A stretch of DNA of 64,000 nt from positions 248,001 to 312,000 of the forward strand of contig NZ_QDDR01000001.1 in the NCBI RefSeq assembly GCF_003075525.1, in the 5' to 3' direction. This DNA is from Pararhodobacter aggregans (GTDB lineage: Bacteria; Pseudomonadota; Alphaproteobacteria; Rhodobacterales; Rhodobacteraceae). Under the pieces are notes generated by a model, which was given only the letters and a program-made list of their open reading frames with translations, had not been told where the DNA came from and ran no database searches. The translations under genes and the position numbers were made by a program. The stretch's first letter is position 1. Each line of letters begins with the position of its first letter. Below, one piece after another: positions 1 to 64,000 of the stretch.

Positions 1-185
1 ATCACCTGGTCACCCCGGCGCAGGCCTTCGACCATCGCACGGTGCTGCTTCATTTTTTTCTGCTGCGGGCGGATCAGCAGCATCCACATGATCAGGAAGA
101 TCAGCGCGAAGGGAATGATCTGCGTGGCGAGACCGGCAACGCCGGCATCGCCGGCGGTCTGCGCGAAGGCGGGGGTGATGAACAT
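1..185 (-). CDS. yajC: Preprotein translocase subunit YajC (partial, cut by window start)
   Basis: Small inner-membrane accessory subunit of the Sec translocon (SecDF-YajC). Only the N-terminal 61 or so residues are in the window. The protein begins MFITPAFAQ, followed by one hydrophobic membrane segment (IIPFALIFLIMWMLLI) and then the family hallmark RPQQKKMKQH just after the membrane span, with the GDQV motif at the truncated end. The ATG at 183-185 is preceded on the minus strand by a weak AG-rich ribosome site. The C-terminal part and any secD/secF neighbour lie outside the window. Identification is secure because the RPQQK motif right after the single helix is diagnostic. Confidence 0.95.
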   Translation of the reverse strand, partial: MFITPAFAQTAGDAGVAGLATQIIPFALIFLIMWMLLIRPQQKKMKQHRAMVEGLRRGDQV

Positions 186-355
186 GAGGCTCCTCAGGTG
201 GGGACGGGACCGGAGAGGCCCGTCAGATCTGGCGCGCACCCTATATGGGGGCCGGTGCGAGTTCAAGCGAGAGGGCAGGGCGCAGAAACCGCCCCGTTCC
301 GGCGGTTTTTCGCAGTGCAGGCCGGGTCATGCGGGGGCAAGCCCGGAGACGGCAA

Positions 356-443
356 AGAGCGGGGGGCCAGCCCCCCGCACCCCCCGCCAAAGGGGACCCT
401 CGGGCCCCCTTTGGAAACCCCCGAGGATATTTGGAGAACAAAG
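356..443 (+). repeat. Hairpin + GATATTTG intergenic repeat, copy 1
   Basis: A GC-rich stem (CCAAAGGGG at 387-395 pairs with CCCCTTTGG at 406-414) is followed by CCCCCGAGGATATTTGGAG at 418-436 and AACAAAGAT. The same layout recurs at 34398-34455, and an inverted copy lies at 474-560. The gene-free stretch 186-638 consists largely of these two facing copies; I see no convincing gene in it. The role is unknown; an extragenic palindromic element or a transcript 3' end signal is possible. Confidence 0.7.
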
Positions 444-473
444 ATGCAAGTTAAGAGCGCGTTAAGTCGCCTT

Positions 474-560
474 CTTTGCGCTCCAAATATCCTCGGGGGG
501 TGAATTGGCCGTCAGGCCAAGAGGGGGGCAGACGGCCCCCCTTCTTCGGCGCGGCAACGC
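474..560 (-). repeat. Hairpin + GATATTTG intergenic repeat, copy 2 (inverted)
   Basis: On the minus strand this repeats the CCCCCGAGGATATTTGGAG core of copy 1. The core at 481-499 is a perfect 19-bp inverted match to 418-436, with 44 nt between, so the two copies could form one long stem. It carries its own small hairpin (TTGGCC 505-510 / GGCCAA 515-520), followed outward by G- and C-runs (522-547). It sits between the 3' end of gpsA and the 5' end of yajC. Confidence 0.65.
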
Positions 561-638
561 CGCGCCGCTGCTTGCTCCCCGTTTCGTCTTTTGGAGCCAC
601 GGCGTCGGAGGTGTCGCGGCCGAGGGTGCACCCCCTCT

Positions 639-1610
639 TCAGCCGCGTTCGTGCCGCAGGGGGCGCGACAGGAGCAGGTCCTTGGCCTCATCCAGTGACA
701 CCTGGCCCTTGAGCAGCGCCGAGACCATGCAGGTCACCGGCAGCGTGTCGGAATCGCCGTCTGCCGCCAGCGCATGCGCGGTCATCACGCCCTCGACCGT
801 CTGCGCGCCGTCCGGCAGTTCGCCACGGCCGATCGCCTGGCCGTGGCGGAAGTTGCGGGATTTCTCGGAGGTGCAGGTCAGCACCAGATCGCCGAAGCCC
901 GAGAGTCCGGCCAGCGTCTCGGGCAGGGCGCCCCGGCTCTCGGCCAGGCGCTGGATCTCGGCGAAGCCGCGGGTCATCAGCGCCGCGCGGGCGCTTTCAC
1001 CGAAGCCCGCGCCCAGCACCACCCCCGCGGCGATGGCGATCACGTTCTTCAGCGCGCCGCCCAGCTGCGCCCCCAGCGCGTCCTCGGTCAGGTAGAGGCG
1101 CAGGTCGGGCGTGGCGAGTTCGGCCTGCAGCGCCTCGCCGCCCCGATGCGCGGTGGCGAGCGTCAGCGCGGTGGGTTTGCCCAGGGCGATGTCCACCGCG
1201 AAGCTGGGGCCGGTCAGCACCGCGGTCCGCGCGCCGGGGATCGCCTGTTCCAGCACCTCGGTCGGCAGGAGGCCACTGCCCAGTTCCACCCCCTTGCAGC
1301 AGGCGACCAGTGTGCGGCCGGCCAGCGCCCCGGCCTGCGTCTCGGCGAGCCGGCGCAGGGTCTGGGTGGGGACGGCGAGCAGCAGGATCGGCGCGGCGGC
1401 GGCCTCGGCCACGGCGGCGGTCGGTCTGAGGCTGGGCGGCAGCGGCACGCCGGGCAGGCGGGCGGCGTTCTCGCCCGTCGTCCGCATCCGGTCCACCTGT
1501 GCCTCGTCGCGGGCGTAGAGCGACACGCGTCTGCCCGCCCGTGCCAGTGTGATCGCAAGCGCCGTTCCGAAGGCGCCAGCGCCCAGAACCCCGATCTCGG
1601 GCCGTTCCAT
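639..1610 (-). CDS. gpsA: NAD(P)+-dependent glycerol-3-phosphate dehydrogenase
   Basis: Reduces dihydroxyacetone phosphate to sn-glycerol-3-phosphate, the backbone precursor of phospholipids; cytoplasmic. The 323-residue protein has the N-terminal Rossmann motif GVLGAGAFGTALA at about residues 8-20, the substrate-domain motif GGALKNVIAIAAGV near residue 185, and the FAEIQRL helix typical of GpsA. Length matches the family (about 320-340). Expressed alone on the minus strand; its start is 84 bp from the divergent pncB start, and the 3' side faces the paired intergenic repeats. No unusual residue noticed. Confidence 0.96.
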   Translation of the reverse strand: MERPEIGVLGAGAFGTALAITLARAGRRVSLYARDEAQVDRMRTTGENAARLPGVPLPPSLRPTAAVAEAAAAPILLLAVPTQTLRRLAETQAGALAGRTLVACCKGVELGSGLLPTEVLEQAIPGARTAVLTGPSFAVDIALGKPTALTLATAHRGGEALQAELATPDLRLYLTEDALGAQLGGALKNVIAIAAGVVLGAGFGESARAALMTRGFAEIQRLAESRGALPETLAGLSGFGDLVLTCTSEKSRNFRHGQAIGRGELPDGAQTVEGVMTAHALAADGDSDTLPVTCMVSALLKGQVSLDEAKDLLLSRPLRHERG

Positions 1611-1694
1611 GCCGATCCTTTCTGCCCATTCGGGCTTTGCAGCCGAAGCAGCGTGACGTTATGACGGACCGAACCCCGGTTTCAGGACGGTCTC

Positions 1695-2987
1695 ATGGTC
1701 GATATCGCAACCCGCGTCCACAATCACAACTGGAAGATCGATCCGATCGTCCGGTCCCTGATCGACACGGATTTCTACAAGCTACTTATGTGCCAGTCGA
1801 TTTTTCGCAACCGGCCGGACACGCGGGTCACGTTTTCGCTGATCAATCGCACGAAGGATGTGCGCCTGGCCGAGCTGATCGACGAGGGCGAATTGCGCGA
1901 GCAGCTGGACCATGTGCGGGGGCTCAGCCTGACCCGGGGCGAGAGCACCTGGTTGAGGGGCAACACCTTTTACGGCAAGCGGCAGATGTTCCGTTCCGAT
2001 TTCATGGAATGGTTCGAGGGGCTCAGGCTGCCCGATTACCATCTGGAAAAGCGCGACGGCCAGTACGAGCTGACTTTCGAGGGCGCCTGGCCCGAGGTGA
2101 TGCTCTGGGAGATCCCGGCGCTGGCGATCCTGATGGAGCTGCGCTCGCGCGCCGTGCTGAAGACCATGGGCAAGTTCGAGCTGGAAGTGCTCTATGCCCG
2201 GGCCATGTCGCGGGTCTGGGAAAAGGTCGAGCGGCTGCGCAAGATCCCGAACCTGCGCATTGCCGATTTCGGCACCCGGCGGCGGCATTCCTTCCTGTGG
2301 CAGGATTGGTGCGTGCAGGCGCTGATGGAGGGGTTGGGCGAGGCCTTCACCGGCACCTCGAACTGCCGCATCGCCATGCGCCGCGACATCGAGGCGATCG
2401 GCACCAACGCCCATGAATTGCCCATGGTTTACGCGGCCCTGGCCGAAAGCGACGCCGAGCTGGCGCAGGCGCCCTACAAGGTGCTGGCCGATTGGCACGA
2501 AGAGCATGACGGCAATCTGCGGATCATCCTGCCGGACACCTACGGGACCGAGGGTTTCCTCAAGCGCGCGCCCGACTGGCTGGCGGGCTGGACCGGGATC
2601 CGCATCGATTCCGGTGACCCGGCCACGGCGGCCGAAGTGGCGATCCGCTGGTGGACCGAGCGCGGCGAGGATCCGCGCCAGAAGCTGGTGATCTTCTCGG
2701 ACGGGCTCGATGTCGACAAGATCGAGGCGTTGAAGGCGCAATTCGCCGGCCGGGTGAAGGTCTCGTTCGGTTGGGGCACGCTGCTGACCAACGATTTCCG
2801 CGGCCTGACCGAGGGCGACCGGCTGGCCCCCTTCTCGCTGGTGTGCAAGGCGGTTGCGGCGAACGGGCGGCCGACGGTCAAGCTGTCCGACAACCCCAAC
2901 AAGGCGATGGGCCCGGCCGACGAGGTGGCGCGCTACAAGCGGGTCTTCGGCGTCGGCGAGCAGGAGGCACTGGCGGTCGTCGTGTGA
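1695..2987 (+). CDS. pncB: Nicotinate phosphoribosyltransferase
   Basis: Converts nicotinate and PRPP to nicotinate mononucleotide in the NAD salvage (Preiss-Handler) pathway. The 430-residue protein starts [13 protein letters not shown] and shows the family N-terminal [12 protein letters not shown] segment, the central [12 protein letters not shown] motif near residue 193 (containing the histidine that is phosphorylated in this family), the GIRIDSGDP and [10 protein letters not shown] strands of the barrel, and the C-terminal [13 protein letters not shown] motif. Length is normal for the short bacterial PncB group. The ATG has an AGGACGG ribosome site just upstream. Divergent from gpsA; ccdAB follows 60 bp downstream. 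Confidence 0.95.
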
Positions 2988-3047
2988 GTGACTTGTCGGG
3001 TTGGTTGCTGTGCGGTATATTCATGCGGTATCGTTGGGAGGGTATCC

Positions 3048-3302
3048 ATGTCGGCAACCGCGAAACGCAAGACGTCCCTCACGCTCGACGCGGCGTTGCT
3101 CGATGACGCGCGCGACCTCGATCTGAACGTGTCCGCGGTCGCCGATGCCGCGCTGCGCCAGGCGGTCGCCGAGGCGCGTCACAAGCGGTGGCTGGAAGAA
3201 AACGCGGACGCCTTCGCGGCGCAGGCCGAGTGGCACCGGACGCACGGCCATCCGCTGGCCGATATCATGGTCGGGCCGGGCAAGGCGACATGGAGCGCCT
3301 GA
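3048..3302 (+). CDS. ccdA: CcdA-family antitoxin
   Basis: Antitoxin half of a type II toxin-antitoxin pair. The 84-residue protein has a short N-terminal ribbon-helix-helix-like DNA-binding part (KRKTSLTLDAALLDDARDLDLNVS) and the CcdA-type C-terminal tail in which WLEENADAFAAQAEWHRTHGHPLAD would wrap the toxin. I chose the ATG at 3048 because it has GGGAGG at 3036-3042 upstream; an upstream in-frame start at the pncB stop gives a cysteine-rich extension unlike the family. The stop overlaps the start of ccdB by 13 bp. The family usually autoregulates its own promoter. Confidence 0.88.
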   Translation: MSATAKRKTSLTLDAALLDDARDLDLNVSAVADAALRQAVAEARHKRWLEENADAFAAQAEWHRTHGHPLADIMVGPGKATWSA

Positions 3303-3580
3303 GCCGGTTCGACGTGGTCGAGGCGAATGGCATCGCCATGGTCGTTGTGGAGAGCGAATTGCTCCCGCCCGATCCGGCGGTCGTGGTCATCCCGTTGCTG
3401 GAGAATTATCCAGCGGTGACGACGCTCAATCCCGTCATTCCCTACCGAGGGCTCTCCCTGATCCTGGCCACGCGCTTGGTCACGCCGGTCAGCAGGGCGG
3501 CCGTTCGGCGAACGGGTCGGGTCGAGGAGCATGCCGACAGGATAACCCGCGCGCTCGACGTTCTGTTGACCGGGATCTGA
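3290..3580 (+). CDS. ccdB: CcdB-family toxin
   Basis: Toxin partner of the upstream antitoxin; characterised CcdB proteins poison DNA gyrase subunit A. The 96-residue sequence (start MERLSRFDVVEANG) is close to the about 100 residues of classical CcdB and keeps the pattern VVVIPLL, then LNPVI, and the C-terminal helix RITRALDVLLTGI, where the last Gly-Ile corresponds to the toxic C-terminal end of F-plasmid CcdB (GGI at the C-terminus, known from the family). It overlaps ccdA by 13 bp in a different frame, the usual translational coupling. Gyrase poisoning is inferred from family only. A strong terminator follows 7 bp downstream. Confidence 0.85.
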   Translation: MERLSRFDVVEANGIAMVVVESELLPPDPAVVVIPLLENYPAVTTLNPVIPYRGLSLILATRLVTPVSRAAVRRTGRVEEHADRITRALDVLLTGI

Positions 3581-3587
3581 AACGGAT

Positions 3588-3615
3588 AAGGGCCGCGACG
3601 AATGCCGCGGCCCTT
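3588..3615. terminator. Bidirectional intrinsic terminator between ccdB and acnA
   Basis: A perfect 10-bp stem (AAGGGCCGCG at 3588-3597, CGCGGCCCTT at 3606-3615) with an 8-nt loop lies between two convergent genes. It is followed by CTTGTGG on the plus strand and by ATCCGTTTC on the minus strand, so the T-tracts are weak, but the A/T pairs at the stem base and the convergent position fit a shared terminator. Confidence 0.75.
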
Positions 3616-3636
3616 CTTGTGGATCAGGCTGAAATC

Positions 3637-6387
<2,751 letters not shown>

Positions 6388-6472
6388 GGGGAGGCTCCCT
6401 TCGGGTCAAGAGGGGTTTGGCTGCGCTGCTCATGCCTCATCGCGCGCCACCGATCAAGGGGGGGCGGGGCAT

Positions 6473-6494
6473 TTTGTATACCATTGTGCACAAA
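6473..6494. promoter_or_regulatory. Candidate operator/promoter palindrome upstream of acnA
   Basis: TTTGT and ACAAA bracket an imperfect 22-bp dyad (TTTGTATACCATTGTGCACAAA) in otherwise very GC-rich DNA, 86 bp before the acnA start. The GTATAC and GTGCAC cores resemble GntR- or IclR-type operator halves, but I cannot assign a protein. The rest of the 337-bp gap between acnA and the DUF1223 gene (6388-6724) shows only GC-rich sequence and the AGGAG ribosome site of the downstream gene. Confidence 0.4.
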
Positions 6495-6724
6495 AAGCGG
6501 TGAAACCCGCCGGTGACCCCCGGCAGGGTCGGGGATGCCCGGGTTTTGCGCAGGCAAGCGGGGCGTTGCCCGCCCCGGCGGCGCCATCCGGGCGGTGGCG
6601 AAGCCTCGCCGCTGCCGTGGCGCCGCTGTCACAAGCTGGTGTAACCGAGGCCCGGGCGGGTTGCCCCTGCTTGCGCGCGGGTCCATTTGCCGGTTCACTG
6701 ACGCAGAATTTCAGGAGTTGGCGA

Positions 6725-7729
6725 ATGACGCTGAAGGCACGGGTCCGGTCGGGCATCTTGTCACAGGCCCGGGGGCAAGCTGCCGGCGTCGGCATGGCGG
6801 CGGCGCTGGCGCTGGGGCTGGCGCCGGGAATCGTCCGGGCGCAGGAATCCGGATCGGTGACCGACGCCCCGGTCCTGATGGAGCTTTACACCGCGCAGGG
6901 CTGCGCCTCGTGCCCGCCCGCGGACGACATGATGATCGATCTCGCCTCGCGCGAGGATGTCATCGCCCTGGCCCTGCATGTCGATTACTGGGATTACATC
7001 GGCTGGGCCGATACCTTTGCCGACCGCGCCTATACCGAGCGCCAGCAACGTTATGCCCGCCGCTTCGGCCATTCCACGATCTACACGCCGCAGGTCGTCA
7101 TCAACGGCACCCAGATCGTCGAGGGTTTCCGCGTGATGGAGGTGATGGACACCATCGCCGCCCAGCAGGCCCGGCCGCCCGAGGTACGCCTCCATCTCGC
7201 CCGCACCGAGGGCGGGCTCGAGATCCGGGCCGAGCCCACCGCCGATGCCGCGCCGCAGATCGCCATGGCCTCGCGCCGGTCGGCGATCTCGGGGATGGCG
7301 ACCAATTCCGTGGTCGGCACGCTGAGCATGGTGCGCCGCGAAAGCGAGGCCCCGGCGGAAGCCGCCGCCGCTGACAGCGCCCCCGAGATGGCCGGGGCCG
7401 CGCCGTCCGCCGATGCCGCCGCCGCCCCTCCGGCGCCCGCGGCCGCCGCGCCGCTGGGCAACACCGGGCTGGGACCGGTCGGCAGCGGGCCCTATGTGGT
7501 GCAGATCATCCGCTACCGGCCCAGCGAGACGGTCGATATCCTCGATGGCGAGAATGCCGGTCTGAACGCGCATTACGCCAATATCGTCACCAGCTGGCAG
7601 CCGATCGGCAGCTGGGACATGCTGGCGCCGCTGGACCTGACCATCCCGCTGGAGGGCAGCGATCCGGTGGTGGTGGTGGTGCAGGAAAGCGGCCAGGGCG
7701 AGGTGATCGCCGCGGCGCGGGTCCGCTGA
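6725..7729 (+). CDS. Secreted DUF1223 (thioredoxin-like fold) protein
   Basis: A 334-residue DUF1223 protein, exported by an N-terminal signal segment (hydrophobic AAALALGLAPGIVRAQE, probable cleavage after Ala near residue 40). The mature part begins with VLMELYTAQGCASCPPAD, where the CxxC pair at about residues 60-63 resembles a thioredoxin-type redox site, followed by the family motifs HVDYWDYIGWADTFADRAYTERQ and TPQVVINGT. Function of the family is not established; a periplasmic disulfide or thiol role is an inference. Unusual: an Ala/Pro-rich low-complexity stretch of about 40 residues near 215-255 splits the C-terminal half. Start chosen at the ATG with AGGAG 7 nt upstream. Converges with the acyltransferase gene, 4 bp apart. 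Confidence 0.9.
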   Translation: MTLKARVRSGILSQARGQAAGVGMAAALALGLAPGIVRAQESGSVTDAPVLMELYTAQGCASCPPADDMMIDLASREDVIALALHVDYWDYIGWADTFADRAYTERQQRYARRFGHSTIYTPQVVINGTQIVEGFRVMEVMDTIAAQQARPPEVRLHLARTEGGLEIRAEPTADAAPQIAMASRRSAISGMATNSVVGTLSMVRRESEAPAEAAAADSAPEMAGAAPSADAAAAPPAPAAAAPLGNTGLGPVGSGPYVVQIIRYRPSETVDILDGENAGLNAHYANIVTSWQPIGSWDMLAPLDLTIPLEGSDPVVVVVQESGQGEVIAAARVR

Positions 7730-7733
7730 GCGC

Positions 7734-8651
7734 CTAGCCCGCGGTCGTCTCGGGCGCGTGTTTCCAGCGCCGGTGCAGCCAGAACCATTGCCCCTTGTGC
7801 GCCATGACCTTGCGGCTGGCGCTGTCGTTCAGCGCCCGCGTCATGGTCAGCGCGTCGGTGTGGGGGATCGGTTCCTCGACCTCGATGGTGAAGGTCAGCC
7901 CGTCCGGGTTCCGCGTGGCATAGAGCGGCACCAGCAACGCCTTGTATTTCAGCGCCATCTTGGCGGCCGAGGTGGCGGTCCAGGCCGGTTTTCCCAGGAA
8001 ATCCACCAGTTCGCCATGCGCCATGTAATGGTCGCCCAGCAGGCCCAGCATGCCGCCCGATTTCACGAAGCGGATCATGTCGCTCAGCCCTTCGGACCCG
8101 CGCGGAAAGAGCGGGCGGGCGATGCTCTCGATGGTCGCCACATAGCGGGCGTTTGCCGCGGGGTTGGTCATGGGCATGTAGAGCCCGCCGACCCGGAAGC
8201 CCCGCGCGCTGAGGTTAGAGCGCCAGGCGTCGTAATTGCCGAAATGCGCGGACACCAGGATCACCGGCCGCCCCTCGGCATGCGCCCGGTCAAGCGCGGC
8301 AAGCCCCGGGCCGCCGGGCTCGAACGTGGCAGCGCGGCGGGCGAAGTCGGGGCCTGAATGCAGCTCGATGAACGAGCGGCCGAAATTGTCGGCGACGCCG
8401 TGGCAGATGGCGCTGACCTCGGCCTCCGGCATGTCGGGGAAGACGTGGCGCAGGTTCTGGCGGATCCGGCGGTTCAGGGCCAGCGGACCCAGCACCCGGC
8501 GGAAGAACCAGCCCATGGCGGGCACGCGGCGGTGGTAGGGCAGCAGCTTGACCGTGCCGATCACGGCGGCGGTCAGCCGGTCGTCGATCCAGTGACGAAC
8601 CGAGAGTCGCGCGGGCGCTGGATCCGGGGGGGCGGCAGTCGTGCGGGTCAT
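7734..8651 (-). CDS. LpxL/HtrB-family lysophospholipid (lauroyl) acyltransferase, paralogue 1
   Basis: Inner-membrane acyltransferase that in characterised members transfers an acyl chain from acyl-ACP to lipid A precursors. The 305-residue protein has the family HX4D catalytic motif in VSAHFGNYDAWR, a downstream GGMLGLLGD segment, FLGKPAWTATSAAKMALK, and the WFWLHRRWK C-terminal end. It lacks an obvious hydrophobic N-terminal anchor beyond a short segment. It sits 50 bp downstream of a paralogue in the same orientation, and both lie downstream of acpP, whose product is the acyl donor. Which position of lipid A (or which other acceptor) it uses cannot be read from sequence. Confidence 0.9.
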   Translation of the reverse strand: MTRTTAAPPDPAPARLSVRHWIDDRLTAAVIGTVKLLPYHRRVPAMGWFFRRVLGPLALNRRIRQNLRHVFPDMPEAEVSAICHGVADNFGRSFIELHSGPDFARRAATFEPGGPGLAALDRAHAEGRPVILVSAHFGNYDAWRSNLSARGFRVGGLYMPMTNPAANARYVATIESIARPLFPRGSEGLSDMIRFVKSGGMLGLLGDHYMAHGELVDFLGKPAWTATSAAKMALKYKALLVPLYATRNPDGLTFTIEVEEPIPHTDALTMTRALNDSASRKVMAHKGQWFWLHRRWKHAPETTAG

Positions 8652-8701
8652 GGGCGCTATCTAGTCACCCGCCGCGGCGCTGTCCATCCGGGCGGGGCAG
8701 C

Positions 8702-9592
8702 TCAGGGATGGGACTTCTTGCGGCGGTTATGCCACCAGACCCATTGCTCGGGATGGGCGATGACCTGCGCGCCGAAGGCCCGGTTGAGGGCGGCGGTCAT
8801 CGTCTCGGGGTCGGACGGCGGGATCGGCGCATCGACCTGCACCCGAAAACCGGGCTTGGCCCTGGTGCGGATGCCCCAGACCGGCACCAGCAGCGCGTCA
8901 TAGCGCAGCGCCATCTCGGCCATCGACAGCACGGTGCGGGTGGGCTTGCCCAGAAAGTCGATCAGCACGCCGTTCGGCCGGTCCAGATCCATCAGGATCC
9001 CCAGCATGCCGCCCTTGCGCAGGAAGCGCACGACGTTGCGGAGCCCTTCGTTGGTGTCGGGGAACATCGGCTGGCCCGAGGCCGAGACGGCCTCGACATA
9101 GCGGCGGTTCATCGCCGGGCTGCCCAGTTCCTTGTAATAGCCGCCGATGGTGTAGCCGCGATGGATCAGCGCCAGCCGCCAGGCGTCATAATTGCCGAAA
9201 TGCGCCGAGACGAGGATCACTGGCCGCCCCTCGGCCTGCGCCTGATCGAGGGCGGCGAGGCCCGGCCCCTCGATGGGCAGCGTCGCGGCCAGCGCCGCCA
9301 TGTCCCGGGCCGAGACGACCTCGACGATCATGCGGGCGAGGTTGCCGGGCACCGCCAGGGCGATGCGGCGGACCTCGGCCTCGGGCAGGTCGGGGCGGAA
9401 ATGGTGAACGGCCTCGGTGACCCGGCGGCGGATCGCGGTGAAGCGGCCCAGCGTGCGGCCGATGAAGCCCGCCAGCGGCGCCCGGATCCCGAACGGCAGC
9501 GCCATCAGGCCCGAGACCAGCGCCAGCGTCACGCGGTCGCGCGGCCGCTCGGGTGCGGGGGCGTCGGGCGACGGGGCAGGGTCGGTGGTCAT
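8702..9592 (-). CDS. LpxL/HtrB-family lysophospholipid (lauroyl) acyltransferase, paralogue 2
   Basis: Second member of a tandem pair of lipid A-type late acyltransferases, 296 residues. It shares with its neighbour the HX4D motif (VSAHFGNYDAWR), the NRRYVEAV and GGMLGILMD segments and FLGKPTRTVLSMAEMALRYDALLVPV. The C-terminus ends EQWVWWHNRRKK. The N-terminus has a proline-rich lead before RDRVTLALVSGLMALPFG, a probable membrane-associating helix. The gene is separated from acpP by an intrinsic terminator at 9613-9654, so it probably has its own weak promoter or depends on readthrough. The two copies likely add different secondary acyl chains, by analogy with LpxL and LpxM (inference). Confidence 0.9.
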   Translation of the reverse strand: MTTDPAPSPDAPAPERPRDRVTLALVSGLMALPFGIRAPLAGFIGRTLGRFTAIRRRVTEAVHHFRPDLPEAEVRRIALAVPGNLARMIVEVVSARDMAALAATLPIEGPGLAALDQAQAEGRPVILVSAHFGNYDAWRLALIHRGYTIGGYYKELGSPAMNRRYVEAVSASGQPMFPDTNEGLRNVVRFLRKGGMLGILMDLDRPNGVLIDFLGKPTRTVLSMAEMALRYDALLVPVWGIRTRAKPGFRVQVDAPIPPSDPETMTAALNRAFGAQVIAHPEQWVWWHNRRKKSHP

Positions 9593-9612
9593 GACGGGGA
9601 TGCGGGCTCAGC

Positions 9613-9654
9613 CGAAAAGAAAACGCGGCCACTCCGGGATCTGGAACGGCCGCG
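9613..9654 (-). terminator. Rho-independent terminator of acpP
   Basis: On the minus strand a CGCGGCC stem (9654-9648) pairs with GGCCGCG (9630-9624) around a 17-nt loop and is followed directly by TTTTCTTTTCGG (9623-9612). It lies 42 bp after the acpP stop codon and explains how acpP can be expressed far above the downstream acyltransferase genes. Confidence 0.85.
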
Positions 9655-9695
9655 CGGTCTGTCAGGTCGTGTCCGGCGGCAGGGCCGCCCGGAGG

Positions 9696-9929
9696 TCAGA
9701 CCGCTTCGCTGATGAACTTCACCGCGTCGCCGAAGGTCTGGATGTTCTCGGCGGCGTCATCGGGGATCTCGATCCCGAATTCTTCCTCGAAGGCCATGAC
9801 CAGCTCGACGGTGTCCAGCGAGTCGGCGCCCAGATCGTCGATGAACGAGGCGTTCTCGGTGATCTTGTCTTCTTCGACGCCGAGATGCTCGACCACAATC
9901 TTCTTCACGCGATCAGCGATGTCGCTCAT
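9696..9929 (-). CDS. acpP: Acyl carrier protein
   Basis: Carries growing acyl chains in fatty-acid synthesis and donates them to lipid A and phospholipid synthesis. The 77-residue acidic protein starts [18 protein letters not shown] and carries the phosphopantetheine attachment serine at residue 37 in [21 protein letters not shown] chose the ATG at 9929 (GAGGA upstream); the reading frame stays open further upstream, but the extension is not ACP-like. Followed by a strong intrinsic terminator. Divergent from the ABA4-like gene, with fabG and fabF close by, giving a conventional fatty-acid synthesis neighbourhood. Confidence 0.98.
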
Positions 9930-10165
9930 GTTCAGTCCTCGTTTCCCTCTGGCGGAACCCGCCCAGTGTTGAATTGGCTCTCGCAAGCTGTAACGGCCAC
10001 GCCCTTGCGAGGGCGCCAAACCGGACCAGCACGGGCAGGCCCCGGCTCAATCAGCGCCGCCTATAGCACAAGCGCGCCACGAGGCAAACGCTTTCCCGTC
10101 CCGGCGCCGGGCCCTAGGGTGTTGCCGCCCGGGGGGCGTGTTCGGGCCACAACAGACAGGAAATC

Positions 10166-10597
10166 ATGGCAAACCTTTACCTTGTTATCCATCTGCCAGT
10201 GCTGCCGGCATGGCTGATGCTGATCCTGCTGCCCGAGGCGAAAGCGACCCGGCGGCTGGTGCATTCGGGGCTGATTCCGTTGCTGATGGGCGCGGTCTAT
10301 GCCGTGTTCCTGACCGCGGGCGTGGTCTTTGGCCAGGCGGCCGAGGGCGCGGGGATGGGGTCGCTGGCGGGCATCATGGCGCTGATGTCGCATCCGGTGG
10401 GGGCGCTGACCGGATGGGCACATTTCCTGGTCTTCGACCTGTTCGTCGGCGCCTGGATCGCGCGGGACGCAAGGGCGCAGGGATTCGGTCATGCCGGAAC
10501 GGTGCCGGTCCTGCTGCTGACCCTGGTCTTCGGGCCGCTGGGGCTGGCGGCGCATGTGCTGCGCCGCCTGATCGCGGGGAAGGGGATGGCGTTCTGA
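10166..10597 (+). CDS. ABA4-like family (DUF4281) membrane protein
   Basis: A 143-residue integral membrane protein with four hydrophobic segments (about residues 3-22, 34-55, 65-100 with a polar break, 111-130). The order HLPVLPAWLMLILLPEAKAT, GLIPLLMGAVYAVF, HPVGALTGWAHFLVFDLFVGAWIARDA and LTLVFGPLGLAAHVLRR matches the family named after plant ABA4, which is needed for neoxanthin synthesis. The bacterial function is unknown; plants' role should not be transferred. The GWAHFLVFDLFVGAW block is the most conserved part. Starts 15 nt after CAGGAAATC, a modest ribosome site. Converges with fabG. Confidence 0.85.
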   Translation: MANLYLVIHLPVLPAWLMLILLPEAKATRRLVHSGLIPLLMGAVYAVFLTAGVVFGQAAEGAGMGSLAGIMALMSHPVGALTGWAHFLVFDLFVGAWIARDARAQGFGHAGTVPVLLLTLVFGPLGLAAHVLRRLIAGKGMAF

Positions 10598-10607
10598 GCC
10601 GGAAGGG

Positions 10608-11345
10608 TCAGAGCATCGCCATGCCGCCGTTCACATGGATCGTGGTGCCGGTGACATAGGCGGCCTCGGGCGAGGCGAGGTAAAGGACCGCCGCCGCGAT
10701 CTCCTCGGGCGTGCCCATGCGGCCCGCGGGGATCTGGCCGTTGATCTTGGCTTTCTGGTCGTCCGTCAGCTTGTCGGTCATCGGCGTGGCGATGAAGCCG
10801 GGCGCCACCGCATTGGCGGTGATGTTGCGCGAGGCGACCTCGGCGGCGATGGATTTCGTCAGGCCGATCATCCCGGCCTTGGAGGCGGCATAGTTCACCT
10901 GACCCGCGTTGCCGGTGGCGCCGACGATGGACGAGATGTTGACGATCCGGCCCCAGCGGGCCTTCATCATCGGCCGCATCACCGCCCGGCACAGGCGCAT
11001 CGTGGCGGTCAGGTTGACGTCGATGACCGAGGCCCAATCCTCGTCCGACATGCGCATGAAGATCTGGTCGCGGGTGATGCCGGCGTTGTTGACCAGGATG
11101 TCGAGCCCGCCCATCGCCTCGATCGCCTGTTTCGGCAGCGCCTCGACCGCTTCGGAATCGCCGAGGTTGCAGGGCAGCACGAAGGCCCGTTCGCCCAGCT
11201 CCGCCGCCAGTTCCTGCAAGGGCGCCTCGCGGGTGCCGGAAAGGCCGACGGTCGCGCCCGCGCCGTGCAGGGCGCGGGCGATGGCGGCACCGATGCCGCC
11301 CGAGGCGCCGGTGACAAGGGCGCGTTTGCCGCTGAGGTCGAACAT
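10608..11345 (-). CDS. fabG: 3-oxoacyl-[ACP] reductase
   Basis: Short-chain dehydrogenase that reduces 3-oxoacyl-ACP with NADPH in type II fatty-acid synthesis. 245 residues, the usual FabG length. TGASGGIG (residues 12-19) binds the cofactor, NNAG is at 86-89, and the catalytic set is Ser139, Tyr152 and Lys156 (INISS and NYAASK). The C-terminal VTGTTIHVNGGMAML is characteristic of FabG rather than a generic SDR. The gene is near acpP but in the opposite order to the common fabG-acpP operon because the ABA4-like gene lies between. Divergent from fabF. Confidence 0.96.
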   Translation of the reverse strand: MFDLSGKRALVTGASGGIGAAIARALHGAGATVGLSGTREAPLQELAAELGERAFVLPCNLGDSEAVEALPKQAIEAMGGLDILVNNAGITRDQIFMRMSDEDWASVIDVNLTATMRLCRAVMRPMMKARWGRIVNISSIVGATGNAGQVNYAASKAGMIGLTKSIAAEVASRNITANAVAPGFIATPMTDKLTDDQKAKINGQIPAGRMGTPEEIAAAVLYLASPEAAYVTGTTIHVNGGMAML

Positions 11346-11618
11346 GGGATATCCTTTCGGTCAGGCTGTGCGGGAACCGGACAGGGGGCGCTGTCCCCTC
11401 CTGGCCGGTGGCCAAGTCACCCGCGGCGATTTGCCGGCAGGATGATACGGGGGGCGGTCTGCCCGGCGATTGGGCGCGGTTCTAGCAGCCGCCGGGTCCT
11501 GGCGCCAGCGGGCAGGAGTTCGCCGCTACGCGCCCGCGCTCTTTTCCCGCGCGGTAACAATGTGTATGTGGCAAGGCAAAGCTATGGATCGGCGAAGGCC
11601 GAAGACGGAGGAATGCAG

Positions 11619-12881
11619 ATGCGTCGAGTCGTGGTCACGGGGCTGGGTATGCTGACGCCGCTTGCCTGTGGGGTCGAGGAGACCTGGAAGCGGCTTCTGG
11701 ACGGACAATCGGGCGCGGGCCCGATCACGCGTTTCGACGCGAGCCACCTGTCCACCACCTATGCCTGCGAGATCCCGTTCGGCGACGGCTCGGACGGCAG
11801 CTTCAACCCCGACGACTGGATGGCACCGAAGGACCGGCGCAAGGTCGACGATTTCATCCTCTACGGCCTGGTCGCCGCGACCCAGGCGGTAGAGGATTCC
11901 GGCTGGCAGCCCGAGACCGACGAGGACCGCGAGCGCACCGGCGTGATGATCGGCTCGGGCATCGGAGGGCTGACGACGATCGCCGAGACCGCCATCCTGA
12001 TCAAGGAAAAGGGGCCGAAGCGCGTTTCGCCCTTCTTCATCCCCGGCTCGCTCATCAACCTCGTCTCGGGTCAGGTCTCGATCAAATACGGCTTCAAGGG
12101 CCCGAACCACGCGGTGGTCACCGCCTGTTCGACCGGCGCCCATGCCATCGGCGACGCGGCGCGGCTGATTATGCTGGGCGACGCGGATGTGATGGTCGCG
12201 GGCGGGGCCGAGGCGCCGATCAGCGAGATCGGCATCGCTGGGTTCAACGCCTGCAAGGCGCTCTCGACCAAGCGCGGCGACGAGCCGCAGAAGGCCAGCC
12301 GCCCCTATGACGCGGACCGCGACGGCTTCGTCATGGGCGAGGGCGCGGGCATCGTCGTGCTGGAGGAATACGAGCACGCCAAGGCCCGCGGCGCGAAGAT
12401 CTATTGCGAGGTGCTGGGTTATGGCCTGTCGGGCGACGCCTATCACATCACCGCGCCGTCCGAGGATGGCGACGGCGGCTTCCGCTCGATGGCGGCGGCG
12501 CTGAAGCGGGCGGGCCTGACGCCGGCCGATGTCGACTACATCAACGCGCACGGCACCTCGACCATGGCCGATACCATTGAACTGGGCGCGGTCGAGCGGC
12601 TGATGGGCGATGCGGCCGAGAAGGCCACCATGTCCTCGACCAAATCGGCCATCGGCCACCTGCTGGGGGCGGCGGGCGCGGTGGAAGCGATCTTCTGCGT
12701 GCTGGCGATCCGCGATCAGGTGGCGCCGCCGACCATCAACCTGGATAACCCCGCGGTCACGCCGCGGCTGGATCTGGCGCCCAACGCCGCGCGCCAGCGC
12801 AAGATCGACGTGGCGCTGTCCAATTCCTTCGGCTTTGGCGGCACCAATGCAAGCCTGGTGCTGGGCAAGGTGCGCGACTGA
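11619..12881 (+). CDS. fabF: 3-oxoacyl-[ACP] synthase II
   Basis: Condensing enzyme elongating acyl-ACP with malonyl-ACP. 420 residues from the chosen ATG, which has GGAGG 7 nt upstream; an ATG 6 nt earlier is too close to that site. The frame is open far upstream, but the extension is antisense to fabG and not FabF-like. Catalytic Cys is in TACSTGAHA near residue 169, the two catalytic histidines are in NAHGTSTMADT near 310 and in the SAIGHLLGAAGA segment near 348, and the SNSFGFGGTNA signature is near 400. The last base of its stop codon is the first base of mltG, indicating a co-transcribed pair. Confidence 0.97.
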   Translation: MRRVVVTGLGMLTPLACGVEETWKRLLDGQSGAGPITRFDASHLSTTYACEIPFGDGSDGSFNPDDWMAPKDRRKVDDFILYGLVAATQAVEDSGWQPETDEDRERTGVMIGSGIGGLTTIAETAILIKEKGPKRVSPFFIPGSLINLVSGQVSIKYGFKGPNHAVVTACSTGAHAIGDAARLIMLGDADVMVAGGAEAPISEIGIAGFNACKALSTKRGDEPQKASRPYDADRDGFVMGEGAGIVVLEEYEHAKARGAKIYCEVLGYGLSGDAYHITAPSEDGDGGFRSMAAALKRAGLTPADVDYINAHGTSTMADTIELGAVERLMGDAAEKATMSSTKSAIGHLLGAAGAVEAIFCVLAIRDQVAPPTINLDNPAVTPRLDLAPNAARQRKIDVALSNSFGFGGTNASLVLGKVRD

Positions 12882-14032
12882 TGTGGAAGCACATCGCGGC
12901 GAACGCGCTGACGCTGCTCATCGTGGGCTTCGTCATGCTGGCGGGTGTGGTGGCCATGGGTCAGCACGCCTTCCGGGCGGAGGGGCCGCTGGATCAGGCG
13001 ATCTGTCTCAGGGTGGATCAGGGCGCCTCGCTGCGCAATGTCGCGACCTCGCTCGATGAGCAGGGCGCGGTGACCAGCCCGATGCTGTTCCGCATCGGCG
13101 CGCAATATGACGGGCGGGACGGGCAGCTGCGGTTCGGGTCCTATCTGGTGCCGGCCGGGGCCTCGATGGACCAGATCCTCGATATCGTGACGCGCGGCGG
13201 GGCTTCGACCTGCGGCACCGAGGTGGTGCTCAGGATCGGGGTGACCGCGGCGAGCTATCTGGTGCGCGAGCTTGACCCCGCCACCAGCCGCTTCACCGAG
13301 ACGGTGGACCTGCCCATCGACACGACCGATTTCCCGGCCGAATACACCGACGTCGCCGAGGCGCCGGATACCCGGTTCCGCATCGTCGTGGCCGAAGGCG
13401 CGACCAGCTGGCAGATCTGGAACGCGCTGGGCAATGCCGAATTCCTGTCCGGCAGCGTGGACGAGGTCCCGCCGGAGGGGCATCTGGCGCCCGATGGCTA
13501 CGAGGTGCGGCGCGGGGCGGACCGGGGCGAGTTGCTGGCCCGGATGCAGAGCGCACAGGAGACCTTCCTGGCCCAGGCCTGGGAGAACCGGGTCGAGGGG
13601 CTGCCTTTCGACACGCCCGAAGAGGCGCTGACGCTGGCCTCGATCGTCGAGAAGGAAACCGGCATCGCCGAGGAGCGCCGCGTGGTGGCGAGCGTCTTCA
13701 TCAACCGTCTGCGTGTGCCGATGCGGCTCCAGACCGACCCGACGGTGATCTATGGCATCACCCGCGGGCAGGGCGTGCTGGGCCGGGGCCTCAGGCGGTC
13801 GGAACTGGACGCGGCGACGCCCTACAACACCTATCGCATCGACGGCCTGCCGCCGACGCCGATTGCCAACCCGGGCCGCGCTGCCATCGAGGCGGTGCTG
13901 AACCCCGAGGAGACGGAGTATCTGTACTTCGTCGCCGACGGCACCGGCGGGCATGTTTTCGGCCGCACGCTGGCCGAGCATAACGAGAACGTGGCCCGCT
14001 GGCGGCAGATCGAGGCGCAGCAGGGTAACTAA
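12881..14032 (+). CDS. mltG: Endolytic peptidoglycan transglycosylase MltG
   Basis: Inner-membrane lytic transglycosylase thought to release growing glycan strands from the membrane. 383 residues: an N-terminal membrane anchor (NALTLLIVGFVMLAGVVAM), a LysM-like region (LRVDQGASLRNVATSL), and the YceG/MltG catalytic domain with the conserved glutamate in LASIVEKETGIAEER near residue 260, followed by VASVFINRLRVPMRLQTDPTVIYG and the C-terminal YLYFVADGTGGHVFGRTLAEHN. Overlaps the fabF stop by one base. The GTA cluster begins 166 bp after its stop. Confidence 0.95.
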   Translation: MWKHIAANALTLLIVGFVMLAGVVAMGQHAFRAEGPLDQAICLRVDQGASLRNVATSLDEQGAVTSPMLFRIGAQYDGRDGQLRFGSYLVPAGASMDQILDIVTRGGASTCGTEVVLRIGVTAASYLVRELDPATSRFTETVDLPIDTTDFPAEYTDVAEAPDTRFRIVVAEGATSWQIWNALGNAEFLSGSVDEVPPEGHLAPDGYEVRRGADRGELLARMQSAQETFLAQAWENRVEGLPFDTPEEALTLASIVEKETGIAEERRVVASVFINRLRVPMRLQTDPTVIYGITRGQGVLGRGLRRSELDAATPYNTYRIDGLPPTPIANPGRAAIEAVLNPEETEYLYFVADGTGGHVFGRTLAEHNENVARWRQIEAQQGN

Positions 14033-14073
14033 GGTTTTAGCGAGTTTTCCGTTGCATCCCAAGGTGTTGCGGA

Positions 14074-14102
14074 TTGACTTTCGGCGCGGTCCATGGTAGC
14101 GC
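14074..14102 (+). promoter_or_regulatory. Candidate sigma-70-type promoter of the GTA cluster
   Basis: TTGACT at 14074-14079 and TAGCGC at 14097-14102 are separated by exactly 17 nt, in the only intergenic gap before the GTA genes. The -35 is near consensus; the -10 is poor, consistent with a promoter that needs an activator (in R. capsulatus the cluster is activated by GafA, known from literature). Transcription from here would leave a leader of about 90 nt containing the hairpin at 14132-14153. Confidence 0.5.
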
Positions 14103-14131
14103 TAAAGGCATGCTGGCACAGTTCGGCTCTC

Positions 14132-14153
14132 GGCCCGGGGACATCCCCGGGCC
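14132..14153 (+). other. Hairpin in the GTA leader / mltG 3' region
   Basis: A perfect 9-bp GC stem (GGCCCGGGG 14132-14140, CCCCGGGCC 14145-14153) with a 4-nt loop, followed by GTTTGCGTTCT. It could end the mltG transcript or form a stem in the GTA leader. The T-tract is too weak to call it a terminator with confidence. Confidence 0.5.
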
Positions 14154-14198
14154 GTTTGCGTTCTCATCGCGCGGGGCAGCGAGGCAGCAGGCAAACCG

Positions 14199-14543
14199 AT
14201 GAAGAAACGAGACCACGGAACGGGGGATAGCCCGCCGCGCCATCTGGTGGCGCAGGCGGAACGGCAACTGGCGGCCTATGGAGCCGAGCTCGACGCCGCC
14301 ATCGAGAGCATCAGGGCCGGGGATATGACGGCGTCGCGCGAATGGGCGGCGACCGTGTCCTCGTTGCGCAAGGCATTGGAGGCGGTGTTCAGTGAACGGG
14401 CGAAACTCGAGAAACTTGAAGAGGGTGGCGGACAGCGAGCCGGAGAGCTGGATCTCGCCGCCGCAGGGGCCGAGGTGCGATGCCGAATGGATCGCCTGCG
14501 CGCCGCAGCAGGTGCGGGAGGATTTCCTGAACGGCCTGAGTGA
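14199..14543 (+). CDS. GTA small terminase-like protein (g1)
   Basis: First gene of the GTA cluster, 114 residues, at the place of RcGTA g1, which was reported to act as the small terminase subunit that presents host DNA for headful packaging. The sequence is mostly helical and charged: LVAQAERQLAAYGAELDAAIESIRAGDMTASREWAATVSSLRKALEAVFSERAKLEK suggests a coiled coil over residues 17-75. There is no recognisable DNA-binding motif. The C-terminal 50 residues overlap the start of the large terminase gene by 152 bp in another frame, so the C-terminal end is less certain. Identity rests on position plus this helical layout. Confidence 0.75.
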   Translation: MKKRDHGTGDSPPRHLVAQAERQLAAYGAELDAAIESIRAGDMTASREWAATVSSLRKALEAVFSERAKLEKLEEGGGQRAGELDLAAAGAEVRCRMDRLRAAAGAGGFPERPE

Positions 14544-15813
14544 CCAGGCGCTGCTGGCGCTGCCCTGGCTGTGGGATTTCTGGGCGCTGCCGCATCAGAA
14601 GGCGCCGGGCGGCAATTGGCGCAACTGGGTCATCATGGGCGGTCGCGGTGCGGGCAAGACCCGGGCCGGGGCCGAATGGGTGCGCCTGCAGGTCGAGGGG
14701 GCGGGGCCGCGCGACCCGGGCCGCGCGGCCCGTGTGGCCCTGGTGGGCGAAACGCTGGATCAGGTGCGCGAGGTGATGGTTTTCGGTGAAAGCGGGATCC
14801 TGGCCTGTTCGCCCCCCGACCGCCGCCCGGTCTGGGAAGCGACGAGGAAGCGCCTCGTCTGGCCCAACGGCGCGGTGGCGCAAGCGTTCTCCGCCCATGC
14901 GCCCGAGGCGTTGCGGGGCCCGCAGTTCGACGCGGCCTGGGCCGACGAGCTGGGCAAGTGGAAGAAATCCGACGCCGCCTGGGACCAGCTGCAATTCGCG
15001 CTCAGGCTGGGTGAGGATCCGCGCTGCGTGGTGACGACGACGCCCCGGGCCGAGGGGGTGCTCAGGCGGGTCCTGGCGCTGCCCTCGACCGTGGTCAGCC
15101 GGGCGCCGACGCAGGCCAACCGCGCCTTCCTCGCCGCCTCGTTCCTGCGCGAGGTCGAGGAGCGCTATGGCGGCTCGCGGCTGGGTCGGCAGGAGCTGGA
15201 GGGGCTGCTTCTGGAGGATGTCGAGGGCTCGCTTTTCCCGCAGGCACTGATCGAGCGCTGCCGGACGCGCGCGGTGCCGGCGTTCAGCCGGGTGGTGGTG
15301 GCGGTCGATCCGGCGGTGAGCGGGCACGCAGGCTCGGACCTGTGCGGGATCGTCGTGGTCGGCGCGGTGACGGAGGGTCCGGTCAGCGACTGGCGGGCGG
15401 TGGTGCTGGAGGACGCGAGCCTTAGGGCCGCCAGCCCCACCGACTGGGCGCGGGCCGCCATCGCGGCGATGCAGCGTCACGGGGCCGAGCGGCTGGTGGC
15501 CGAGGTCAATCAGGGCGGCAATCTGGTGGCCGAGGTGCTGCGTCAGGTGGATCCGCTGGTGCCGGTGACGGCGGCGCATGCGGTCAAGGGCAAGGGTGCC
15601 CGGGCCGAACCCGCCGCCGCGCTTTACGAACAGGGGCGGGTCGCGCATCTGCCGGGCCTCGGCGCGCTGGAGGAACAGATGGCGCTGATGACGGCCCAGG
15701 GCTTCAAGGGGACGGGCAGTCCCGACCGGGTGGACGCCCTGGTCTGGGCCCTGCACGAGCTGATTCTGGGCCCGGCGCGCTCGCATCGAAGCCCGCGCGC
15801 CCGGGTGCTGTAA
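14392..15813 (+). CDS. GTA large terminase subunit (g2)
   Basis: ATPase/nuclease that pumps DNA into GTA heads. 473 residues starting at a GTG with GGAGG 9 nt upstream. Walker A MGGRGAGKTRAGAEW at about residues 82-96, the phage terminase-type GESGILACSPP segment, an acidic WADELGKWK pair for ATP hydrolysis near 187, and the RNase H-like nuclease strand VVVAVDPAVSGH near 303 with later acidic residues (VAEVNQGGN, SPDRVDALVWALHEL). It overlaps g1. A hairpin with T5 follows 14 nt after its stop. Confidence 0.92.
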   Translation: MNGRNSRNLKRVADSEPESWISPPQGPRCDAEWIACAPQQVREDFLNGLSDQALLALPWLWDFWALPHQKAPGGNWRNWVIMGGRGAGKTRAGAEWVRLQVEGAGPRDPGRAARVALVGETLDQVREVMVFGESGILACSPPDRRPVWEATRKRLVWPNGAVAQAFSAHAPEALRGPQFDAAWADELGKWKKSDAAWDQLQFALRLGEDPRCVVTTTPRAEGVLRRVLALPSTVVSRAPTQANRAFLAASFLREVEERYGGSRLGRQELEGLLLEDVEGSLFPQALIERCRTRAVPAFSRVVVAVDPAVSGHAGSDLCGIVVVGAVTEGPVSDWRAVVLEDASLRAASPTDWARAAIAAMQRHGAERLVAEVNQGGNLVAEVLRQVDPLVPVTAAHAVKGKGARAEPAAALYEQGRVAHLPGLGALEEQMALMTAQGFKGTGSPDRVDALVWALHELILGPARSHRSPRARVL

Positions 15814-15827
15814 GGCGTGTGCTGTGA

Positions 15828-15853
15828 GGGGGGGGCTTCGGGCCCCCCTTTTT
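15828..15853 (+). terminator. Intrinsic terminator-like hairpin between GTA g2 and g3
   Basis: An eight-G run (15828-15835), loop CTTCGGG, a six-C run (15843-15848) and TTTTT (15849-15853) make a textbook stem-plus-U-tract, 14 nt after the terminase stop and 130 nt before the portal start. It lies inside an operon that should be transcribed through, so it may act as an attenuator or require antitermination. Confidence 0.75.
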
Positions 15854-15982
15854 CTGGCCGTTGCGCGCGCTCCGGGGCAGCGCACGGTGGCTCCAGCCGA
15901 TGTTCGGATTTCCCCGCGATAACCCGTCTCAAGGCCGCGGCGCCGGGTTCGTCCCGCCCCGCGCGACAACGGAGGCAGAGCC

Positions 15983-17191
15983 ATGTTCGACATCTTTCGC
16001 AAGCCCGTCGCCGATACCGCGCCCGAGGCCAAGGCCTCGGCCGTGGGGCCGCTGACGGCGGGCGCGCCCTCGGGTGGCTTCGGCAAGATCGCGGCGCTGC
16101 AACCGGCCAGCCAGCTGCGCTGGACGGCGCGCGACAGCGTATCGCTGACCCGGGCCGGGTTTCAGGGCAATCCGGTCGGCTTTCGGGTGGTGCGGATGAT
16201 TTCCGAGGCCGCGGCGGCGCTGCCGCTGGTGCTGCAGGACAGCGCCCAGCGTTATGACGCGCATCCGCTGTTGTCCCTGCTGGGGCGGCCGAACCCGGCG
16301 CAGGGGCGGGCCGAGTTTCTGGAGGCGGTCTATGCGCAGCTGCTGCTCTCGGGGAACGCCTATGTCGAGGCGGTGGCCACGCCCGAGGGCGGGGTGCCGG
16401 GCGAGCTGCATGTTCTGCGCTCGGACCGGATGTCGGTGGTGCCGGGGCCGGATGGCTGGCCCGCGGGCTACGATTATGCGGTGAACGGTCGCAAACATCG
16501 GTTCCAGATGACCGAGGGCGCGGCGCCGATCTGCCATGTTCGCGCCTTCCATCCGCTGGACGACCATTACGGCCTGTCGCCCATCGAGGCGGCGGCGACC
16601 GCGGTCGATGTGCACAACAGCGCGTCGCGCTGGTCGAAGGCGCTGCTGGACAACGCCGCGCGGCCCTCGGGCGCCATCGTCTACAGGGGCGCGGACGGGC
16701 AGGGGCAGATGTCGAACGACCAGTTCGAGCGGTTGCAGGCAGAGATGGAGATGCACCATCAGGGCGCGCGCAACGCCGGGCGGCCGATGCTGCTGGAGGG
16801 CGGGCTCGACTGGAAGCCGATGGGCTTTTCCCCCTCCGACATGGAATTCCACCAGACCAAGGAGGCCGCCGCGCGCGAGATCGCGCTGGCCTTCGGCGTG
16901 CCGCCCATGCTGCTGGGGATCCCGGGCGACGCGACCTATGCCAATTACCAGGAGGCCAACCGCGGCTTCTACCGGCTGACGGTGCTGCCGCTGGCGGCCA
17001 AGGTCAGCGCGGCGCTGGCGCATTGGCTCTCGGGCTATCTGGGGGCCGAATTGCAGCTGCGCCCCGACCTCGACCAGGTGCCGGCGCTGGCGGCCGAGCG
17101 CGAGGCGGTCTGGCGCCGCGTGACCGAGGCCGATTTCCTGACCGAGGCCGAGAAGCGCGCCATGCTGGGCCTGCCGCCCCGGTCGGAATGA
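15983..17191 (+). CDS. GTA phage portal protein, HK97 family (g3)
   Basis: Dodecameric portal through which DNA enters the head. 402 residues with family landmarks: VSLTRAGFQGNPVGFRVVRMISEAAAALPLVL at 50-80, HPLLSLLGRPNPAQGRAEFLEAVYAQLLLSGNAYVE at 90-125, IPxSDMEFHQTKEAAAREIALAFGVPPMLLGIPGDATYANYQEANRGFYRLTVLPL at 285-335. The ATG has ggaggc upstream. Stop overlaps the preferred start of the next small gene (ATGA). Followed by protease and capsid genes in the standard HK97 order. Confidence 0.95.
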   Translation: MFDIFRKPVADTAPEAKASAVGPLTAGAPSGGFGKIAALQPASQLRWTARDSVSLTRAGFQGNPVGFRVVRMISEAAAALPLVLQDSAQRYDAHPLLSLLGRPNPAQGRAEFLEAVYAQLLLSGNAYVEAVATPEGGVPGELHVLRSDRMSVVPGPDGWPAGYDYAVNGRKHRFQMTEGAAPICHVRAFHPLDDHYGLSPIEAAATAVDVHNSASRWSKALLDNAARPSGAIVYRGADGQGQMSNDQFERLQAEMEMHHQGARNAGRPMLLEGGLDWKPMGFSPSDMEFHQTKEAAAREIALAFGVPPMLLGIPGDATYANYQEANRGFYRLTVLPLAAKVSAALAHWLSGYLGAELQLRPDLDQVPALAAEREAVWRRVTEADFLTEAEKRAMLGLPPRSE

Positions 17192-17454
17192 GGGGGGCCG
17201 CGGCGATGGCCAGCCCCCAGCGCAAGACGATCGGCGGATCGCGCTTTCTCTACGACAGTTTCGACCTCGCCCAGGCCCGGATCGACGCGCAGGAGCGCGT
17301 GGACGAGGAACGCCGCGCCGGCCTCGAGTTCCGGCTGTCCCGGATCGAGGAGACGCTTGAGCGGCTGGAGAAACGCCTGTGGCTGGCGGTCTATGGCGTC
17401 GCCTCGGGCGTGGTGGTGCATGGCGCGCTGGCCTTTCTGGCGACGCAGTTCTGA
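17188..17454 (+). CDS. GTA head formation protein, small (g3.5)
   Basis: An 88-residue protein between portal and protease, at the position of RcGTA g3.5 (the RCAP_rcc01685 family). The N-terminal half is charged and helical (FDLAQARIDAQERVDEERRAGLEFRLSRIEETLERLEKRLWL), likely a coiled coil, followed by a hydrophobic C-terminal segment (VYGVASGVVVHGALAFLATQF) that looks like a single membrane helix. Start taken at the ATG overlapping the portal stop; a second ATG at 17206 (82 residues) is equally possible. The molecular role is not established. Confidence 0.75.
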   Translation: MRGAAAMASPQRKTIGGSRFLYDSFDLAQARIDAQERVDEERRAGLEFRLSRIEETLERLEKRLWLAVYGVASGVVVHGALAFLATQF

Positions 17455-17463
17455 GGAGAGTTC

Positions 17464-18000
17464 ATGCAGGGTCTTGAGACGAAATTCCACCCGCCGGGGG
17501 CGCCCGGCGTGGTGCTGGGCGAGGGCGCGGTGATCGCGGGCTATGCCTCGGTCTTCGGGGTGCGCGACCGGGGCGGCGATGTGGTCATGCCGGGCGCCTA
17601 TGCCGCCTCGCTCGCGCGGATGGCGGCGTCGGGAGGCCGGGTGCGGATGCTCTGGCAGCACGACCAGGGCCAGCCGATCGGTGTCTGGGACGAGGTGGTC
17701 GAGGACGCGCAGGGGCTGCGCGTCAAGGGGCGCCTGCTGACCGAGGTCGAGAAGGGGCGCGAGGCGGCGGCGCTGATGGCGGCGGGGGCGGTGGACGGGC
17801 TGAGCATCGGCTACCGCACGATCCGCGCGGAAAAGCTGCCCGAGGGCGGGCGCAAGCTGATCGAGCTGGAGCTGTGGGAAGTGTCGCTGGTGACCTTCCC
17901 GATGCTGCCCATCGCCCGGGCCTCGGCCAAGTCGGGCGGGCTGCTGCTGGACCTCGCGCAGGGCCTTCAGGCGGCGCGGGCCGCGCTCGGCGGCCACTGA
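17464..18000 (+). CDS. GTA prohead protease, HK97 family (g4)
   Basis: Serine protease of the U35 type that matures the capsid shell. 178 residues. Opening EGAVIAGYASVFGVRDRGGDVVMPGAY, the catalytic histidine in MLWQHDQGQPIG near residue 63, the catalytic serine in GLSIGYR near 116, and the acidic EVSLVTFPML near 140 all fit the family. Start ATG is preceded by GAGGAG. Lies 9 bp after g3.5 and about 90 bp before the capsid gene. Confidence 0.93.
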   Translation: MQGLETKFHPPGAPGVVLGEGAVIAGYASVFGVRDRGGDVVMPGAYAASLARMAASGGRVRMLWQHDQGQPIGVWDEVVEDAQGLRVKGRLLTEVEKGREAAALMAAGAVDGLSIGYRTIRAEKLPEGGRKLIELELWEVSLVTFPMLPIARASAKSGGLLLDLAQGLQAARAALGGH

Positions 18001-18091
18001 CGGAACCATGCGCGGGGTCAGGGGCCCGGCGCGTTGGGGCGGGTTGCCTGTCGGGAGCCCGTGCAAGGGCAACCATGAAAGGATGGATGCG

Positions 18092-19303
18092 ATGACGAGC
18101 GAGTTTCCCGGCCGGCTTCGCGCGGGCGAGGAAAAGAGCGCGGCGCCCGGTGACGAGGCGGCTGTGCTGAGGGCGGCGCTGGATGGGTTCGTGACCGAGA
18201 TCAAGACCTTCCGCGCCGATGTGATGGGCAATCTCAAAGAACAGGACGAGCGACTGACCATGCTGGACCGCAAATTCACCACCAAGACGGCGCGCCCGGT
18301 GCTGGCGCAGGCCGACGCGGGCGAGGGCCTGCATCTGAAGGCCTTCGACGCCTATCTGCGTCAGGGCGACGACGACGGGCTGCGCGGCCTGACGCTGGAG
18401 GGCAAGGGCCTCATCACCTCGGTCAATGCCGAGGGCGGCTATCTGGTCGATCCGCAGACCTCGGACCGGATCCACGCGGTGCTGGACGCCGCGGCCTCGA
18501 TCCGGGCCATCGCCAATGTCGTGCAGGTCGAGGCGGGCTCGTTCGACGTGCTCGTCGACCACGGTGACGTGGGCTCGGGCTGGGAGAACGAGGCCTCGAC
18601 CCTGACCGAGACCGGGACCGCGGCCATCGACCGCATCTCGATCAAGCTGCACGAGCTGTCGGCGATGCCCAAGGCCTCGCAACGGCTGCTGGAAGACAGC
18701 GCCTTTGACGTCGAGGGCTGGCTGGCCGAGCGCATCGCCACGAAATTCGCCCGGGCCGAGGCCGCGGCCTTCATCGGCGGCAGCGGCACCGACCAGCCGC
18801 GTGGGTTCCTGGACCACGACATCGTGGCCAACGGGACCGAGACCTGGGGCGAGCTGGGCTATGTCGCGACCGGCGCGGCGGGCGATTTCGCCGCCACCAA
18901 CCCGGCCGATGCCATCGTCGATCTGGTCTATGCGCTGGATGCGGGCTACCGCGCCAACGCGGTCTTCGTGATGAACTCGAAGACCGCGGGCGCCGTGCGC
19001 AAGATGAAGGACGCGGACGGCCGCTTCCTGTGGTCGGACGGGCTGGCGGCGGGGGAACCGGCGCGGCTGATGGGCTACCCGGTGCTGATCGCCGAGGACA
19101 TGCCCGACATTGCGGCGAATGCCCATGCCGTGGCCTTCGGCGATTTCCGCGCGGGCTACACCATCGCCGAGCGCCCGGATCTGCGCGTCCTGCGCGATCC
19201 CTTCAGCGCCAAGCCGCATGTCCTGTTCTACGCGACCAAGCGCGTGGGCGGTGATGTGACCGACTTCTCGGCGATCAAGCTCCTGAAGTTCGCCGCCTCG
19301 TAA
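18092..19303 (+). CDS. GTA major capsid protein, HK97 family (g5)
   Basis: Forms the head shell. 403 residues: the N-terminal about 100 residues are a helical, charged delta/scaffold-like domain (TEIKTFRADVMGNLKEQDERLTMLDRKF) expected to be removed by the g4 protease, followed by the HK97 fold with GYLVDPQTSDRIHAVL, ELSAMPKASQRLLEDSAFDVEGWL, GSGTDQPRGFLDH and a C-terminal YATKRVGGDVTDFSAIKLLKFAAS. I chose the ATG at 18092, with AAAGG 9 nt upstream; an ATG at 18083 is an alternative. An 11-bp hairpin follows directly after the stop. Confidence 0.95.
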   Translation: MTSEFPGRLRAGEEKSAAPGDEAAVLRAALDGFVTEIKTFRADVMGNLKEQDERLTMLDRKFTTKTARPVLAQADAGEGLHLKAFDAYLRQGDDDGLRGLTLEGKGLITSVNAEGGYLVDPQTSDRIHAVLDAAASIRAIANVVQVEAGSFDVLVDHGDVGSGWENEASTLTETGTAAIDRISIKLHELSAMPKASQRLLEDSAFDVEGWLAERIATKFARAEAAAFIGGSGTDQPRGFLDHDIVANGTETWGELGYVATGAAGDFAATNPADAIVDLVYALDAGYRANAVFVMNSKTAGAVRKMKDADGRFLWSDGLAAGEPARLMGYPVLIAEDMPDIAANAHAVAFGDFRAGYTIAERPDLRVLRDPFSAKPHVLFYATKRVGGDVTDFSAIKLLKFAAS

Positions 19304-19316
19304 GCGGCGCGGGATT

Positions 19317-19345
19317 GGCCCGGTCCCGGGTTCCGGGGCCGGGCC
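19317..19345 (+). other. Strong hairpin after the GTA capsid gene
   Basis: GGCCCGGTCCC (19317-19327) pairs with GGGGCCGGGCC (19335-19345): 11 bp with one G-U pair and a 7-nt loop, starting 13 nt after the capsid stop. No U-tract follows, so it is more likely a 3' stabiliser or processing point than a terminator. The remaining 130 bp before g6 show nothing further except the AGGAGG ribosome site of g6. Confidence 0.55.
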
Positions 19346-19476
19346 GATGGCGGCGCAGACGCGCGGGGACGGCAGAAGGCCGACACCCCGCATCGTCCGG
19401 CTGCTCCCCCTCCGTGCGAGCGCTGCGGGGGCGCGTCTGCGCCGATCAACCGGAACAGGGATTTCAGGAGGCAAGC

Positions 19477-20076
19477 ATGGACCTGATAGAGACCAGCATC
19501 GTCGCGGATGGCGTCCTGCCGGTTGCAGCCTTCCGGGCGCATCTGCGGCTGGGCACCGGCTTTGCCGACGAGACCACGGGCGATGCGCTGCTGATCCAGT
19601 ATCTGCGCGCCGCCATCGCCGCCATCGAGGCGCGGACCGGCAAGGTGCTGATCGCGCGCGATTTCCGCCTGATCCTGCCGCGCTGGCGCTGGCCGGATGT
19701 GCAGGCCCTGCCGGTCGCGCCGGTCTCGGTCGTGACCGCGGTCCGGCTGGTCGATGCCGGGGGCGGCGCGGAAACCGCCGATCCGGGCGGCTGGCGGCTG
19801 GCGGTCGACACCCACCGCCCGGTGCTGCTGGCCACCGGGGCGGTGCTGCCGGGGGTGCCCGCGAACGGCCGGGTCGAGGTCGATTTCACCGCCGGTTTCG
19901 GCGCGGGCTGGGACGCGGTGCCCGACGATCTGCGTCAGGCGGTGCTGCTGCTGGCCGCGCGATTCTATGACAGCCGCATCGCGGGCGGCACGGGGGTCGA
20001 GCCGATCCCCGGACCGGTGGCGGCGCTGCTGGCGCGGTGGATGGCGCTCAGGGTGACGGCCGGGGGGCATCGCTGA
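19477..20076 (+). CDS. GTA head-tail adaptor (g6)
   Basis: 199-residue protein of the phage gp6/phiE125 gp8-like connector family that sits under the portal. The N-terminal part is helical (LPVAAFRAHLRLGTGFADETTGDALLIQYLRAAIAAIEARTGKVL), and the C-terminal helix DDLRQAVLLLAARFYDSRI followed by PGPVAALLARWM is typical of these adaptors. Start ATG has CAGGAGG upstream; the stop overlaps the next start by one base, so g6 and g7 are translationally coupled. Confidence 0.88.
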   Translation: MDLIETSIVADGVLPVAAFRAHLRLGTGFADETTGDALLIQYLRAAIAAIEARTGKVLIARDFRLILPRWRWPDVQALPVAPVSVVTAVRLVDAGGGAETADPGGWRLAVDTHRPVLLATGAVLPGVPANGRVEVDFTAGFGAGWDAVPDDLRQAVLLLAARFYDSRIAGGTGVEPIPGPVAALLARWMALRVTAGGHR

Positions 20077-20411
20077 TGGCCTATGCCCCGACCCGGCCGA
20101 TGGCGCTGGAAGAGGCGCTCGCCACCCCCGACGGGGCGGGCGGCTACACGACCACCTGGTCCGCGCTGGGCACGCTGTGGTGCGAGCTGCGTGCGGGCGC
20201 GGGCTCCGAACGCCGGGGGCTCATCGCACCCGAGGGACGGATGCTGTTCCGCATCTTCCTGCGCGCCGCCCCCCAGGGCAGCCCGCAGCGCCCCCGTCCC
20301 GGCCAGCGCCTGACCGAGGGCGCGCGCATCTTCACCATCCTCGCCGTCAGCGAGGCCGATGCGGCAGGCGCCTGGCTGGTCTGCCACGCGCGTGAGGAGG
20401 TTCCGGCATGA
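20076..20411 (+). CDS. GTA phage head closure / head-tail stopper protein (g7)
   Basis: 111-residue small beta-barrel connector of the SPP1 gp16-like head-closure family. Visible features: EEALATPDGAGGYTTTWSALGTLWCELRAGAGSERRG, then FRIFLRAAPQGSPQRPRPGQRLTEGARIFTILAVSEAD, the GxRxxxxxRxF pattern common to this family, and a C-terminal VCHAREE. Starts at the base overlapping the g6 stop and overlaps g8 by 4 bp (ATGA). Confidence 0.85.
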   Translation: MAYAPTRPMALEEALATPDGAGGYTTTWSALGTLWCELRAGAGSERRGLIAPEGRMLFRIFLRAAPQGSPQRPRPGQRLTEGARIFTILAVSEADAAGAWLVCHAREEVPA

Positions 20412-20815
20412 GCTATCAGGCCACCGCCGCGCTGCAGGTCGCGCTCTATGACCTGCTCACGGGCGACGCGACGCTCGCCGGGCTTCTGCCGGGCGGCATC
20501 TTCGATGCGCCGCCGCCCGGCACGCCGCAGGGCACCTATGGCGTGATCGGCGAGGAAGAGGCGATCGACCGCTCGGACGGGACCGGCGCGGGCGCCGAAC
20601 ATCGCCTGCTGGTGCAGGTCGTCTCGGATGCGAGCGGTTTCGCCACCGCCAAGGCCGCCGCCGCCCGGATCGCCGCGATCCTGCCCGGCACGCAGCCCGC
20701 GCTGGCCACCGGCCGGGTCGTGGCGATCTGGTTCCACCAGGCGCAGGCCCGCCGGGCCGAGGGCAACGCCTTCCGCCGCATCGACCTGCGCTTCCGGGTG
20801 CGGATCGAGATCTGA
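20408..20815 (+). CDS. GTA tail completion protein, DUF3168 (g8)
   Basis: 135-residue DUF3168 protein, the tail terminator that joins tube to head in GTA particles and related phages. Key segments are ALQVALYDLLTGDATLAGLLPGGIFDAPPPGTPQGTYGVIGEEEAIDRSDGTGAGAEHRLLVQVVSDASGF and the final beta strand FRRIDLRFRVRIEI. Overlaps the g7 stop by 4 bp and precedes the major tail gene by 24 bp. Confidence 0.9.
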   Translation: MSYQATAALQVALYDLLTGDATLAGLLPGGIFDAPPPGTPQGTYGVIGEEEAIDRSDGTGAGAEHRLLVQVVSDASGFATAKAAAARIAAILPGTQPALATGRVVAIWFHQAQARRAEGNAFRRIDLRFRVRIEI

Positions 20816-20839
20816 CAATCTTTCAAAGGAGTGGCCGGG

Positions 20840-21337
20840 ATGGCTGTGCAAAGCGGCAAGGATCTTCTGATCAAGATGGACATGACCGGCGCCGGTCTGT
20901 TCGAGACCATCGCGGGCCTTCGCGCCACGCGGATCAGCTTCAACGCCGAGACGGTCGATGTGACCAGCCTCGACAGTCTGGGTGGCTGGCGCGAGCTGCT
21001 GGCGGGGGCAGGGGTCAAGGCGGCGTCGATCTCGGGCTCGGGCGTGTTCCGGGACGAGGCGACGGATGAACGGGCCCGCGCGGTCTTCTTCAACGGCGAG
21101 ATCCCCGAGTTTCAGGTGGTGATCCCGGATTTCGGCACCGTCGAGGGGCCGTTCCAGATCACCGCCATCGAATACGCGGGCAGCTACAACGGCGAGGCCA
21201 CGTTCGAGATGTCGATGGCCTCGGCCGGCGCGCTCGACTTCGTGGTGGCGACGCCGCTCGCCCCCGATCCCGAGGATTACATGGGCGACGGCGGCGACCA
21301 GCCGCCGGAAATGCCCGATCCTGGTGAGCCGGTCTGA
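20840..21337 (+). CDS. GTA major tail tube protein (g9)
   Basis: 165-residue tube subunit of the siphovirus-like tail, of the TP901-1-like tail family. Typical features: AVQSGKDLLIKMDMTGAGLFETIAGLRATRISFNAETVDVTSLDSLGGWRELLAGAGVKAASISGSGVF, then the beta-hairpin IPDFGTVEGPFQITAIEYAGSYNGEATFEMSMASAGALDF. The tail end is acidic and proline-rich. The ATG at 20840 has a perfect AAAGGAG 8 nt upstream, the best ribosome site of the cluster, consistent with a high-copy structural protein. Overlaps g10 by one base. Confidence 0.93.
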   Translation: MAVQSGKDLLIKMDMTGAGLFETIAGLRATRISFNAETVDVTSLDSLGGWRELLAGAGVKAASISGSGVFRDEATDERARAVFFNGEIPEFQVVIPDFGTVEGPFQITAIEYAGSYNGEATFEMSMASAGALDFVVATPLAPDPEDYMGDGGDQPPEMPDPGEPV

Positions 21338-21660
21338 TGGTCAATCCCATGGCCGGGGAAGTGGCGCTGGTCCTCGATGGCGAGCGGCGGGTGCTGAAGC
21401 TGACGCTGGGGGCGCTGGCGGAACTGGAAGAGGCGCTGGGCGCCGAGTCGCTGGTGGCGCTGGTCGAACGGTTCGAGACCGGCGGCTTCCGGGCCCGCGA
21501 CGTGATGGCGCTCCTGTTGGCGGGGCTGCACGGCGGGGGGCATCCGCTGCCCGCCTCGGCCCTGCTCGGCGCCGAGATCGAGGGCGGGGCGGTCGAGGCC
21601 GCGCGCGTCGCGGGCCTGTTGCTGGCGCGGGCCTTCAACCCGGCGGGGGCCGCGGGGTGA
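21337..21660 (+). CDS. GTA tail assembly chaperone (g10)
   Basis: 107-residue GTA TAC-like protein. A beta hairpin (GEVALVLDGERRVLKLTLGALAELEEALG) is followed by helices (LVALVERFETGGFRARDVMALLLAGL, VEAARVAGLLLARAF), matching the phage tail tube protein/gain-of-function TAC group seen in GTA clusters. It lies between tube and tape measure genes, where long-tailed phages encode two chaperones, often related by frameshift. Here the second chaperone (g10.1) starts at a GTG overlapping the g10 stop by 4 bases. Confidence 0.85.
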   Translation: MVNPMAGEVALVLDGERRVLKLTLGALAELEEALGAESLVALVERFETGGFRARDVMALLLAGLHGGGHPLPASALLGAEIEGGAVEAARVAGLLLARAFNPAGAAG

Positions 21661-21992
21661 GGGGGCTCGACTGGCCGGGGCTGATGCGGGCGGGACTGCA
21701 TGGGCTGGGGCTCAGGCCCGCCGAGTTCTGGGCCCTCACCCCGGCCGAACTGATGATGATGCTGGGCCGCGACGAGGCGGCCCGGCCGGGTTTCACCCGC
21801 GCAAGGCTCGACGCCTTGCTCAAGCGCTTCCCGGATCAGGGAAGGAAGGGAGCGGAGAATGGCGACGCTGGAGGAACTGAACGCGCAGCTGGCCGAGCTG
21901 GAGGCGCAGATCGGCGCGACCTCGGACCAGGTGGCGGCCTTCGATTCCGGTCTCGGCGACATGGGGCGCAACCTGATCGAGACGAACCGTGA
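21657..21992 (+). CDS. GTA phage tail assembly chaperone, rcc01693 family (g10.1)
   Basis: 111 residues from a GTG overlapping the g10 stop (GTGA). The first 65 residues hold the family core LDWPGLMRAGLHGLGLRPAEFWALTPAELMMMLGRDEAARPGFTRARLDALLKRFPD. This core is about the whole length of known members as I recall them. The frame then continues 134 bp into the tape measure gene with a Gly/Arg-rich tail (AGGTERAAGRAGGADRRD), which looks like out-of-frame sequence of the next gene rather than conserved protein. Either the stop codon was lost here or the tail is tolerated. Confidence 0.75.
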   Translation: MRGLDWPGLMRAGLHGLGLRPAEFWALTPAELMMMLGRDEAARPGFTRARLDALLKRFPDQGRKGAENGDAGGTERAAGRAGGADRRDLGPGGGLRFRSRRHGAQPDRDEP

Positions 21993-22509
21993 GATGGCCG
22001 GCCTGTCGCGGTCCTTGGGATCGGGGCTGAGGCGGGCCTTTGACGGCGTGGTTTTCGACGGCCAGCGGTTGTCCGACGCGATGCGCGGCCTCGGCCGGTC
22101 GATCAGCGAGGCGATCTATTCCGCGGCCATGCGCCCGGTGCAATCGGCGCTGGGCGGCGCGCTGTCCTCGGCGATCGGCGGGCTGGCCAACAGCCTGCTG
22201 CCCTTCGCCAATGGCGCGTCCTTCAGCCAGGGCCGGGTCATGCCCTTCGCGCAGGGCGGCATCGTCTCCTCGCCCGTCGCCTTTTCGATGCGGGGCGGCT
22301 CCGGCCTGATGGGCGAGGCCGGGCCCGAGGCGATCCTGCCGCTGGCCCGCGGCGCGGACGGCAGGCTGGGGGTGCGCGGCGCGGGCGGGCGGGCCACCAG
22401 CGTGGTCATCAACGTGACCACCCCCGATGTCGCCGGATTCCAGCGCAGCCAGAGCCAGATCGCCGCGCAGATGCAGCGCCTGCTGGCCCAGGGTCAGCGC
22501 AATTATTGA
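21859..22509 (+). CDS. GTA tail tape measure protein, short (g11)
   Basis: 216-residue tape measure, very short as in all GTAs, matching their short tails. N-terminal coiled coil (LEELNAQLAELEAQIGATSDQVAAFDSGLGDMGRNLIETNREMAGLSRSLG), a central hydrophobic/Gly-Ala segment (PVQSALGGALSSAIGGLANSLLPFANG), and the conserved tape-measure C-terminus with FAQGGIVSSPVAFSMRGGSGLMGEAGPEAILPLARGADGRLGV followed by SVVINVTTPDVAGFQRSQSQIAAQMQRLL. GGAG precedes the ATG. Confidence 0.92.
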   Translation: MATLEELNAQLAELEAQIGATSDQVAAFDSGLGDMGRNLIETNREMAGLSRSLGSGLRRAFDGVVFDGQRLSDAMRGLGRSISEAIYSAAMRPVQSALGGALSSAIGGLANSLLPFANGASFSQGRVMPFAQGGIVSSPVAFSMRGGSGLMGEAGPEAILPLARGADGRLGVRGAGGRATSVVINVTTPDVAGFQRSQSQIAAQMQRLLAQGQRNY

Positions 22510-22523
22510 GCGGGGACACCGAC

Positions 22524-23156
22524 ATGGCCTTCCACGAGATCCGTTTCCCCGCCAATCTGAGCTTCGGCTCCCTGGGCGGGCCCGAGCGCCGGACCGAGAT
22601 CGTCACCCTGGCGAACGGCTTCGAGGAGCGCAACACACCCTGGGCGCAGGCCCGGCGCCGCTATGACGCGGGGCTGGGGCTCAGGTCGCTTGACGATGTC
22701 GAGGTGCTGATCGCTTTCTTCGAAGCCCGGCAGGGTCGCCTGCACGGCTTTCGCTGGAAGGACTGGGCCGATTTCAAGACCGGCCGCGCCTCGCGCGCGA
22801 TCACGCCGCTGGACCAGTCGCTGGGTTACGGTGACGGGGTCAGGCACGATTTCCAGCTGACGAAGACCTATCGCTCGGGCGATTGGGCGGCCACGCGGGT
22901 GCTGACCAAGCCGGTGACCGGAACGCTCAGGCTTGCCATCGGCGGCACCGAGCAGCCCGAGGGGCTGGCCTGGCAGGTCGATCCCGCCACCGGCATCGTC
23001 AGCTTTGACGCGCCGCCCGGGGTCGGGGCCGAGGTGACGATGGGTTGCGAATTCGACGTGCCGGTGCGTTTCGACACCGACCTCGTGCAGGTCTCGGTCG
23101 CCTCGTTCCAGGCGGGCGACGTGCCCAAGGTCCCGGTGATCGAGGTGCGGCAATGA
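22524..23156 (+). CDS. GTA distal tail protein, DUF2460 (g12)
   Basis: 210-residue DUF2460 protein, the distal tail (Dit-like) hub component of RcGTA. Landmarks: FHEIRFPANLSFGSLGGPERRTEIVTLANGFEERNTPWAQARRRYDAG, then LIAFFEARQGRLHGFRWKDWADFK, VTMGCEFDVPVRFDTDLVQVS. Start taken at MAFHEIRFPA; an in-frame TTG 18 nt upstream adds only a short lead. Overlaps g13 by 4 bp. Confidence 0.95.
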   Translation: MAFHEIRFPANLSFGSLGGPERRTEIVTLANGFEERNTPWAQARRRYDAGLGLRSLDDVEVLIAFFEARQGRLHGFRWKDWADFKTGRASRAITPLDQSLGYGDGVRHDFQLTKTYRSGDWAATRVLTKPVTGTLRLAIGGTEQPEGLAWQVDPATGIVSFDAPPGVGAEVTMGCEFDVPVRFDTDLVQVSVASFQAGDVPKVPVIEVRQ

Positions 23157-24016
23157 GCGAACTCACCACCACCCGCGCCCGGGCCTGGGCGCTCAGGCGC
23201 GCGGATGGCGCGGTGCTGGGCTTCACCGACCACGACCGCGACCTTGCCTTCGACGGCATCGCCTTTCGCGCCGGGACCGGCATGACGGCCAGCGCCATCG
23301 TGCAGGGGACCGGGCTGTCGGTGGACAATACCGAGGCCACGGGCGCGCTGTCCGATGCGGCGCTGACCGAGGGGGATATCCTGGCCGGGCTCTACGACGG
23401 GGCCGAGCTGACCATCTGGGAGGTCGACTGGACCGATCCCCTCTGGCGCCGCATCCTGTTTCGCGGCTCGCTGGGCGAGATCACGCGGCTGGACCGGGCC
23501 TTCAAGGCGGAACTGCGCGGGTTGACCGAGCCCCTGTCCAAGGCGGGCGGGCGGGTGTTCGGCGCGCTCTGCCCGGCGGTTCTGGGGGATGCCACCTGCA
23601 CCTTCGACCTGACGCAGCCCGGCTTCGCCGCCGAGGTTCCGTTGCTGGCGGTCGCCGAGGGCGGCGCGGTGCTGGAGATCGCCGAGCTGCCGGAATTCGC
23701 CGCCGATTGGTTCGTCGATGGCGCGGCGCGGTTTCTGGATGGCGCCGCGGCGGGCATGGTCGTGCCGGTCCGGCGGGAAGAATCCTTGCCCGGGCGGCGG
23801 CGCTTCTCCCTCTGGTCCGCGCCCGGGTTCGAACCGGCGCCGGGCGATACGCTCAGGATCGAGGCGGGCTGCGACAAGCGGTTCCAGACCTGCCGGTTGA
23901 AGTTCCTCAACCAGCGGAATTTCCAGGGTTTCCCGCATATCCCTTCGGAAGACTGGCTGCAGGCCACGCCGCGTATCGACGGGCCGAACTCGGGCGGGAG
24001 CCTCACCCATGGCTGA
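23153..24016 (+). CDS. GTA baseplate hub protein, DUF2163 (g13)
   Basis: 287-residue DUF2163 protein forming part of the GTA tail-tip hub. Contains the family blocks LTTTRARAWALRRADGAVLGFTDHDRDLAFDGI, ALSDAALTEGDILAGLYDGAELTIWEVDW, the cysteine-bearing KAGGRVFGALCPAVLGDATCTFDL, and the C-terminal GCDKRFQTCRLKFLNQRNFQGFPHIPSEDWL. In RcGTA structures this protein binds an iron-sulfur cluster through conserved cysteines; four cysteines at matching places (two mid-protein, two near the end) are present here. Overlaps g14 by 8 bp. Confidence 0.93.
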   Translation: MSELTTTRARAWALRRADGAVLGFTDHDRDLAFDGIAFRAGTGMTASAIVQGTGLSVDNTEATGALSDAALTEGDILAGLYDGAELTIWEVDWTDPLWRRILFRGSLGEITRLDRAFKAELRGLTEPLSKAGGRVFGALCPAVLGDATCTFDLTQPGFAAEVPLLAVAEGGAVLEIAELPEFAADWFVDGAARFLDGAAAGMVVPVRREESLPGRRRFSLWSAPGFEPAPGDTLRIEAGCDKRFQTCRLKFLNQRNFQGFPHIPSEDWLQATPRIDGPNSGGSLTHG

Positions 24017-24440
24017 CGCCCGAACGGCGCTTGTTGCCGAGGCCCGGCGCTGGATCGGCACGCCCTACCGGCATCAGGCTTCGGTCCTCGGCGCGGGCTG
24101 CGATTGCCTCGGCCTGATCCGCGGCCTCTGGCGGGCCCGGCACGGAACCGAGCCCGAGGCGCTGCCGCCCTATGGCCCGGACTGGGCGGAATCGGGCGGG
24201 GCCGAGGCGCTCTGGCAGGGCCTTTCCCGCCACCTGCGTCCGGCCCCGGGCGATCCCGCGCCGGGCGACGTGCTGCTTTTCCGGATGCGCGCGCGCTCGG
24301 TCGCGAAACATCTGGGCGTGCTGACCGAGGCCGGGCCGAACGCCCGTTTCATCCATGCCTATTGCGGCCACGGGGTTGTCGAAAGCCCGCTGAGCCAGCC
24401 CTGGGCGCGCCGCATCGTGGCGCGTTTCGAGTTGACGTGA
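24009..24440 (+). CDS. GTA NlpC/P60-family peptidase (g14)
   Basis: 143-residue cell-wall peptidase at the tail tip, expected to cut peptidoglycan peptides to help DNA cross the recipient envelope. The catalytic cysteine is in GAGCDCLGLIRG (about residues 28-39, second Cys), the catalytic histidine in RSVAKHLGVLTE near 100, and a third polar residue in RFIHAYCGHGVVE near 118. No signal peptide, as it is particle-associated. Overlaps g13 and is 18 bp before g15. Confidence 0.93.
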   Translation: MADARTALVAEARRWIGTPYRHQASVLGAGCDCLGLIRGLWRARHGTEPEALPPYGPDWAESGGAEALWQGLSRHLRPAPGDPAPGDVLLFRMRARSVAKHLGVLTEAGPNARFIHAYCGHGVVESPLSQPWARRIVARFELT

Positions 24441-24458
24441 CCTGAAAGGAGCCCTCGG

Positions 24459-27400
24459 ATGGCGACCCTCCTCCTGTCCGCCGCCGGTGCGGCGATCGGC
24501 GCGAATTTCGGCGGCGCGGTGCTGGGCCTTTCGGGTCTGGTGATCGGCCGCGCCATCGGCGCCACCGTCGGCCGCCTGATCGACCAGCGGCTGCTGGGCC
24601 TGGGATCCGGCAGCGTCGACACCGGGCGCATCCAGCGGCTGCAGATCACCGGCGCCGGCGAGGGCGTGGCCTTGCCCCGCGTCTGGGGCCGGGTGCGCAC
24701 CGCCGGTCACGTCATCTGGGCCTCGCGCTTCGAGGAGATCCCGGGCCGCTCGCGCCGCACCAAGGGCGGTCTCGGCCCCAAGGTGACCGAGCAGTCGCGC
24801 TATACCGTCAGCGTGGCCATCGCGCTGGCCGAGGGGCAGATCACCGGCATCGGCCGGATCTGGGCCTATGGCGACGAGATCGCGCCCGGCGACCTGAACC
24901 TGCGGCTCTATACCGGGACCATGGACCAGCTGCCCGATCCCAAGATCGAGGCGGTCGAGGGCGCGGGCATGGCGCCCGCCTATCGCGGCACCGCCTATGT
25001 GGTGATCGAGGATCTGGACCTCGGCCCCTATGGCAACCGGCTGCCGAACCTCGCCTTCGAGGTGATCCGCGGGGCCGAAGCCGAGGGCGTCAGCACGCTG
25101 CAACAGGCCATCGAGGGCGTCGCCTGGCTGCCCGGCGCCGGGGAATACGCGCTGGCCACCGAGAAGGTGCTGCTGTCGGGGAACGGCGTCCCGGTCTTCG
25201 CCGAGGAATTCTCCATTCTGGAGGCGGCGAACGACCGGCAGGCGAACGCGCATTCCCCCTCGGGCGAGGCGGATTTCGTCACCGCGCTGAGGGCGCTGGA
25301 GAACGAGCTTCCGAACGCCAAATCCTCGCTCCTGATCGCGTCGTGGTTCGGCAACGATCTGCGCTGCGGCGCCTGTACGCTCAGGCCCAAGGTCGAGGGG
25401 CATGACCGCACCGGCAGCAACCAGCCCTGGAGCGTGGCGGGGCTGGACCGGGCCTCGGCCGCCGTGGTGCCGATGCTGGGCGGCAAGCCGGTCTATGGCG
25501 GCACGCCCTCCGACCGCTCGATCCTGCAAGCCATCGCGGCGCTGAACGGGGCCGGGCAGCGGGTCGTCTTCTACCCCTTCATCCTGATGGAGCAACTGGC
25601 CGGCAACGGCCTGCCCGACCCCTGGTCCGAGGCCGGGGACCAGCCCGCGCTGCCCTGGCGCGGCCGGATCACCACGCAGAAGGCCCCGGGCCAGCCCGGC
25701 ACCACCGACCGCAGCGCCGCCGCCACGGCCGAGGTCGCGGCCTTCTTCGGCACCGCCACGGCCGCCGATTTCACCGTCACCCCGGGCAGCGTCGGCTACT
25801 CGGGCCCCGAGGAATGGTCCTATCGCCGCTTCATCCTGCATTACGCGGCGCTCTGCGCGGCCTCGGACGGGGTGGATGCCTTCTGCATCGGCTCGGAAAT
25901 GCGCAGCCTGTTGCAGATCCGGGGCGCGGGCGACAGCTTCCCCGCCGTCGCCGCCATGGTCGACCTGCTGCACGAGGTCCGGGCAATCCTCGGCCCCGCG
26001 GTCACGCTGACCTATGCCGCCGATTGGTCGGAATACGCAGGCTATGATGCGGGCGAGGGCAACCGCTATTTCCACCTCGACCCGCTCTGGTCCGATGACG
26101 AACTCAATGTCATCGGCATCGACAATTACATGCCGCTGGCTGACTGGCGCGAGGGAGAGGCGCATGCCGATTGGCAGGCGGGCTGGCGCGATATCTACGA
26201 TCCCGACTACCTCAAGGCCAATATCGCCGGGGGCGAGGGGTTCGACTGGTATTACGCCAGCCAGCCCGAAAGGGACGCCCAGGTCCGCACCCCGATCACC
26301 GACGAGGGCGAATCCGAGCCCTGGATCTGGCGCGTCAAGGATCTGCGCCGCTGGTGGGAGAACGCGCATACCGAGCGCCACGCGGGCGTCAAACAGCCCG
26401 ACTCGACCGAATGGGAGCCGCGCTCGAAACCCGTGTGGTTCACCGAATACGGCTGCGCGGCGATCGACAAGGGCGCCAATCAGCCCAATGTCTTCCTCGA
26501 CCCGAAATCCTCGGAATCCTACGCGCCCCATGACTCGACCGGGGTGCGCGACGATCTGATGCAGATGCAATACCTGCGCGCCATGCAGGCCTATTGGACC
26601 GATCCCGCGAACAACCCGGCCTCGGACCTCTACGAGGGGCGGATGGTCGACTGGTCGCGCAGCCATGCCTGGGCCTGGGACGCACGGCCCTGGCCCTGGT
26701 TCCCGGCCCGCACCGACCTGTGGTCCGATGGCGACAACTGGCTGCGCGGGCATTGGCTGACCGGGCGGGCCTCGGCCCAGCCGCTCGACGCCGTGGTGGC
26801 CGAGATCTGCCAGCGCGCGGGCATCGCCGATGCCGATGTCTCGGGCCTTTACGGGGTGGTGCGCGGCTATGCCGTGGCCTCGACCGCGACCGGCCGCGCG
26901 GCGCTGCAACCCCTGATGCTGGCCCATGGGTTCGAGGCGGTAGAACGGGACGGCCGCCTCGTCTTCCGCATGCGCACCGGGCGCGAGCCGGTGGTGCTGG
27001 ACCCCGGCCGCCTTGTCGCGCGTGACAGTGGCGATCTGGAGGTGTCGCGCGCCTCCGAGCCCCAGACTGCGGGTCGCCTGCGCCTGACCTATATCGAGGC
27101 CGAAGGCGGGTTCGAGACCCGCAGCGCCGAGGCGGTGCATCCCGACACCCCGGCGGGCGACGCGGCCGAGACCGAGATGCCCCTGTCGCTGACCCGGGGC
27201 GAGGCCCGCACCGCCGTCAAGCGCTGGCTGACCGAGGCAAGGATCGCCCGCGACACGGCGCGCTTCGGCCAGCCGATGTCCTCGACTTTGGCGGTGGGCG
27301 ATGTGGTGACGATGCCGCAGGGCGGCGGCACCCGGCATTACCGGATCGACCGCATGGACCTGACCGGCGAGCGCGCCATCGAGGCGGTGCGCATCGAGCC

Positions 27401-28400
27401 CGGCCTCTACCGGCACCGCGATGCCTCGACCGACCTGCCCGCCGCCGGGGCCTATGAGGCCGCGGTGCCGGTGGTGCCGATCTGGATGGACCTGCCGCTG
27501 ATGCGCGGCGACGAGGTGCCGCATGCGCCGCATCTGGCGGTGCTGGGTCTGCCCTGGCCCGGTGCCGTCGCCGCCTATGACGCGCCCGCCGCCAGCGGCA
27601 GTTTCGTGCTGAACACGCTGATCGGGCTCAGGGCCAGCGTCGGGCAGACCATCACGCCGCTTTTCAGCGCCTCGCCCGGGCTGGTGCAGCACGGGGCGGG
27701 GGTTCAGGTCGCCTTTCCGGGCTCGGTCGCGCCCGCCTCGGTCAGCGGGGAGGAACTGCTCGACGGCGCCAATCTCGCCGCCATCGGCACCGGCGCGGGG
27801 TGGGAGCTGTTCCAGTACCGCGGGGCGACGCTGGTCGAGCCGGGGGTCTGGCGGCTGCACGACCTCTTGCGCGGCCAGTTCGGCACCGAGCCGCTGATGC
27901 CGGGCGCCTGGCCGCCCGGCGCGGTGGTGGTGCTGATGGACGGGGCGCCCGCGCAGGTCGATCTGGCGGCCTCGGCCCGCGGTGTGGCGCGGCGCTGGCG
28001 GGTCGGTCCGGCGGCGCTGGCCTATGACGACCCGGTCTATGTCGAGACGACCGAGGCCTTCGCGGGCAACGGGTTGCGGCCCTACGCCCCGGTTCATCTG
28101 AGCGCCACATGGCCGGGGTCGGGCGATCTGGACCTCGCCTGGATCCGCCGCACCCGGCTGGGCGGCGACGGCTGGGACGCGCCCGAGGTGCCGCTGAGCG
28201 AGGAGGCCGAGCTTTACCACCTGCAGGTCCGGCACCTGGGGGTGATCGTGCGCGAAACCGACCTGAGCGCGCCCGGCTGGACCTATACCGCCGCGCAGCA
28301 GGCGGCCGACGGCATCACCGGGCCGTTCAGCGTCGAGGTGGCGCAGGTCTCGGCCAGTTTCGGCCCCGGCCTCTATGCCGCGCTGGAGGTGGCGGGCTGA
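24459..28400 (+). CDS. GTA host specificity / baseplate megatron protein (g15)
   Basis: 1313 residues, the largest GTA protein, forming the tail tip. N-terminal hydrophobic Gly/Ala segment (AAGAAIGANFGGAVLGLSGLVIGRAIGATVGRLI) followed by the phage hub block QITGAGEGVALPRVWGRVRTAGHVIWASRFEE. Residues about 430-760 form the glycoside-hydrolase/TIM-barrel-like domain (FILHYAALCAASDGVDAFCIGSEMRSL, YAADWSEYAGY, VIGIDNYMPLADWREGE, VWFTEYGCAAIDKGANQPN), and the C-terminal half is a tail-associated domain. AAAGGAG precedes the ATG. Its stop overlaps the next small gene by one base. Confidence 0.95.
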   Translation: MATLLLSAAGAAIGANFGGAVLGLSGLVIGRAIGATVGRLIDQRLLGLGSGSVDTGRIQRLQITGAGEGVALPRVWGRVRTAGHVIWASRFEEIPGRSRRTKGGLGPKVTEQSRYTVSVAIALAEGQITGIGRIWAYGDEIAPGDLNLRLYTGTMDQLPDPKIEAVEGAGMAPAYRGTAYVVIEDLDLGPYGNRLPNLAFEVIRGAEAEGVSTLQQAIEGVAWLPGAGEYALATEKVLLSGNGVPVFAEEFSILEAANDRQANAHSPSGEADFVTALRALENELPNAKSSLLIASWFGNDLRCGACTLRPKVEGHDRTGSNQPWSVAGLDRASAAVVPMLGGKPVYGGTPSDRSILQAIAALNGAGQRVVFYPFILMEQLAGNGLPDPWSEAGDQPALPWRGRITTQKAPGQPGTTDRSAAATAEVAAFFGTATAADFTVTPGSVGYSGPEEWSYRRFILHYAALCAASDGVDAFCIGSEMRSLLQIRGAGDSFPAVAAMVDLLHEVRAILGPAVTLTYAADWSEYAGYDAGEGNRYFHLDPLWSDDELNVIGIDNYMPLADWREGEAHADWQAGWRDIYDPDYLKANIAGGEGFDWYYASQPERDAQVRTPITDEGESEPWIWRVKDLRRWWENAHTERHAGVKQPDSTEWEPRSKPVWFTEYGCAAIDKGANQPNVFLDPKSSESYAPHDSTGVRDDLMQMQYLRAMQAYWTDPANNPASDLYEGRMVDWSRSHAWAWDARPWPWFPARTDLWSDGDNWLRGHWLTGRASAQPLDAVVAEICQRAGIADADVSGLYGVVRGYAVASTATGRAALQPLMLAHGFEAVERDGRLVFRMRTGREPVVLDPGRLVARDSGDLEVSRASEPQTAGRLRLTYIEAEGGFETRSAEAVHPDTPAGDAAETEMPLSLTRGEARTAVKRWLTEARIARDTARFGQPMSSTLAVGDVVTMPQGGGTRHYRIDRMDLTGERAIEAVRIEPGLYRHRDASTDLPAAGAYEAAVPVVPIWMDLPLMRGDEVPHAPHLAVLGLPWPGAVAAYDAPAASGSFVLNTLIGLRASVGQTITPLFSASPGLVQHGAGVQVAFPGSVAPASVSGEELLDGANLAAIGTGAGWELFQYRGATLVEPGVWRLHDLLRGQFGTEPLMPGAWPPGAVVVLMDGAPAQVDLAASARGVARRWRVGPAALAYDDPVYVETTEAFAGNGLRPYAPVHLSATWPGSGDLDLAWIRRTRLGGDGWDAPEVPLSEEAELYHLQVRHLGVIVRETDLSAPGWTYTAAQQAADGITGPFSVEVAQVSASFGPGLYAALEVAG

Positions 28401-28699
28401 TGCGGCCCGTCACCCTCACCGACCTCTCGGCCGCCGCACGGGTGCTGCTGGCGCTGCCCGAGGGGCGGCGGGCGGCGGGGATGGCGGCGCTCATCGCCCG
28501 GGCCGAGGCCGCCGACCGCCACCGCCAGTCGACCGGCCGCCTGCACCCGGCCTATGGCAACGGCACGCTCTTGGCGGCGGCGCTGGCCCATCCCGCCGCC
28601 GATCCCGCAAGGCCCGGTGCGCCCGAGTATCTGGCCTGTCTGGCGCTGGCTGCGGGGGCGCTTGTCGAGGCGCTTGTCGGCCATCCGCCGATTTCCTGA
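28400..28699 (+). CDS. DUF7742-like small protein downstream of g15
   Basis: A 99-residue protein whose ATG overlaps the g15 stop (TGATG), so it belongs to the end of the GTA transcript. The sequence has the pattern VTLTDLSAAARVLLALPEGRRAAGMAALIARAEAADRHRQSTGRLHPAYGNGTLLAAALAHP, which I associate with a small Rhodobacterales family found next to GTA g15 (DUF7742). Mostly helical with no catalytic motif visible. Function is unknown; coupling to g15 suggests either a GTA accessory role or simple readthrough. Confidence 0.7.
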   Translation: MRPVTLTDLSAAARVLLALPEGRRAAGMAALIARAEAADRHRQSTGRLHPAYGNGTLLAAALAHPAADPARPGAPEYLACLALAAGALVEALVGHPPIS

Positions 28700-28764
28700 G
28701 CCCGCGCCACTGGAATTCCGGTGTCGATCCGCTATGTTTCGGGGATCAACACCGGAGATGCGCC

Positions 28765-29571
28765 ATGCCCGAGTCCCGCGCCAAGCTTGCCCCGTTCGAT
28801 CCCGTCTGGCAGCGCATCTGCGAAGAGGCGAACGCTGTTGTCCGCGACGAGCCCCTGCTGGGCGGCGTCATGCACAACAATCTCCTGCATCACGCGACCA
28901 TGGAACGGGCGCTGGCCTACCGTTTCGCGCTGAAGCTGTCCTCGGCCGAAATCAGCGAGCAGATCCTGCGCGAGATCGCCGAGGAAGCCTATGAAACCTC
29001 GCCCTGGCTGGGCGAGGCGGCGCGCGCCGACCTGATGGCGGTCTATGACCGCGACCCGGCCTGCCACCGCTATCTTCAGCCGGTCATGTATTTCAAAGGC
29101 TACCAGGCGGTGCAGGCCTACCGCGTCGGCCACTGGCTGTGGGAAACCGGGCGCCGCGACATGGCGCTTTTCGTGCAGATGCGGATTTCCGAGATGTTCG
29201 GCGTCGACATCCACCCAGCCGCCCGCTTCGGCAAGGGGATCATGATTGACCACGCCCATTCCATCGTCATCGGCGAAACTGCGGTGGTGGGCGACAACGT
29301 GTCGATGCTGCATTCGGTGACGCTGGGCGGCACCGGCAAGGAAGACGGCGACCGCCATCCGAAGATCGGCGACGGCGTGCTGATCGGCGCCGGGGCCAAG
29401 GTGCTGGGCAATATCAAGGTCGGCGCCAATTCCCGCATCGCCGCGGGTTCGGTGGTGCTGGAGGACGTACCCTGCTGCAAGACCGTGGCCGGGGTTCCCG
29501 CCAAGATCGTGGGCGAGGCCGGCTGCGCCCAGCCCGCGCTGTCGATGAACCATTCGCTGAGCGCCGAATAG
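28765..29571 (+). CDS. cysE: Serine O-acetyltransferase
   Basis: Transfers acetyl from acetyl-CoA to L-serine, giving O-acetylserine for cysteine synthesis. 268 residues: the N-terminal helical SATase domain (LAYRFALKLSSAEISEQILREIAEEAYE) and the C-terminal left-handed beta-helix of hexapeptide repeats starting GVDIHPAARFGKGIMIDHAHSIVIGETAVVGDNVSMLHSVTLGGTG, with the catalytic histidine and aspartate in that block. The KVGANSRIAAGSVVLEDVP turn and VAGVPAKIVG end are intact. Start at the ATG with CGGAG upstream; the frame is open upstream but antisense-like. A cysE gene next to the GTA cluster is, as I recall, common in Rhodobacterales. Confidence 0.96.
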   Translation: MPESRAKLAPFDPVWQRICEEANAVVRDEPLLGGVMHNNLLHHATMERALAYRFALKLSSAEISEQILREIAEEAYETSPWLGEAARADLMAVYDRDPACHRYLQPVMYFKGYQAVQAYRVGHWLWETGRRDMALFVQMRISEMFGVDIHPAARFGKGIMIDHAHSIVIGETAVVGDNVSMLHSVTLGGTGKEDGDRHPKIGDGVLIGAGAKVLGNIKVGANSRIAAGSVVLEDVPCCKTVAGVPAKIVGEAGCAQPALSMNHSLSAE

Positions 29572-29575
29572 GCGC

Positions 29576-30232
29576 TCAGAGCCCCCGCAGGAAACCCGCC
29601 AGATCATCCGTGCGATGATGCACATGGGCGTGGGCTTCCGGGTCGGGGGTTTCCGCCTCGGGCCCGACCAGAACCGTCCGCATTCCCAGCGCATGCGGCA
29701 CCTTGAGGTTGCGCAGGTCATCCTCGAACATCGCCGCGCGGGACGGGTCCAGCCCGGCCAGACCAAAGACCGTCTCGAAAGCCTCGGCCTGCGGTTTCGG
29801 CCGGTAGCCCGCGTCCTCGACGCCATAGACCGCCTCGAACAGCCCCTCCAGCCCCCGGGCCTCCAGCACCCGGCGGGCATAGGGGGCCGAGCCGTTGGTA
29901 TAGACGATGCGCCGCCCCTTCAGCGCGAGGATGGCGTCGCGCAGCTCGGGATCGGGCTCCAGCACCGAAAAGTCGATGTCGTGAACCTCGACCAGATAGG
30001 GCACCGGATCGACCGCGTGATGCGCCATCAGCCCGGCCAGCGTCGTGCCATAGGTCAGCCAGTAATCGCGCCTGAGGCGGTCCGATTCCGCCCGGTCCGC
30101 CCCCGTCACCCGCATGACGAAATCGGTCATCTTCACGTCGATCTGGTCAAACAGCCGGACCCGCGGATGATAGAGCGTGTTGTCGAGGTCGAAGACCCAG
30201 GTGTCGACATGCTGGAAATGTTCGTGCGCCAT
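29576..30232 (-). CDS. Pyrimidine 5'-nucleotidase, HAD superfamily (SDT1-like)
   Basis: 218-residue HAD hydrolase, probably dephosphorylating pyrimidine nucleotides or related metabolites. HAD motif I VFDLDNTLYHP has the nucleophile Asp15 and Asp17; motif II is IVYTNGSAPYARR near 110; the lysine of motif III is in YRPKPQAEAF near 148; motif IV is MFEDDLRNLKVPHALGMRTVLV near 170. The DLDNTLY variant and KPQ block are typical of the pyrimidine 5'-nucleotidase subgroup. Start taken at the ATG at 30232; a TTG two codons earlier is possible. Converges with cysE (4 bp) and diverges from the GntR gene. Confidence 0.9.
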   Translation of the reverse strand: MAHEHFQHVDTWVFDLDNTLYHPRVRLFDQIDVKMTDFVMRVTGADRAESDRLRRDYWLTYGTTLAGLMAHHAVDPVPYLVEVHDIDFSVLEPDPELRDAILALKGRRIVYTNGSAPYARRVLEARGLEGLFEAVYGVEDAGYRPKPQAEAFETVFGLAGLDPSRAAMFEDDLRNLKVPHALGMRTVLVGPEAETPDPEAHAHVHHRTDDLAGFLRGL

Positions 30233-30340
30233 GGCCAAGGGCTACCGACAAGGCGGCTGCGGCACAAGATGCCAGGGCGCGAATCAGGGCTTTTCACCGC
30301 CCGCGCCCGACACTAGTCTTCGCCCCCTCGGAGGACCCGC

Positions 30341-30994
30341 ATGAACGACCAGCGCCAACCCCTACTCGACGCCTATTCGCTGATCCTGGCGGCGATCGAC
30401 GACGGGGTCTACAAACCCGGCGACCGGCTGGTCGAATCGGAACTGGCCGAACGCTTCGGCGTCTCGCGCACGCCGATCCGCGAGGCCCTGCAACGGCTTG
30501 AGACGCAAAGCCTGCTGACCCGCGACGGCCGCTCGCTGATCGTGGCCTCGCTCGATCACAACCAGCTGGCGGAACTCTATGTGGTGCGCGCGCAGCTGGA
30601 GGGGCTGGCGGCGCGGCTCGCGGCGAAACACGCCTCGGTCGAGGAAGTGCGCGTCCTGCGCGACATGGTGAACGACGACCGGCGGCTGATGAACGACCCC
30701 AAGGCGCTGAGCCGGGCCAACAAGCGTTTCCACAAGCAGATTCACCTGGCCAGCCACAACCGCTTCCTCGTGCAGCAGCTGGACCTCGTGCACCGCTCGA
30801 TGGCGCTGCTGGCCACGACCTCGCTGGAAGCCGAGGGGCGGGGGCGCACCGCGCTTGACGAGCACGAGGCGATCGTCGAGGCCATTGCCCGCGGCGATGG
30901 CGAGGCCGCCGACCGGGCCCTGCGCGAGCATATCAGCCGGGCTTTCGAGACGCGGCTGAAGCTCGAATCGGGCGACCGTCGCAAGGCGCGCTGA
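30341..30994 (+). CDS. GntR-family transcriptional regulator, FCD (FadR-type) effector domain
   Basis: 217-residue regulator. The N-terminal winged helix (residues 12-75) shows the GntR signature YKPGDRLVESELAERFGVSRTPIREALQRLETQSLL. The C-terminal helical FCD domain (residues 85-205) has the metal-binding pattern with Asp in LRDMVNDDRRL, and histidines in NKRFHKQIHLASHN and DEHEAIVEAIARGD / LREHISRAF. The ligand is probably a small carboxylate, as for most FCD members. It stands alone with no obvious operon partner, so the target is unknown. AGGACC lies before the ATG. Confidence 0.92.
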   Translation: MNDQRQPLLDAYSLILAAIDDGVYKPGDRLVESELAERFGVSRTPIREALQRLETQSLLTRDGRSLIVASLDHNQLAELYVVRAQLEGLAARLAAKHASVEEVRVLRDMVNDDRRLMNDPKALSRANKRFHKQIHLASHNRFLVQQLDLVHRSMALLATTSLEAEGRGRTALDEHEAIVEAIARGDGEAADRALREHISRAFETRLKLESGDRRKAR

Positions 30995-30999
30995 CCCGC

Positions 31000-32928
31000 T
31001 CAGACGTAGCTGACCGCGGCGGTGCCGTCATGCAGCCCGTGGGTCGTCTTGTCCCAGTAGAAGGGCTTCGCCACCAGTTCCCAGCAGCCTTTCCAGGCGG
31101 CAACGACGGCCAGGGGGAAATACAGGTGCAGGCTCAGCGCCCAGACCCGCAGGAAGCGGTGTTGCGTCCCCTGCAGCGCCAGGATGTTGATCGCCAGCGA
31201 CATCACCTCGATGCCCAGAAACACCACCGCCACGGTGTCGGCGGCTCGCGACGTCATCTCGGTCGCGAAGGGATGGCCGAACCCGAACAGCAGCAGCCAG
31301 AAGCTCCACAGGATCGGGGCGAACAGGAACTGGATCAACGTCCCCAGAAACAGGACCTGCACCCCGGCGAATTTCCACGGACCCAGTTGCCGCCACAGCA
31401 GGACCGGGTCGCGCATGTGCACGGCATAGGTCATGCCGTAGCCCTTCAGCCAGCGGGACCGCTGCTTGATCCAGGGCCAGACCCGGCAATTCGCCTCCTC
31501 CAGCGTGACCGAGGCGACCAGATCCGTCCGGTAGCCGTGCCGCGCGAGCCTGAGCCCGAGGTCGGCATCCTCGGTCACGTTATGGGCGTCCCAGCCACCA
31601 AGTTCCTCAAGGATCGCGCGGCGGAAGAACAGGGTCGTGCCCCCCAGCGGCACCACCAGCCCCAGACGCGCCAGCCCCGGCAGGATCAGGCGGAACCAGG
31701 CGGCGTATTCGATGGTGAAGCAACGGCTCAGCCAGTTGGTCCGGGGGTTCACGTAATCGAGGATGCCCTGCACGCAGGCCAGCGACGGCCCGCCGGCGTC
31801 AAACACCTCGATCACGCGAAGCAGCTGGTCGGGGGCGGGCGCATCCTCGGCGTCATAGACGCCGATGATCGACCCGCGGGCGAAATTCAGGGCATAGTTC
31901 AGGGCCCGGGGCTTGGTCCTGAGCGGTGCGTTCGGCACCGGGATGACCCGCATCCAGTCCGGTAACCGGGTCCCGGCCAGGGCGGCCCGGGTCAGGTGAT
32001 CGTCCTCTTCGACCACCAGCATGACATCGAGCATCTCCCGCGGATAGGTCAGCGCGCCCAGCCGCTTGACCAGCCGCGGCGCGATGTCGGGCTCTCGAAA
32101 CAGCGGCACCATGATCGAGATTGTGGGCTTGCGGATCGTGGGCGCCGGGGATTGTGCCCCGGCCCCCTGTCGCACCGCGCGAAGCTGCGCGATGGTCGCG
32201 GCCAGCTTCATCAGATTGCCCGCGAACAGGAACAGCATGACGACGGCGAAGAGACCGAAGAAGGTCACGCTCGGCGCGATCGCCGTCGACAGGCCCAGAA
32301 ACAGGGCCGCCACAAGAACCCGGCGGCTGAAGCGCCGCGCGTCCCAGATCCGGCAGCTTTCCGCCGCTGCGACGCAGGTTTCCGCCATCAGCCGCAGGGC
32401 GGATTGACGCGATCGCAGCAGGGCGCGGTGCATCCCGGCTTCGGGCAGCACGGCCATGACGACCGGACCCAGCCGCGCCTCAAGCTCGGGCCTCTGGGCC
32501 TCGAACGTGTCGGGCGTGGCCGTGCCGACGACGGTGACCGCCCCCGCCCGCGACCAGGGCAGACAGCCGATCTGCAGGCAGCGGCGCGGGCCCAGACGGT
32601 CGATCAGGCGCGGATCGGGGCGGCTTTGGCGGGCGTCGATGACCGTTGTGCCGAATTGCTCGGCCAGCGCCGCCACGATGTCCTCCTCGCTGGCCATGCC
32701 ATGGGCGCGCAGGATGTCGCCCAGCCGGGCCTGCTTGCGGCTTTGCATTTCCAGCGCGCGAACCAGATCGGCCGCATGGATCGCGCCGCGTCGCAGGAGG
32801 ATCGTGCCGAGGGGTATGTGGACCGGAGAGGGGCGAGGGGCCGAGGGAGGCGCCACCTCGTCGGGGGCGTGCTGGCGCGAAAGAGCCTCGACGCCCGGCT
32901 CATCGAGCTTTGCACACGCGTGCCCCAT
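31000..32928 (-). CDS. Membrane glycosyltransferase family 2 with N-terminal MshEN cyclic-di-GMP-binding motifs
   Basis: 642 residues. Residues 40-62 and 69-91 are two tandem copies of the MshEN (GspE_N) motif, pattern LGxxLxxxGxxxxxxLxxALxxQ, known to bind cyclic di-GMP in MshE-type proteins. Then come two membrane helices (about 203-240), a processive-type GT2 domain with VEEDD (306-310), DAED (359-362), TEDAD (452-456) and QRSRW (489-493), and further C-terminal helices. The layout resembles NfrB or BcsA-like synthases in a different order. It likely makes or starts an exopolysaccharide under cyclic-di-GMP control (inference). The ATG at 32928 follows GTGGGGGTG; an upstream TTG is less likely. 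The gene stands alone. Confidence 0.88.
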   Translation of the reverse strand: MGHACAKLDEPGVEALSRQHAPDEVAPPSAPRPSPVHIPLGTILLRRGAIHAADLVRALEMQSRKQARLGDILRAHGMASEEDIVAALAEQFGTTVIDARQSRPDPRLIDRLGPRRCLQIGCLPWSRAGAVTVVGTATPDTFEAQRPELEARLGPVVMAVLPEAGMHRALLRSRQSALRLMAETCVAAAESCRIWDARRFSRRVLVAALFLGLSTAIAPSVTFFGLFAVVMLFLFAGNLMKLAATIAQLRAVRQGAGAQSPAPTIRKPTISIMVPLFREPDIAPRLVKRLGALTYPREMLDVMLVVEEDDHLTRAALAGTRLPDWMRVIPVPNAPLRTKPRALNYALNFARGSIIGVYDAEDAPAPDQLLRVIEVFDAGGPSLACVQGILDYVNPRTNWLSRCFTIEYAAWFRLILPGLARLGLVVPLGGTTLFFRRAILEELGGWDAHNVTEDADLGLRLARHGYRTDLVASVTLEEANCRVWPWIKQRSRWLKGYGMTYAVHMRDPVLLWRQLGPWKFAGVQVLFLGTLIQFLFAPILWSFWLLLFGFGHPFATEMTSRAADTVAVVFLGIEVMSLAINILALQGTQHRFLRVWALSLHLYFPLAVVAAWKGCWELVAKPFYWDKTTHGLHDGTAAVSYV

Positions 32929-33077
32929 AGACACCCCCACACACACCAACGGGAGGAGTCTTGGCGAGAGAAGGTTAACAGATCGTTAACGGCCAGGCCG
33001 CGTCGCCGGAACCCTGCCGGGCAGGGCCGCGGGGGGGGCGGAACAGCGCGCGGCAGCGAGGGCCGCGCGCCCTGCGG

Positions 33078-34250
33078 TCAGGCGGCGCTGGCCGCCTTGC
33101 GGGCGGCCATGGCAGCGGCGAACCGCTCGAACAGGTAATAGCTGTCCTGCGGGCCGGGGCTGGCCTCGGGGTGGTATTGCACGCTGAACACCGGCCGGTC
33201 GGCCATGCGGATCCCGCAATTCGAGCCGTCGAAGAGCGAGACATGCGTCTCGACCACACCCTTGGGCAGGGTCTGGCTGTCGACGGTGAAACCGTGGTTC
33301 ATCGAGGTGATCTCGACCTTGCCGGTGTCGTTGTCCTTGACCGGGTGGTTGGCACCATGGTGGCCGTGGTTCATCTTGACCGTGCGGGCGCCCAGCGCCA
33401 GCGCCAGCATCTGGTGGCCAAGGCAGATGCCGAAGACCGGCAGATCGGCCGCCAGCACGCCCTTGATCATCGGCACGGCATAATCGCCGGTCGCCGCCGG
33501 ATCGCCCGGGCCGTTCGACAGGAAGACGCCATCGGGGTTCAGCGCCAGCACCTCTTCGGCGGTGGCATTGGCCGGCAGCACCGTCACGTCGCAGCCGGCC
33601 GAGGCCAGGCAGCGCAGGATGTTCTTCTTCGCGCCATAGTCGATGGCCACGACCTTGTGCAGGGGCTCGATCTGGGGCTTGTAACCCTCGGGCCAGGCCC
33701 AGCGCATCTCGTTCCAGCGGTAGGATTGGGCGCAGGTCACGTCCTTCGCCAGGTCGAGGCCGACCAGCCCCTTCCAGCCGCGGGCCCGGGCCAGCAGACG
33801 CTCGATGTCGAAATTGCCCTCGGGGTCATGGGCCAGCGCCACATGCGGGGCGCCCAGCTGGCGGATGGCCCGGGTCAGGCGGCGGGTGTCGAGCCCGCCG
33901 ATGCCGATCCGGCCCTGCCGGGTCATCCAGGCGGTCAGCTCGCCCGCCGCACGCCAGTTCGAGGGTTCGGTCGGATCCCATTTCACCACCATGCCCTCGG
34001 CGGTGGCCTTGCTGGCCTCGTCATCGGCGTCATTGACGCCGACATTGCCGATATGGGGGAAGGTGAAGGTCACGACCTGCCCGGCATAGGAGGGATCGGT
34101 CATGATCTCCTGATAGCCGGTCATCGCGGTGTTGAAACACAGTTCCGCCACCGTCTCGCCGGTCGCGCCGAATCCGTGACCGTAGAAGATGGTGCCGTCG
34201 GCGAGAACAAGGCATGCGGTCGGGCGCGGCTGCGCGGGGGCTGCGGACAT
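33078..34250 (-). CDS. carA: Carbamoyl-phosphate synthase small (glutaminase) subunit
   Basis: Releases ammonia from glutamine for the CarB subunit, feeding arginine and pyrimidine synthesis. 390 residues. N-terminal CPSase small domain (CLVLADGTIFYGHGFGATGETVAELCFNTAMTGYQEIMTDPSYAGQ) and class I glutamine amidotransferase domain with NGPGDP, the nucleophile cysteine in FGICLGHQMLALALG near residue 273, and the His-Glu pair in QYHPEASPGP near 360. carB is not in the window. Upstream, 80-130 bp before the start, lies an extreme G/C homopolymer tract; the 149-bp gap downstream holds only GC-rich sequence. Confidence 0.97.
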   Translation of the reverse strand: MSAAPAQPRPTACLVLADGTIFYGHGFGATGETVAELCFNTAMTGYQEIMTDPSYAGQVVTFTFPHIGNVGVNDADDEASKATAEGMVVKWDPTEPSNWRAAGELTAWMTRQGRIGIGGLDTRRLTRAIRQLGAPHVALAHDPEGNFDIERLLARARGWKGLVGLDLAKDVTCAQSYRWNEMRWAWPEGYKPQIEPLHKVVAIDYGAKKNILRCLASAGCDVTVLPANATAEEVLALNPDGVFLSNGPGDPAATGDYAVPMIKGVLAADLPVFGICLGHQMLALALGARTVKMNHGHHGANHPVKDNDTGKVEITSMNHGFTVDSQTLPKGVVETHVSLFDGSNCGIRMADRPVFSVQYHPEASPGPQDSYYLFERFAAAMAARKAASAA

Positions 34251-34328
34251 CGGACGGCTCCTGTCTGTATCCGCCCGTCCTTACGGGGAAGGGCGGGGGG
34301 AATCAAGGGGCCGTTCAGGAGGAGGGGC

Positions 34329-34378
34329 GGGGGGGGGGGGGGGGGGCCCGCCCCCCCCCCCCCCCCCCCCCCCCCCCC
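34329..34378. repeat. G-run/C-run homopolymer tract
   Basis: A run of about 18 G (34329-34346), then CCCG, then a run of about 28 C (34351-34378). Read on either strand it can fold into a long G-C hairpin or into four-stranded structures. It lies in the 207-bp gap between the GNAT gene and carA, both on the minus strand, so it is in the probable 5' region of carA. Such a tract is prone to slippage in the cell and to sequencing and assembly error, so its length here is not reliable. Confidence 0.8.
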
Positions 34379-34397
34379 GGGCTGCCGCCCGACCCCG

Positions 34398-34455
34398 CGC
34401 CAAGGGGGGCACGCCCCCCTTGGCGATCCCCGTGGATATTTGAGGAACAAAGATC
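34398..34455 (+). repeat. Hairpin + GATATTTG intergenic repeat, copy 3
   Basis: A perfect 12-bp stem (CGCCAAGGGGGG 34398-34409, CCCCCCTTGGCG 34414-34425, loop CACG) is followed by ATCCCCGTGGATATTTGAGGAACAAAGAT. The layout equals copy 1 at 356-443: CCAAGGGG-type stem, then CCCCG.GGATATTTG, then GAACAAAGAT. It ends 3 bp before the GNAT stop codon, reading towards it from the other strand. Confidence 0.7.
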
Positions 34456-34457
34456 GC

Positions 34458-34898
34458 TCAGAGCTTGAGGTCGTAAGTCTTCCACTGTGTCGCGGTGGCG
34501 AGCTTGTCATAGAGCGCGCGGGCGCGGGCGTTGTCCTCGGCGGTGATCCAGCGGATCAGGGTCCAGCCCCGGGCGCGCCCCTCCGCCGCCACCGCCTCGA
34601 TCAGCGCGCGGGCAGCGCCCGAACCGCGGGCCTCGGGCGTGACGAACAGGTCGTCGAGAAAGCCGCCGGTGCTGGCCGAGAGGGGCCTGGCATAGGGCCG
34701 GAAATGGGTGAGGCCGACCAGCCGCCCCGCGTCATCCTCGGCGACGAAAGCCTCGACCTCCTGCGCGGGGTCGTGGATCCAGTCCCAGACCCGGGCGCGC
34801 ATTTCGGCGGTCTGCGTCACCTGGTAGAACGCGGCGTAGCCTGCGTAGAGATCTTCCCAGGCAGCGCGGTCCTGGTCTTGCGGGCGGCGGATCAGCAT
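34458..34898 (-). CDS. GNAT-family N-acetyltransferase
   Basis: 146-residue acetyl-CoA-dependent acyltransferase of unknown substrate. The fold elements are complete: IRRPQDQDRAAWEDLYAGYAAFYQ (helices 1-2), VEAFVAEDDAGRLVGLTHFRPYARP (beta strands), DDLFVTPEARGSGAARALIEAVAAEGRARG with the acetyl-CoA loop Q/R-x-x-G-x-G/A equivalent ARGSGAA near residue 95, and WITAEDNARARALYDKL. The DLFV and GSGAARALI blocks resemble polyamine/amino-acid acetyltransferases of the SSAT2-like type, but no substrate can be assigned. AGGAGG lies 7 nt before the ATG. Upstream of carA on the same strand, separated by the G/C tract and a repeat. Confidence 0.9.
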   Translation of the reverse strand: MLIRRPQDQDRAAWEDLYAGYAAFYQVTQTAEMRARVWDWIHDPAQEVEAFVAEDDAGRLVGLTHFRPYARPLSASTGGFLDDLFVTPEARGSGAARALIEAVAAEGRARGWTLIRWITAEDNARARALYDKLATATQWKTYDLKL

Positions 34899-35030
34899 GG
34901 GCAACCTCCTTCTCGGGCGGCCGAGGCTAGCCCCGGGCGGTGGCGCCGTCCAGCCGCGGCGCGAGGTTCCCCTTTCCTTTGGCGCGCCTTTCCCGTAAGG
35001 GGCGGCCTGTTCAGCACGGGAGCCCGCACC

Positions 35031-35822
35031 ATGCAGGGAAGCGCCAACCTCAACCTCATGATCAAGGCCGCGCGCAAGGCGGGGCGCTCGCTGGTCAAGG
35101 ACTTCCGCGAGGTCGAGAACCTTCAGGTCTCGACCAAGGGGCCGGGCGACTTCGTGACCAAGGCCGACCGCGAGGCCGAACGCATCCTCAAGGAAGAGCT
35201 GATGGGCGGCCGGCCGAACTATGGCTGGCTGGGCGAGGAAACCGGCGGCGAGGAGGGCACCGACCCGACCCGGCGCTGGATCGTCGATCCGCTGGACGGC
35301 ACCACCAACTTCCTGCACGGCCTGCCGCATTGGGCGATCTCGATCGCGCTGGAGCACAAGGGCGAGATCGTCGCGGGCGTCATCTTCGATGCGGCCAAGG
35401 ACGAGATGTTCATCGCCGAGAAGGGCCTCGGGGCCTATATGAACGAGTCGCGCCTCAGGGTTTCCGGCCGCCGCTCGATGATCGAATGCATCTTCGCCAC
35501 CGGCATCCCCTTCGGCGGCCGCCCGGCGCTGCCCGCCTCGCTGCAGGATCTGGCGCGGCTGATGCCGGTCTGCGCCGGTGTGCGCCGGTTCGGGGCCGCG
35601 GCGCTGGACCTCGCCTATGTCGCGGCGGGCCGCTACGACGGCTATTGGGAGCGCGGGCTGAACCCCTGGGACGTGGCGGCGGGCGTGCTGCTGGTCAAGG
35701 AAGCGGGCGGGTTCTTCGGCCCGATCCGCGACGGGCAGGACCCGGTCGAATCGGGCAACCTGATCGCCGCCAACAGCGATATCTTCGAGCCCTTCGCCAA
35801 AGTCATCCGCAGCCGCGACTGA
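35031..35822 (+). CDS. Inositol-monophosphatase-family protein (SuhB-like)
   Basis: 263-residue Mg2+/Li+-sensitive phosphatase of the IMPase family, acting on inositol phosphates or related sugar phosphates. Metal-binding motifs are in GEETGGE (near residue 68), WIVDPLDGTTNFLHGLP (82-98) and ERGLNPWDVAAGVLLVKEAGG (205-225). FVTKADREAE near 42 is the other conserved metal-site segment. Length and motifs fit SuhB, which also takes part in rRNA antitermination in some bacteria; that role cannot be judged here. Ribosome site is weak (CACGGGAG). Confidence 0.93.
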   Translation: MQGSANLNLMIKAARKAGRSLVKDFREVENLQVSTKGPGDFVTKADREAERILKEELMGGRPNYGWLGEETGGEEGTDPTRRWIVDPLDGTTNFLHGLPHWAISIALEHKGEIVAGVIFDAAKDEMFIAEKGLGAYMNESRLRVSGRRSMIECIFATGIPFGGRPALPASLQDLARLMPVCAGVRRFGAAALDLAYVAAGRYDGYWERGLNPWDVAAGVLLVKEAGGFFGPIRDGQDPVESGNLIAANSDIFEPFAKVIRSRD

Positions 35823-35916
35823 CCCCCGGTCGGATCGGCCGGGCTTGCCGCGGGCGTCGGGGATCCCCATAGTCCGGGTCCCCGATGCCGGGGTTTGTCC
35901 GCTGCCGAGGCCTGGT

Positions 35917-37176
35917 TTGAGTTTCACCTTCGTCCATACGGCCGATCTGCATCTCGATGCGCCGCTGACGGCGCTGGCGCTGCGTGACCCCGATCTGGCG
36001 GCGCAGGTCGGCGTGGCCTCGCGCGTGGCGCTGACGCGAATCGTTGATCTGTGCATCGACGAGGGCGCGGCCTTCCTGCTGATCGCGGGCGATCTCTGGG
36101 ACGGAACCTTCAGCTCCACCAAGACCCCGCGCTTCCTCAAGCAGGAACTGCTGCGCCTGCAGGCGGCGGGGATCGGCTGCTACCTGATCCGCGGCAATCA
36201 CGACGCCATGGCGCGGCAGACGGGTGAGCTGGACCTGCCCGCCAACACCCATCTCTTCCTCGGCCGCGCCGGGACCGTGACGCTTGATCTGGACGGCGAG
36301 AGGGTTGCGCTGCACGGCCTCAGCTTCCGCGAGATCCATGCGCCGGAAAGCCTGCTGCCGCGCTATCCCGCGCCCGAGGCAGGCGCCTTCAACATCGGCC
36401 TGATGCACACCAGCCTGAACGGCAGCCCGCGCCACGATCCCTATGCCCCCTGCAGCCTGGCCGAGCTGGACGCGCAGGGCTACGATTACTGGGCGCTGGG
36501 CCATATCCACCGCCGCGCCGAACACCACGGGCAGGCGGTGGTCGTCATGCCGGGCATTCCCCAGGGCCGCGGCATCGACGAGCCCGGGCCTGCGTCGGTG
36601 ACGCTGGTACGGGTGGGCGACGACCGCAGCGTCTTGCTCGAGGAACGCTCGGTCGCCTGCCTGCGTTTCGACCGCCTGCCCGTCGATTGCACCGGGCTGG
36701 AGGATTGGGCCGATCTGCTGGCCGCGCTGGAAGCGGCGCTGCGGGCGGCGGGCGCGGCCCCGCGGCCCGAGGATCACCTGGTCCTGCGTCCGCTGCTGGA
36801 GGGCGCCACCCCGCTGGCCTGGCGGATCGAGCGCGACCGCGACCGCCTGACCGAGGAAGCGCGCGCCTTTGCCGCCGGGGCCGGGGTCTGGATCGACAAG
36901 CTGGAGCTTCGCCTCGACCGCTCGGGCGAGGCGAAAGGCCCGGGCGAGGCCCTGCCCGAGGAGCTGGTGCGCAGCGTGCTTGAGGACCTGCCGCAGGACC
37001 CGGCGCTGATCCAGGCGCTGACCGAGGCCGCGCAGGATCTGCTCAAGGACCTTCCGGCCGAGCTGCGCGATCTTCTGGGGCAGGACGAGGCCGATCTGAC
37101 CCGCCACTGTCAGGATTTGCTGGCCCGGGGCGCGCCCCTCATCCTGTCCAGCCTCTCGGCCGGCGAGGAGGGGTGA
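35917..37176 (+). CDS. SbcD/YhaO-like DNA repair exonuclease (metallophosphoesterase)
   Basis: 419-residue calcineurin-like nuclease subunit. Phosphoesterase motifs in order: FVHTADLHLD (residues 5-14), GDLWDG (near 54), RGNHDA (near 90), MHTSLNG (near 165) and ALGHIHRRAEHHGQ (near 195). The C-terminal half is the capping/helical region. Start taken at a TTG with GAGG 6 nt upstream, because longer upstream starts add a non-conserved proline-rich lead. It is coupled to the downstream SbcC-like ATPase (last base of its TGA is the first base of that ATG). The pair resembles Bacillus YhaO/YhaN and Mre11-Rad50; double-strand-end processing is inferred. Confidence 0.9.
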   Translation: MSFTFVHTADLHLDAPLTALALRDPDLAAQVGVASRVALTRIVDLCIDEGAAFLLIAGDLWDGTFSSTKTPRFLKQELLRLQAAGIGCYLIRGNHDAMARQTGELDLPANTHLFLGRAGTVTLDLDGERVALHGLSFREIHAPESLLPRYPAPEAGAFNIGLMHTSLNGSPRHDPYAPCSLAELDAQGYDYWALGHIHRRAEHHGQAVVVMPGIPQGRGIDEPGPASVTLVRVGDDRSVLLEERSVACLRFDRLPVDCTGLEDWADLLAALEAALRAAGAAPRPEDHLVLRPLLEGATPLAWRIERDRDRLTEEARAFAAGAGVWIDKLELRLDRSGEAKGPGEALPEELVRSVLEDLPQDPALIQALTEAAQDLLKDLPAELRDLLGQDEADLTRHCQDLLARGAPLILSSLSAGEEG

Positions 37177-40100
37177 TGCGGCTCGACCGGCTGGACCTGA
37201 CCCGCTACGGGCGCTTTACCGACCGCAGCCTGTCTTTCGAGCCGCCCGCGCCGGGCCAGCCGGATCTGCACGTCCTTTACGGGCCGAACGAAGCGGGGAA
37301 ATCGACGCTCTTCTCGGCCTGGCTCGATTTCCTGTTCGGCATCCCGCTGCGCACCCGCTACGACTTCCGCCATGCCGGGCCCAGCCTGCAGATCGGCGCC
37401 GCGCTCAGCCATGCGGGCGGGGCGCTGGACCTCAAGCGGCTCAAGCGCAATGCCGGCAGCCTGCTGGATCGCTACGACGCGCCGGTGCCCGAGGCGGTTC
37501 TGCAGGGCGCGCTGGGCGGCCTCTCGCGTGAGGGATATTCGGCGATGTTCTCGCTCGATGACGAGACGCTGGAACAGGGCGGCGACAGCATCCTCGCCAG
37601 CCGCGGCGATCTGGGCGAGATGCTGTTTTCGGCCAGTGCCGGGCTTTCGGGGCTGGCGCCGCAACTGGAGGGGCTGCGCGCGGGGCTCGATGATTTCCAC
37701 CGCAGCGGCAAGCGCAGCGGCGGGCTGGTCGAGGCGAAACGGGCGCTGACCGAGCTGGAGCGCCAGCGCCGCGCGGTCGAGGTATCGGCCAGCGCGCTGC
37801 AGAAGCTCGCGCGGGAAGCCGAGGCGGCGGAACAGGCCTGGCAGGCGGCGCGGGGGCAGGCCGAGGCGGCGCAGGCGGCGCTGGATCGGCTGCAGCAGGT
37901 CGCCCAGACCCTGCCGCTGCTGGCCCGCCGCGCGAGGCTCGCGGCGCAACTGGAACCCCTCGCCGCGCTGCCCGAGGCGACGGCTGACGACGAGGCGCTG
38001 GCCGCCAAGATCGAGGCCGGGCAGCGCGACATCGGCGCCCGGATCGCCGACCGGGCCGAGCGTTGCAAGGGCCTCAGGGACCAGCGCGATGCACTGCCGC
38101 AGGACGCGGCGGTTCTGGCCGCGGCCCCGGCCATCGAGGCGGCCGAGGCGTTGCGGGCCGAGCATGACGCTGCGCTGAAGGACCTTCCCCGCCGCGAGGA
38201 CGAGGCGGCAGAAGCTCGGGCCCGTATCCGGGGTCTTCTGGCGCAACTGGGCCAGCCGGGGGCAGAGCCGGGGAGTCTGTGTCTGCCCGAGGCGGCGCTG
38301 TCGACCCTTCGGGGGCTGCTGGCCAGACGCTCGGGCCTGCAAGGGGCGGTGCAGAGCAGCGCGGCCGAGACCGCGAGGGCCCAGGCGCTTCTCGACAGCG
38401 AGCGGGCCGCAACAGACGATCCCGGCCCCGCCGAGGAAGAGGCGGCGCTCGCCGCCCTGCTGACCCGCCTGCGCGCGCAGGACCCGGCCGAGGCGCTGAC
38501 CCGGGCCGAACGCGCCTGCGCCGAAGCCCGGGGCCGCGCCGACGAGGGCTTGGCGGCATTGGCGCCTTGGCGGGGCACCGGGGCGGCGCTGGCGGCACAG
38601 GACGTGCCGGGGGCGCGGCACCTGGACGATTGGGGCCGCAGCGCCGAAGCCGCGCGGCAGGCCCGGGCCGACGCAGGGCGCGACCTGGCGGCCTTGGCGG
38701 CGCAGATCGACAGGATGGACGCCGAGGCGGCGACGCGGGCGGCGGGGCAGGGCGGGCTGACGCTGGCCGATGCCGCCAAGGCCCGCAGCCGGCGCGAGGC
38801 GCTCTGGGCCGCGCATCGTGCCGACCTCACCGCCGCCAGCGCCGACGATTTCGAGGCGGCCCTGCGCGAGGATGACCGGATCTCGGCCGCGCTGGCCGAT
38901 TCACTGGCCGAGGGCCGCCGCGCCGCCCGGCATCAGGCGGAACGCGCGGCGCTGGTCGGGCGGCAGCAGGCGGCAGAGGCGGCGCTGGCCGAGGCCGAAG
39001 CCGCGCTTGCCGATGCGGAGAAGGCGGTCGAACGGGCCGCATCGGCGCTGGGCCTGCCGGGGGCCGATCTGGCGGCGCTGCGGCTGTTTCTGGACCGGCG
39101 CGAGCAGGCGCTGGCGGTGCTCAGGGTCCTGCAGGCGGCCGAGGCCGACGTGACGCGCGCGACCGAGGCGCGCAGGGCCGCGGCGCAGACGCTCGCCGGG
39201 ATGCTGGGCCGTCCCGCGGACGAGGATTTCGAGGCCCTGCTGGCCCGCGCCGTTGCCCGGACCGAGGCCGCCGAACGCCGCCGCGAGGCCCGCCGCCGTC
39301 TGGCCACGCTCACCGCCGATCTCGGCGCCCGCCAGCAGGCCGGGGCCGAGGCGCAAGCCGCGCTCGACGCCTGGCGCGCGAAATGGGCGAAGGCCAGCCG
39401 CGACACGCTTCTGGCCGCGCGCGGCGAGGATGACGCGGGCCTCGGCACGCTGCTGGACCTTCTGGACCGGCTGGGCGCCGAACACCGCGCGGCCGAGGCG
39501 CTTGACGACCGGATCGCCAAGATGCAGGCCAACCGGCAGCGGTTCCAGAATGCCAAGGCCCTGGTCCTGACGGCGCTGGGGGCGGAGGCGGGCACGCCCT
39601 GGAGCGCCGTTCAGCACCGCCTGCGTCAGGCGCAGGATGCCGCCCGCGACCGCGATCTGCTGGACCGGCAACTGGCGCAGGAGCAGCGGCAGGACGGGGT
39701 TGACCGCCACGCCCTCGCCGCCCGCGACGCCGAGGCCGAACGCCTGGGCGCGGCGCTGGGCTGGACCCCCGCCGAGGGGCCGCTCGCCGCCCATGTCGCC
39801 CGCTGCCGGATGGCCACGGGGCTGCGGCAGGACCTCGCCGCGCTGGAGGCCGAGCTTCAGGACCGCCCCCTGCCGCAGGAGGGCGAGGATGAGGAGAGCG
39901 TCAAGGCGGCGATCGGGGATCTCAGGGCCGAACTCGACGTCCTGCGCCATGATACCGAGGCGCGGCTCAAGGAGCATCTCGAAGCCCGGGGCCGGCTGGA
40001 CGCGGTTGGCGGCGACGACGCGCTGGCCCGCATCATTGCCGAGCGCGAGACGCTGCTGCTGGATCTGCGCGAGCGGGCCGAGGCGCATCTGGCGCGGCGC

Positions 40101-40565
40101 TTCGGCCTCATCGCCTTCGAGGCCGGGCTGCGGCGCTACCGCGACCACCACCGCAGCGGCATGCTGGCCCGCGCCTCGGACGCGTTCGCCGCACTGAGCT
40201 GCGGCGCCTATCAGGGGCTCGCCGCCCAGCCCGACGGCAAGAGCGAGGTGCTGGTCGCGCTGCCCGCCGGCGGCGGCGCCAAGCTGGCGGCGGATCTGTC
40301 GAAGGGGACGCGGTTCCAGCTCTATCTCGCGCTGCGCATCGCCGGCTACCACGAGATGGCGCAAAGCCGCCCGACGGTGCCCTTCATCGCCGACGACATC
40401 ATGGAGACCTTCGACGATGCCCGCTCGGCCGCCGCTTTCGGCCTGCTGGCCGAGATGTCGCTTGTGGGTCAGGTCATCTACCTGACCCATCACCGGCATC
40501 TGTGCGACATCGCCCGCGCGGTCTGCCCCGGGGTGAAGGTCACGGACCTGTCCGCCCCTTCCTGA
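37176..40565 (+). CDS. SbcC/YhaN-like AAA ATPase with coiled coils
   Basis: 1129-residue SMC/Rad50-type ATPase. Walker A YGPNEAGKST at residues 35-44 and N-terminal YGRF are typical of the YhaN group. The central 700 or so residues are Ala/Glu/Arg/Leu-rich coiled coil, with no clear CxxC zinc hook. The C-terminal lobe has LSKGTRFQLYLALRIAGYHEMA (signature-like) and PFIADDIMETFDDARSAAAFGLLAEM (Walker B and D-loop). The ATG at 37176 has GAGGAGGGG upstream; a GTG one codon earlier is possible. It forms an operon with the nuclease gene and probably acts as its ATPase in DNA-end processing. Confidence 0.9.
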   Translation: MRLDRLDLTRYGRFTDRSLSFEPPAPGQPDLHVLYGPNEAGKSTLFSAWLDFLFGIPLRTRYDFRHAGPSLQIGAALSHAGGALDLKRLKRNAGSLLDRYDAPVPEAVLQGALGGLSREGYSAMFSLDDETLEQGGDSILASRGDLGEMLFSASAGLSGLAPQLEGLRAGLDDFHRSGKRSGGLVEAKRALTELERQRRAVEVSASALQKLAREAEAAEQAWQAARGQAEAAQAALDRLQQVAQTLPLLARRARLAAQLEPLAALPEATADDEALAAKIEAGQRDIGARIADRAERCKGLRDQRDALPQDAAVLAAAPAIEAAEALRAEHDAALKDLPRREDEAAEARARIRGLLAQLGQPGAEPGSLCLPEAALSTLRGLLARRSGLQGAVQSSAAETARAQALLDSERAATDDPGPAEEEAALAALLTRLRAQDPAEALTRAERACAEARGRADEGLAALAPWRGTGAALAAQDVPGARHLDDWGRSAEAARQARADAGRDLAALAAQIDRMDAEAATRAAGQGGLTLADAAKARSRREALWAAHRADLTAASADDFEAALREDDRISAALADSLAEGRRAARHQAERAALVGRQQAAEAALAEAEAALADAEKAVERAASALGLPGADLAALRLFLDRREQALAVLRVLQAAEADVTRATEARRAAAQTLAGMLGRPADEDFEALLARAVARTEAAERRREARRRLATLTADLGARQQAGAEAQAALDAWRAKWAKASRDTLLAARGEDDAGLGTLLDLLDRLGAEHRAAEALDDRIAKMQANRQRFQNAKALVLTALGAEAGTPWSAVQHRLRQAQDAARDRDLLDRQLAQEQRQDGVDRHALAARDAEAERLGAALGWTPAEGPLAAHVARCRMATGLRQDLAALEAELQDRPLPQEGEDEESVKAAIGDLRAELDVLRHDTEARLKEHLEARGRLDAVGGDDALARIIAERETLLLDLRERAEAHLARRFGLIAFEAGLRRYRDHHRSGMLARASDAFAALSCGAYQGLAAQPDGKSEVLVALPAGGGAKLAADLSKGTRFQLYLALRIAGYHEMAQSRPTVPFIADDIMETFDDARSAAAFGLLAEMSLVGQVIYLTHHRHLCDIARAVCPGVKVTDLSAPS

Positions 40566-40574
40566 GACCCGGCC

Positions 40575-41342
40575 TCAGCCGGGCAGCAGCCCCCGCAGCC
40601 GTGCCTGCAACTCCTGCAAGGCGGGCAGGAAATGCCCCGCCAGCGCCCCTGCCTCCATGCGCGAGGCCGCGAGTCCCACGTTCAGCGCCGCGACAGTCCG
40701 ACCCCGGGCGCTGACCAGGGGCACGGCGAGCGAGCGCAGGCCCAGTTCCACCTCCTCGTCGATCACCGCGTATCCCTGCGCCCGGACCCGGGCCAGTTCG
40801 GCCAGAATCGCCCCGGGATCGGTCAGCGTCTTCGGTGTCCGGGCGGGCAGGGGCGCGGCTTCCAGCAGCACGCGGACCTCCGCCTCCGGCAGGGCGGCCA
40901 GCAGCACGCGGCCCATGCTGGTGCAGAAGGCGGGCAGGCGCGACCCCGGCATCAGCGCAATCGACATCACCCGGCGCTGGGCGGCGCGGGCGACATAGAC
41001 GATCTCGTCCCCGTCCAGAATCGACACCGAGGAGCTTTCGCCGATCGCCTCGGACAGCGCGTCCAGCATCGGCTGCACGATCTGCGGCAGCGGCATCGTC
41101 GCCAGGCAGGCCGTCCCCAGCCTGAGCACCCGGGGCGTCAGGGTGAAGAACTTGCCGTCGTAATCGGCGTAGCCCTCATGCGCCAGCGTCAGCAGGCAGC
41201 GCCGCACCGTCGCCCGGTCCATGTCGCAGGCGGCCGAGACCTCGCTGATCGACTGGCGCGGACGCTCGGCGGTGAAGGTCTCGATCACCCTGAGCCCCTT
41301 CGCCAGCCCGCCCATCAGGTCCCGCTCCGCTGCCATGTCCAT
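40575..41342 (-). CDS. pcaR: IclR-family regulator, PcaR/PobR type
   Basis: 255-residue regulator divergent from pcaIJF. The N-terminal winged helix (residues 8-75) has GGLAKGLRVIETFTAERPRQSISEVSAACDMDRATVRRCLLTLAHEGYADYDGKFFTLTPRVLRLG, the pattern of the PcaR/PcaU/PobR subgroup, which responds to beta-ketoadipate, protocatechuate or 4-hydroxybenzoate. The C-terminal GAF-like effector domain has FCTSMGRVLLAALPE and GYAVIDEEVELGLRSLAVPL. Start at the first ATG of MDMAAERD (41342); the next ATG at 41336 is possible. The symbol rests on context: the intergenic region carries a 9-bp inverted repeat between it and pcaI. Confidence 0.85.
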   Translation of the reverse strand: MDMAAERDLMGGLAKGLRVIETFTAERPRQSISEVSAACDMDRATVRRCLLTLAHEGYADYDGKFFTLTPRVLRLGTACLATMPLPQIVQPMLDALSEAIGESSSVSILDGDEIVYVARAAQRRVMSIALMPGSRLPAFCTSMGRVLLAALPEAEVRVLLEAAPLPARTPKTLTDPGAILAELARVRAQGYAVIDEEVELGLRSLAVPLVSARGRTVAALNVGLAASRMEAGALAGHFLPALQELQARLRGLLPG

Positions 41343-41345
41343 TCC

Positions 41346-41386
41346 ATTTGTGCGATTGTCGAACAAAGTTAGGATAACGCACAAAT
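41346..41386. promoter_or_regulatory. IclR (PcaR-type) operator between pcaR and pcaI
   Basis: A perfect 9-bp inverted repeat, ATTTGTGCG (41346-41354) and CGCACAAAT (41378-41386), with 23 bp between, extends to a longer imperfect match (ATTTGTGCGATTGTC versus ATTTGTGCGTTATCC). The centre contains another small dyad, AACAAAGTT. It is an AT-rich island in the 104-bp gap between the divergent genes, 60 bp before the pcaI start, and includes the probable promoters of both. Spaced-half palindromes are usual for IclR proteins. Confidence 0.75.
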
Positions 41387-41446
41387 CGGATGGACGGAAG
41401 GCCCCCGACCTCGCTATCCCAAGGGCGCAACATTCAGGAGGTTCCG

Positions 41447-42181
41447 ATGGACAAGACCCTGCCCGACCTCGCCACCGCCGTGGCGGGGATCGAGGATGGC
41501 ATGAGCGTGATGATCGGCGGGTTCGGCGGCTCGGGCGCGCCGATCGAACTGATCCACGCGCTGATCGACCGTTTTCTGGCGACCGGCCATCCCAAGAACC
41601 TGACCGTCATCAACAACAATGCGGGCAACGGCCATGTCGGCCTCGCTGCGCTGATCGAACAGGGGCTGGTGGCGAAGCTGATCTGCTCCTTCCCGCGCTC
41701 CTCGGACCCGGTGGTCTTCACCGAGGCCTACAAGGCGGGCAGCGTGGCGCTGGAACTGGTGCCGCAGGGCACGCTGGCCGAACGGATCCGCGCCGGGGGC
41801 GCCGGGATCCCGGCCTTCTACACGCCGACCAGCTACGGGACCCTGCTGGCCGAGGGCAAGCCGGTCGAGGAATTCGACGGCCGTTTCTACGTGCAGGAAC
41901 GCTGGCTGAAGGCCGATTACGCGCTGGTCAAGGCCCATCGCGGCGACACTCTGGGCAACCTGACCTACCGCATGGCGGCGCGCAATTTCGGCCCGCTGAT
42001 GTGCATGGCGGCAGCCAGGGCCATCGTCCAGGTCTCGGAACTGGTGCAGCCCGGGGCCATCGACCCCGAGGCGGTCATCACCCCGGGCATCTTCGTTCAG
42101 GGCGTCGTCGAAGTGCCCGATCCCGCGCAGGAAGAAGCCCTCAACCGCGCCAACGCCCATCACCCGGAGGTTCCGGCATGA
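41447..42181 (+). CDS. pcaI: 3-oxoadipate CoA-transferase subunit A
   Basis: With PcaJ, moves CoA from succinyl-CoA to 3-oxoadipate. 244 residues. The CoA-transferase family I alpha-subunit features are MIGGFGGSGAPIELIHAL near residue 24, VINNNAGNGHVGLAALIEQGLVAKLICSFPR near 55-90, LVPQGTLAERIRAGGAGIPAFYTPT near 105, and the ALVKAHRGDTLGNLTYRMAARNFGP block near 165, which favours 3-oxoadipate over acetoacetate transferases together with the pca context. AGGAGG precedes the ATG by 5 nt. Stop overlaps pcaJ by 4 bp. Confidence 0.92.
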   Translation: MDKTLPDLATAVAGIEDGMSVMIGGFGGSGAPIELIHALIDRFLATGHPKNLTVINNNAGNGHVGLAALIEQGLVAKLICSFPRSSDPVVFTEAYKAGSVALELVPQGTLAERIRAGGAGIPAFYTPTSYGTLLAEGKPVEEFDGRFYVQERWLKADYALVKAHRGDTLGNLTYRMAARNFGPLMCMAAARAIVQVSELVQPGAIDPEAVITPGIFVQGVVEVPDPAQEEALNRANAHHPEVPA

Positions 42182-42843
42182 GACTGACCCCCACGCAAAT
42201 GGCCTGGCGCGCGGCGCAGGACATCGAGGACGGCGCCTATGTCAACCTCGGCATCGGCCAGCCCGAGATGGTGGCCCGCTTCCAGCCCCCCGGGCGGCAG
42301 GCGATCTTCCATACCGAAAACGGCATCCTCGGCTTTGGCGAGGCGCCGGAGCCCGGCGCCGAGGATTGGGATCTGATCAACGCCGGCAAGAAGGCGGTGA
42401 CGCTGAAGCCCGGCACCGCCTTTTTCCACCACGCCGACAGCTTCGCCATGGTGCGGGGCGGGCATCTGGATGTGGCGATTCTGGGCGCCTATGAGGTGGC
42501 CGAGAACGGCGATCTGGCCAATTGGTCGACCGGGCCCAAGGGCGTTCCGGCCGTGGGCGGGGCGATGGATCTGGTGCATGGCGCCAAGCGCGTCGCCGTG
42601 ATGATGGATCACGTGACGAAAGACGGGAAACCGAAGCTTCTGAGCCGCTGCTCGCTGCCCCTGACCGGGGTCGGCTGCGTGACCCGGGTCTATTCCAGCC
42701 TGGCCGTGGTCGACATTGAAGGCGGCCATTTCGTGCTGCGCGAAAAGGTTCCGGGCTTGTCCTTTGACGAACTACAGGCGATGACCGGGGCGCCCCTTCA
42801 CACGGACGGCCCCGTGGCCGACCTGATCGCACCGGAGCTCTGA
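42178..42843 (+). CDS. pcaJ: 3-oxoadipate CoA-transferase subunit B
   Basis: Beta subunit carrying the catalytic glutamate, which forms the CoA thioester. 221 residues. YVNLGIGQPEMVARF at 21-35 is the oxyanion region, and the catalytic Glu47 lies in FHTENGILGFG. VDIEGGHFVLREKVPG and VAVMMDHVTKDGKPKLLSRCSLPLTGVGCV are the standard C-terminal blocks. It overlaps pcaI by 4 bp (ATGA) and is 1 bp from pcaF, so the three are one transcription unit. Confidence 0.93.
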   Translation: MRLTPTQMAWRAAQDIEDGAYVNLGIGQPEMVARFQPPGRQAIFHTENGILGFGEAPEPGAEDWDLINAGKKAVTLKPGTAFFHHADSFAMVRGGHLDVAILGAYEVAENGDLANWSTGPKGVPAVGGAMDLVHGAKRVAVMMDHVTKDGKPKLLSRCSLPLTGVGCVTRVYSSLAVVDIEGGHFVLREKVPGLSFDELQAMTGAPLHTDGPVADLIAPEL

Positions 42844-42844
42844 G

Positions 42845-44047
42845 ATGACCGACGCCTATATCTGCGACTATATCCGCACGCCCATCGGCCGCTTCGGCGG
42901 CAGCCTCGCCACGGTGCGCGCCGACGATCTGGCCGCCGTGCCGCTGAAGGCACTGATGGCGCGGAACCCCGGTGTCGACTGGGCCGCGGTCGATGACGTG
43001 ATCTACGGCTGCGCCAACCAGGCGGGCGAGGACAACCGCAACGTCGCCCGCATGGCGGTGCTGCTGGCCGGCCTGCCGGTCGATGTGCCCGGCACGACGA
43101 TGAACCGGCTTTGCGGCTCGGGCATGGACGCGGTGCTGGCCGCCGCCCGCGCCATCAAGGCGGGCGAGGCGGAGCTGATGATCGCGGGCGGCGTCGAAAG
43201 CATGTCGCGCGCCCCCTTCGTCATGCCCAAGGCCGAAAGCGCCTTTTCGCGCGCCAACGAGGTGCATGACACGACCATCGGCTGGCGCTTCATCAACCCC
43301 CTGATGAAAAAGCAATACGGCGTCGATTCCATGCCCGAGACGGCCGAGAACGTGGCCGAGGATTTCGCCGTGAACCGCGCCGATCAGGACCTCTTCGCGC
43401 TGCGCTCGCAGCAGAAGGCGGGGGCGGCGCAGGCCAACGGGCGGCTCGCGAAAGAGATCGTCGCGGTCGAGGTGAAGACCCGCAAGGGCGTCGTCGTCGT
43501 GGACAGTGACGAACACCCGCGCGGCTCGACCACGCTGGAGGATCTGCAGAAGCTCAAGACCTTCGTGAAGGCCGACGGCACCGTCACGGCGGGCAATGCC
43601 TCGGGCGTGAACGACGGGGCGGCGGCGCTGATCGTCGCCTCGGAAGCGGCGGTGAAGAAATACGGGCTGACCCCGATTGCCCGCGTGCTGGGCGGGGCCA
43701 CGGCGGGCGTGCCGCCGCGGATCATGGGCATCGGGCCCGCGCCCGCCTCGCAGAAGCTGATGGCGCGGCTGGGGCTGGGTCAGGCCGATTTCGACGTGAT
43801 CGAGCTGAACGAGGCGTTTGCCTCGCAGGGCCTCGCCACCCTGCGCCAGCTCGGCATCGCCGATGACGACCCCCGGGTGAACCCCAATGGCGGGGCCATC
43901 GCGCTGGGCCATCCGCTGGGCATGTCGGGCGCCCGCATCGCCGGGACGGCGGCGCTGGAGATGCAGCTCAACGGCGGCAAGCGCTCGCTCAGCACCATGT
44001 GCATCGGCGTGGGGCAGGGCATCGCCATCGCCCTTGAAAAAGTCTGA
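42845..44047 (+). CDS. pcaF: 3-oxoadipyl-CoA thiolase
   Basis: Cleaves 3-oxoadipyl-CoA to acetyl-CoA and succinyl-CoA, the last step of the beta-ketoadipate pathway. 400 residues, usual thiolase length. The acylated cysteine is in NRLCGSGMDAV near residue 90, the histidine in NPNGGAIALGHPLGMSGAR near 356, and the second cysteine in STMCIGVGQGIA near 386. The N-terminal YICDYIRTPIGRFGGSLATVRADDLAAVPL matches the PcaF/PaaJ subgroup. The same enzyme can serve phenylacetate breakdown. Followed by an intrinsic terminator. Confidence 0.93.
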   Translation: MTDAYICDYIRTPIGRFGGSLATVRADDLAAVPLKALMARNPGVDWAAVDDVIYGCANQAGEDNRNVARMAVLLAGLPVDVPGTTMNRLCGSGMDAVLAAARAIKAGEAELMIAGGVESMSRAPFVMPKAESAFSRANEVHDTTIGWRFINPLMKKQYGVDSMPETAENVAEDFAVNRADQDLFALRSQQKAGAAQANGRLAKEIVAVEVKTRKGVVVVDSDEHPRGSTTLEDLQKLKTFVKADGTVTAGNASGVNDGAAALIVASEAAVKKYGLTPIARVLGGATAGVPPRIMGIGPAPASQKLMARLGLGQADFDVIELNEAFASQGLATLRQLGIADDDPRVNPNGGAIALGHPLGMSGARIAGTAALEMQLNGGKRSLSTMCIGVGQGIAIALEKV

Positions 44048-44055
44048 CATCTGGC

Positions 44056-44084
44056 GGCGCCCGGTTCTCCGGGCGCCCCTTCGT
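44056..44084 (+). terminator. Terminator of pcaIJF
   Basis: A perfect 9-bp stem (GGCGCCCGG 44056-44064, CCGGGCGCC 44069-44077) with loop TTCT, followed by CCTTCGTT, begins 8 nt after the pcaF stop. The T-tract is interrupted, but the stem is strong and the place is right for the end of the operon; the next gene converges from the other side. Confidence 0.75.
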
Positions 44085-44171
44085 TCCGCGGCAAAGCCCG
44101 GGGAATATCGGTTTTCTGCAAGGCTGATCCGCTTGGACCGCCCTATGGGGCAGCAGAAAGTCGGAAAAGTC

Positions 44172-44657
44172 TCACCCCTCGGCGATCAGTTCCTCGCAGC
44201 GCGCTTCCAGCGAGGGCAGGTCGCCCAGCGCCTCGAACACCCGGTTGAGCCCCTCGATCAACGCCTGCATCTCGTCCGGGGCGAAGGCCGCGTTCAGCCG
44301 TTCGGTGACCGCATCGCTCAGCGCCGTGCAGATCCGCGTCACCTCGATCCCGGCCTCGGTCTGCGACACCTCGACCGAGCGGTTGTCCTGATCCGAGCGC
44401 GTGCGCCGGATCAGCCCGCTCTTTTCCATCCGCTTCAGCTGATGCGAGATCGTCGATTGCGGCAGTGCCATCAGCTCGACCAGCTGGCCCACTTTCATCG
44501 GTCCGTTCTGGTCCAGCGCGAACAGGATGCGCGAGCTATAGAGGTCCATGCCATGCGGCGAGATCACCGGCAGGCTGACCTGTTGCAGCCGGGCATTGAT
44601 CCGGTGCGTCAGGAAGGTCACGCGGTTTTCCAGCCGGGGAAGATCGGCATGCGCCAT
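44172..44657 (-). CDS. MarR-family transcriptional regulator of the P450 cluster
   Basis: 161-residue MarR regulator. The winged helix (residues 30-100) includes VISPHGMDLYSSRILFALDQNGPMKVGQLVELMALPQSTISHQLKRMEKSGLIRRTRSDQDNRSVEVSQTEAG, where the wing has the MarR DxRxxxVxLTxxG pattern (DNRSVEVSQTEAG). Start taken at MAHADLPRL with GAGGAG upstream; an ATG 8 codons earlier contains that site and is less likely. It is divergent from the first amidohydrolase gene, across a promoter with two inverted repeats, so it probably represses that promoter and itself until a pathway compound binds (inference). Confidence 0.9.
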   Translation of the reverse strand: MAHADLPRLENRVTFLTHRINARLQQVSLPVISPHGMDLYSSRILFALDQNGPMKVGQLVELMALPQSTISHQLKRMEKSGLIRRTRSDQDNRSVEVSQTEAGIEVTRICTALSDAVTERLNAAFAPDEMQALIEGLNRVFEALGDLPSLEARCEELIAEG

Positions 44658-44731
44658 GGTCTCGTCTCCTCGATCGTTCATCTGCCCGGTCCCTGATCCG
44701 CCCTTGCCATGAAATTCCCTGCTTTCCAAGT

Positions 44732-44778
44732 TTGACAGTATGTATCGAATTCGATTATATTGAAATCGAAATGATTTC
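44732..44778. promoter_or_regulatory. Overlapping divergent promoters with MarR-type operators (site A)
   Basis: On the plus strand TTGACA (44732-44737) and TATATT (44756-44761) are 18 nt apart, giving a transcript start about 29 nt before the amidohydrolase GTG. On the minus strand a perfect TATAAT (44759-44754) faces the MarR gene. The same region holds a perfect 12-bp palindrome ATCGAATTCGAT (44744-44755) and an inverted repeat GAAATC-N5-GATTTC (44762-44778), covering both -10 boxes, as expected for repressor sites. Confidence 0.7.
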
Positions 44779-44796
44779 TGTCCAAGGGGGGAGCCG

Positions 44797-45795
44797 GTGG
44801 CAGGAGCGGGCGAAGCGCGCGTCATCGACGTGCATGCGCATGTCGTGCTGGCCGAGAGTTTCGGTGCGGCCGGCGATCTGGGGCCCGAAATGGGCGGGCA
44901 GGACGGGCCGAAACCCTGGTTCCGGGTCGGCGACTACCGGCTGGACGGGGTGCGCTATCAGGGTAGCCCCTTCATGGACCCGCAGGTGCGGCTGGTGCGG
45001 ATGGATGCGGCCGGGATCGACTTTCAGGTCCTCTCGCCCAACCCGCTGACCTATCTGCATTTCATCGAGCCTGAGGCCGCCCGCGGCTTCTGCCGCACCC
45101 ATAACGACGCGCTGGCCGCGCTGATCGCGCCGCATGGCGACCGGCTGGCGGGCTTCGCCGCGCTGCCGATGCAGGACATCGGCGCCGCGGTCGAGGAATT
45201 GCACCGCGCGGTCGGCGATCTGGGGCTGCTCGGCGGCTATATCGGCACCGACATGCCGCAACCCCTGGACGCGCCCGCGATGGACCGGCTCTACGAGGCC
45301 TCGGTCGCGCTGGACGTGCCGCTCTTCATCCATCCCGGCCCGGCCGGGATCGACGGGCCGAAGGGCGACGCCAACCTCAGGGGCTATGACCTCGACGTGG
45401 TGATCGGCTTCGCCGCGCAGGAGACGCTGGCGGTGGCCCGGCTGATCTTCGGCGGGGTGCTGGACCGGCATCCGGCGCTGGACCTCTGCCTCAGCCATGG
45501 CGGCGGGGCGACTGCCTTTCTGGCCGGCCGCATGGCGCAGGCGATGCGCAAGCGGCCCTGGTCGCCGCCCGAGCTGCGCCATGACGGGGCCTTCGAAGAG
45601 CGCGTGGCGCGGCTCTGGTTCGACAATCACCTGAACAAGGACGCCTCGCTCGACCTCCTGACCGCGATGGTGGGCGACGACCGGCTGGTCTTCGGCACCA
45701 ATTTCGCCGGCTGGGACGCGCCCGAGGATCTGGGCGCCCACCGCCCCGCCCCCAAACTCGCCGACAACGCGCGCAGGCTGCTGCGCATCCGCTGA
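44797..45795 (+). CDS. Amidohydrolase-2 family protein (ACMSD-like)
   Basis: 332-residue metal-dependent hydrolase or decarboxylase of the aminocarboxymuconate-semialdehyde-decarboxylase-like family. Metal ligands: VIDVHAHVVL (residues 9-18, HxH), the histidine in PLFIHPGPAG near 183, DLCLSHGGGAT near 230, and the aspartate/Asn-containing LVFGTNFAGWDAP near 300. The usual last Asp motif (FGTDYP) is changed to FGTNFAGWD, which may alter the metal site. Family members cleave or decarboxylate ring-fission products, so a late step of ring breakdown is plausible. Starts at a GTG with AAGGGGGGAG upstream; first gene of the MarR-controlled unit, 12 bp before the next. Confidence 0.85.
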   Translation: MAGAGEARVIDVHAHVVLAESFGAAGDLGPEMGGQDGPKPWFRVGDYRLDGVRYQGSPFMDPQVRLVRMDAAGIDFQVLSPNPLTYLHFIEPEAARGFCRTHNDALAALIAPHGDRLAGFAALPMQDIGAAVEELHRAVGDLGLLGGYIGTDMPQPLDAPAMDRLYEASVALDVPLFIHPGPAGIDGPKGDANLRGYDLDVVIGFAAQETLAVARLIFGGVLDRHPALDLCLSHGGGATAFLAGRMAQAMRKRPWSPPELRHDGAFEERVARLWFDNHLNKDASLDLLTAMVGDDRLVFGTNFAGWDAPEDLGAHRPAPKLADNARRLLRIR

Positions 45796-45807
45796 CAGGA
45801 GGCTGAC

Positions 45808-47169
45808 ATGACGCAGAGCATCATCACCAACGGGCGCGTGATCGACGGGACCGGCAAACCCGCCTTCATGGGTTCGGTCCTGATCGAGGGGACCAAGATC
45901 ATCGCCGTCGGGGCCGAGGCCGATGCGCAAGCCGCGCCCGACGCGCGGCGCATCGACGCCAGCGGCCAGACGGTCATGCCCGGCCTCATCGACACCCATT
46001 GCCATCTGGCCTTCGACGACGCGGCCTCGAACGCCGAGATCTTCCACCAGCGGCGCAACGCGCTGTCGGCGCTGGTCGCCAGCTACAATGCCCGCAAGCT
46101 GCTGCGCGCGGGCGTCACGGGGATGCTGGACCCCGATTCGACCTTCGAGAACATGATCGACCTGCGCGACGCCATCGAGGCCGGGATCGTCGAGGGACCG
46201 CGCATGTCCTGCGGTTCCTACGCGCTGATTACCGGGGTGGGCGGCACCGCCGGACGGCTGATCGCCGACGAGGGCGTCACGGGCTATTACATGCCGGTCA
46301 ATTCCCGCGACGAGATCGTGCGTGAGGTCCGCCGCCAGATCAAGCACGGCGCCGACTGGATCAAGGTCCATGTCACCGGCATCATCCCGCGTCAGTCGCA
46401 CCGGGGCGAGATGTGCGTCTGGACGCTGGATGAACTGAAGCTGATCTGCGACACGGCGCATGAGCTGATGACCCCGGTCATGGGCCATTGCCGCGGTGCC
46501 GAGGCCACGCGCCGCGCCGCCGTCGCCGGGTTCGACTTCATCTTCCACGGCACCGGCATGGACGAGGCGGCGCTGCGCGAGATCATCGACCGCAAGCTGC
46601 CCATCGCCCCCGCGCTGACCTTCCAGGCGAACATGGTCGACTTCGGCCCGGCGCTGGGCACCTCGGCCGAACTTATCAAGCTTTTCGAGCGCGAGATCAC
46701 CGATTCCATCGAGACGATCACCCTGGCGCACAAGGCGGGGGTGCCGATCCTCACCGGGTCCGAGGCCGGGTTCGCGCTGGTCCCCTATGGCGACTGGCAT
46801 TACCGGGAGATGGAAGTCTTCGTGAAATATTTCGGCATGAGCCCGCTGGAGGCGATCCAATGCGCCACCCAGAAAAGCGCCTTCGGCATCAAGATGCTGG
46901 GCGAGACGGGGGTGATCGCGCCGGGCTACCGGGCGGATGTGATCTGCGTCACCGGCAAGGTCGAGGAAGACCTGACCCTGCTGGGCGACCCCGACAACAT
47001 CACCCGCGTGATGATCGACGGGGTGGAGAAGGACCTGACCCCGCCGCCAAAGCGCAAACCCATTCCGGGCTGGCGGCTGGCCTCGATGGGGGGCAAGCGG
47101 CTGACGCGGGAGGTGGCGTTCGGGCCCAAAGGCGGGCCCGAGCCCCTGCATGTCGAGGAATTGCACTGA
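45808..47169 (+). CDS. Amidohydrolase-1 family protein (imidazolonepropionase/prolidase-like)
   Basis: 453-residue amidohydrolase. TIM-barrel metal sites: MPGLIDTHCHLAFDD near residue 55-68 (HxH), the bridging lysine in ADWIKVHVTG near 193, histidines in MGHCRGAEATRRAA near 228 and DFIFHGTGMDE near 248, and the aspartate site replaced by TGSEAGFALVPYG near 315, where most members have TDA/TDG. The C-terminal small barrel is GVIAPGYRADVICVTGKVEEDLTLLGDPDNITRVMIDG. Substrate unknown. Preceded by AGGAGG and co-transcribed with the ACMSD-like gene; converges with the NIPSNAP gene 3 bp away. Confidence 0.85.
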   Translation: MTQSIITNGRVIDGTGKPAFMGSVLIEGTKIIAVGAEADAQAAPDARRIDASGQTVMPGLIDTHCHLAFDDAASNAEIFHQRRNALSALVASYNARKLLRAGVTGMLDPDSTFENMIDLRDAIEAGIVEGPRMSCGSYALITGVGGTAGRLIADEGVTGYYMPVNSRDEIVREVRRQIKHGADWIKVHVTGIIPRQSHRGEMCVWTLDELKLICDTAHELMTPVMGHCRGAEATRRAAVAGFDFIFHGTGMDEAALREIIDRKLPIAPALTFQANMVDFGPALGTSAELIKLFEREITDSIETITLAHKAGVPILTGSEAGFALVPYGDWHYREMEVFVKYFGMSPLEAIQCATQKSAFGIKMLGETGVIAPGYRADVICVTGKVEEDLTLLGDPDNITRVMIDGVEKDLTPPPKRKPIPGWRLASMGGKRLTREVAFGPKGGPEPLHVEELH

Positions 47170-47172
47170 GCC

Positions 47173-47487
47173 TCAGCCGAGGGGCGAAAAGCCCGTCGGC
47201 AGCAGGATCTTGCTCTCCTGGCTTTCCAGAAGCGGCAGGATCTCGGCCAGAAACGCCCGCCATTCCGGTTCCGCCATCAGCGCCGCCCGTCTGCGGCTGC
47301 GCTCGTCCAGACTGTCGTAGCCCCAGAGGTGGACGGTCTCATTGAGTGGTCCCAGTTCGGTGACGAAATAGCCCAGCAGATTGCCCAGCACCCGCTTTTG
47401 CAGGGCCAGCCCCTTGGCCTCGTAAAGCGCCATGAAGGCGGGGACAGCGCCCGGCTTGAAGCGATAGGTGCGTTGTTCGACGATCAT
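47173..47487 (-). CDS. NIPSNAP-family protein
   Basis: 104-residue ferredoxin-like dimeric alpha-beta barrel protein. IVEQRTYRFKPGAVPAFMALYEAKGLALQKRVLGNLLGYFVTELGPLNETVHLWGYDSLDERSRRRAALMAEPEWRAFLAEILPLLESQESKILLP is the standard NIPSNAP pattern, including the histidine-tryptophan pair (VHLWGY) and ERxxRRAAL. Bacterial members often stand next to degradation genes, but their reaction is unknown. Start at the ATG with GGAGGC upstream. It is 11 bp downstream of the SDR gene on the same strand, so these two form a divergent unit from the VOC gene. Confidence 0.88.
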   Translation of the reverse strand: MIVEQRTYRFKPGAVPAFMALYEAKGLALQKRVLGNLLGYFVTELGPLNETVHLWGYDSLDERSRRRAALMAEPEWRAFLAEILPLLESQESKILLPTGFSPLG

Positions 47488-47498
47488 CCGAGCCTCCC

Positions 47499-48278
47499 TC
47501 AGAACGTGCCGCGGAAGAGCCCGCCGTCGAGCAGCAGGTTCTGTCCGGTGATGTAGCCCGCATGCGCGCTGCACAGGAAGGCGCAGGCCTTGCCGAATTC
47601 GGCGGGATCGCCCAGCCGGGCGGCGGGGACCTGATCCTTCCAGGCCTGTTCCACGGCCGCCATGTCCTTGCCGGTCGAGGAGGCGCTGGCCCGGAACCCC
47701 TCGCGCAGGCGTTCGGTGGCGAAATAGCCGGGCAGGATCTGGTTGATGGTCACGCCCTGATGCGCCACCGTCCGGGCGATGCCGGCCAGAAAGGCGGTCA
47801 GCCCCGCCCGCGCGCCCGAGGACAGGTCGAGCCCCGCCACCGGCATCTTCACCGTGACCGAGGTGATGTTGACGATCCGCCCGAAGCCGCGCGCCGCCAT
47901 GCCGTCGATCACCGATTGAATCAGCTGGATCGGCGCCAGCATGTTCATCGCCACGCCCTGTTCCAGCGCCGCCCGGTCCAGCGACCGGAAATCGCGGAAC
48001 GGCGGCCCGCCGTTGTTGTTGACCAGAATGTCGGGCTCGGGGCAGGCGGCCAGCAGGGCCGCGCGCCCCTCGTCACTGTTGAGGTCGGCGGCGAGCGGGA
48101 TCGCCTCGCCCCCCGTCTGCTGGCGCAGGGCCTTCGCCGCGGCCTCGGTCCCCTCCGCGCTGCGGCCGTTCACCACGACCACGGCGCCCGCGCGCAGCAG
48201 CTCCTCGGCGCAGGCCCGCCCCAGCCCCTTGGTCGAGCCGCAGACAATCGCCCGGCGGCCGGTCAATCCCAGATCCAT
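47499..48278 (-). CDS. Short-chain dehydrogenase/reductase (divergent unit)
   Basis: 259-residue SDR. Cofactor motif VCGSTKGLGRA (Gly-rich, with CGSTKGLG instead of TGxxxGxG) at residues 12-22, NNNGGPP at 87-93 in place of NNAG. The catalytic region has NITSVTVKMPVAGLDLSSGARAGLTAFL, where the usual YxxxK appears as SSGARAG, so the classical Tyr and Lys are absent: this is the atypical SDR subgroup seen in related 3-oxoacyl-ACP reductase-like proteins. C-terminal ITGQNLLLDGGLFRGTF is typical. GGGGGGAAAG lies before the ATG. The promoter is at site B (48332-48360). Confidence 0.87.
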   Translation of the reverse strand: MDLGLTGRRAIVCGSTKGLGRACAEELLRAGAVVVVNGRSAEGTEAAAKALRQQTGGEAIPLAADLNSDEGRAALLAACPEPDILVNNNGGPPFRDFRSLDRAALEQGVAMNMLAPIQLIQSVIDGMAARGFGRIVNITSVTVKMPVAGLDLSSGARAGLTAFLAGIARTVAHQGVTINQILPGYFATERLREGFRASASSTGKDMAAVEQAWKDQVPAARLGDPAEFGKACAFLCSAHAGYITGQNLLLDGGLFRGTF

Positions 48279-48331
48279 CGCTTTCCCCCCTGTCGCGGCG
48301 TCCGAAACGCCGGCCGCCCGCTCTCGACAAA

Positions 48332-48360
48332 ATTATTGCTTTCGAATTAATCGAAATCAA
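48332..48360. promoter_or_regulatory. Promoter with MarR-type operator between SDR and VOC genes (site B)
   Basis: On the minus strand TTGATT (48360-48355) and AATAAT (48337-48332) are exactly 17 nt apart, facing the SDR-NIPSNAP unit. The spacer contains a perfect inverted repeat TTTCGA-ATTAA-TCGAAA (48340-48356). The same TCGAAAT element occurs at site A upstream of the MarR-amidohydrolase pair. The gap (48279-48394) is 116 bp and must also hold the VOC gene promoter. Confidence 0.65.
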
Positions 48361-48394
48361 TACATCATGTCGACGGAAGCAGGGAGGGGCATCC

Positions 48395-48937
48395 ATGAGC
48401 AGGATTTTCGGCGACATCCGGCAGGCGGGCTATGTGGTCAAGGACATCGACGCGCATCTGCGCTTCCTGTCCGACAAGGCGGGGATCGGCCCGTGGTTCG
48501 TGGCCCGCAACGCGGTGCTGCCGGTCTGCCGCTATCGCGGGCGGGAGATCCGCATGGAGATGCATGCGGCGCTGGCCAACAGCGGCACCCATCAGATCGA
48601 GCTGATCCAGCAGGTCAGTCGGGAACCCAGCATCTACACCGAATGGCTGGCACGCTTCCCCGGGCGCAGCCCCCTGCAGCATGTCTCGTCCTGGGAGGAG
48701 GATTTCGACGGCGCCGTCGACCGCGCCCGGGACAAGGGCTGGGTGATGATCCAGGAGGGGCGCTCGGCCTATGGTCCCTTCGCCTATCTCGAACACCCCG
48801 ACGATCCCGATGTGGTGTTCGAGATCACCCGCAAGGGCCCCGAGCGGCGCTCGATCTTCGAGCAGATCGCGGCGGCGGCGGCGGGATGGGACGGCACCGA
48901 TCCGATCCGCGAGGGCTGGCCCAAGGCGCAGGTCTGA
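48395..48937 (+). CDS. VOC-superfamily protein (glyoxalase/methylmalonyl-CoA-epimerase-like)
   Basis: 180-residue protein with two vicinal-oxygen-chelate half-units. IRQAGYVVKDIDAHLRFLSDKAGIGPWFVARNAV opens the first; HQIELIQQVSREPSIYTEWLARFPGRSPLQHVSSWEEDFDGAVDRARDKGWVMIQEG the second, and AYLEHPDDPDVVFEITRKG gives the end with a possible metal glutamate. Candidate ligands are His in TH-QIELI and LQHVSSW and Glu in VFEITR. Family members cleave ring diols, epimerise CoA thioesters or act as isomerases. AGGGAGG precedes the ATG. Divergent from the SDR gene and followed by a 230-bp gap before the P450 operon. Confidence 0.85.
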   Translation: MSRIFGDIRQAGYVVKDIDAHLRFLSDKAGIGPWFVARNAVLPVCRYRGREIRMEMHAALANSGTHQIELIQQVSREPSIYTEWLARFPGRSPLQHVSSWEEDFDGAVDRARDKGWVMIQEGRSAYGPFAYLEHPDDPDVVFEITRKGPERRSIFEQIAAAAAGWDGTDPIREGWPKAQV

Positions 48938-48958
48938 CCCCGCGTTCGGTTTGGTGAG

Positions 48959-49001
48959 GTATCTGTTTTTCAGAAGATACACCTAAGAATATTGAAATTG
49001 A
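48959..49001. promoter_or_regulatory. AT-rich regulatory region before the P450 operon (site C)
   Basis: An inverted repeat GTATCT (48959-48964) / AGATAC (48975-48980) is followed by ATATTGAAATTGA (48989-49001), which matches ATATTGAAATCGA at 44757-44769 (site A) in 12 of 13 bases. This AT-rich patch stands out in the GC-rich gap 48938-49167. A precise promoter is not clear. The rest of the gap is GC-rich and holds the GAGGGAGA ribosome site at 49151-49158. Confidence 0.5.
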
Positions 49002-49167
49002 CCATATCTCGGGGCTGGTGAACACTCGACCCGACAACCGCTTGGGGAGGAGCGGTCCGGTCACCCCCGCCCGGCGCCTCGGCGTCCGGGGCGACGGGTC
49101 GCCGTGCGTCCTTCCCCTGCGAACCGGATCAGGATCACCGCCCCGGCGGCGAGGGAGACAGCGCGAC

Positions 49168-50343
49168 GTGACCGAGCAAGTCATCACCGATTACAAGGAA
49201 ATCACCCGTGTGCTGACGGATCGCTCGATGCGGCAGGCGCTCTATGACGAGGGCGGGGTGGTGATGGACGACGTGCTGCTGACGCTGCACGGGCGCGAGC
49301 ATCACGCGCGGCGGGTTCTGGAGTTCTCGATCCTGCGCAAGGATTACTTCGCCTATTACGAACAGCAGGTCTTTCCGCCCGCCTTGGCGCAGGTCATCGG
49401 CCCCTTGGCCGCGGGCGGGCGCATGGATCTGGTGGATTTCGGCTACCGGGTGACGATGAACCTGACCGCCGATTTCGCCGGAATCGACCGGCCCGAGAAA
49501 TCGGCGGCCGAGACCGAGCGCCTGCTGAAGCTGGTCAAGATCTTCTCCGAAGGCGCGACGCTGGTGCATTCGACCCGCGACAAGGACGAGGTCCGCGCCG
49601 AGGTCCGCGCCGGGCTGGAGGAACTGCGCGAGACCTTCCTCGCCCCGTCGATCGCCCGGCGTCAGGCGGCGCTGGACCGGGGCGATGCAGACCTCCCGCG
49701 CGACGTGCTGACGCTCTTGTTGCGCGACCGGGAAAAGCACGGGCTCTCGGACGCGGTGATCCTGCGCGAGATGGCCTTCTTCCTGCAGGCGGGCTCGCAT
49801 TCCACCGCCAATTCCACGGTCCACGCCCTGCACGAGATCTTCCTGCGCTGGCCGAGTGTCGAGGCCCGCGCGGCGCTGCGTGAAGACCCGCTCTATGTCC
49901 AGCGTTGCGTGCACGAGAGTTTCCGCCTGCACCCGGCCAGCCCCGTCGCCTGGCGCAGGCCCGAGGCGTCCTGCCCGATGTCCGCCGAAGGGCGGGTCGA
50001 GCTGAACTTCGCCGCCGCCAACCGGCAGCGCGACATTTTCGGCGAGACGGCGGATGTTTTCGACCCCGACCGCGCCCCGCCCGAGGGCGTGCCGCGCTGG
50101 GGCCTGACCTTCGGCTTCGGCATGCATATGTGCCTCGGCCGCGATCTGGACGGGGGGCTGACCGCCGGGCCGGATACCGACCCCGCCACGCATCAATACG
50201 GCATCGTCACGCAGCTGGTCCGCACGCTTCTGGCCCGCGACGTCCGCCCCGATCCCGACAACCCGGCGGTGCAGGACACCCGCACGCTGCGGCAGAATTT
50301 CTCGTCCTATCCCGTCCTTCTCAAGACCGAGCCCGCGCAATGA
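49168..50343 (+). CDS. Cytochrome P450 (first of two paralogues)
   Basis: 391-residue soluble bacterial P450 without membrane anchor. I-helix AGSHSTANS near residues 208-216 provides the acid-alcohol-type pair, ESFRLHPASPVAWRRP near 250 is the K-helix ExxR, and the heme loop FGFGMHMCLG puts the thiolate ligand at Cys322. About 20 residues after the Cys (DLDGGLTAGPDTDPATHQYG) form an insertion where ordinary P450s run straight into the L helix; the second P450 shares this. Start at a GTG with GAGGGAGA upstream; a longer frame reaches to 49018, but its first 50 residues look non-coding. First gene of the long operon; substrate unknown. Confidence 0.9.
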   Translation: MTEQVITDYKEITRVLTDRSMRQALYDEGGVVMDDVLLTLHGREHHARRVLEFSILRKDYFAYYEQQVFPPALAQVIGPLAAGGRMDLVDFGYRVTMNLTADFAGIDRPEKSAAETERLLKLVKIFSEGATLVHSTRDKDEVRAEVRAGLEELRETFLAPSIARRQAALDRGDADLPRDVLTLLLRDREKHGLSDAVILREMAFFLQAGSHSTANSTVHALHEIFLRWPSVEARAALREDPLYVQRCVHESFRLHPASPVAWRRPEASCPMSAEGRVELNFAAANRQRDIFGETADVFDPDRAPPEGVPRWGLTFGFGMHMCLGRDLDGGLTAGPDTDPATHQYGIVTQLVRTLLARDVRPDPDNPAVQDTRTLRQNFSSYPVLLKTEPAQ

Positions 50344-51086
50344 GCCAGAAATCCGTCATCATCACCGGCGGGGCCGCGGGCCTCGGCAACGGGATCGCCC
50401 AGAAATTCGCGGCCGAGGGGTTCCGGGTCGGCGTCCTCGACCTCGACCCCGCCGCGACCGAGGCTGCGGCCAAGGCGCTGCCCGATGGCGTGGCGCTCGT
50501 CGCCGACGTGACCGACGAGGCCGCGGTTCAGGCCGCCTTCGACCGCTTCGGCGCGCCCGATGTACTGGTCAACAACGCCGGCATCCTGTCGCTCGGCGCG
50601 CTGATCGACCAGACGCCCGCGCAATTCCGCAAGGTGCTGGACGTGCATGTCATGGGCACTTTCACCTGCGCCGGCATCGCCGCGCGGGCGATGCGCGACG
50701 CGGGCAGGGGCGGCGCCATCGTCAACCTGACCTCGATCAACGCGGTGACGCCCGGGCCGGGCTCGGGCGCCTATCCGGCGGCCAAGGCGGCGATTGCCAA
50801 GCTGACCGAACACATGGCGGTGGAATGGGGCCCGCTCGGCATCCGGGTCAATTGCGTGGCGCCGGGCTTCATCGACGGCGGCATGTCGGCGCCCTTCTAC
50901 GCCGACCCCAAGATCCGCGCCGTGCGCGGCGGGGCGGTGCCCTTCGGCGGGCTCGGCCGGGTCGAGGATATCGCCGAGGCGGTCTGGTATCTCGCCAGCG
51001 ACAAGGCGCGCTATGTCAGCGGCCATCAGCTGGTCGTGGATGGCGCCGTCACCCACAGCCTGCTGCGCGCGCTGCCGAGGGAATGA
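50340..51086 (+). CDS. SDR oxidoreductase after P450-1
   Basis: 248-residue classical SDR. TGGAAGLGNG near residues 9-18 binds NAD(P), with Asp36/Asp38 region LDLDP suggesting NAD(H). NNAG is near 79-82, and the catalytic set is Ser in NLTSIN near 135, Tyr in SGAYPAAKAAI near 148 and Lys near 152. The C-terminal YVSGHQLVVDGAVTHS fits 3-alpha/beta-hydroxysteroid or alcohol dehydrogenase-like SDRs. Overlaps the P450 stop by 4 bp (ATGA), so it probably oxidises the alcohol made by the P450 (inference). Confidence 0.9.
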   Translation: MSQKSVIITGGAAGLGNGIAQKFAAEGFRVGVLDLDPAATEAAAKALPDGVALVADVTDEAAVQAAFDRFGAPDVLVNNAGILSLGALIDQTPAQFRKVLDVHVMGTFTCAGIAARAMRDAGRGGAIVNLTSINAVTPGPGSGAYPAAKAAIAKLTEHMAVEWGPLGIRVNCVAPGFIDGGMSAPFYADPKIRAVRGGAVPFGGLGRVEDIAEAVWYLASDKARYVSGHQLVVDGAVTHSLLRALPRE

Positions 51087-51090
51087 ACGC

Positions 51091-51771
51091 ATGCGGGCCC
51101 TGATCCTCAGCGGTGGCATTTACCACGATTTCGACCGGCTCGGCTCGGCGCTGGCGGGCATCCTGTCGGCGCAGGGCTTCCGCTGCGAGATCGTCACCCA
51201 TCCCGACGCGCTGGCCGCCGCGCTGGCGGAACCGGCCGATCTGGTGGCGGTGCAGGCGCTGCGCTGGCGGATGCTGGGGCACGAGAAATATGAGCCCTTC
51301 CGCGCCGATTGGGCCTATCAGGCGCAGCCCGATCTGATCGCCGCGCTCGAGGGCCATGTCGCCCGGGGCGCCGGGCTTCTGGCGCTGCACACCGGCTGCA
51401 TCTGCTTTGACGACTGGCCCGGCTGGCTGGACCTGCTGGGCGGCGGCTGGGTCTGGGGGCAGAGTTTCCACGCCCCGGATCTGGAGCCGGTGACCGCGAC
51501 GCCGGTGCCGGGCCATCCGGTGACCGAGGGGCTCGCGCCCTTCACCGTGACCGACGAACATTACCGCGCCCTGCGCCTCGACCCCGGGGTGACGGTTCTG
51601 GCCGAAGGCCACAGCCCGGCGGGCGACTTCCCGCTGGCCTGGGCCAAGGGCCGGGCGGTGACGCTGACCACGGGCCATGACCTCGCCTCGCTGACGGAGC
51701 CGGGGCAGGCCGCTTTCATTGCCCGCGCCGCGCGCTGGGCGGCTGGCATGACGGGAGAGACCAGAGCATGA
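51091..51771 (+). CDS. ThuA-like family protein
   Basis: 226-residue protein of the ThuA-like class I glutamine-amidotransferase fold: RALILSGGIYHDFDRLGSALAGILSAQGF, then LVAVQALRWRMLGHEKYEPFRADWAYQ, GAGLLALHTGCICFDDWPGWLDLLGGGWVWGQSFH (nucleophile-elbow-like LALHTG, with a Cys two residues later), and TLTTGHDLASLTEPGQAAFIARAARWA. ThuA takes part in trehalose/palatinose oxidation in Rhizobium; the wider family is of unknown activity. Its presence between SDR genes in a P450 operon is unusual. Overlaps the following SDR by 4 bp. Confidence 0.85.
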   Translation: MRALILSGGIYHDFDRLGSALAGILSAQGFRCEIVTHPDALAAALAEPADLVAVQALRWRMLGHEKYEPFRADWAYQAQPDLIAALEGHVARGAGLLALHTGCICFDDWPGWLDLLGGGWVWGQSFHAPDLEPVTATPVPGHPVTEGLAPFTVTDEHYRALRLDPGVTVLAEGHSPAGDFPLAWAKGRAVTLTTGHDLASLTEPGQAAFIARAARWAAGMTGETRA

Positions 51772-52529
51772 CACCGATGAGCGAGATGTCCGTTCTGATT
51801 ACCGGCGGCGGCTCGGGCATTGGCGAGGGCACGGCCCGCCATTTCGCCCGCCACGGCGCCCGCGTCACCATCTGCGGCCGACGCGAGGAGAAGCTGAAGG
51901 CGGTGGCGGACAGCATCGGCCCGGCCTGCGCCTATGTGGTGGCCGATATCACCCGGGACGCCGATTGCGCCCGGATCATCGAGGCCGCGGTCGCCCATGG
52001 CGGCGGGCTCGACGCGTTGATCAACAACGCCGGCAACATGCTGCGCGGCCCGATCGCCGAGATGACCCGCGAAGCCCTGACCGAGGTTTTCGACAGCAAT
52101 GTCGTCTCGGGCATGATCCTGACCGGCCTCGCTCTGCCGCATCTGTCGGCGCGCAAGGGCTCGGTCGTCTTCCTCGGCTCGGTCCATACGCGGCGCGCCT
52201 ATCCCGGGGCCTCGCCCTATGCCGCGACCAAGGGCGCGGTCGAGGTTCTGGCCAAGGTGCTGGCCGCCGAACTGGGCCCGCAGGGCGTGCGGGTCAATTG
52301 CGTCATTCCCGGCGCGGTCTCGACCGAACTCAACATCCGCGCCGGGCTGGTGACCGAAGACCAGCAGCGCGTCCGCATGAAGGCGCTGGAAAGCTCGCAC
52401 GCGCTGGGCCGCATCGGCACCGAAGAGGAACTGGCCGAGGGCATCGCCTATATGGCCTGCGCTGAATGGGTCACCGGCACCTCGCTGGTGGTGGACGGCG
52501 GGCTCTCGCTGGGCATTTCCAATCTGTAA
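51768..52529 (+). CDS. SDR oxidoreductase before P450-2
   Basis: 253-residue classical SDR with TGGGSGIGEGTARHFARHGARVTICGRREEKLKAV (NADP-leaning, as an Arg pair follows the second strand), NNAGNM near 86, Ser in FLGSVHTRRAYPG near 142 with Tyr and Lys in SPYAATKGAVE near 155-159, and the C-terminal VTGTSLVVDGGLSLGI. Starts inside the stop of the ThuA gene (ATGA) and ends 12 bp before the second P450 gene. The repeated P450-SDR arrangement suggests successive hydroxylation and oxidation at two positions of the same substrate. Confidence 0.9.
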   Translation: MTPMSEMSVLITGGGSGIGEGTARHFARHGARVTICGRREEKLKAVADSIGPACAYVVADITRDADCARIIEAAVAHGGGLDALINNAGNMLRGPIAEMTREALTEVFDSNVVSGMILTGLALPHLSARKGSVVFLGSVHTRRAYPGASPYAATKGAVEVLAKVLAAELGPQGVRVNCVIPGAVSTELNIRAGLVTEDQQRVRMKALESSHALGRIGTEEELAEGIAYMACAEWVTGTSLVVDGGLSLGISNL

Positions 52530-52541
52530 CGGAGGCACGAG

Positions 52542-53741
52542 ATGACGCATCAGATCACCGCCTATCCGCAGGTCGAACCCACGCTGCGCCTGCCGGACCT
52601 GAAACAGGCGCTCTATGACGGCGACCCGCTGTTCCTGCCGACCACGGTGGTCAGCCTGCATGGCGAGGAGCACAAGGAAAAGCGCCGGGTGGTGCAAAGC
52701 CTCTTCACCCGCGAATTCTTCCGCAACTATCAGAACCACGTCTTCCCCGAGGCGCTGGAGGAAACCCTGGCCCCCGCGCTGGCCGAGGGGCGGGGCGATC
52801 TGAGCCGCTTTGCCTATCGCGTGCTGGCCAACCTCGTGGCCGATGCCGCCGGGCTCGACCGCGACCGGACCGAGGTGCAGACCGACCGGATCCTGATGAT
52901 CATCGGCAAGCTGGGCAAGGCGCCGACCATCGGCCAGATGCTGTCTGGCAGTGTCGAGGCGGCGCGGGCCGAGATCCGCGAGGCGCTGGCGATCTTCAAG
53001 GACGAGTTCTACGCCCATTCCGCCGCCCGCCGTCGCGCCCTGCTGGCCGCCCATGCCAAGGACCCCTCGGTCGAGCTGCCGCGCGACATGCTGCTTTACA
53101 TGCTGCGCGCCTATGACGGTCGGATCGAGGAGGACCAGCTGGTCCGCGACACCGCCTTCTTCATCCTGGCGGGCGCCTTCACCCAGGCCAATGCCCTGCA
53201 GAACACGGTCTGGGAGATCCTGACCTGGTGCGAGGCCAGGCCCGAGACGCGGGCGGAATTGCTGGCCGACCCCGCGCTCTTGCAGAAATTCATCTGGGAA
53301 AGCCTGCGGCTGCACCCGGCCAGTCCGGTCGCCCGGCGCAAGGCGCTCTGCCCGATGCATCTGCCCGATGGCACCGAGGTCGAGACCGGCGAGATCGTCG
53401 ACGTCAACATGGCCCGCGCCAACCGCGATCCCGAGATCTTCGGCCCGGATGCCGCGACCTTCAATCCCTACCGCGACCTGACCGGCCGGGTGCAGCTCTA
53501 TGGCATGACCTTCGGCGCGGGGATGCATTCCTGCGTCGGCCGGATCCTTGCCGCCGGGATGCCGATCCGCCCGGGCGCCGAGGGCGAGGATGAGACCGAA
53601 TACGGCACGCTGCACGAGGTGATCCGCGCGCTTTTGGAAAACGGGATCGCCTTCGACCCGGCGAACCCGCCCAGGATCGACGATTCCACCGAGCGCAAGC
53701 ATTTCGAAAGCTTCCCGTTCCTGTTGCCGGGAAAGGGCTGA
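52542..53741 (+). CDS. Cytochrome P450 (second of two paralogues)
   Basis: 399-residue soluble P450 related to the first (shared ALYD, HGEEH/HGREH and LHPASPVA blocks). I-helix ILAGAFTQANALQ near residue 212 keeps the conserved threonine, K-helix ESLRLHPASP near 255, and heme loop FGAGMHSCVG with Cys331. It has the same post-cysteine insertion (ILAAGMPIRPGAEGEDETEYG). The N-terminus is complete (MTHQITAYPQVEPTLRLPD). GGAGG precedes the ATG. It lies between an SDR and a flavoprotein dehydrogenase in one operon. Electron donors are not in the operon, but a PDR-type reductase is encoded at the right edge of the window. Confidence 0.92.
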   Translation: MTHQITAYPQVEPTLRLPDLKQALYDGDPLFLPTTVVSLHGEEHKEKRRVVQSLFTREFFRNYQNHVFPEALEETLAPALAEGRGDLSRFAYRVLANLVADAAGLDRDRTEVQTDRILMIIGKLGKAPTIGQMLSGSVEAARAEIREALAIFKDEFYAHSAARRRALLAAHAKDPSVELPRDMLLYMLRAYDGRIEEDQLVRDTAFFILAGAFTQANALQNTVWEILTWCEARPETRAELLADPALLQKFIWESLRLHPASPVARRKALCPMHLPDGTEVETGEIVDVNMARANRDPEIFGPDAATFNPYRDLTGRVQLYGMTFGAGMHSCVGRILAAGMPIRPGAEGEDETEYGTLHEVIRALLENGIAFDPANPPRIDDSTERKHFESFPFLLPGKG

Positions 53742-53744
53742 GCC

Positions 53745-55226
53745 ATGACCAGCGCGTCCGCCGATTGGGACCTCAGCGCCGACCTCGTGGTCGTGGGCTT
53801 CGGCTGCGCGGGGCTGGCGGCGGCGATCACCGGCTGGCGGGCGGGGGCCGAGGTGCTGGTGCTGGAAAAGCAGGCCGAGGGCGCGCATACCCCCTCGACC
53901 CGGATGTCGGGCGGGATGATGATGGCGGTGACCGACCCCGGCCCCGCCACCGATTACCTCGACCGCTGCGCGGGCGGCATGGTCCCGCGCGGGATCAGCG
54001 AGGCCTGGGCGGAGCGCGCCGTGGGGCTGATCGACTGGCTGACCGGGATCGCGCCGGAACTGGACCTGCGCCGGGTCGGCGGGGCCGAGCATCCGGCTTT
54101 CCCGGGGGCAGAGGCCTTTGGCGTCTACCAGCCGGGCGGGGCCAAGACCCGGCTTGACCTGAACGGCAAGGCAGGGCCGTTCCTGTGGGAGAAGCTCGCG
54201 CAGAATTTCCATGCCAAGACCGGGGTGCCGATCCTTTGGGACAGCCCCGCCGACCGGCTGATCCGCGACGGCGCGGGCCGGGTGATCGGCGTGGAAACCA
54301 CCGCCGGCCTGCGGGTCGAGGCGCGCAAGGGCGTGGTGCTGACCTGCGGCGGCTATCTGCACAACGCGCAGATGAAGCGCGATTTCCTGCGCACCTGGCC
54401 GGTCTATTTCTACGGCAACCCGGGCAATACCGGCGACGGCGTGCGCATGGCGCAGGAAGTCGGCGCGGATCTGTGGCACATGAACCAGATGATCGGCCGG
54501 GCCATCGGCAATTTCACGCTGGAGGACGGCTCGGACCTGTCGGTCATGCTGTTCCTCAACCCGCCGGGCTATGTCATCACCGACCGCAACGGCAGGCGCT
54601 TTGCCGATGAGAGCACGCAGGCCAACCTGCTGCACGGCTTCTATTATCACCTGCTGGCCTATGATCCCGAAACCGGCGAGACCCCGCGCAATCCCTGCTA
54701 TTGGTTCTTCGACGAGCGGCGGCGGCAGGCGGGGATGCTGACCCTGCCCTCGGTCGGCGTGCATGCGGTGGGGATCTACCGCTGGAGCGAGGACAACAGC
54801 GCCGAGATCGAGCGCGGCTGGATCGCCTCGGGCGCGACCATCGCCGAGGCGGCGCGCGCGGCCGGGCTGGCCGATCCCGACGGGGCCGAGGCCGAGATCG
54901 CCGCCTATAACGCCGCCTGCCACGCGGGCACGCCCGATCCCTTCGGCCGCCCGGCCGAGACGATGGTGCCGGTCGATCAGGGCCCGTTCTATTGCGTGCG
55001 GCTCTATCCCGGCGGCTCGAACACCACCGGCGGGCCGCGCCGTGACGCGGGGGCGCGGATCCTCGACACAAGGGGCGCGCCGATCCCCGGGCTTTATGCC
55101 GCGGGGGAATTGGGGCAGGCGACGGGGATGCTCTATCCCTCCGATGGCTCGAACCTGTCCGAAGGCTTCTGCTTCGGCCAGATCGCGGCCGAGAGCGCCC
55201 TTGCGGATGCGGAGGGGCGGGTATGA
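53745..55226 (+). CDS. FAD-dependent dehydrogenase, fumarate reductase/KstD-like (first)
   Basis: 493-residue flavoprotein. FAD-binding LVVVGFGCAGLAAAITGWRAGAEVLVLEK at 12-40, the substrate-domain segments GNTGDGVRMAQEVGADLWHMNQM and YVITDRNGRRFADES, and the C-terminal GLYAAGELGQATGMLYPSDGSNLSEGFCFGQIAAESAL that closes the FAD site. The family includes 3-ketosteroid 1-dehydrogenase, fumarate reductase and tricarballylate dehydrogenase, all forming or removing a C=C bond next to a carbonyl. A ring desaturation after P450/SDR action is a reasonable inference. Overlaps the next SDR by 4 bp. Confidence 0.88.
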   Translation: MTSASADWDLSADLVVVGFGCAGLAAAITGWRAGAEVLVLEKQAEGAHTPSTRMSGGMMMAVTDPGPATDYLDRCAGGMVPRGISEAWAERAVGLIDWLTGIAPELDLRRVGGAEHPAFPGAEAFGVYQPGGAKTRLDLNGKAGPFLWEKLAQNFHAKTGVPILWDSPADRLIRDGAGRVIGVETTAGLRVEARKGVVLTCGGYLHNAQMKRDFLRTWPVYFYGNPGNTGDGVRMAQEVGADLWHMNQMIGRAIGNFTLEDGSDLSVMLFLNPPGYVITDRNGRRFADESTQANLLHGFYYHLLAYDPETGETPRNPCYWFFDERRRQAGMLTLPSVGVHAVGIYRWSEDNSAEIERGWIASGATIAEAARAAGLADPDGAEAEIAAYNAACHAGTPDPFGRPAETMVPVDQGPFYCVRLYPGGSNTTGGPRRDAGARILDTRGAPIPGLYAAGELGQATGMLYPSDGSNLSEGFCFGQIAAESALADAEGRV

Positions 55227-55966
55227 GCGCGCTTACCCTCGACCTCAGCGGCAAGCTGGCCGTGGTCACCGGCGCCGCCTCCGGCATGGGCCGGGCCGAG
55301 GCCGCGCTGCTGGCGCAGGCGGGGGCCGAGGTGATCCTGACCGATGTGCTGGACGCCGAAGGCACGGCGGCGGCGGCCGATCTGGGCATGCGCTACCGCC
55401 ATCTCGATGTCTCGAACGCCGACGACTGGGCGGCGCTGGCCGGGGAGATCCGCGCGGGTCGGGGCAATGTCGATATCCTCGTCGCCAATGCCGGGGCCAA
55501 TGGCTCGGCCGCGCCGGATGTCCTGTCCTCGGACCTGCTGCAGAAGTTGGTCGCCATCAACCTCAACGGCACCTTTCTGGGCCTGCAGGCGCTGGTCCCG
55601 CTGATGGGGCAGGGCGCGTCTATCATCACCGTGGGCTCGATCTGCGCCCGGGTCGGCACGCCGGGCGTGCATCTGGCCTATCACGCGACCAAGGGGGCGA
55701 TCCTGGCCTTCACCCGCGCGGCGGCCGCCGAATTCGGCCCGCGCGGCATCCGGGTCAATTGCGTGCATCCCGGCGTCATGCCGCCGATGCGCGACCGGCA
55801 GGGCGCCAGCCACGCCACCCGCGACCGGCTGATCGAACGGATCCCGCTGCGCCGCACCGGCGATTGGGACGATGTGGCGAAGGTGGTGCTGTTCCTCGCC
55901 TCCGACGCGGCGGGCTATGTGACCGGGGCGGATATTCCCGTCGACGGCGGCTTTCTGGCGACCTGA
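55223..55966 (+). CDS. SDR oxidoreductase between flavoprotein and OYE genes
   Basis: 247-residue classical SDR. TGAASGMGRAEAALLAQAGAEVILTDVLD shows an Asp at the end of the second strand (NAD preference), NAGANGS near 85 replaces NNAG (VANAGAN), Ser in TVGSICARVGTPG near 135, Tyr-Lys in AYHATKGAILAF near 149-153, and the C-terminal YVTGADIPVDGGFLAT. Similar to the cyclopentanol/2,5-dichloro-diol dehydrogenase type of SDRs, but no substrate can be fixed. Coupled to the upstream flavoprotein (ATGA) and 1 bp from the OYE gene. Confidence 0.9.
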   Translation: MSALTLDLSGKLAVVTGAASGMGRAEAALLAQAGAEVILTDVLDAEGTAAAADLGMRYRHLDVSNADDWAALAGEIRAGRGNVDILVANAGANGSAAPDVLSSDLLQKLVAINLNGTFLGLQALVPLMGQGASIITVGSICARVGTPGVHLAYHATKGAILAFTRAAAAEFGPRGIRVNCVHPGVMPPMRDRQGASHATRDRLIERIPLRRTGDWDDVAKVVLFLASDAAGYVTGADIPVDGGFLAT

Positions 55967-55967
55967 A

Positions 55968-57098
55968 ATGCAGATGCACGCCCCCCTCACCGATCCCGCC
56001 ACGATCCTCGCCCGCCCGCTGACGCTGGCCGGGCTGGCGCTGCGCAACCGGCTGGTGATGGCACCGATGACGCGCGAGGCGGCGCCGGATGGCGTGCCCA
56101 CGGCCGAGATGGCCGCCTATTACGCCCGCCGGGCCGAGGGCGGCGCCGGGCTTCTGATCACCGAGGGCGCGGCGCCGAACGAGGAAGGCCGCTTCGGCCG
56201 CGATGTGCCCCGGCTTTACGGGACCGACGCGCTCAAGGGTTGGGAGAGGGTGGTGGCGGGCGTCCATGCGCAGGGGGCTGCGATTGTTGCGCAGGTCTGG
56301 CATGTGGGCGCCTTCACCCCGTCGCTGGTCGGCATGACCGACACGCTGGAGGTCACGCGCCTCGGCCCCTCGGGCCTTGCAGGGCCGGGCCGCGCGCTGG
56401 GCCGGGCGATGACCGGGGCGGAAATCGCCCGCACCATCGCCGATTACGCAAAGGCCGCCCGTGCCGCGCGCGAGGCCGGTTTCGACGGGATCGAGATCCA
56501 CGCCGCGCATGGCTACCTGCCCGACCAGTTCTTCCACGCCGCCACCAACCGGCGCGCGGATGGCTATGGCGGCACCCTCGCCCAACGGGCGCGCTTCGCG
56601 GCGGAACTGGTCATGGCCTGCAAGGAAAAGGCGGGCGCGGATTTCCCGGTGATCCTCAGGATTTCCCAGTGGAAACAACTCGACTACGCCGCCCGCGTCG
56701 CCGAAAGCCCCGAGGAGCTGGCCAGCTGGCTCGCCCCGCTGGTCGCGGCGGGGACGGATGCTTTCCACGTCTCGACCCGGCGCTTCTGGGACCCGGCTTT
56801 CCCGGGAAACGAGACGAGCCTCGCCGCCTTCGTGCGGCGGCTGAGCAACCGGCCGGTGATCGCCGTGGGCTCGCTTCTGATGGACATCGACTTCAAGGCG
56901 GCGCGCGGCAAGCAGCATGCGGCGCTGGCGCCCGCCACGCTGGGCTGGGCCGCCGAGGGGATCGAGCGCGGCGAATTCGACCTCATTGCCAGCGGCCGCG
57001 GCCATCTGGCCAATGCCGATCTGGCGGCACGGATCCTGTCGGGCGGGGCGGCGACGCTCGCCGCCTATGACCGGCGGCATCTGGAGCGGCTGACGTGA
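55968..57098 (+). CDS. NADH:flavin oxidoreductase / Old Yellow Enzyme family
   Basis: 376-residue FMN-dependent ene-reductase type protein. LAGLALRNRLVMAPMTREAA at 19-38, the active-site region EIHAAHGYLPDQFFHAATNRRADGYGGTL near 175-200 with the His and the catalytic Tyr, ILRISQWKQLDY near 228, VIAVGSLLMDIDF near 300 and LIASGRGHLANADLAARI near 340 (FMN phosphate binding). The usual QLWHxG segment reads AQVWHVGAF. It could reduce an unsaturated ketone in the pathway. Last enzyme before the transporter genes; the 64-bp gap after it holds two small hairpins. Confidence 0.9.
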   Translation: MQMHAPLTDPATILARPLTLAGLALRNRLVMAPMTREAAPDGVPTAEMAAYYARRAEGGAGLLITEGAAPNEEGRFGRDVPRLYGTDALKGWERVVAGVHAQGAAIVAQVWHVGAFTPSLVGMTDTLEVTRLGPSGLAGPGRALGRAMTGAEIARTIADYAKAARAAREAGFDGIEIHAAHGYLPDQFFHAATNRRADGYGGTLAQRARFAAELVMACKEKAGADFPVILRISQWKQLDYAARVAESPEELASWLAPLVAAGTDAFHVSTRRFWDPAFPGNETSLAAFVRRLSNRPVIAVGSLLMDIDFKAARGKQHAALAPATLGWAAEGIERGEFDLIASGRGHLANADLAARILSGGAATLAAYDRRHLERLT

Positions 57099-57105
57099 CC
57101 AAGAT

Positions 57106-57145
57106 GGCCCCGAACGGGCCCGGGAAGAACGGGTCGCGAGACCCG
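57106..57145 (+). other. Two small hairpins between OYE and transporter genes
   Basis: GGCCC (57106-57110) / GGGCC (57116-57120) and CGGGTC (57130-57135) / GACCCG (57140-57145), the second 5 nt before the AGGGAGGAG ribosome site of the permease gene. There is no U-tract. They may set relative expression or RNA stability between enzymes and transporter, or are chance features of GC-rich DNA. Confidence 0.35.
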
Positions 57146-57162
57146 GAAAGGGAGGAGACGGC

Positions 57163-58053
57163 ATGCTGCTGCAGCAGCTACTGAACGGCGTTGTCGTGGG
57201 CGGGGTCTACGCGCTTTTCGCGGTGGGCTTCAATCTGGTCTTCGGGGTGCAACGGCTGTTGAACCTTGCGCATGGGGCGGTCTTCATGACCGGCGCCTTC
57301 GTCGCCTATTACACGGTCCGCGCTGGCGGTCCGCTGATCCTGGGCTTTGTCGCCGCGGCCGTGGCCTCGGGCGTGCTGGCCATGATCATCGAGGTGGTCT
57401 GCTTCCGCCGCCTGCGCAAATCGGGGGATGCGGAATTCGGCGCCATCATCTCGTCCATGGGGGCGGGGATGGTCATCATGACCTTCTGGCAATGGGTCTC
57501 GCAGACCCAGGTGCTGCGCTTTCCCTTCGATACCGTGCCGGTGGTGATCTACCGCTTCTGGGGCCTGCGCGTCTCGCTCCTGCAGCTGATGATGGCGGCG
57601 GCGGCCATCGCCATCGTGCTGGTCATGGCCTGGTTCATCTATCGCACCGCCTTCGGCCGTCAGGTCCGCGCGGTGACGGATAGCGAGCGGGCCTCGATGC
57701 TGGTCGGCATCAACCCCAACCGCATCTACAACCTCACCTATTTCATCTCGGGCGCGCTGGCGGGCGCGGCGGGGGTGCTGGTGGGGCTCGCGTTCAACAA
57801 CATCAACTTCACCATGGGCGAGCCCTACCTCATGTTCGGCTTCGCGATCATCATCCTCGGCGGTCTGGGGTCGATCCCGGGCGCGCTGATGGCGAGCCTG
57901 ATCTTCGGCATGGTGCAGACCCTCTCCATCGCCTACCTGCCCTCGGGCCTGACCACCGCCTTCATCTTTTCGGCCATGTTCCTGATCCTGCTGGTCCGCC
58001 CCAACGGGCTGATGGGCCGGGAAGAGGCCGGCAGCCTGCGTGGACGGAGATAA
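57163..58053 (+). CDS. Branched-chain amino acid-type ABC transporter permease (LivH family)
   Basis: 296-residue inner-membrane permease with about eight hydrophobic segments, beginning LLQQLLNGVVVGGVYALFAVGFNLVFGVQRLLNLAHGAVFMTGAFVAYY, the diagnostic LivH N-terminal block. The cytoplasmic coupling loop is TAFGRQVRAVTDSERASMLVGINPNRIYNLTYFISGALAGAAGVLVGL near residues 162-210. C-terminal FIFSAMFLILLVRPNGLMG is typical. The preceding ribosome site is strong. The importer is embedded in the catabolic operon, so its substrate is probably an acid or other polar compound of that pathway rather than leucine (inference). Confidence 0.93.
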   Translation: MLLQQLLNGVVVGGVYALFAVGFNLVFGVQRLLNLAHGAVFMTGAFVAYYTVRAGGPLILGFVAAAVASGVLAMIIEVVCFRRLRKSGDAEFGAIISSMGAGMVIMTFWQWVSQTQVLRFPFDTVPVVIYRFWGLRVSLLQLMMAAAAIAIVLVMAWFIYRTAFGRQVRAVTDSERASMLVGINPNRIYNLTYFISGALAGAAGVLVGLAFNNINFTMGEPYLMFGFAIIILGGLGSIPGALMASLIFGMVQTLSIAYLPSGLTTAFIFSAMFLILLVRPNGLMGREEAGSLRGRR

Positions 58054-58056
58054 GCC

Positions 58057-58941
58057 ATGATGAACCTTCTTCTTGGCTATCAGCCGCTTCTGGACCTGTT
58101 CCTGCTGCATCTCGGCCTTGCCTATGCGCAATGGCTGGTGCTGCGCGCCGGGGTCTTCTCGCTGGGGACGGTGGGGCTGGCCGCGGTCGGCGCCTATACG
58201 GGCGGGATTCTGGTCGTGACCTATGGCCTGCCCGCGCCCTTGGCGCTGATCGCCTCGGCGTTGTCGGGCGGGCTGGTGGCGCTGGCGCTCTCGGTGCCGC
58301 TGGCGCGGCTGCGGGGCATCTATCAGGCCATCGCCACGGTCGCCTTCATCCAGATCGTGCTGTCGCTCAACATCTACGCCACCAATGTCACCGGCGGCGC
58401 GCAGGGCATCACCGGCATCCCCAAGACCGTGGGCACGCCGCTGCTGCTGCTGGCGGGCGCGGCGACCATTTACCTGATGTACGCCATCACCCACAGCCGT
58501 CTGGGCCGGGCCTTCGACGCGATCCGCCAGAACGAGGCCGTGGCCGCCTCGCTCGGCGTCTCCATCGTGCGCCACCAGACGCTGGCCTTCGTGCTCTCGG
58601 GCGCGCTGGCCGGGGTTTACGGCGCGCTCGAGGCCTTCCATTCCTACGCGCTGGTGCCGTCGCAATTCGGCTTCCCCTACCTCATCGCCATCCTGTCCTA
58701 CGTGGTCTTCGGCGGCCGCACGAGCCTCTGGGGTCCGATCGTCGGCACCGCGGTGCTGATCCTCTTGCCCGAGGTGGTGCGCCCGCTGGCGGATGCGCGG
58801 ATGCTGGTTTTCGGGATCCTGCTGATCCTCACCATCAACTTCCTGCCCAAGGGTATCGCCGACACGCTGATCGAGCGCGCCCGGGGCCGGCGGCTGGGCG
58901 CCCGTCGCCCGGCCGAGGCCGATACCGCGAAAGGGAGCTGA
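58057..58941 (+). CDS. Branched-chain amino acid-type ABC transporter permease (LivM family)
   Basis: 294-residue second permease of the importer. Multiple membrane segments, with GVFSLGTVGLAAVGAYTGGILVVTYGLPAPLALIASALSGGLVALALSVPLARLRGIYQAIATVAFIQIVLSLNIYATNVTGGAQGITGIP near 35-120, the LivM signature in which the GGxxGxxxIP loop follows the fifth helix. The coupling loop SRLGRAFDAIRQNEAVAASLGVSIVRHQTLAFVLSGALAGVYGAL is near 150-195. Starts 3 bp after the LivH-like gene and ends 3 bp before the ATPase gene. Confidence 0.93.
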   Translation: MMNLLLGYQPLLDLFLLHLGLAYAQWLVLRAGVFSLGTVGLAAVGAYTGGILVVTYGLPAPLALIASALSGGLVALALSVPLARLRGIYQAIATVAFIQIVLSLNIYATNVTGGAQGITGIPKTVGTPLLLLAGAATIYLMYAITHSRLGRAFDAIRQNEAVAASLGVSIVRHQTLAFVLSGALAGVYGALEAFHSYALVPSQFGFPYLIAILSYVVFGGRTSLWGPIVGTAVLILLPEVVRPLADARMLVFGILLILTINFLPKGIADTLIERARGRRLGARRPAEADTAKGS

Positions 58942-58944
58942 GCC

Positions 58945-59698
58945 ATGGCCCTCATCCTCGACAATCTCAGCAAGCGTTTCGGCGGCGTCGTCGCCTCGGA
59001 AAACGTCAACATCACCGTGCCGAAGGGCAAGATCACCGGGCTGATCGGCCCCAACGGCGCGGGCAAGACCACCATCGTCAACATGATTACCGGCATGCTG
59101 GCGGTGAGCGGCGGCACGATCCGGGTCGATGACACCGACATCACCCGCGCCCCCGCCGATCAGATCTGCCGGGCGGGGCTGGCGCGGACCTTCCAGAACA
59201 TCCGCATCCTGCCGGAGAACTCGGTGCTGGATAACATCCTGATCGGCTTTCACCGGCACGAGCGCTGCTCGACCCTCTCGGCGCTGCTGGGCCTGCCCGC
59301 CTCGCGCAGGGAAACCGCGGCGATGCGCGCCCGGGCCGAGGCGCTGCTGGAACGCTTCGGCATGCGGCATCTGGCGGAATATCCGGCGGGGGGCCTGTCC
59401 TATGGCCACCAGCGGCGGGTCGAGATGATGCGCGCGCTGGCGTCCGAGCCGGAATACATCCTGCTCGACGAGCCCATCGCCGGGATGAACGACGTCGAAT
59501 CCGATGCGCTGGCCGTCCTCTTCCGCGACCTCGCCGACAGCGGCATCGGCATCCTGCTGATCGAACACAACCTGCGCTTCGTCACCCGGCTCTGCCAGCA
59601 TATCTACGTGCTGGACGGCGGGCGCCTCATCGCCGAGGGCGCGCCCGAGGCGGTGCTTTCGGATCCCGCGGTGCTGACCGCCTATGTCGGAGGCGAGC

Positions 59699-59706
<8 letters not shown>
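58945..59706 (+). CDS. ABC transporter ATP-binding protein (LivG family)
   Basis: 253-residue ATPase. Walker A LIGPNGAGKTTIVN near residues 33-46, Q-loop in LARTFQNIRILPENSVLDNILIG, signature motif changed to GLSYGHQRRVEMMRAL near 152, Walker B YILLDEPIAGMNDVE near 173, switch His in LLIEHNLRFV near 203. The canonical LSGGQ/LSYGxQRR form and C-terminal GAPEAVLSDPAVLTAYVG mark it as LivG. Overlaps the LivF-like gene by 8 bp. Confidence 0.94.
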
Positions 59707-60412
<706 letters not shown>

Positions 60413-60452
60413 CGCCCGAGCATCGCAACCCACGTCATACAGGGAGGACAGG

Positions 60453-61577
60453 ATGACGAAGGTTTCCAGACTGACAATGAGGGCGCTCCTGGGCGCCACG
60501 CTTCTCGCCGGACCCGCCGCGGCGGACGAGGTGAACATCGCCGCGATCCTGTCGACGACCGGCACCTATGCCTTCGTCGGCGTGCCGCTGGTCAACGGCA
60601 TCCGCATGGCGGACGAGGAACTGGCGGCCGCGGGCGGCTATGGCGATCACACCGTCGCCATCCAGTACGACGACAACCGCTCGGACCGGCAGGAGGCGAT
60701 CTCGCTGCTGACCCGGCGTGCCAACGTCGATCAGTCCGACCTGATCCTCGGCCCGATCGCCTCGTCCGAGGCGATGGCGACCGGTCCTGTTGCGGTCCAG
60801 TTGCAGGTGCCGATGTTCACCGTGGCGATGACTTCCGAGGTGCTGCCGCTGGGCGAATGGATCTTCAAATCGACCGAAACCGCCGTCACCTACATGCCGC
60901 CCCTCGCCAATTACATCGGCGAGACGCTGCACCCGGCGAATTGCTATCTGGTCTCGATCCTCGATAACCCGGGCTACATCATCCAGAAGGACGTGTTCCG
61001 CGACACGCTCGCCTCGCACGGGGTCGAAATCATCGCCGACGAGGGGATCCTCGCCTCGGACACCGACTTCACGGCGCTGTCGACAAAGATCGTCGATGCG
61101 GACCCCGAGTGCCTCTTTGTCACCACCCCGCCCGAACAGGCCGCCAACATCATCCTGCAGGCGCGGCAGGCGGGCCTCGACCCCGACACGATCATCGCGG
61201 GCGACACCGGCCTCGGCTCGTCGCAATTCATCAACGCTGCCGGGTCGGCGGGGGAGGGGACGCTCTTCGTCTCGATCTTCTCCGAGGATTATTCGGACGC
61301 GACCCGCGCCTTCGCCGAGCGCTATCAGGCCCGCTACGGCATCCCGCCCGACCATTGGGCGGCGACCGGCTATTCGATGATGTCGATCATCGCCGCGGCG
61401 ATCAGCAGCATCGAGGGCGAGGTCACGCGCGAGACCCTGCGCGAGGCGATGACCCAGACCCATGACGTGCCGGTGCTGATGGGCACGGGCTCCATGACCT
61501 TCGGCGAGGGCCGGGTGCCGGTGCATGGCAGCGTCGTCATGCGCGTGCGCGATGGCGGCTGGGAAGTGGTCCAGTAA
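60453..61577 (+). CDS. Periplasmic substrate-binding protein of the Liv-type importer
   Basis: 374-residue type I periplasmic binding protein. The N-terminal 24 residues are a signal peptide (KVSRLTMRALLGATLLAGPAAADE, cleavage after the AAA region). The mature part starts VNIAAILSTTGTYAFVGVPLVNGIRMADEELAAAGG, the usual LivK/aromatic-acid-binding opening, followed by DLILGPIASSEAMATGPVAVQLQVPMF and the hinge and second lobe to the end. Ligands of this family range from branched-chain amino acids to benzoates and ring acids. The gene is coupled to transporter and catabolic genes, so the ligand is probably the pathway substrate or an acid derived from it. GGGAGGA precedes the ATG. Confidence 0.93.
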   Translation: MTKVSRLTMRALLGATLLAGPAAADEVNIAAILSTTGTYAFVGVPLVNGIRMADEELAAAGGYGDHTVAIQYDDNRSDRQEAISLLTRRANVDQSDLILGPIASSEAMATGPVAVQLQVPMFTVAMTSEVLPLGEWIFKSTETAVTYMPPLANYIGETLHPANCYLVSILDNPGYIIQKDVFRDTLASHGVEIIADEGILASDTDFTALSTKIVDADPECLFVTTPPEQAANIILQARQAGLDPDTIIAGDTGLGSSQFINAAGSAGEGTLFVSIFSEDYSDATRAFAERYQARYGIPPDHWAATGYSMMSIIAAAISSIEGEVTRETLREAMTQTHDVPVLMGTGSMTFGEGRVPVHGSVVMRVRDGGWEVVQ

Positions 61578-61579
61578 CC

Positions 61580-63064
61580 ATGGCCGGGGTTTCCGGCACC
61601 AAGGCACCGGGCGACAAGCCCGGTGCCGATCTCTCCTGCGACGTGCTGGTGGTGGGGACGGGGCCGGGCGGCATGGCCGCCACCGCCGCCGCGGCCGCCA
61701 CCGGGGCGTCTGTCCATGTCATCGAGGCGCTGGACGCCATTGGCGGCAATGCCGTCTGGTCCACCGGCTACATGGCCTTCGTCGGGTCCCGCGCTCAGAT
61801 TGAGGCGGGGATCCGGGACAGCGCCGAGGCTTTCCTGGCGGATGCCGAACACAGCATTTCCCTGCTTGGCGACCGCTACCCGATGATTGCCGATCCGGCA
61901 CTGATGCGGCTCTTCGCCGAACACAGCGCCGCCACCTATGACGATCTGATCGCCCGGGGCGTGCGCTTTTCCCGCTTCATCCCGCGCCCCCTTCAGCACC
62001 GCACCGACCGGATGCTGGCGGTCGAGGACATGATGGCCTTCCGCCGCGCCTTCGCCCCTGATTTCGCCCGGCCGAACGTGACGCTGCACCTGAACACCAG
62101 CGCCCGGCGGCTGGTGACCGAAGGGGGCCGCGTGACGGGCCTGATCGCCGAGGATGCCACCGGCCAGACCCGCCGCTGGCAGGCCCGCAAGGGGGTGGTG
62201 CTGGCCACCGGCGGCTTTCAGGCGAACCCGGAACTGCGCGCCCGCCATGTGCCCGGCTATCTGGCCCGCGCGCCCTATCTCGGCGTCGATACCTGCCGGG
62301 GCGACGGGCACCTGATGGCCGGCGCAGTGGGGGCCGACCTCATCAACATGGCGCAGGTTCTGCCCCTGGTGATCGTCTCGTCCTCCCTGGTCGAGGATTG
62401 CATCGCCGTCACCCGCGAGGGCCGCCGCTTCCATGACGAGGCCGGTCCCTACGAGCGCCGGGTCGAGGCCTTGCAGGCCCAGCCGGGACGCGAGGCCTGG
62501 TACATCATCGACGACGAGACCCTGCGCCGCAAAGGGCAGCTGGTGGCGCAGATGCCGCGCCCGGGTGTCTCGGCCCCGGATCTGGCGACGCTGGCTTCGC
62601 GGATCGGGGTGGATCCCGCGGGGCTTGCCGCATCGGTCGCCGGCTGGAACGCCTTCCTTGCCGGGACCGGGGCAAAGGACCCCGATTTCGGCCGGGTCAT
62701 CCTGCCCGAAGGCCGCCGCCCCATCGCAAAGGGGCCGTTCCACGCCCTGCCCATGGTCGTGGGCTCAAACTTCGTGGCGGGCGGCCTCAGGGTCACCGCG
62801 GCGATGCAGGCGGTCGATGTGTTCGGCGCGGCGATCCCCGGGCTTTACGCGGCGGGCGACGCGGTGGGCGGGCTGAACCCGACGGCGGAACTGGGCGGCA
62901 TGCGGCTTTGCGGTGGCTTCACGCTGGGCCGGATCGCGGGCCATGCCGCAGCGCTGGGCCTGAGCGCCCCGGTCGAGGGGCCGCGTCTGCAAGGCGCCCA
63001 TTTGCCGAGCATGGTCGGCACCAGGGTCGCCCTGCAGGACATCCCCGGTGACGGGTCTCAGTAA
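61580..63064 (+). CDS. FAD-dependent dehydrogenase, fumarate reductase/KstD-like (second)
   Basis: 494-residue flavoprotein, second of the type in the operon. FAD-binding DVLVVGTGPGGMAATAAAAATGASVHVIEALDAIGGNAVWSTGYMAF at 20-66, the internal VVLATGGFQANPELRARHVPGYLARAPYLGVDTCRGDGHLMAGAVGADL, and the C-terminal GLYAAGDAVGGLNPTAELGGMRLCGGFTLGRIAG. Compared with the first, the middle domain is different, suggesting another substrate. It begins 2 bp after the binding-protein gene and is the last plus-strand gene; the PDR reductase converges 9 bp away. Confidence 0.87.
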   Translation: MAGVSGTKAPGDKPGADLSCDVLVVGTGPGGMAATAAAAATGASVHVIEALDAIGGNAVWSTGYMAFVGSRAQIEAGIRDSAEAFLADAEHSISLLGDRYPMIADPALMRLFAEHSAATYDDLIARGVRFSRFIPRPLQHRTDRMLAVEDMMAFRRAFAPDFARPNVTLHLNTSARRLVTEGGRVTGLIAEDATGQTRRWQARKGVVLATGGFQANPELRARHVPGYLARAPYLGVDTCRGDGHLMAGAVGADLINMAQVLPLVIVSSSLVEDCIAVTREGRRFHDEAGPYERRVEALQAQPGREAWYIIDDETLRRKGQLVAQMPRPGVSAPDLATLASRIGVDPAGLAASVAGWNAFLAGTGAKDPDFGRVILPEGRRPIAKGPFHALPMVVGSNFVAGGLRVTAAMQAVDVFGAAIPGLYAAGDAVGGLNPTAELGGMRLCGGFTLGRIAGHAAALGLSAPVEGPRLQGAHLPSMVGTRVALQDIPGDGSQ

Positions 63065-63073
63065 TCGGGGCTC

Positions 63074-64000
63074 TCAGTAATCCGGCTCGATCACCAGCCG
63101 TGCCCCCAGCGCGCGCGACGAACAGGGCATGAAGCAATCGTTGCGCGCGCGCTCGGCTGCGGTCAGGAACTGGTCGCGATGGTCGGGCGCGCCGTCGATG
63201 ACCCGGGTCATGCACATGCCGCAGACCCCCTCGGTGCAGGAATTGGGCACGTCGAGCCCCGCCGCCAGCAGCGCGTCCAGCGCCGTCTGGCCCTTGGCGA
63301 CCGTCACCACCTGCCCGCTGCCCGCCACCTCGATCTCGAAGGCGCAATCGCTGTCGCGCTGCTCGACAGTGCCGGAGAAATATTCGGTATGCACCGCTTC
63401 CTCGGGCCAGCCCGCCGCCAGAGCCGCGCCCTTCACCCAGTCCAGAAACCCCGAGGGTCCGCAGATGTAGACGTGATCCCCGGCCCCCCGCGCCGCCAGC
63501 AGGGCAGCCAAGGGCAGGCGCTGCGCCTCTGGCCCGTCATCCAGATGCAGATGCACCCGGTCGCGGAAGGGTGCTGCCGCCAGCCGCCCGGCAAAGGCCA
63601 TCCGCGCAGCCGACCGGGCGCAGTAATGCAGGGCGAAGGACGCGCCCTCGGCCGCCAGCGCCTCGGCCATGGCCAGGATCGGCGTCACCCCGATCCCGCC
63701 CGCGATCAGCAGCGAATGCCCGGCGCCGGGGGCCAGCTCGAAATGGTTCTTCGGCGGGCCGATCAGCAGCCGGTCACCGGTCGCCACCCGCTCGTGCAGA
63801 TGTTGCGATCCCCCGCGCGATGCCGGTTCGAGCAGGACCGCGATCTGGTAGCGATGCGTCTCGCCCGGCGCGTTGCAGAGCGAATATTGCCGGGCGGGCA
63901 GGCCGGGCAGCATCACGTCGATATGGGCGCCTGCCGTGAAGGCAGGCAGCGCGCCGCCGGTGACCGGCACCAGGTCGAAGCCCAGAATCCCCTCGGCCTC
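63074..64000 (-). CDS. PDR/VanB-type oxidoreductase (FMN + NAD + [2Fe-2S]), partial
   Basis: Phthalate-dioxygenase-reductase-type electron-transfer protein; the N-terminus is beyond the right edge. In-window part: flavin domain AHIDVMLPGLPARQYSLCNAP (RxYS flavin loop as RQYS), NAD domain LLIAGGIGVTPILAMAEAL and YICGPSGFLDWV, and a C-terminal plant-type [2Fe-2S] domain with cysteines in NSCTEGVCGMCMTRV (C-x4-C-x2-C) and DCFMPCSSRA. Such reductases pass NAD(P)H electrons to Rieske oxygenases, O-demethylases or P450s. Being next to the two-P450 operon, it is a candidate redox partner for them, but the unseen genes to the right may encode the real partner. Confidence 0.9.
   Translation of the reverse strand, partial: EAEGILGFDLVPVTGGALPAFTAGAHIDVMLPGLPARQYSLCNAPGETHRYQIAVLLEPASRGGSQHLHERVATGDRLLIGPPKNHFELAPGAGHSLLIAGGIGVTPILAMAEALAAEGASFALHYCARSAARMAFAGRLAAAPFRDRVHLHLDDGPEAQRLPLAALLAARGAGDHVYICGPSGFLDWVKGAALAAGWPEEAVHTEYFSGTVEQRDSDCAFEIEVAGSGQVVTVAKGQTALDALLAAGLDVPNSCTEGVCGMCMTRVIDGAPDHRDQFLTAAERARNDCFMPCSSRALGARLVIEPDY

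Follow-up and report, generated by a model that had tools for sequence, protein, structure and literature searches.

Here we report a set of about 20 genes, probably co-regulated, which most likely serves the breakdown of some common natural compound. It lies in the window, i.e. the whole stretch of 64,000 nucleotides of Pararhodobacter aggregans DNA (contig NZ_QDDR01000001.1) that was analysed. All gene families named in the initial annotation, from the MarR regulator to the Liv importer and including four SDRs, were recovered in place with scores above the Pfam cut-offs (Table 1). The tight packing claimed there was also borne out, as the 14 genes from P450A to FAD2 lie on a single strand, and the spacing between neighbours is -23 to +64 bases. 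Additions to that annotation are the location of SDR1 and the NIPSNAP gene on the minus strand, the extension of the reductase gene past the window end, and the beta-ketoadipate genes directly upstream. Of the latter, pcaI and pcaF scored above the NCBIfam cut-offs, and the CoA-transferase between them was called pcaJ by position. The real start of the MarR gene, judged by eye, is probably at about 44681.

Table 1. Positions of genes and candidate operators in the window
Feature	Position	Strand	Evidence
pcaI, pcaJ, pcaF (beta-ketoadipate neighbours)	41390..44047	+	pcaI/pcaF by NCBIfam, pcaJ by position
MarR-family regulator	44172..44825	-	PF01047 3.8e-14; ORF as listed
Candidate MarR operator, MarR/AH2 gap	44743..44771	.	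5 mismatches to palindrome consensus
AH2: Amidohydro_2, ACMSD-like, beta-8 Asp to Asn	44797..45795	+	PF04909 2.9e-31
AH1: Amidohydro_1, Xaa-Pro-dipeptidase/ochratoxinase branch, beta-8 Asp to Glu	45808..47169	+	PF01979 2.1e-28
NIPSNAP protein	47173..47487	-	PF07978 6.3e-31; ORF listed to 47574
SDR1	47499..48278	-	PF13561 2.9e-38
Candidate MarR operator, palindrome TATTGCTTTCGA-N5-TCGAAATCAATA, SDR1/VOC gap	48334..48362	.	Palindrome scan
VOC/glyoxalase-like protein (Glyoxalase_4)	48395..48937	+	PF13669 2.9e-16
P450A	49168..50343	+	Above Pfam cut-off; ORF listed from 49018
SDR2	50340..51086	+	PF13561 2e-56
ThuA-like protein, class I glutamine-amidotransferase fold	51091..51771	+	Above Pfam cut-off
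SDR3	51768..52529	+	PF13561 3.2e-53
P450B	52542..53741	+	PF00067 7.7e-20
FAD1, KstD/fumarate-reductase-like flavoprotein (FAD_binding_2)	53745..55226	+	PF00890 1.2e-34
SDR4	55223..55966	+	PF13561 8e-60
Old Yellow Enzyme (OYE)	55968..57098	+	PF00724 1.7e-63
LivH-LivM-LivG-LivF-LivK importer	57163..61577	+	PF02653 x2, PF00005 x2, PF13458; binding protein from ~60456
FAD2, fumarate/urocanate-reductase-like flavoprotein (FAD_binding_2)	61580..63064	+	PF00890 2.8e-51
Reductase, C-terminal 2Fe-2S domain	63074..64000, on to 64039	-	PF00111 8.1e-15; ORF L009:1075-2040

A core of seven genes (two related P450s, SDR2, ThuA, SDR3, AH1 and AH2) recurs in Alpha-, Beta- and Gammaproteobacteria and in Actinomycetota. 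Relatives of P450A were searched in a collection of 84,980 species, and 82 loci were fetched (the best 80 of 93 relatives plus two organisms from a set of 35 plasmid records). Every locus thus has a P450 by construction, which does not apply to the linkage of the other genes. Many of these loci are cut off by contig or locus ends; two pairs of contigs are duplicates (G140 and L052, L028 and L058), and L030 hardly differs from the window (98% identity at P450A). The partners found in the 82 loci were SDR2 (72), ThuA (65), SDR3 (58), AH1 (55) and AH2 (40), and P450, SDR2, ThuA and SDR3 were contiguous and co-directional in 44 of them, in agreement with the earlier view of a coherent, probably co-expressed cluster centred on the P450s and SDRs. 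Of the loci, 43 measured at least 18.5 kb; these contained at least two P450s in 35 cases, SDR2 in 41, ThuA in 38, SDR3 in 33, AH1 in 33 and AH2 in 25, and the complete core in 15. On plasmid pSCAT (L111), only the P450 and none of the other core genes was found. Because the same genes group together in distantly related bacteria, the cluster is more than a chance assembly.

When sampling started from ThuA, the cluster-type subfamily was present in 10 of 385 genomes of the class, and the P450 pair in the genome of the window and in five of the nine other ThuA carriers. In a sample of the phylum, the subfamily (E <= 1e-25) occurred in one of 398 genomes, the window's own, and the cluster is therefore rare in this sample. 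CoA ligases, thiolases and acyl-CoA dehydrogenases were absent from the recurrent core families, with unannotated families judged by eye. An acyl-CoA-dehydrogenase-like ORF near L041 and enoyl-CoA-hydratase-like ORFs near L089, L092 and L094 were recognised by eye, and a later CoA stage is therefore possible.

The twin P450s share 38% identity and have the overall fold of the cytochrome P450 superfamily, with the heme Cys and the Glu and Arg of ExxR intact in all 145 aligned sequences (141 distinct, 121 groups at 95%). The I-helix acid, to which textbook accounts of P450 chemistry give a central role, is absent throughout (145/145; H 100, F 32, Q 11, L 2), whereas the adjoining alcohol of the canonical acid-alcohol pair of oxygen-activating P450s is retained (T 77, S 68). 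In a control set of other P450s from 25 loci, from which L024 was dropped for lack of a usable ORF, Asp or Glu occupied the position in 23 of 24 sequences, several of them close relatives. Judged by these residues, the twins are a distinct family, for which simple hydroxylation is possible but not safe to assume. The significance of the locus lies in a P450 family that uniformly lacks this acid and occurs with the same partners. The modelled P450A started about 30-48 residues late and had a broken L-helix. The top solved match of P450B was CypX (CYP134A1). Identity to P450s of this type was 18% over the fold alignment, with fold matches nearly tied. Among the NCBIfam models, TIGR04538 (cyclodipeptide-associated P450) scored highest for both twins; membership was rejected at 58.3 and 43.5 bits against a curated subfamily cut-off of 500.

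ThuA of the window shares about 20% identity with known ThuA-like proteins, and neither ThuA nor P450A had a match in a PHROGs search. In four genomes, SDR2 and ThuA lie beside a cupin, named by eye and lacking any Pfam or NCBIfam match, and the twin P450s are absent; this natural variant can be used as a control for the P450 family. A bolder interpretation, which we hold to be unlikely, is that the core encodes a catabolic route, so far undescribed, whose substrate is an abundant metabolite. Without the I-helix acid, the ferric-peroxo species of an ancient P450 pair would be longer-lived and would attack a carbonyl. Instead of simple hydroxylation, the twins and the SDRs would cut C-C bonds stepwise, and the fragments would pass to the two amidohydrolases, whose metal sites would be re-tuned. 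In this view, either the P450 pair or a cupin dioxygenase could serve as front end to the same SDR2-ThuA-AH2 back end.

AH1 matches 3mtw (1.9e-34) and groups with peptidase-like and amide-cleaving amidohydrolases. Its HxH motif, Lys and two further His, which we take by analogy to be the metal site, are each conserved in 52 of 52 sequences, and the beta-8 position holds Glu in 51 and Asp in one. AH2 matches ACMSD chains (1.4e-35), aligns with 4igm over residues 59-303, and resembles the amidohydrolase-2 decarboxylases in its HxH and two further His; it differs from them at the beta-8 Asp of the GTD motif, where all 38 readable rows have Asn (one row gapped). The altered beta-8 residues may indicate amidohydrolase chemistry other than classical hydrolysis.

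The kinship of AH1, the amino-acid/amide type of the Liv binding protein and the CypX and TIGR04538 matches would suit a nitrogen-containing ring substrate (a cyclic amide, diketopiperazine, mycosporine-type enaminone or N-heterocycle), whose C-N bonds AH1 and AH2 would hydrolyse after oxidation by the P450s and, at other loci, by a molybdenum hydroxylase. Of the 82 loci (best 80 of 93 plus two), 22 encode the large subunit of such an enzyme close to the core. A precedent for a P450/hydrolase/xanthine-oxidase route is lumichrome catabolism in Nocardioides simplex, in which, according to the available part of the source, a P450 acts first and hydrolases follow, with xanthine-oxidase-type and Rieske enzymes (PMC12746152). 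Enzymes of the latter two types were also seen near some loci of the window type. As described in that part, however, the lumichrome cluster has a single P450 in place of the conserved pair, and its gene list, with a TPP decarboxylase and Rieske and catechol dioxygenases, sets it apart; the decarboxylase and catechol dioxygenase are not among the core families here, and the terms ThuA and short-chain have no occurrence in the main text of the paper (PMC12746152). Every match in favour of a nitrogenous substrate is weak or generic, with near ties among the P450 fold matches, and the core has no gene recognised as ammonia-handling; such a substrate is improbable in our estimation.

Twin P450s, SDRs and OYE are also found in natural-product pathways, as would be expected of a modifying or biosynthetic cluster. 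Such a function is very unlikely, since no synthase, ligase or assembly enzyme is among the cluster genes, an importer and a MarR regulator are present, and among solved structures AH1 and AH2 come closest to hydrolases and decarboxylases.

Desaturation, ene reduction and import, which the initial annotation had included in its proposed pathway, did not hold as general features: among the 43 long loci (at least 18.5 kb), FAD1 was found in 5, FAD2 in 3, OYE in 5 and LivH in 16. These numbers are too low, as several loci stop short of the FAD2 position. Desaturase, ene-reductase and importer are thus options of some lineages and cannot define the common chemistry. The soluble acidic substrate proposed earlier had the importer type as its sole basis. 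Identity of FAD1 with 3-ketosteroid delta-1-dehydrogenase was rejected (165.3 against 789; NF009478). In the reductase, only the 2Fe-2S domain passed the Pfam cut-off; the enzyme is a possible electron donor of the P450s. No counterpart of the gene was detected in the 82 loci (best 80 of 93 plus two), although those from the closest relatives stop short of its position.

The aerobic cyclohexanecarboxylate (chc) pathway combines a P450, an SDR and two desaturases, proceeds via 4-hydroxybenzoate and has a non-CoA entry. The window shares with it a P450, an SDR, two KstD/fumarate-reductase-like desaturase families and, probably, such an entry, and a similar route would lead through the P450s and SDRs to a ring ketone, which FAD1 and FAD2 aromatise for the adjoining pca genes. 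The NCBIfam models of ChcC1, ChcC2 and ChcB1/B2 recognise FAD1, FAD2 and SDR4, but as related families only, with scores far below the equivalog cut-offs (112 and 89.5 against 1000 for ChcC1, 83.9 and 72.4 against 900 for ChcC2, 161.4 against 400 for ChcB1). Further differences are the second P450, the OYE, the two amidohydrolases and ThuA, of which the last three are, to our knowledge, superfluous in the chc pathway. The scarcity of FAD1 (5/43) and FAD2 (3/43) and the restriction of the pca linkage to the window and L030 among the 82 loci (best 80 of 93 plus two) likewise leave this route a low probability.

Operator-like palindromes lie in two divergent gaps, MarR/AH2 and SDR1/VOC, and suggest that MarR may control the cluster; a MarR homologue is present in 14 of the 82 loci (best 80 of 93 plus two). 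With up to 8 mismatches allowed and a null of 20 block-shuffled windows only, the scan of 14 sequences gave 17 matches, including one inside pcaF (L030:4606) and one 3' of P450B (L050:1121), and none in L009, L031-L034 and L056. The half-site alone was not rarer than chance, its 3 matches being reached by 12 of 100 shuffles.

The explanation we favour, and consider somewhat probable, is a MarR-controlled, oxygen-dependent and CoA-independent peripheral catabolism of a common cyclic natural product. The gene content, linkage, conserved core, atypical residues and operator-like palindromes are observed, and we infer the substrate class, the order of reactions, all catalytic roles, MarR control and the use of the pca genes. 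The Liv importer would take up the compound, which would be processed in free form and not as a CoA ester. The two P450s, perhaps with electrons from the reductase, would each oxidise it, either at separate positions or in successive steps. SDR2 and SDR3 would convert the alcohols to carbonyls; in the variant of the window, FAD1 and FAD2 would dehydrogenate next to the carbonyl and OYE would act on the enone. AH1 and AH2 would either decarboxylate the activated skeleton or hydrolyse a C-N or C-C bond in it, and its fragments would enter central metabolism, perhaps through the adjacent pca genes, a possible outlet of the pathway. The statement of the initial annotation that no known pathway has this gene set agrees with our literature search, in which the set was nowhere described; most subscription papers lay outside its scope, and hence this is no proof. 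The searched literature also describes no substrate of the core, which recurs in distantly related bacteria.

Because the core is common to small-genome bacteria, betaproteobacteria and actinobacteria, its substrate is probably abundant, and record titles suggest an aquatic origin of many relatives. The small genomes among the core carriers measure 1.3-1.4 Mb. Cultured carriers include Zhengella mangrovi (L051), Pseudohaliea rubra (L068) and Novosphingobium sp. THN1 (L110), so that substrate and chemistry are directly testable.

According to the initial annotation, the stretch from the MarR regulator to the reductase is a tightly packed cluster of recognizable enzyme families. Each of these families is present in the sequence with a score above the Pfam cut-off, and the packing is evident in 14 genes on the same strand, from P450A to FAD2, with intergenic gaps of -23 to +64 bases (host genome size, 5.08 Mb). 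The cluster is real and conserved and, given its unusual and uniform enzyme features, represents a novel variant of P450-based catabolic clusters. Its features and neighbours are listed in the table.

Positions of the cluster, candidate operators, rejected reading frames and neighbouring genes
Feature	Position	Remark
Cluster	44172-64039	Reductase end lies beyond the window
P450A to FAD2	49168-63064	Co-stranded run
SDR1 and NIPSNAP	47173-48278	Opposite strand to the P450A-FAD2 run
Palindrome (29 bp)	48334-48362	SDR1/VOC gap
Related site	44743-44771	MarR/AH2 gap
Rejected ORF	47562-48350 (+)	Wrong strand, no Pfam match; codon-position composition and Pfam give SDR1
Rejected ORF	50307-51119 (-)	Wrong strand, no Pfam match; codon-position composition and Pfam give SDR2
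pca neighbours	40575-44047	IclR regulator, pcaI, pcaJ (by position) and pcaF, immediately upstream of the cluster; seen as neighbours only here and in a near-identical genome (L030)
Capsid/tail-like ORF run	18008-29571	By eye, resembles a Rhodobacterales gene transfer agent

P450B was compared with 295 genomes of the family, and relatives scoring more than 90 bits occurred only in the host genome and four others, with two such P450s in each; the next-best match in the family scored 50 bits. AH1 (an Amidohydro_1 protein) was found nearby in three of the four (76-81% identity), and the MarR, SDR2, ThuA, SDR3 and Liv genes recurred in these genomes, some contigs of which are cut. Genome contigs were scanned with a P450A alignment, and the best 80 of 93 relatives were combined with the two best organisms from 35 plasmid records (Novosphingobium sp. 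THN1 and Streptantibioticus cattleyicolor). In these 82 loci (best 80 of 93 plus two), the core partners were SDR2 (72 loci), ThuA (65), SDR3 (58), AH1 (55) and the Amidohydro_2 protein AH2 (40), and the remaining genes were LivH (26), SDR1 (25), the Old Yellow Enzyme OYE (8) and the flavoproteins FAD1 (6) and FAD2 (4). The order P450-SDR2-ThuA-SDR3 was contiguous and co-directional in 44 loci, and the longer order AH1-P450-P450-SDR2-ThuA-SDR3 in 16. The records were assigned to Alpha- (24), Gamma- (14) and Betaproteobacteria (13), other Pseudomonadota (1) and Actinomycetota (22); one was labelled Myxococcota and seven had no label.

Because P450A had served as bait, a second search was made with ThuA; of the 385 genomes from the class, 10 had it at E <= 1e-30. 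The P450 pair was present in the host genome and in five of the nine others; in four of these five (1.3-1.4 Mb each) the coordinates place it no more than about 4 kb from ThuA, and in G519 the pair and ThuA are on separate contigs. The 1.3-1.4 Mb genomes G342, G466, G561 and G637 have 9 to 13 P450 matches apiece (some split genes), which is dense for such a size. An ORF adjoining the core in another locus (L108:13464-15191) resembles, by eye, a carotenoid cleavage oxygenase.

Together with the window and genome G140 (identical to L052), the 82 loci gave 84 loci with 146 twin-family P450s, 145 of which were long enough for alignment. A quick maximum-likelihood tree (midpoint-rooted) separated side A (87) from side B (58) with an SH-aLRT of 99. 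One A and one B copy were found in 44 of the 84 loci, two A copies in 15, two B copies in 2, and a single P450 in 23. The two-A loci have actinobacterial titles throughout, and their two A copies are a later duplication. All 145 P450s keep the heme cysteine and ExxR columns, and the I-helix site beside the conserved Thr/Ser is never acidic (His 100, Phe 32, Gln 11, Leu 2); Asp or Glu occupies this site in 23 of 24 control P450s (24 usable of 25 loci entered, from the host genome, its family and small genomes). The I-helix acid helps to bring protons to the heme-bound peroxide; where it is lost, peroxo-type chemistry can be favoured. The P450A model (pLDDT 92.9) starts at the equivalent of residues 30-49 of solved P450s, and the helix past the Cys loop is broken at residues 330-345. 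Its best fold matches (P450BioI, StaP, a CypX orthologue and CalO2) are nearly tied and, for this predicted structure, uninformative on substrate.

The nearest solved relatives of AH2 are ACMSD decarboxylases, and those of AH1 are peptidase-like and amide-cleaving amidohydrolases. All five candidate metal-site residues of AH1 are kept in 52 of 52 sequences, with the beta-8 Asp replaced by Glu in 51; in AH2, the beta-8 Asp is replaced by Asn in all 38 readable rows, each with an Asp five residues further on. By fold, ThuA matches other ThuA-like proteins confidently and class I glutamine amidotransferases more distantly, and neither match points to a function; its invariant residues (29 rows) include H12, H100, H127, D155, E156 and H196.

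A search for the twin family at E <= 1e-30 found no such P450 in the other four ThuA carriers, G415, G518, G570 and G647 (from two families). In these, SDR2-ThuA adjoins what is, by eye, a cupin some 190 residues long, bearing HDHG...E and, further on, a His. This cupin has no match in Pfam or NCBIfam and was limited to these four among the stretches searched. AH2 lies nearby in three of the four (L123, L125, L126), and L122 stops at a contig end; TauD is present in all four, a TIM-barrel gene in three, and FAH in L122. SDR2-ThuA, mostly with AH2, therefore looks like a unit able to pair with different oxygenases.

Judged from family chemistry at every step, the most likely pathway would begin with substrate import, followed by two P450 oxidations, further oxidation by the SDRs, and cleavage by AH1 and AH2; in the window variant, FAD1, FAD2 and OYE would act at the ketone/enone stage. 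Near the core, a molybdenum hydroxylase was found in 22 and a Rieske oxygenase in 8 (four at just 29-33% identity) of the 82 loci (best 80 of 93 plus two); a 53% relative of the former is encoded on a different contig of the host genome. The initial annotation recognized no known pathway with this set, and no paper describing it was found in the literature searched. Identity with the cyclohexanecarboxylate pathway was ruled out by NCBIfam cut-offs; the cluster may partly resemble it in its working. The closest described logic is that of the lumichrome pathway, but its gene list, as given in passages of PMC12746152, differs from that of the cluster.

Twenty block-shuffled windows gave no match to the palindrome at <=8 mismatches (best, 9); its half-site by itself was not significant. 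In an operator scan of 14 sequences, six had no match at all, and the weaker matches were mixed. Matches with <=7 mismatches occur in L046, L050, L051 (Zhengella mangrovi), L058 and L030 (not independent), in gaps upstream of cluster genes as judged by coordinates. The palindromes, candidate sites by consensus match only, are in line with MarR control of several blocks.
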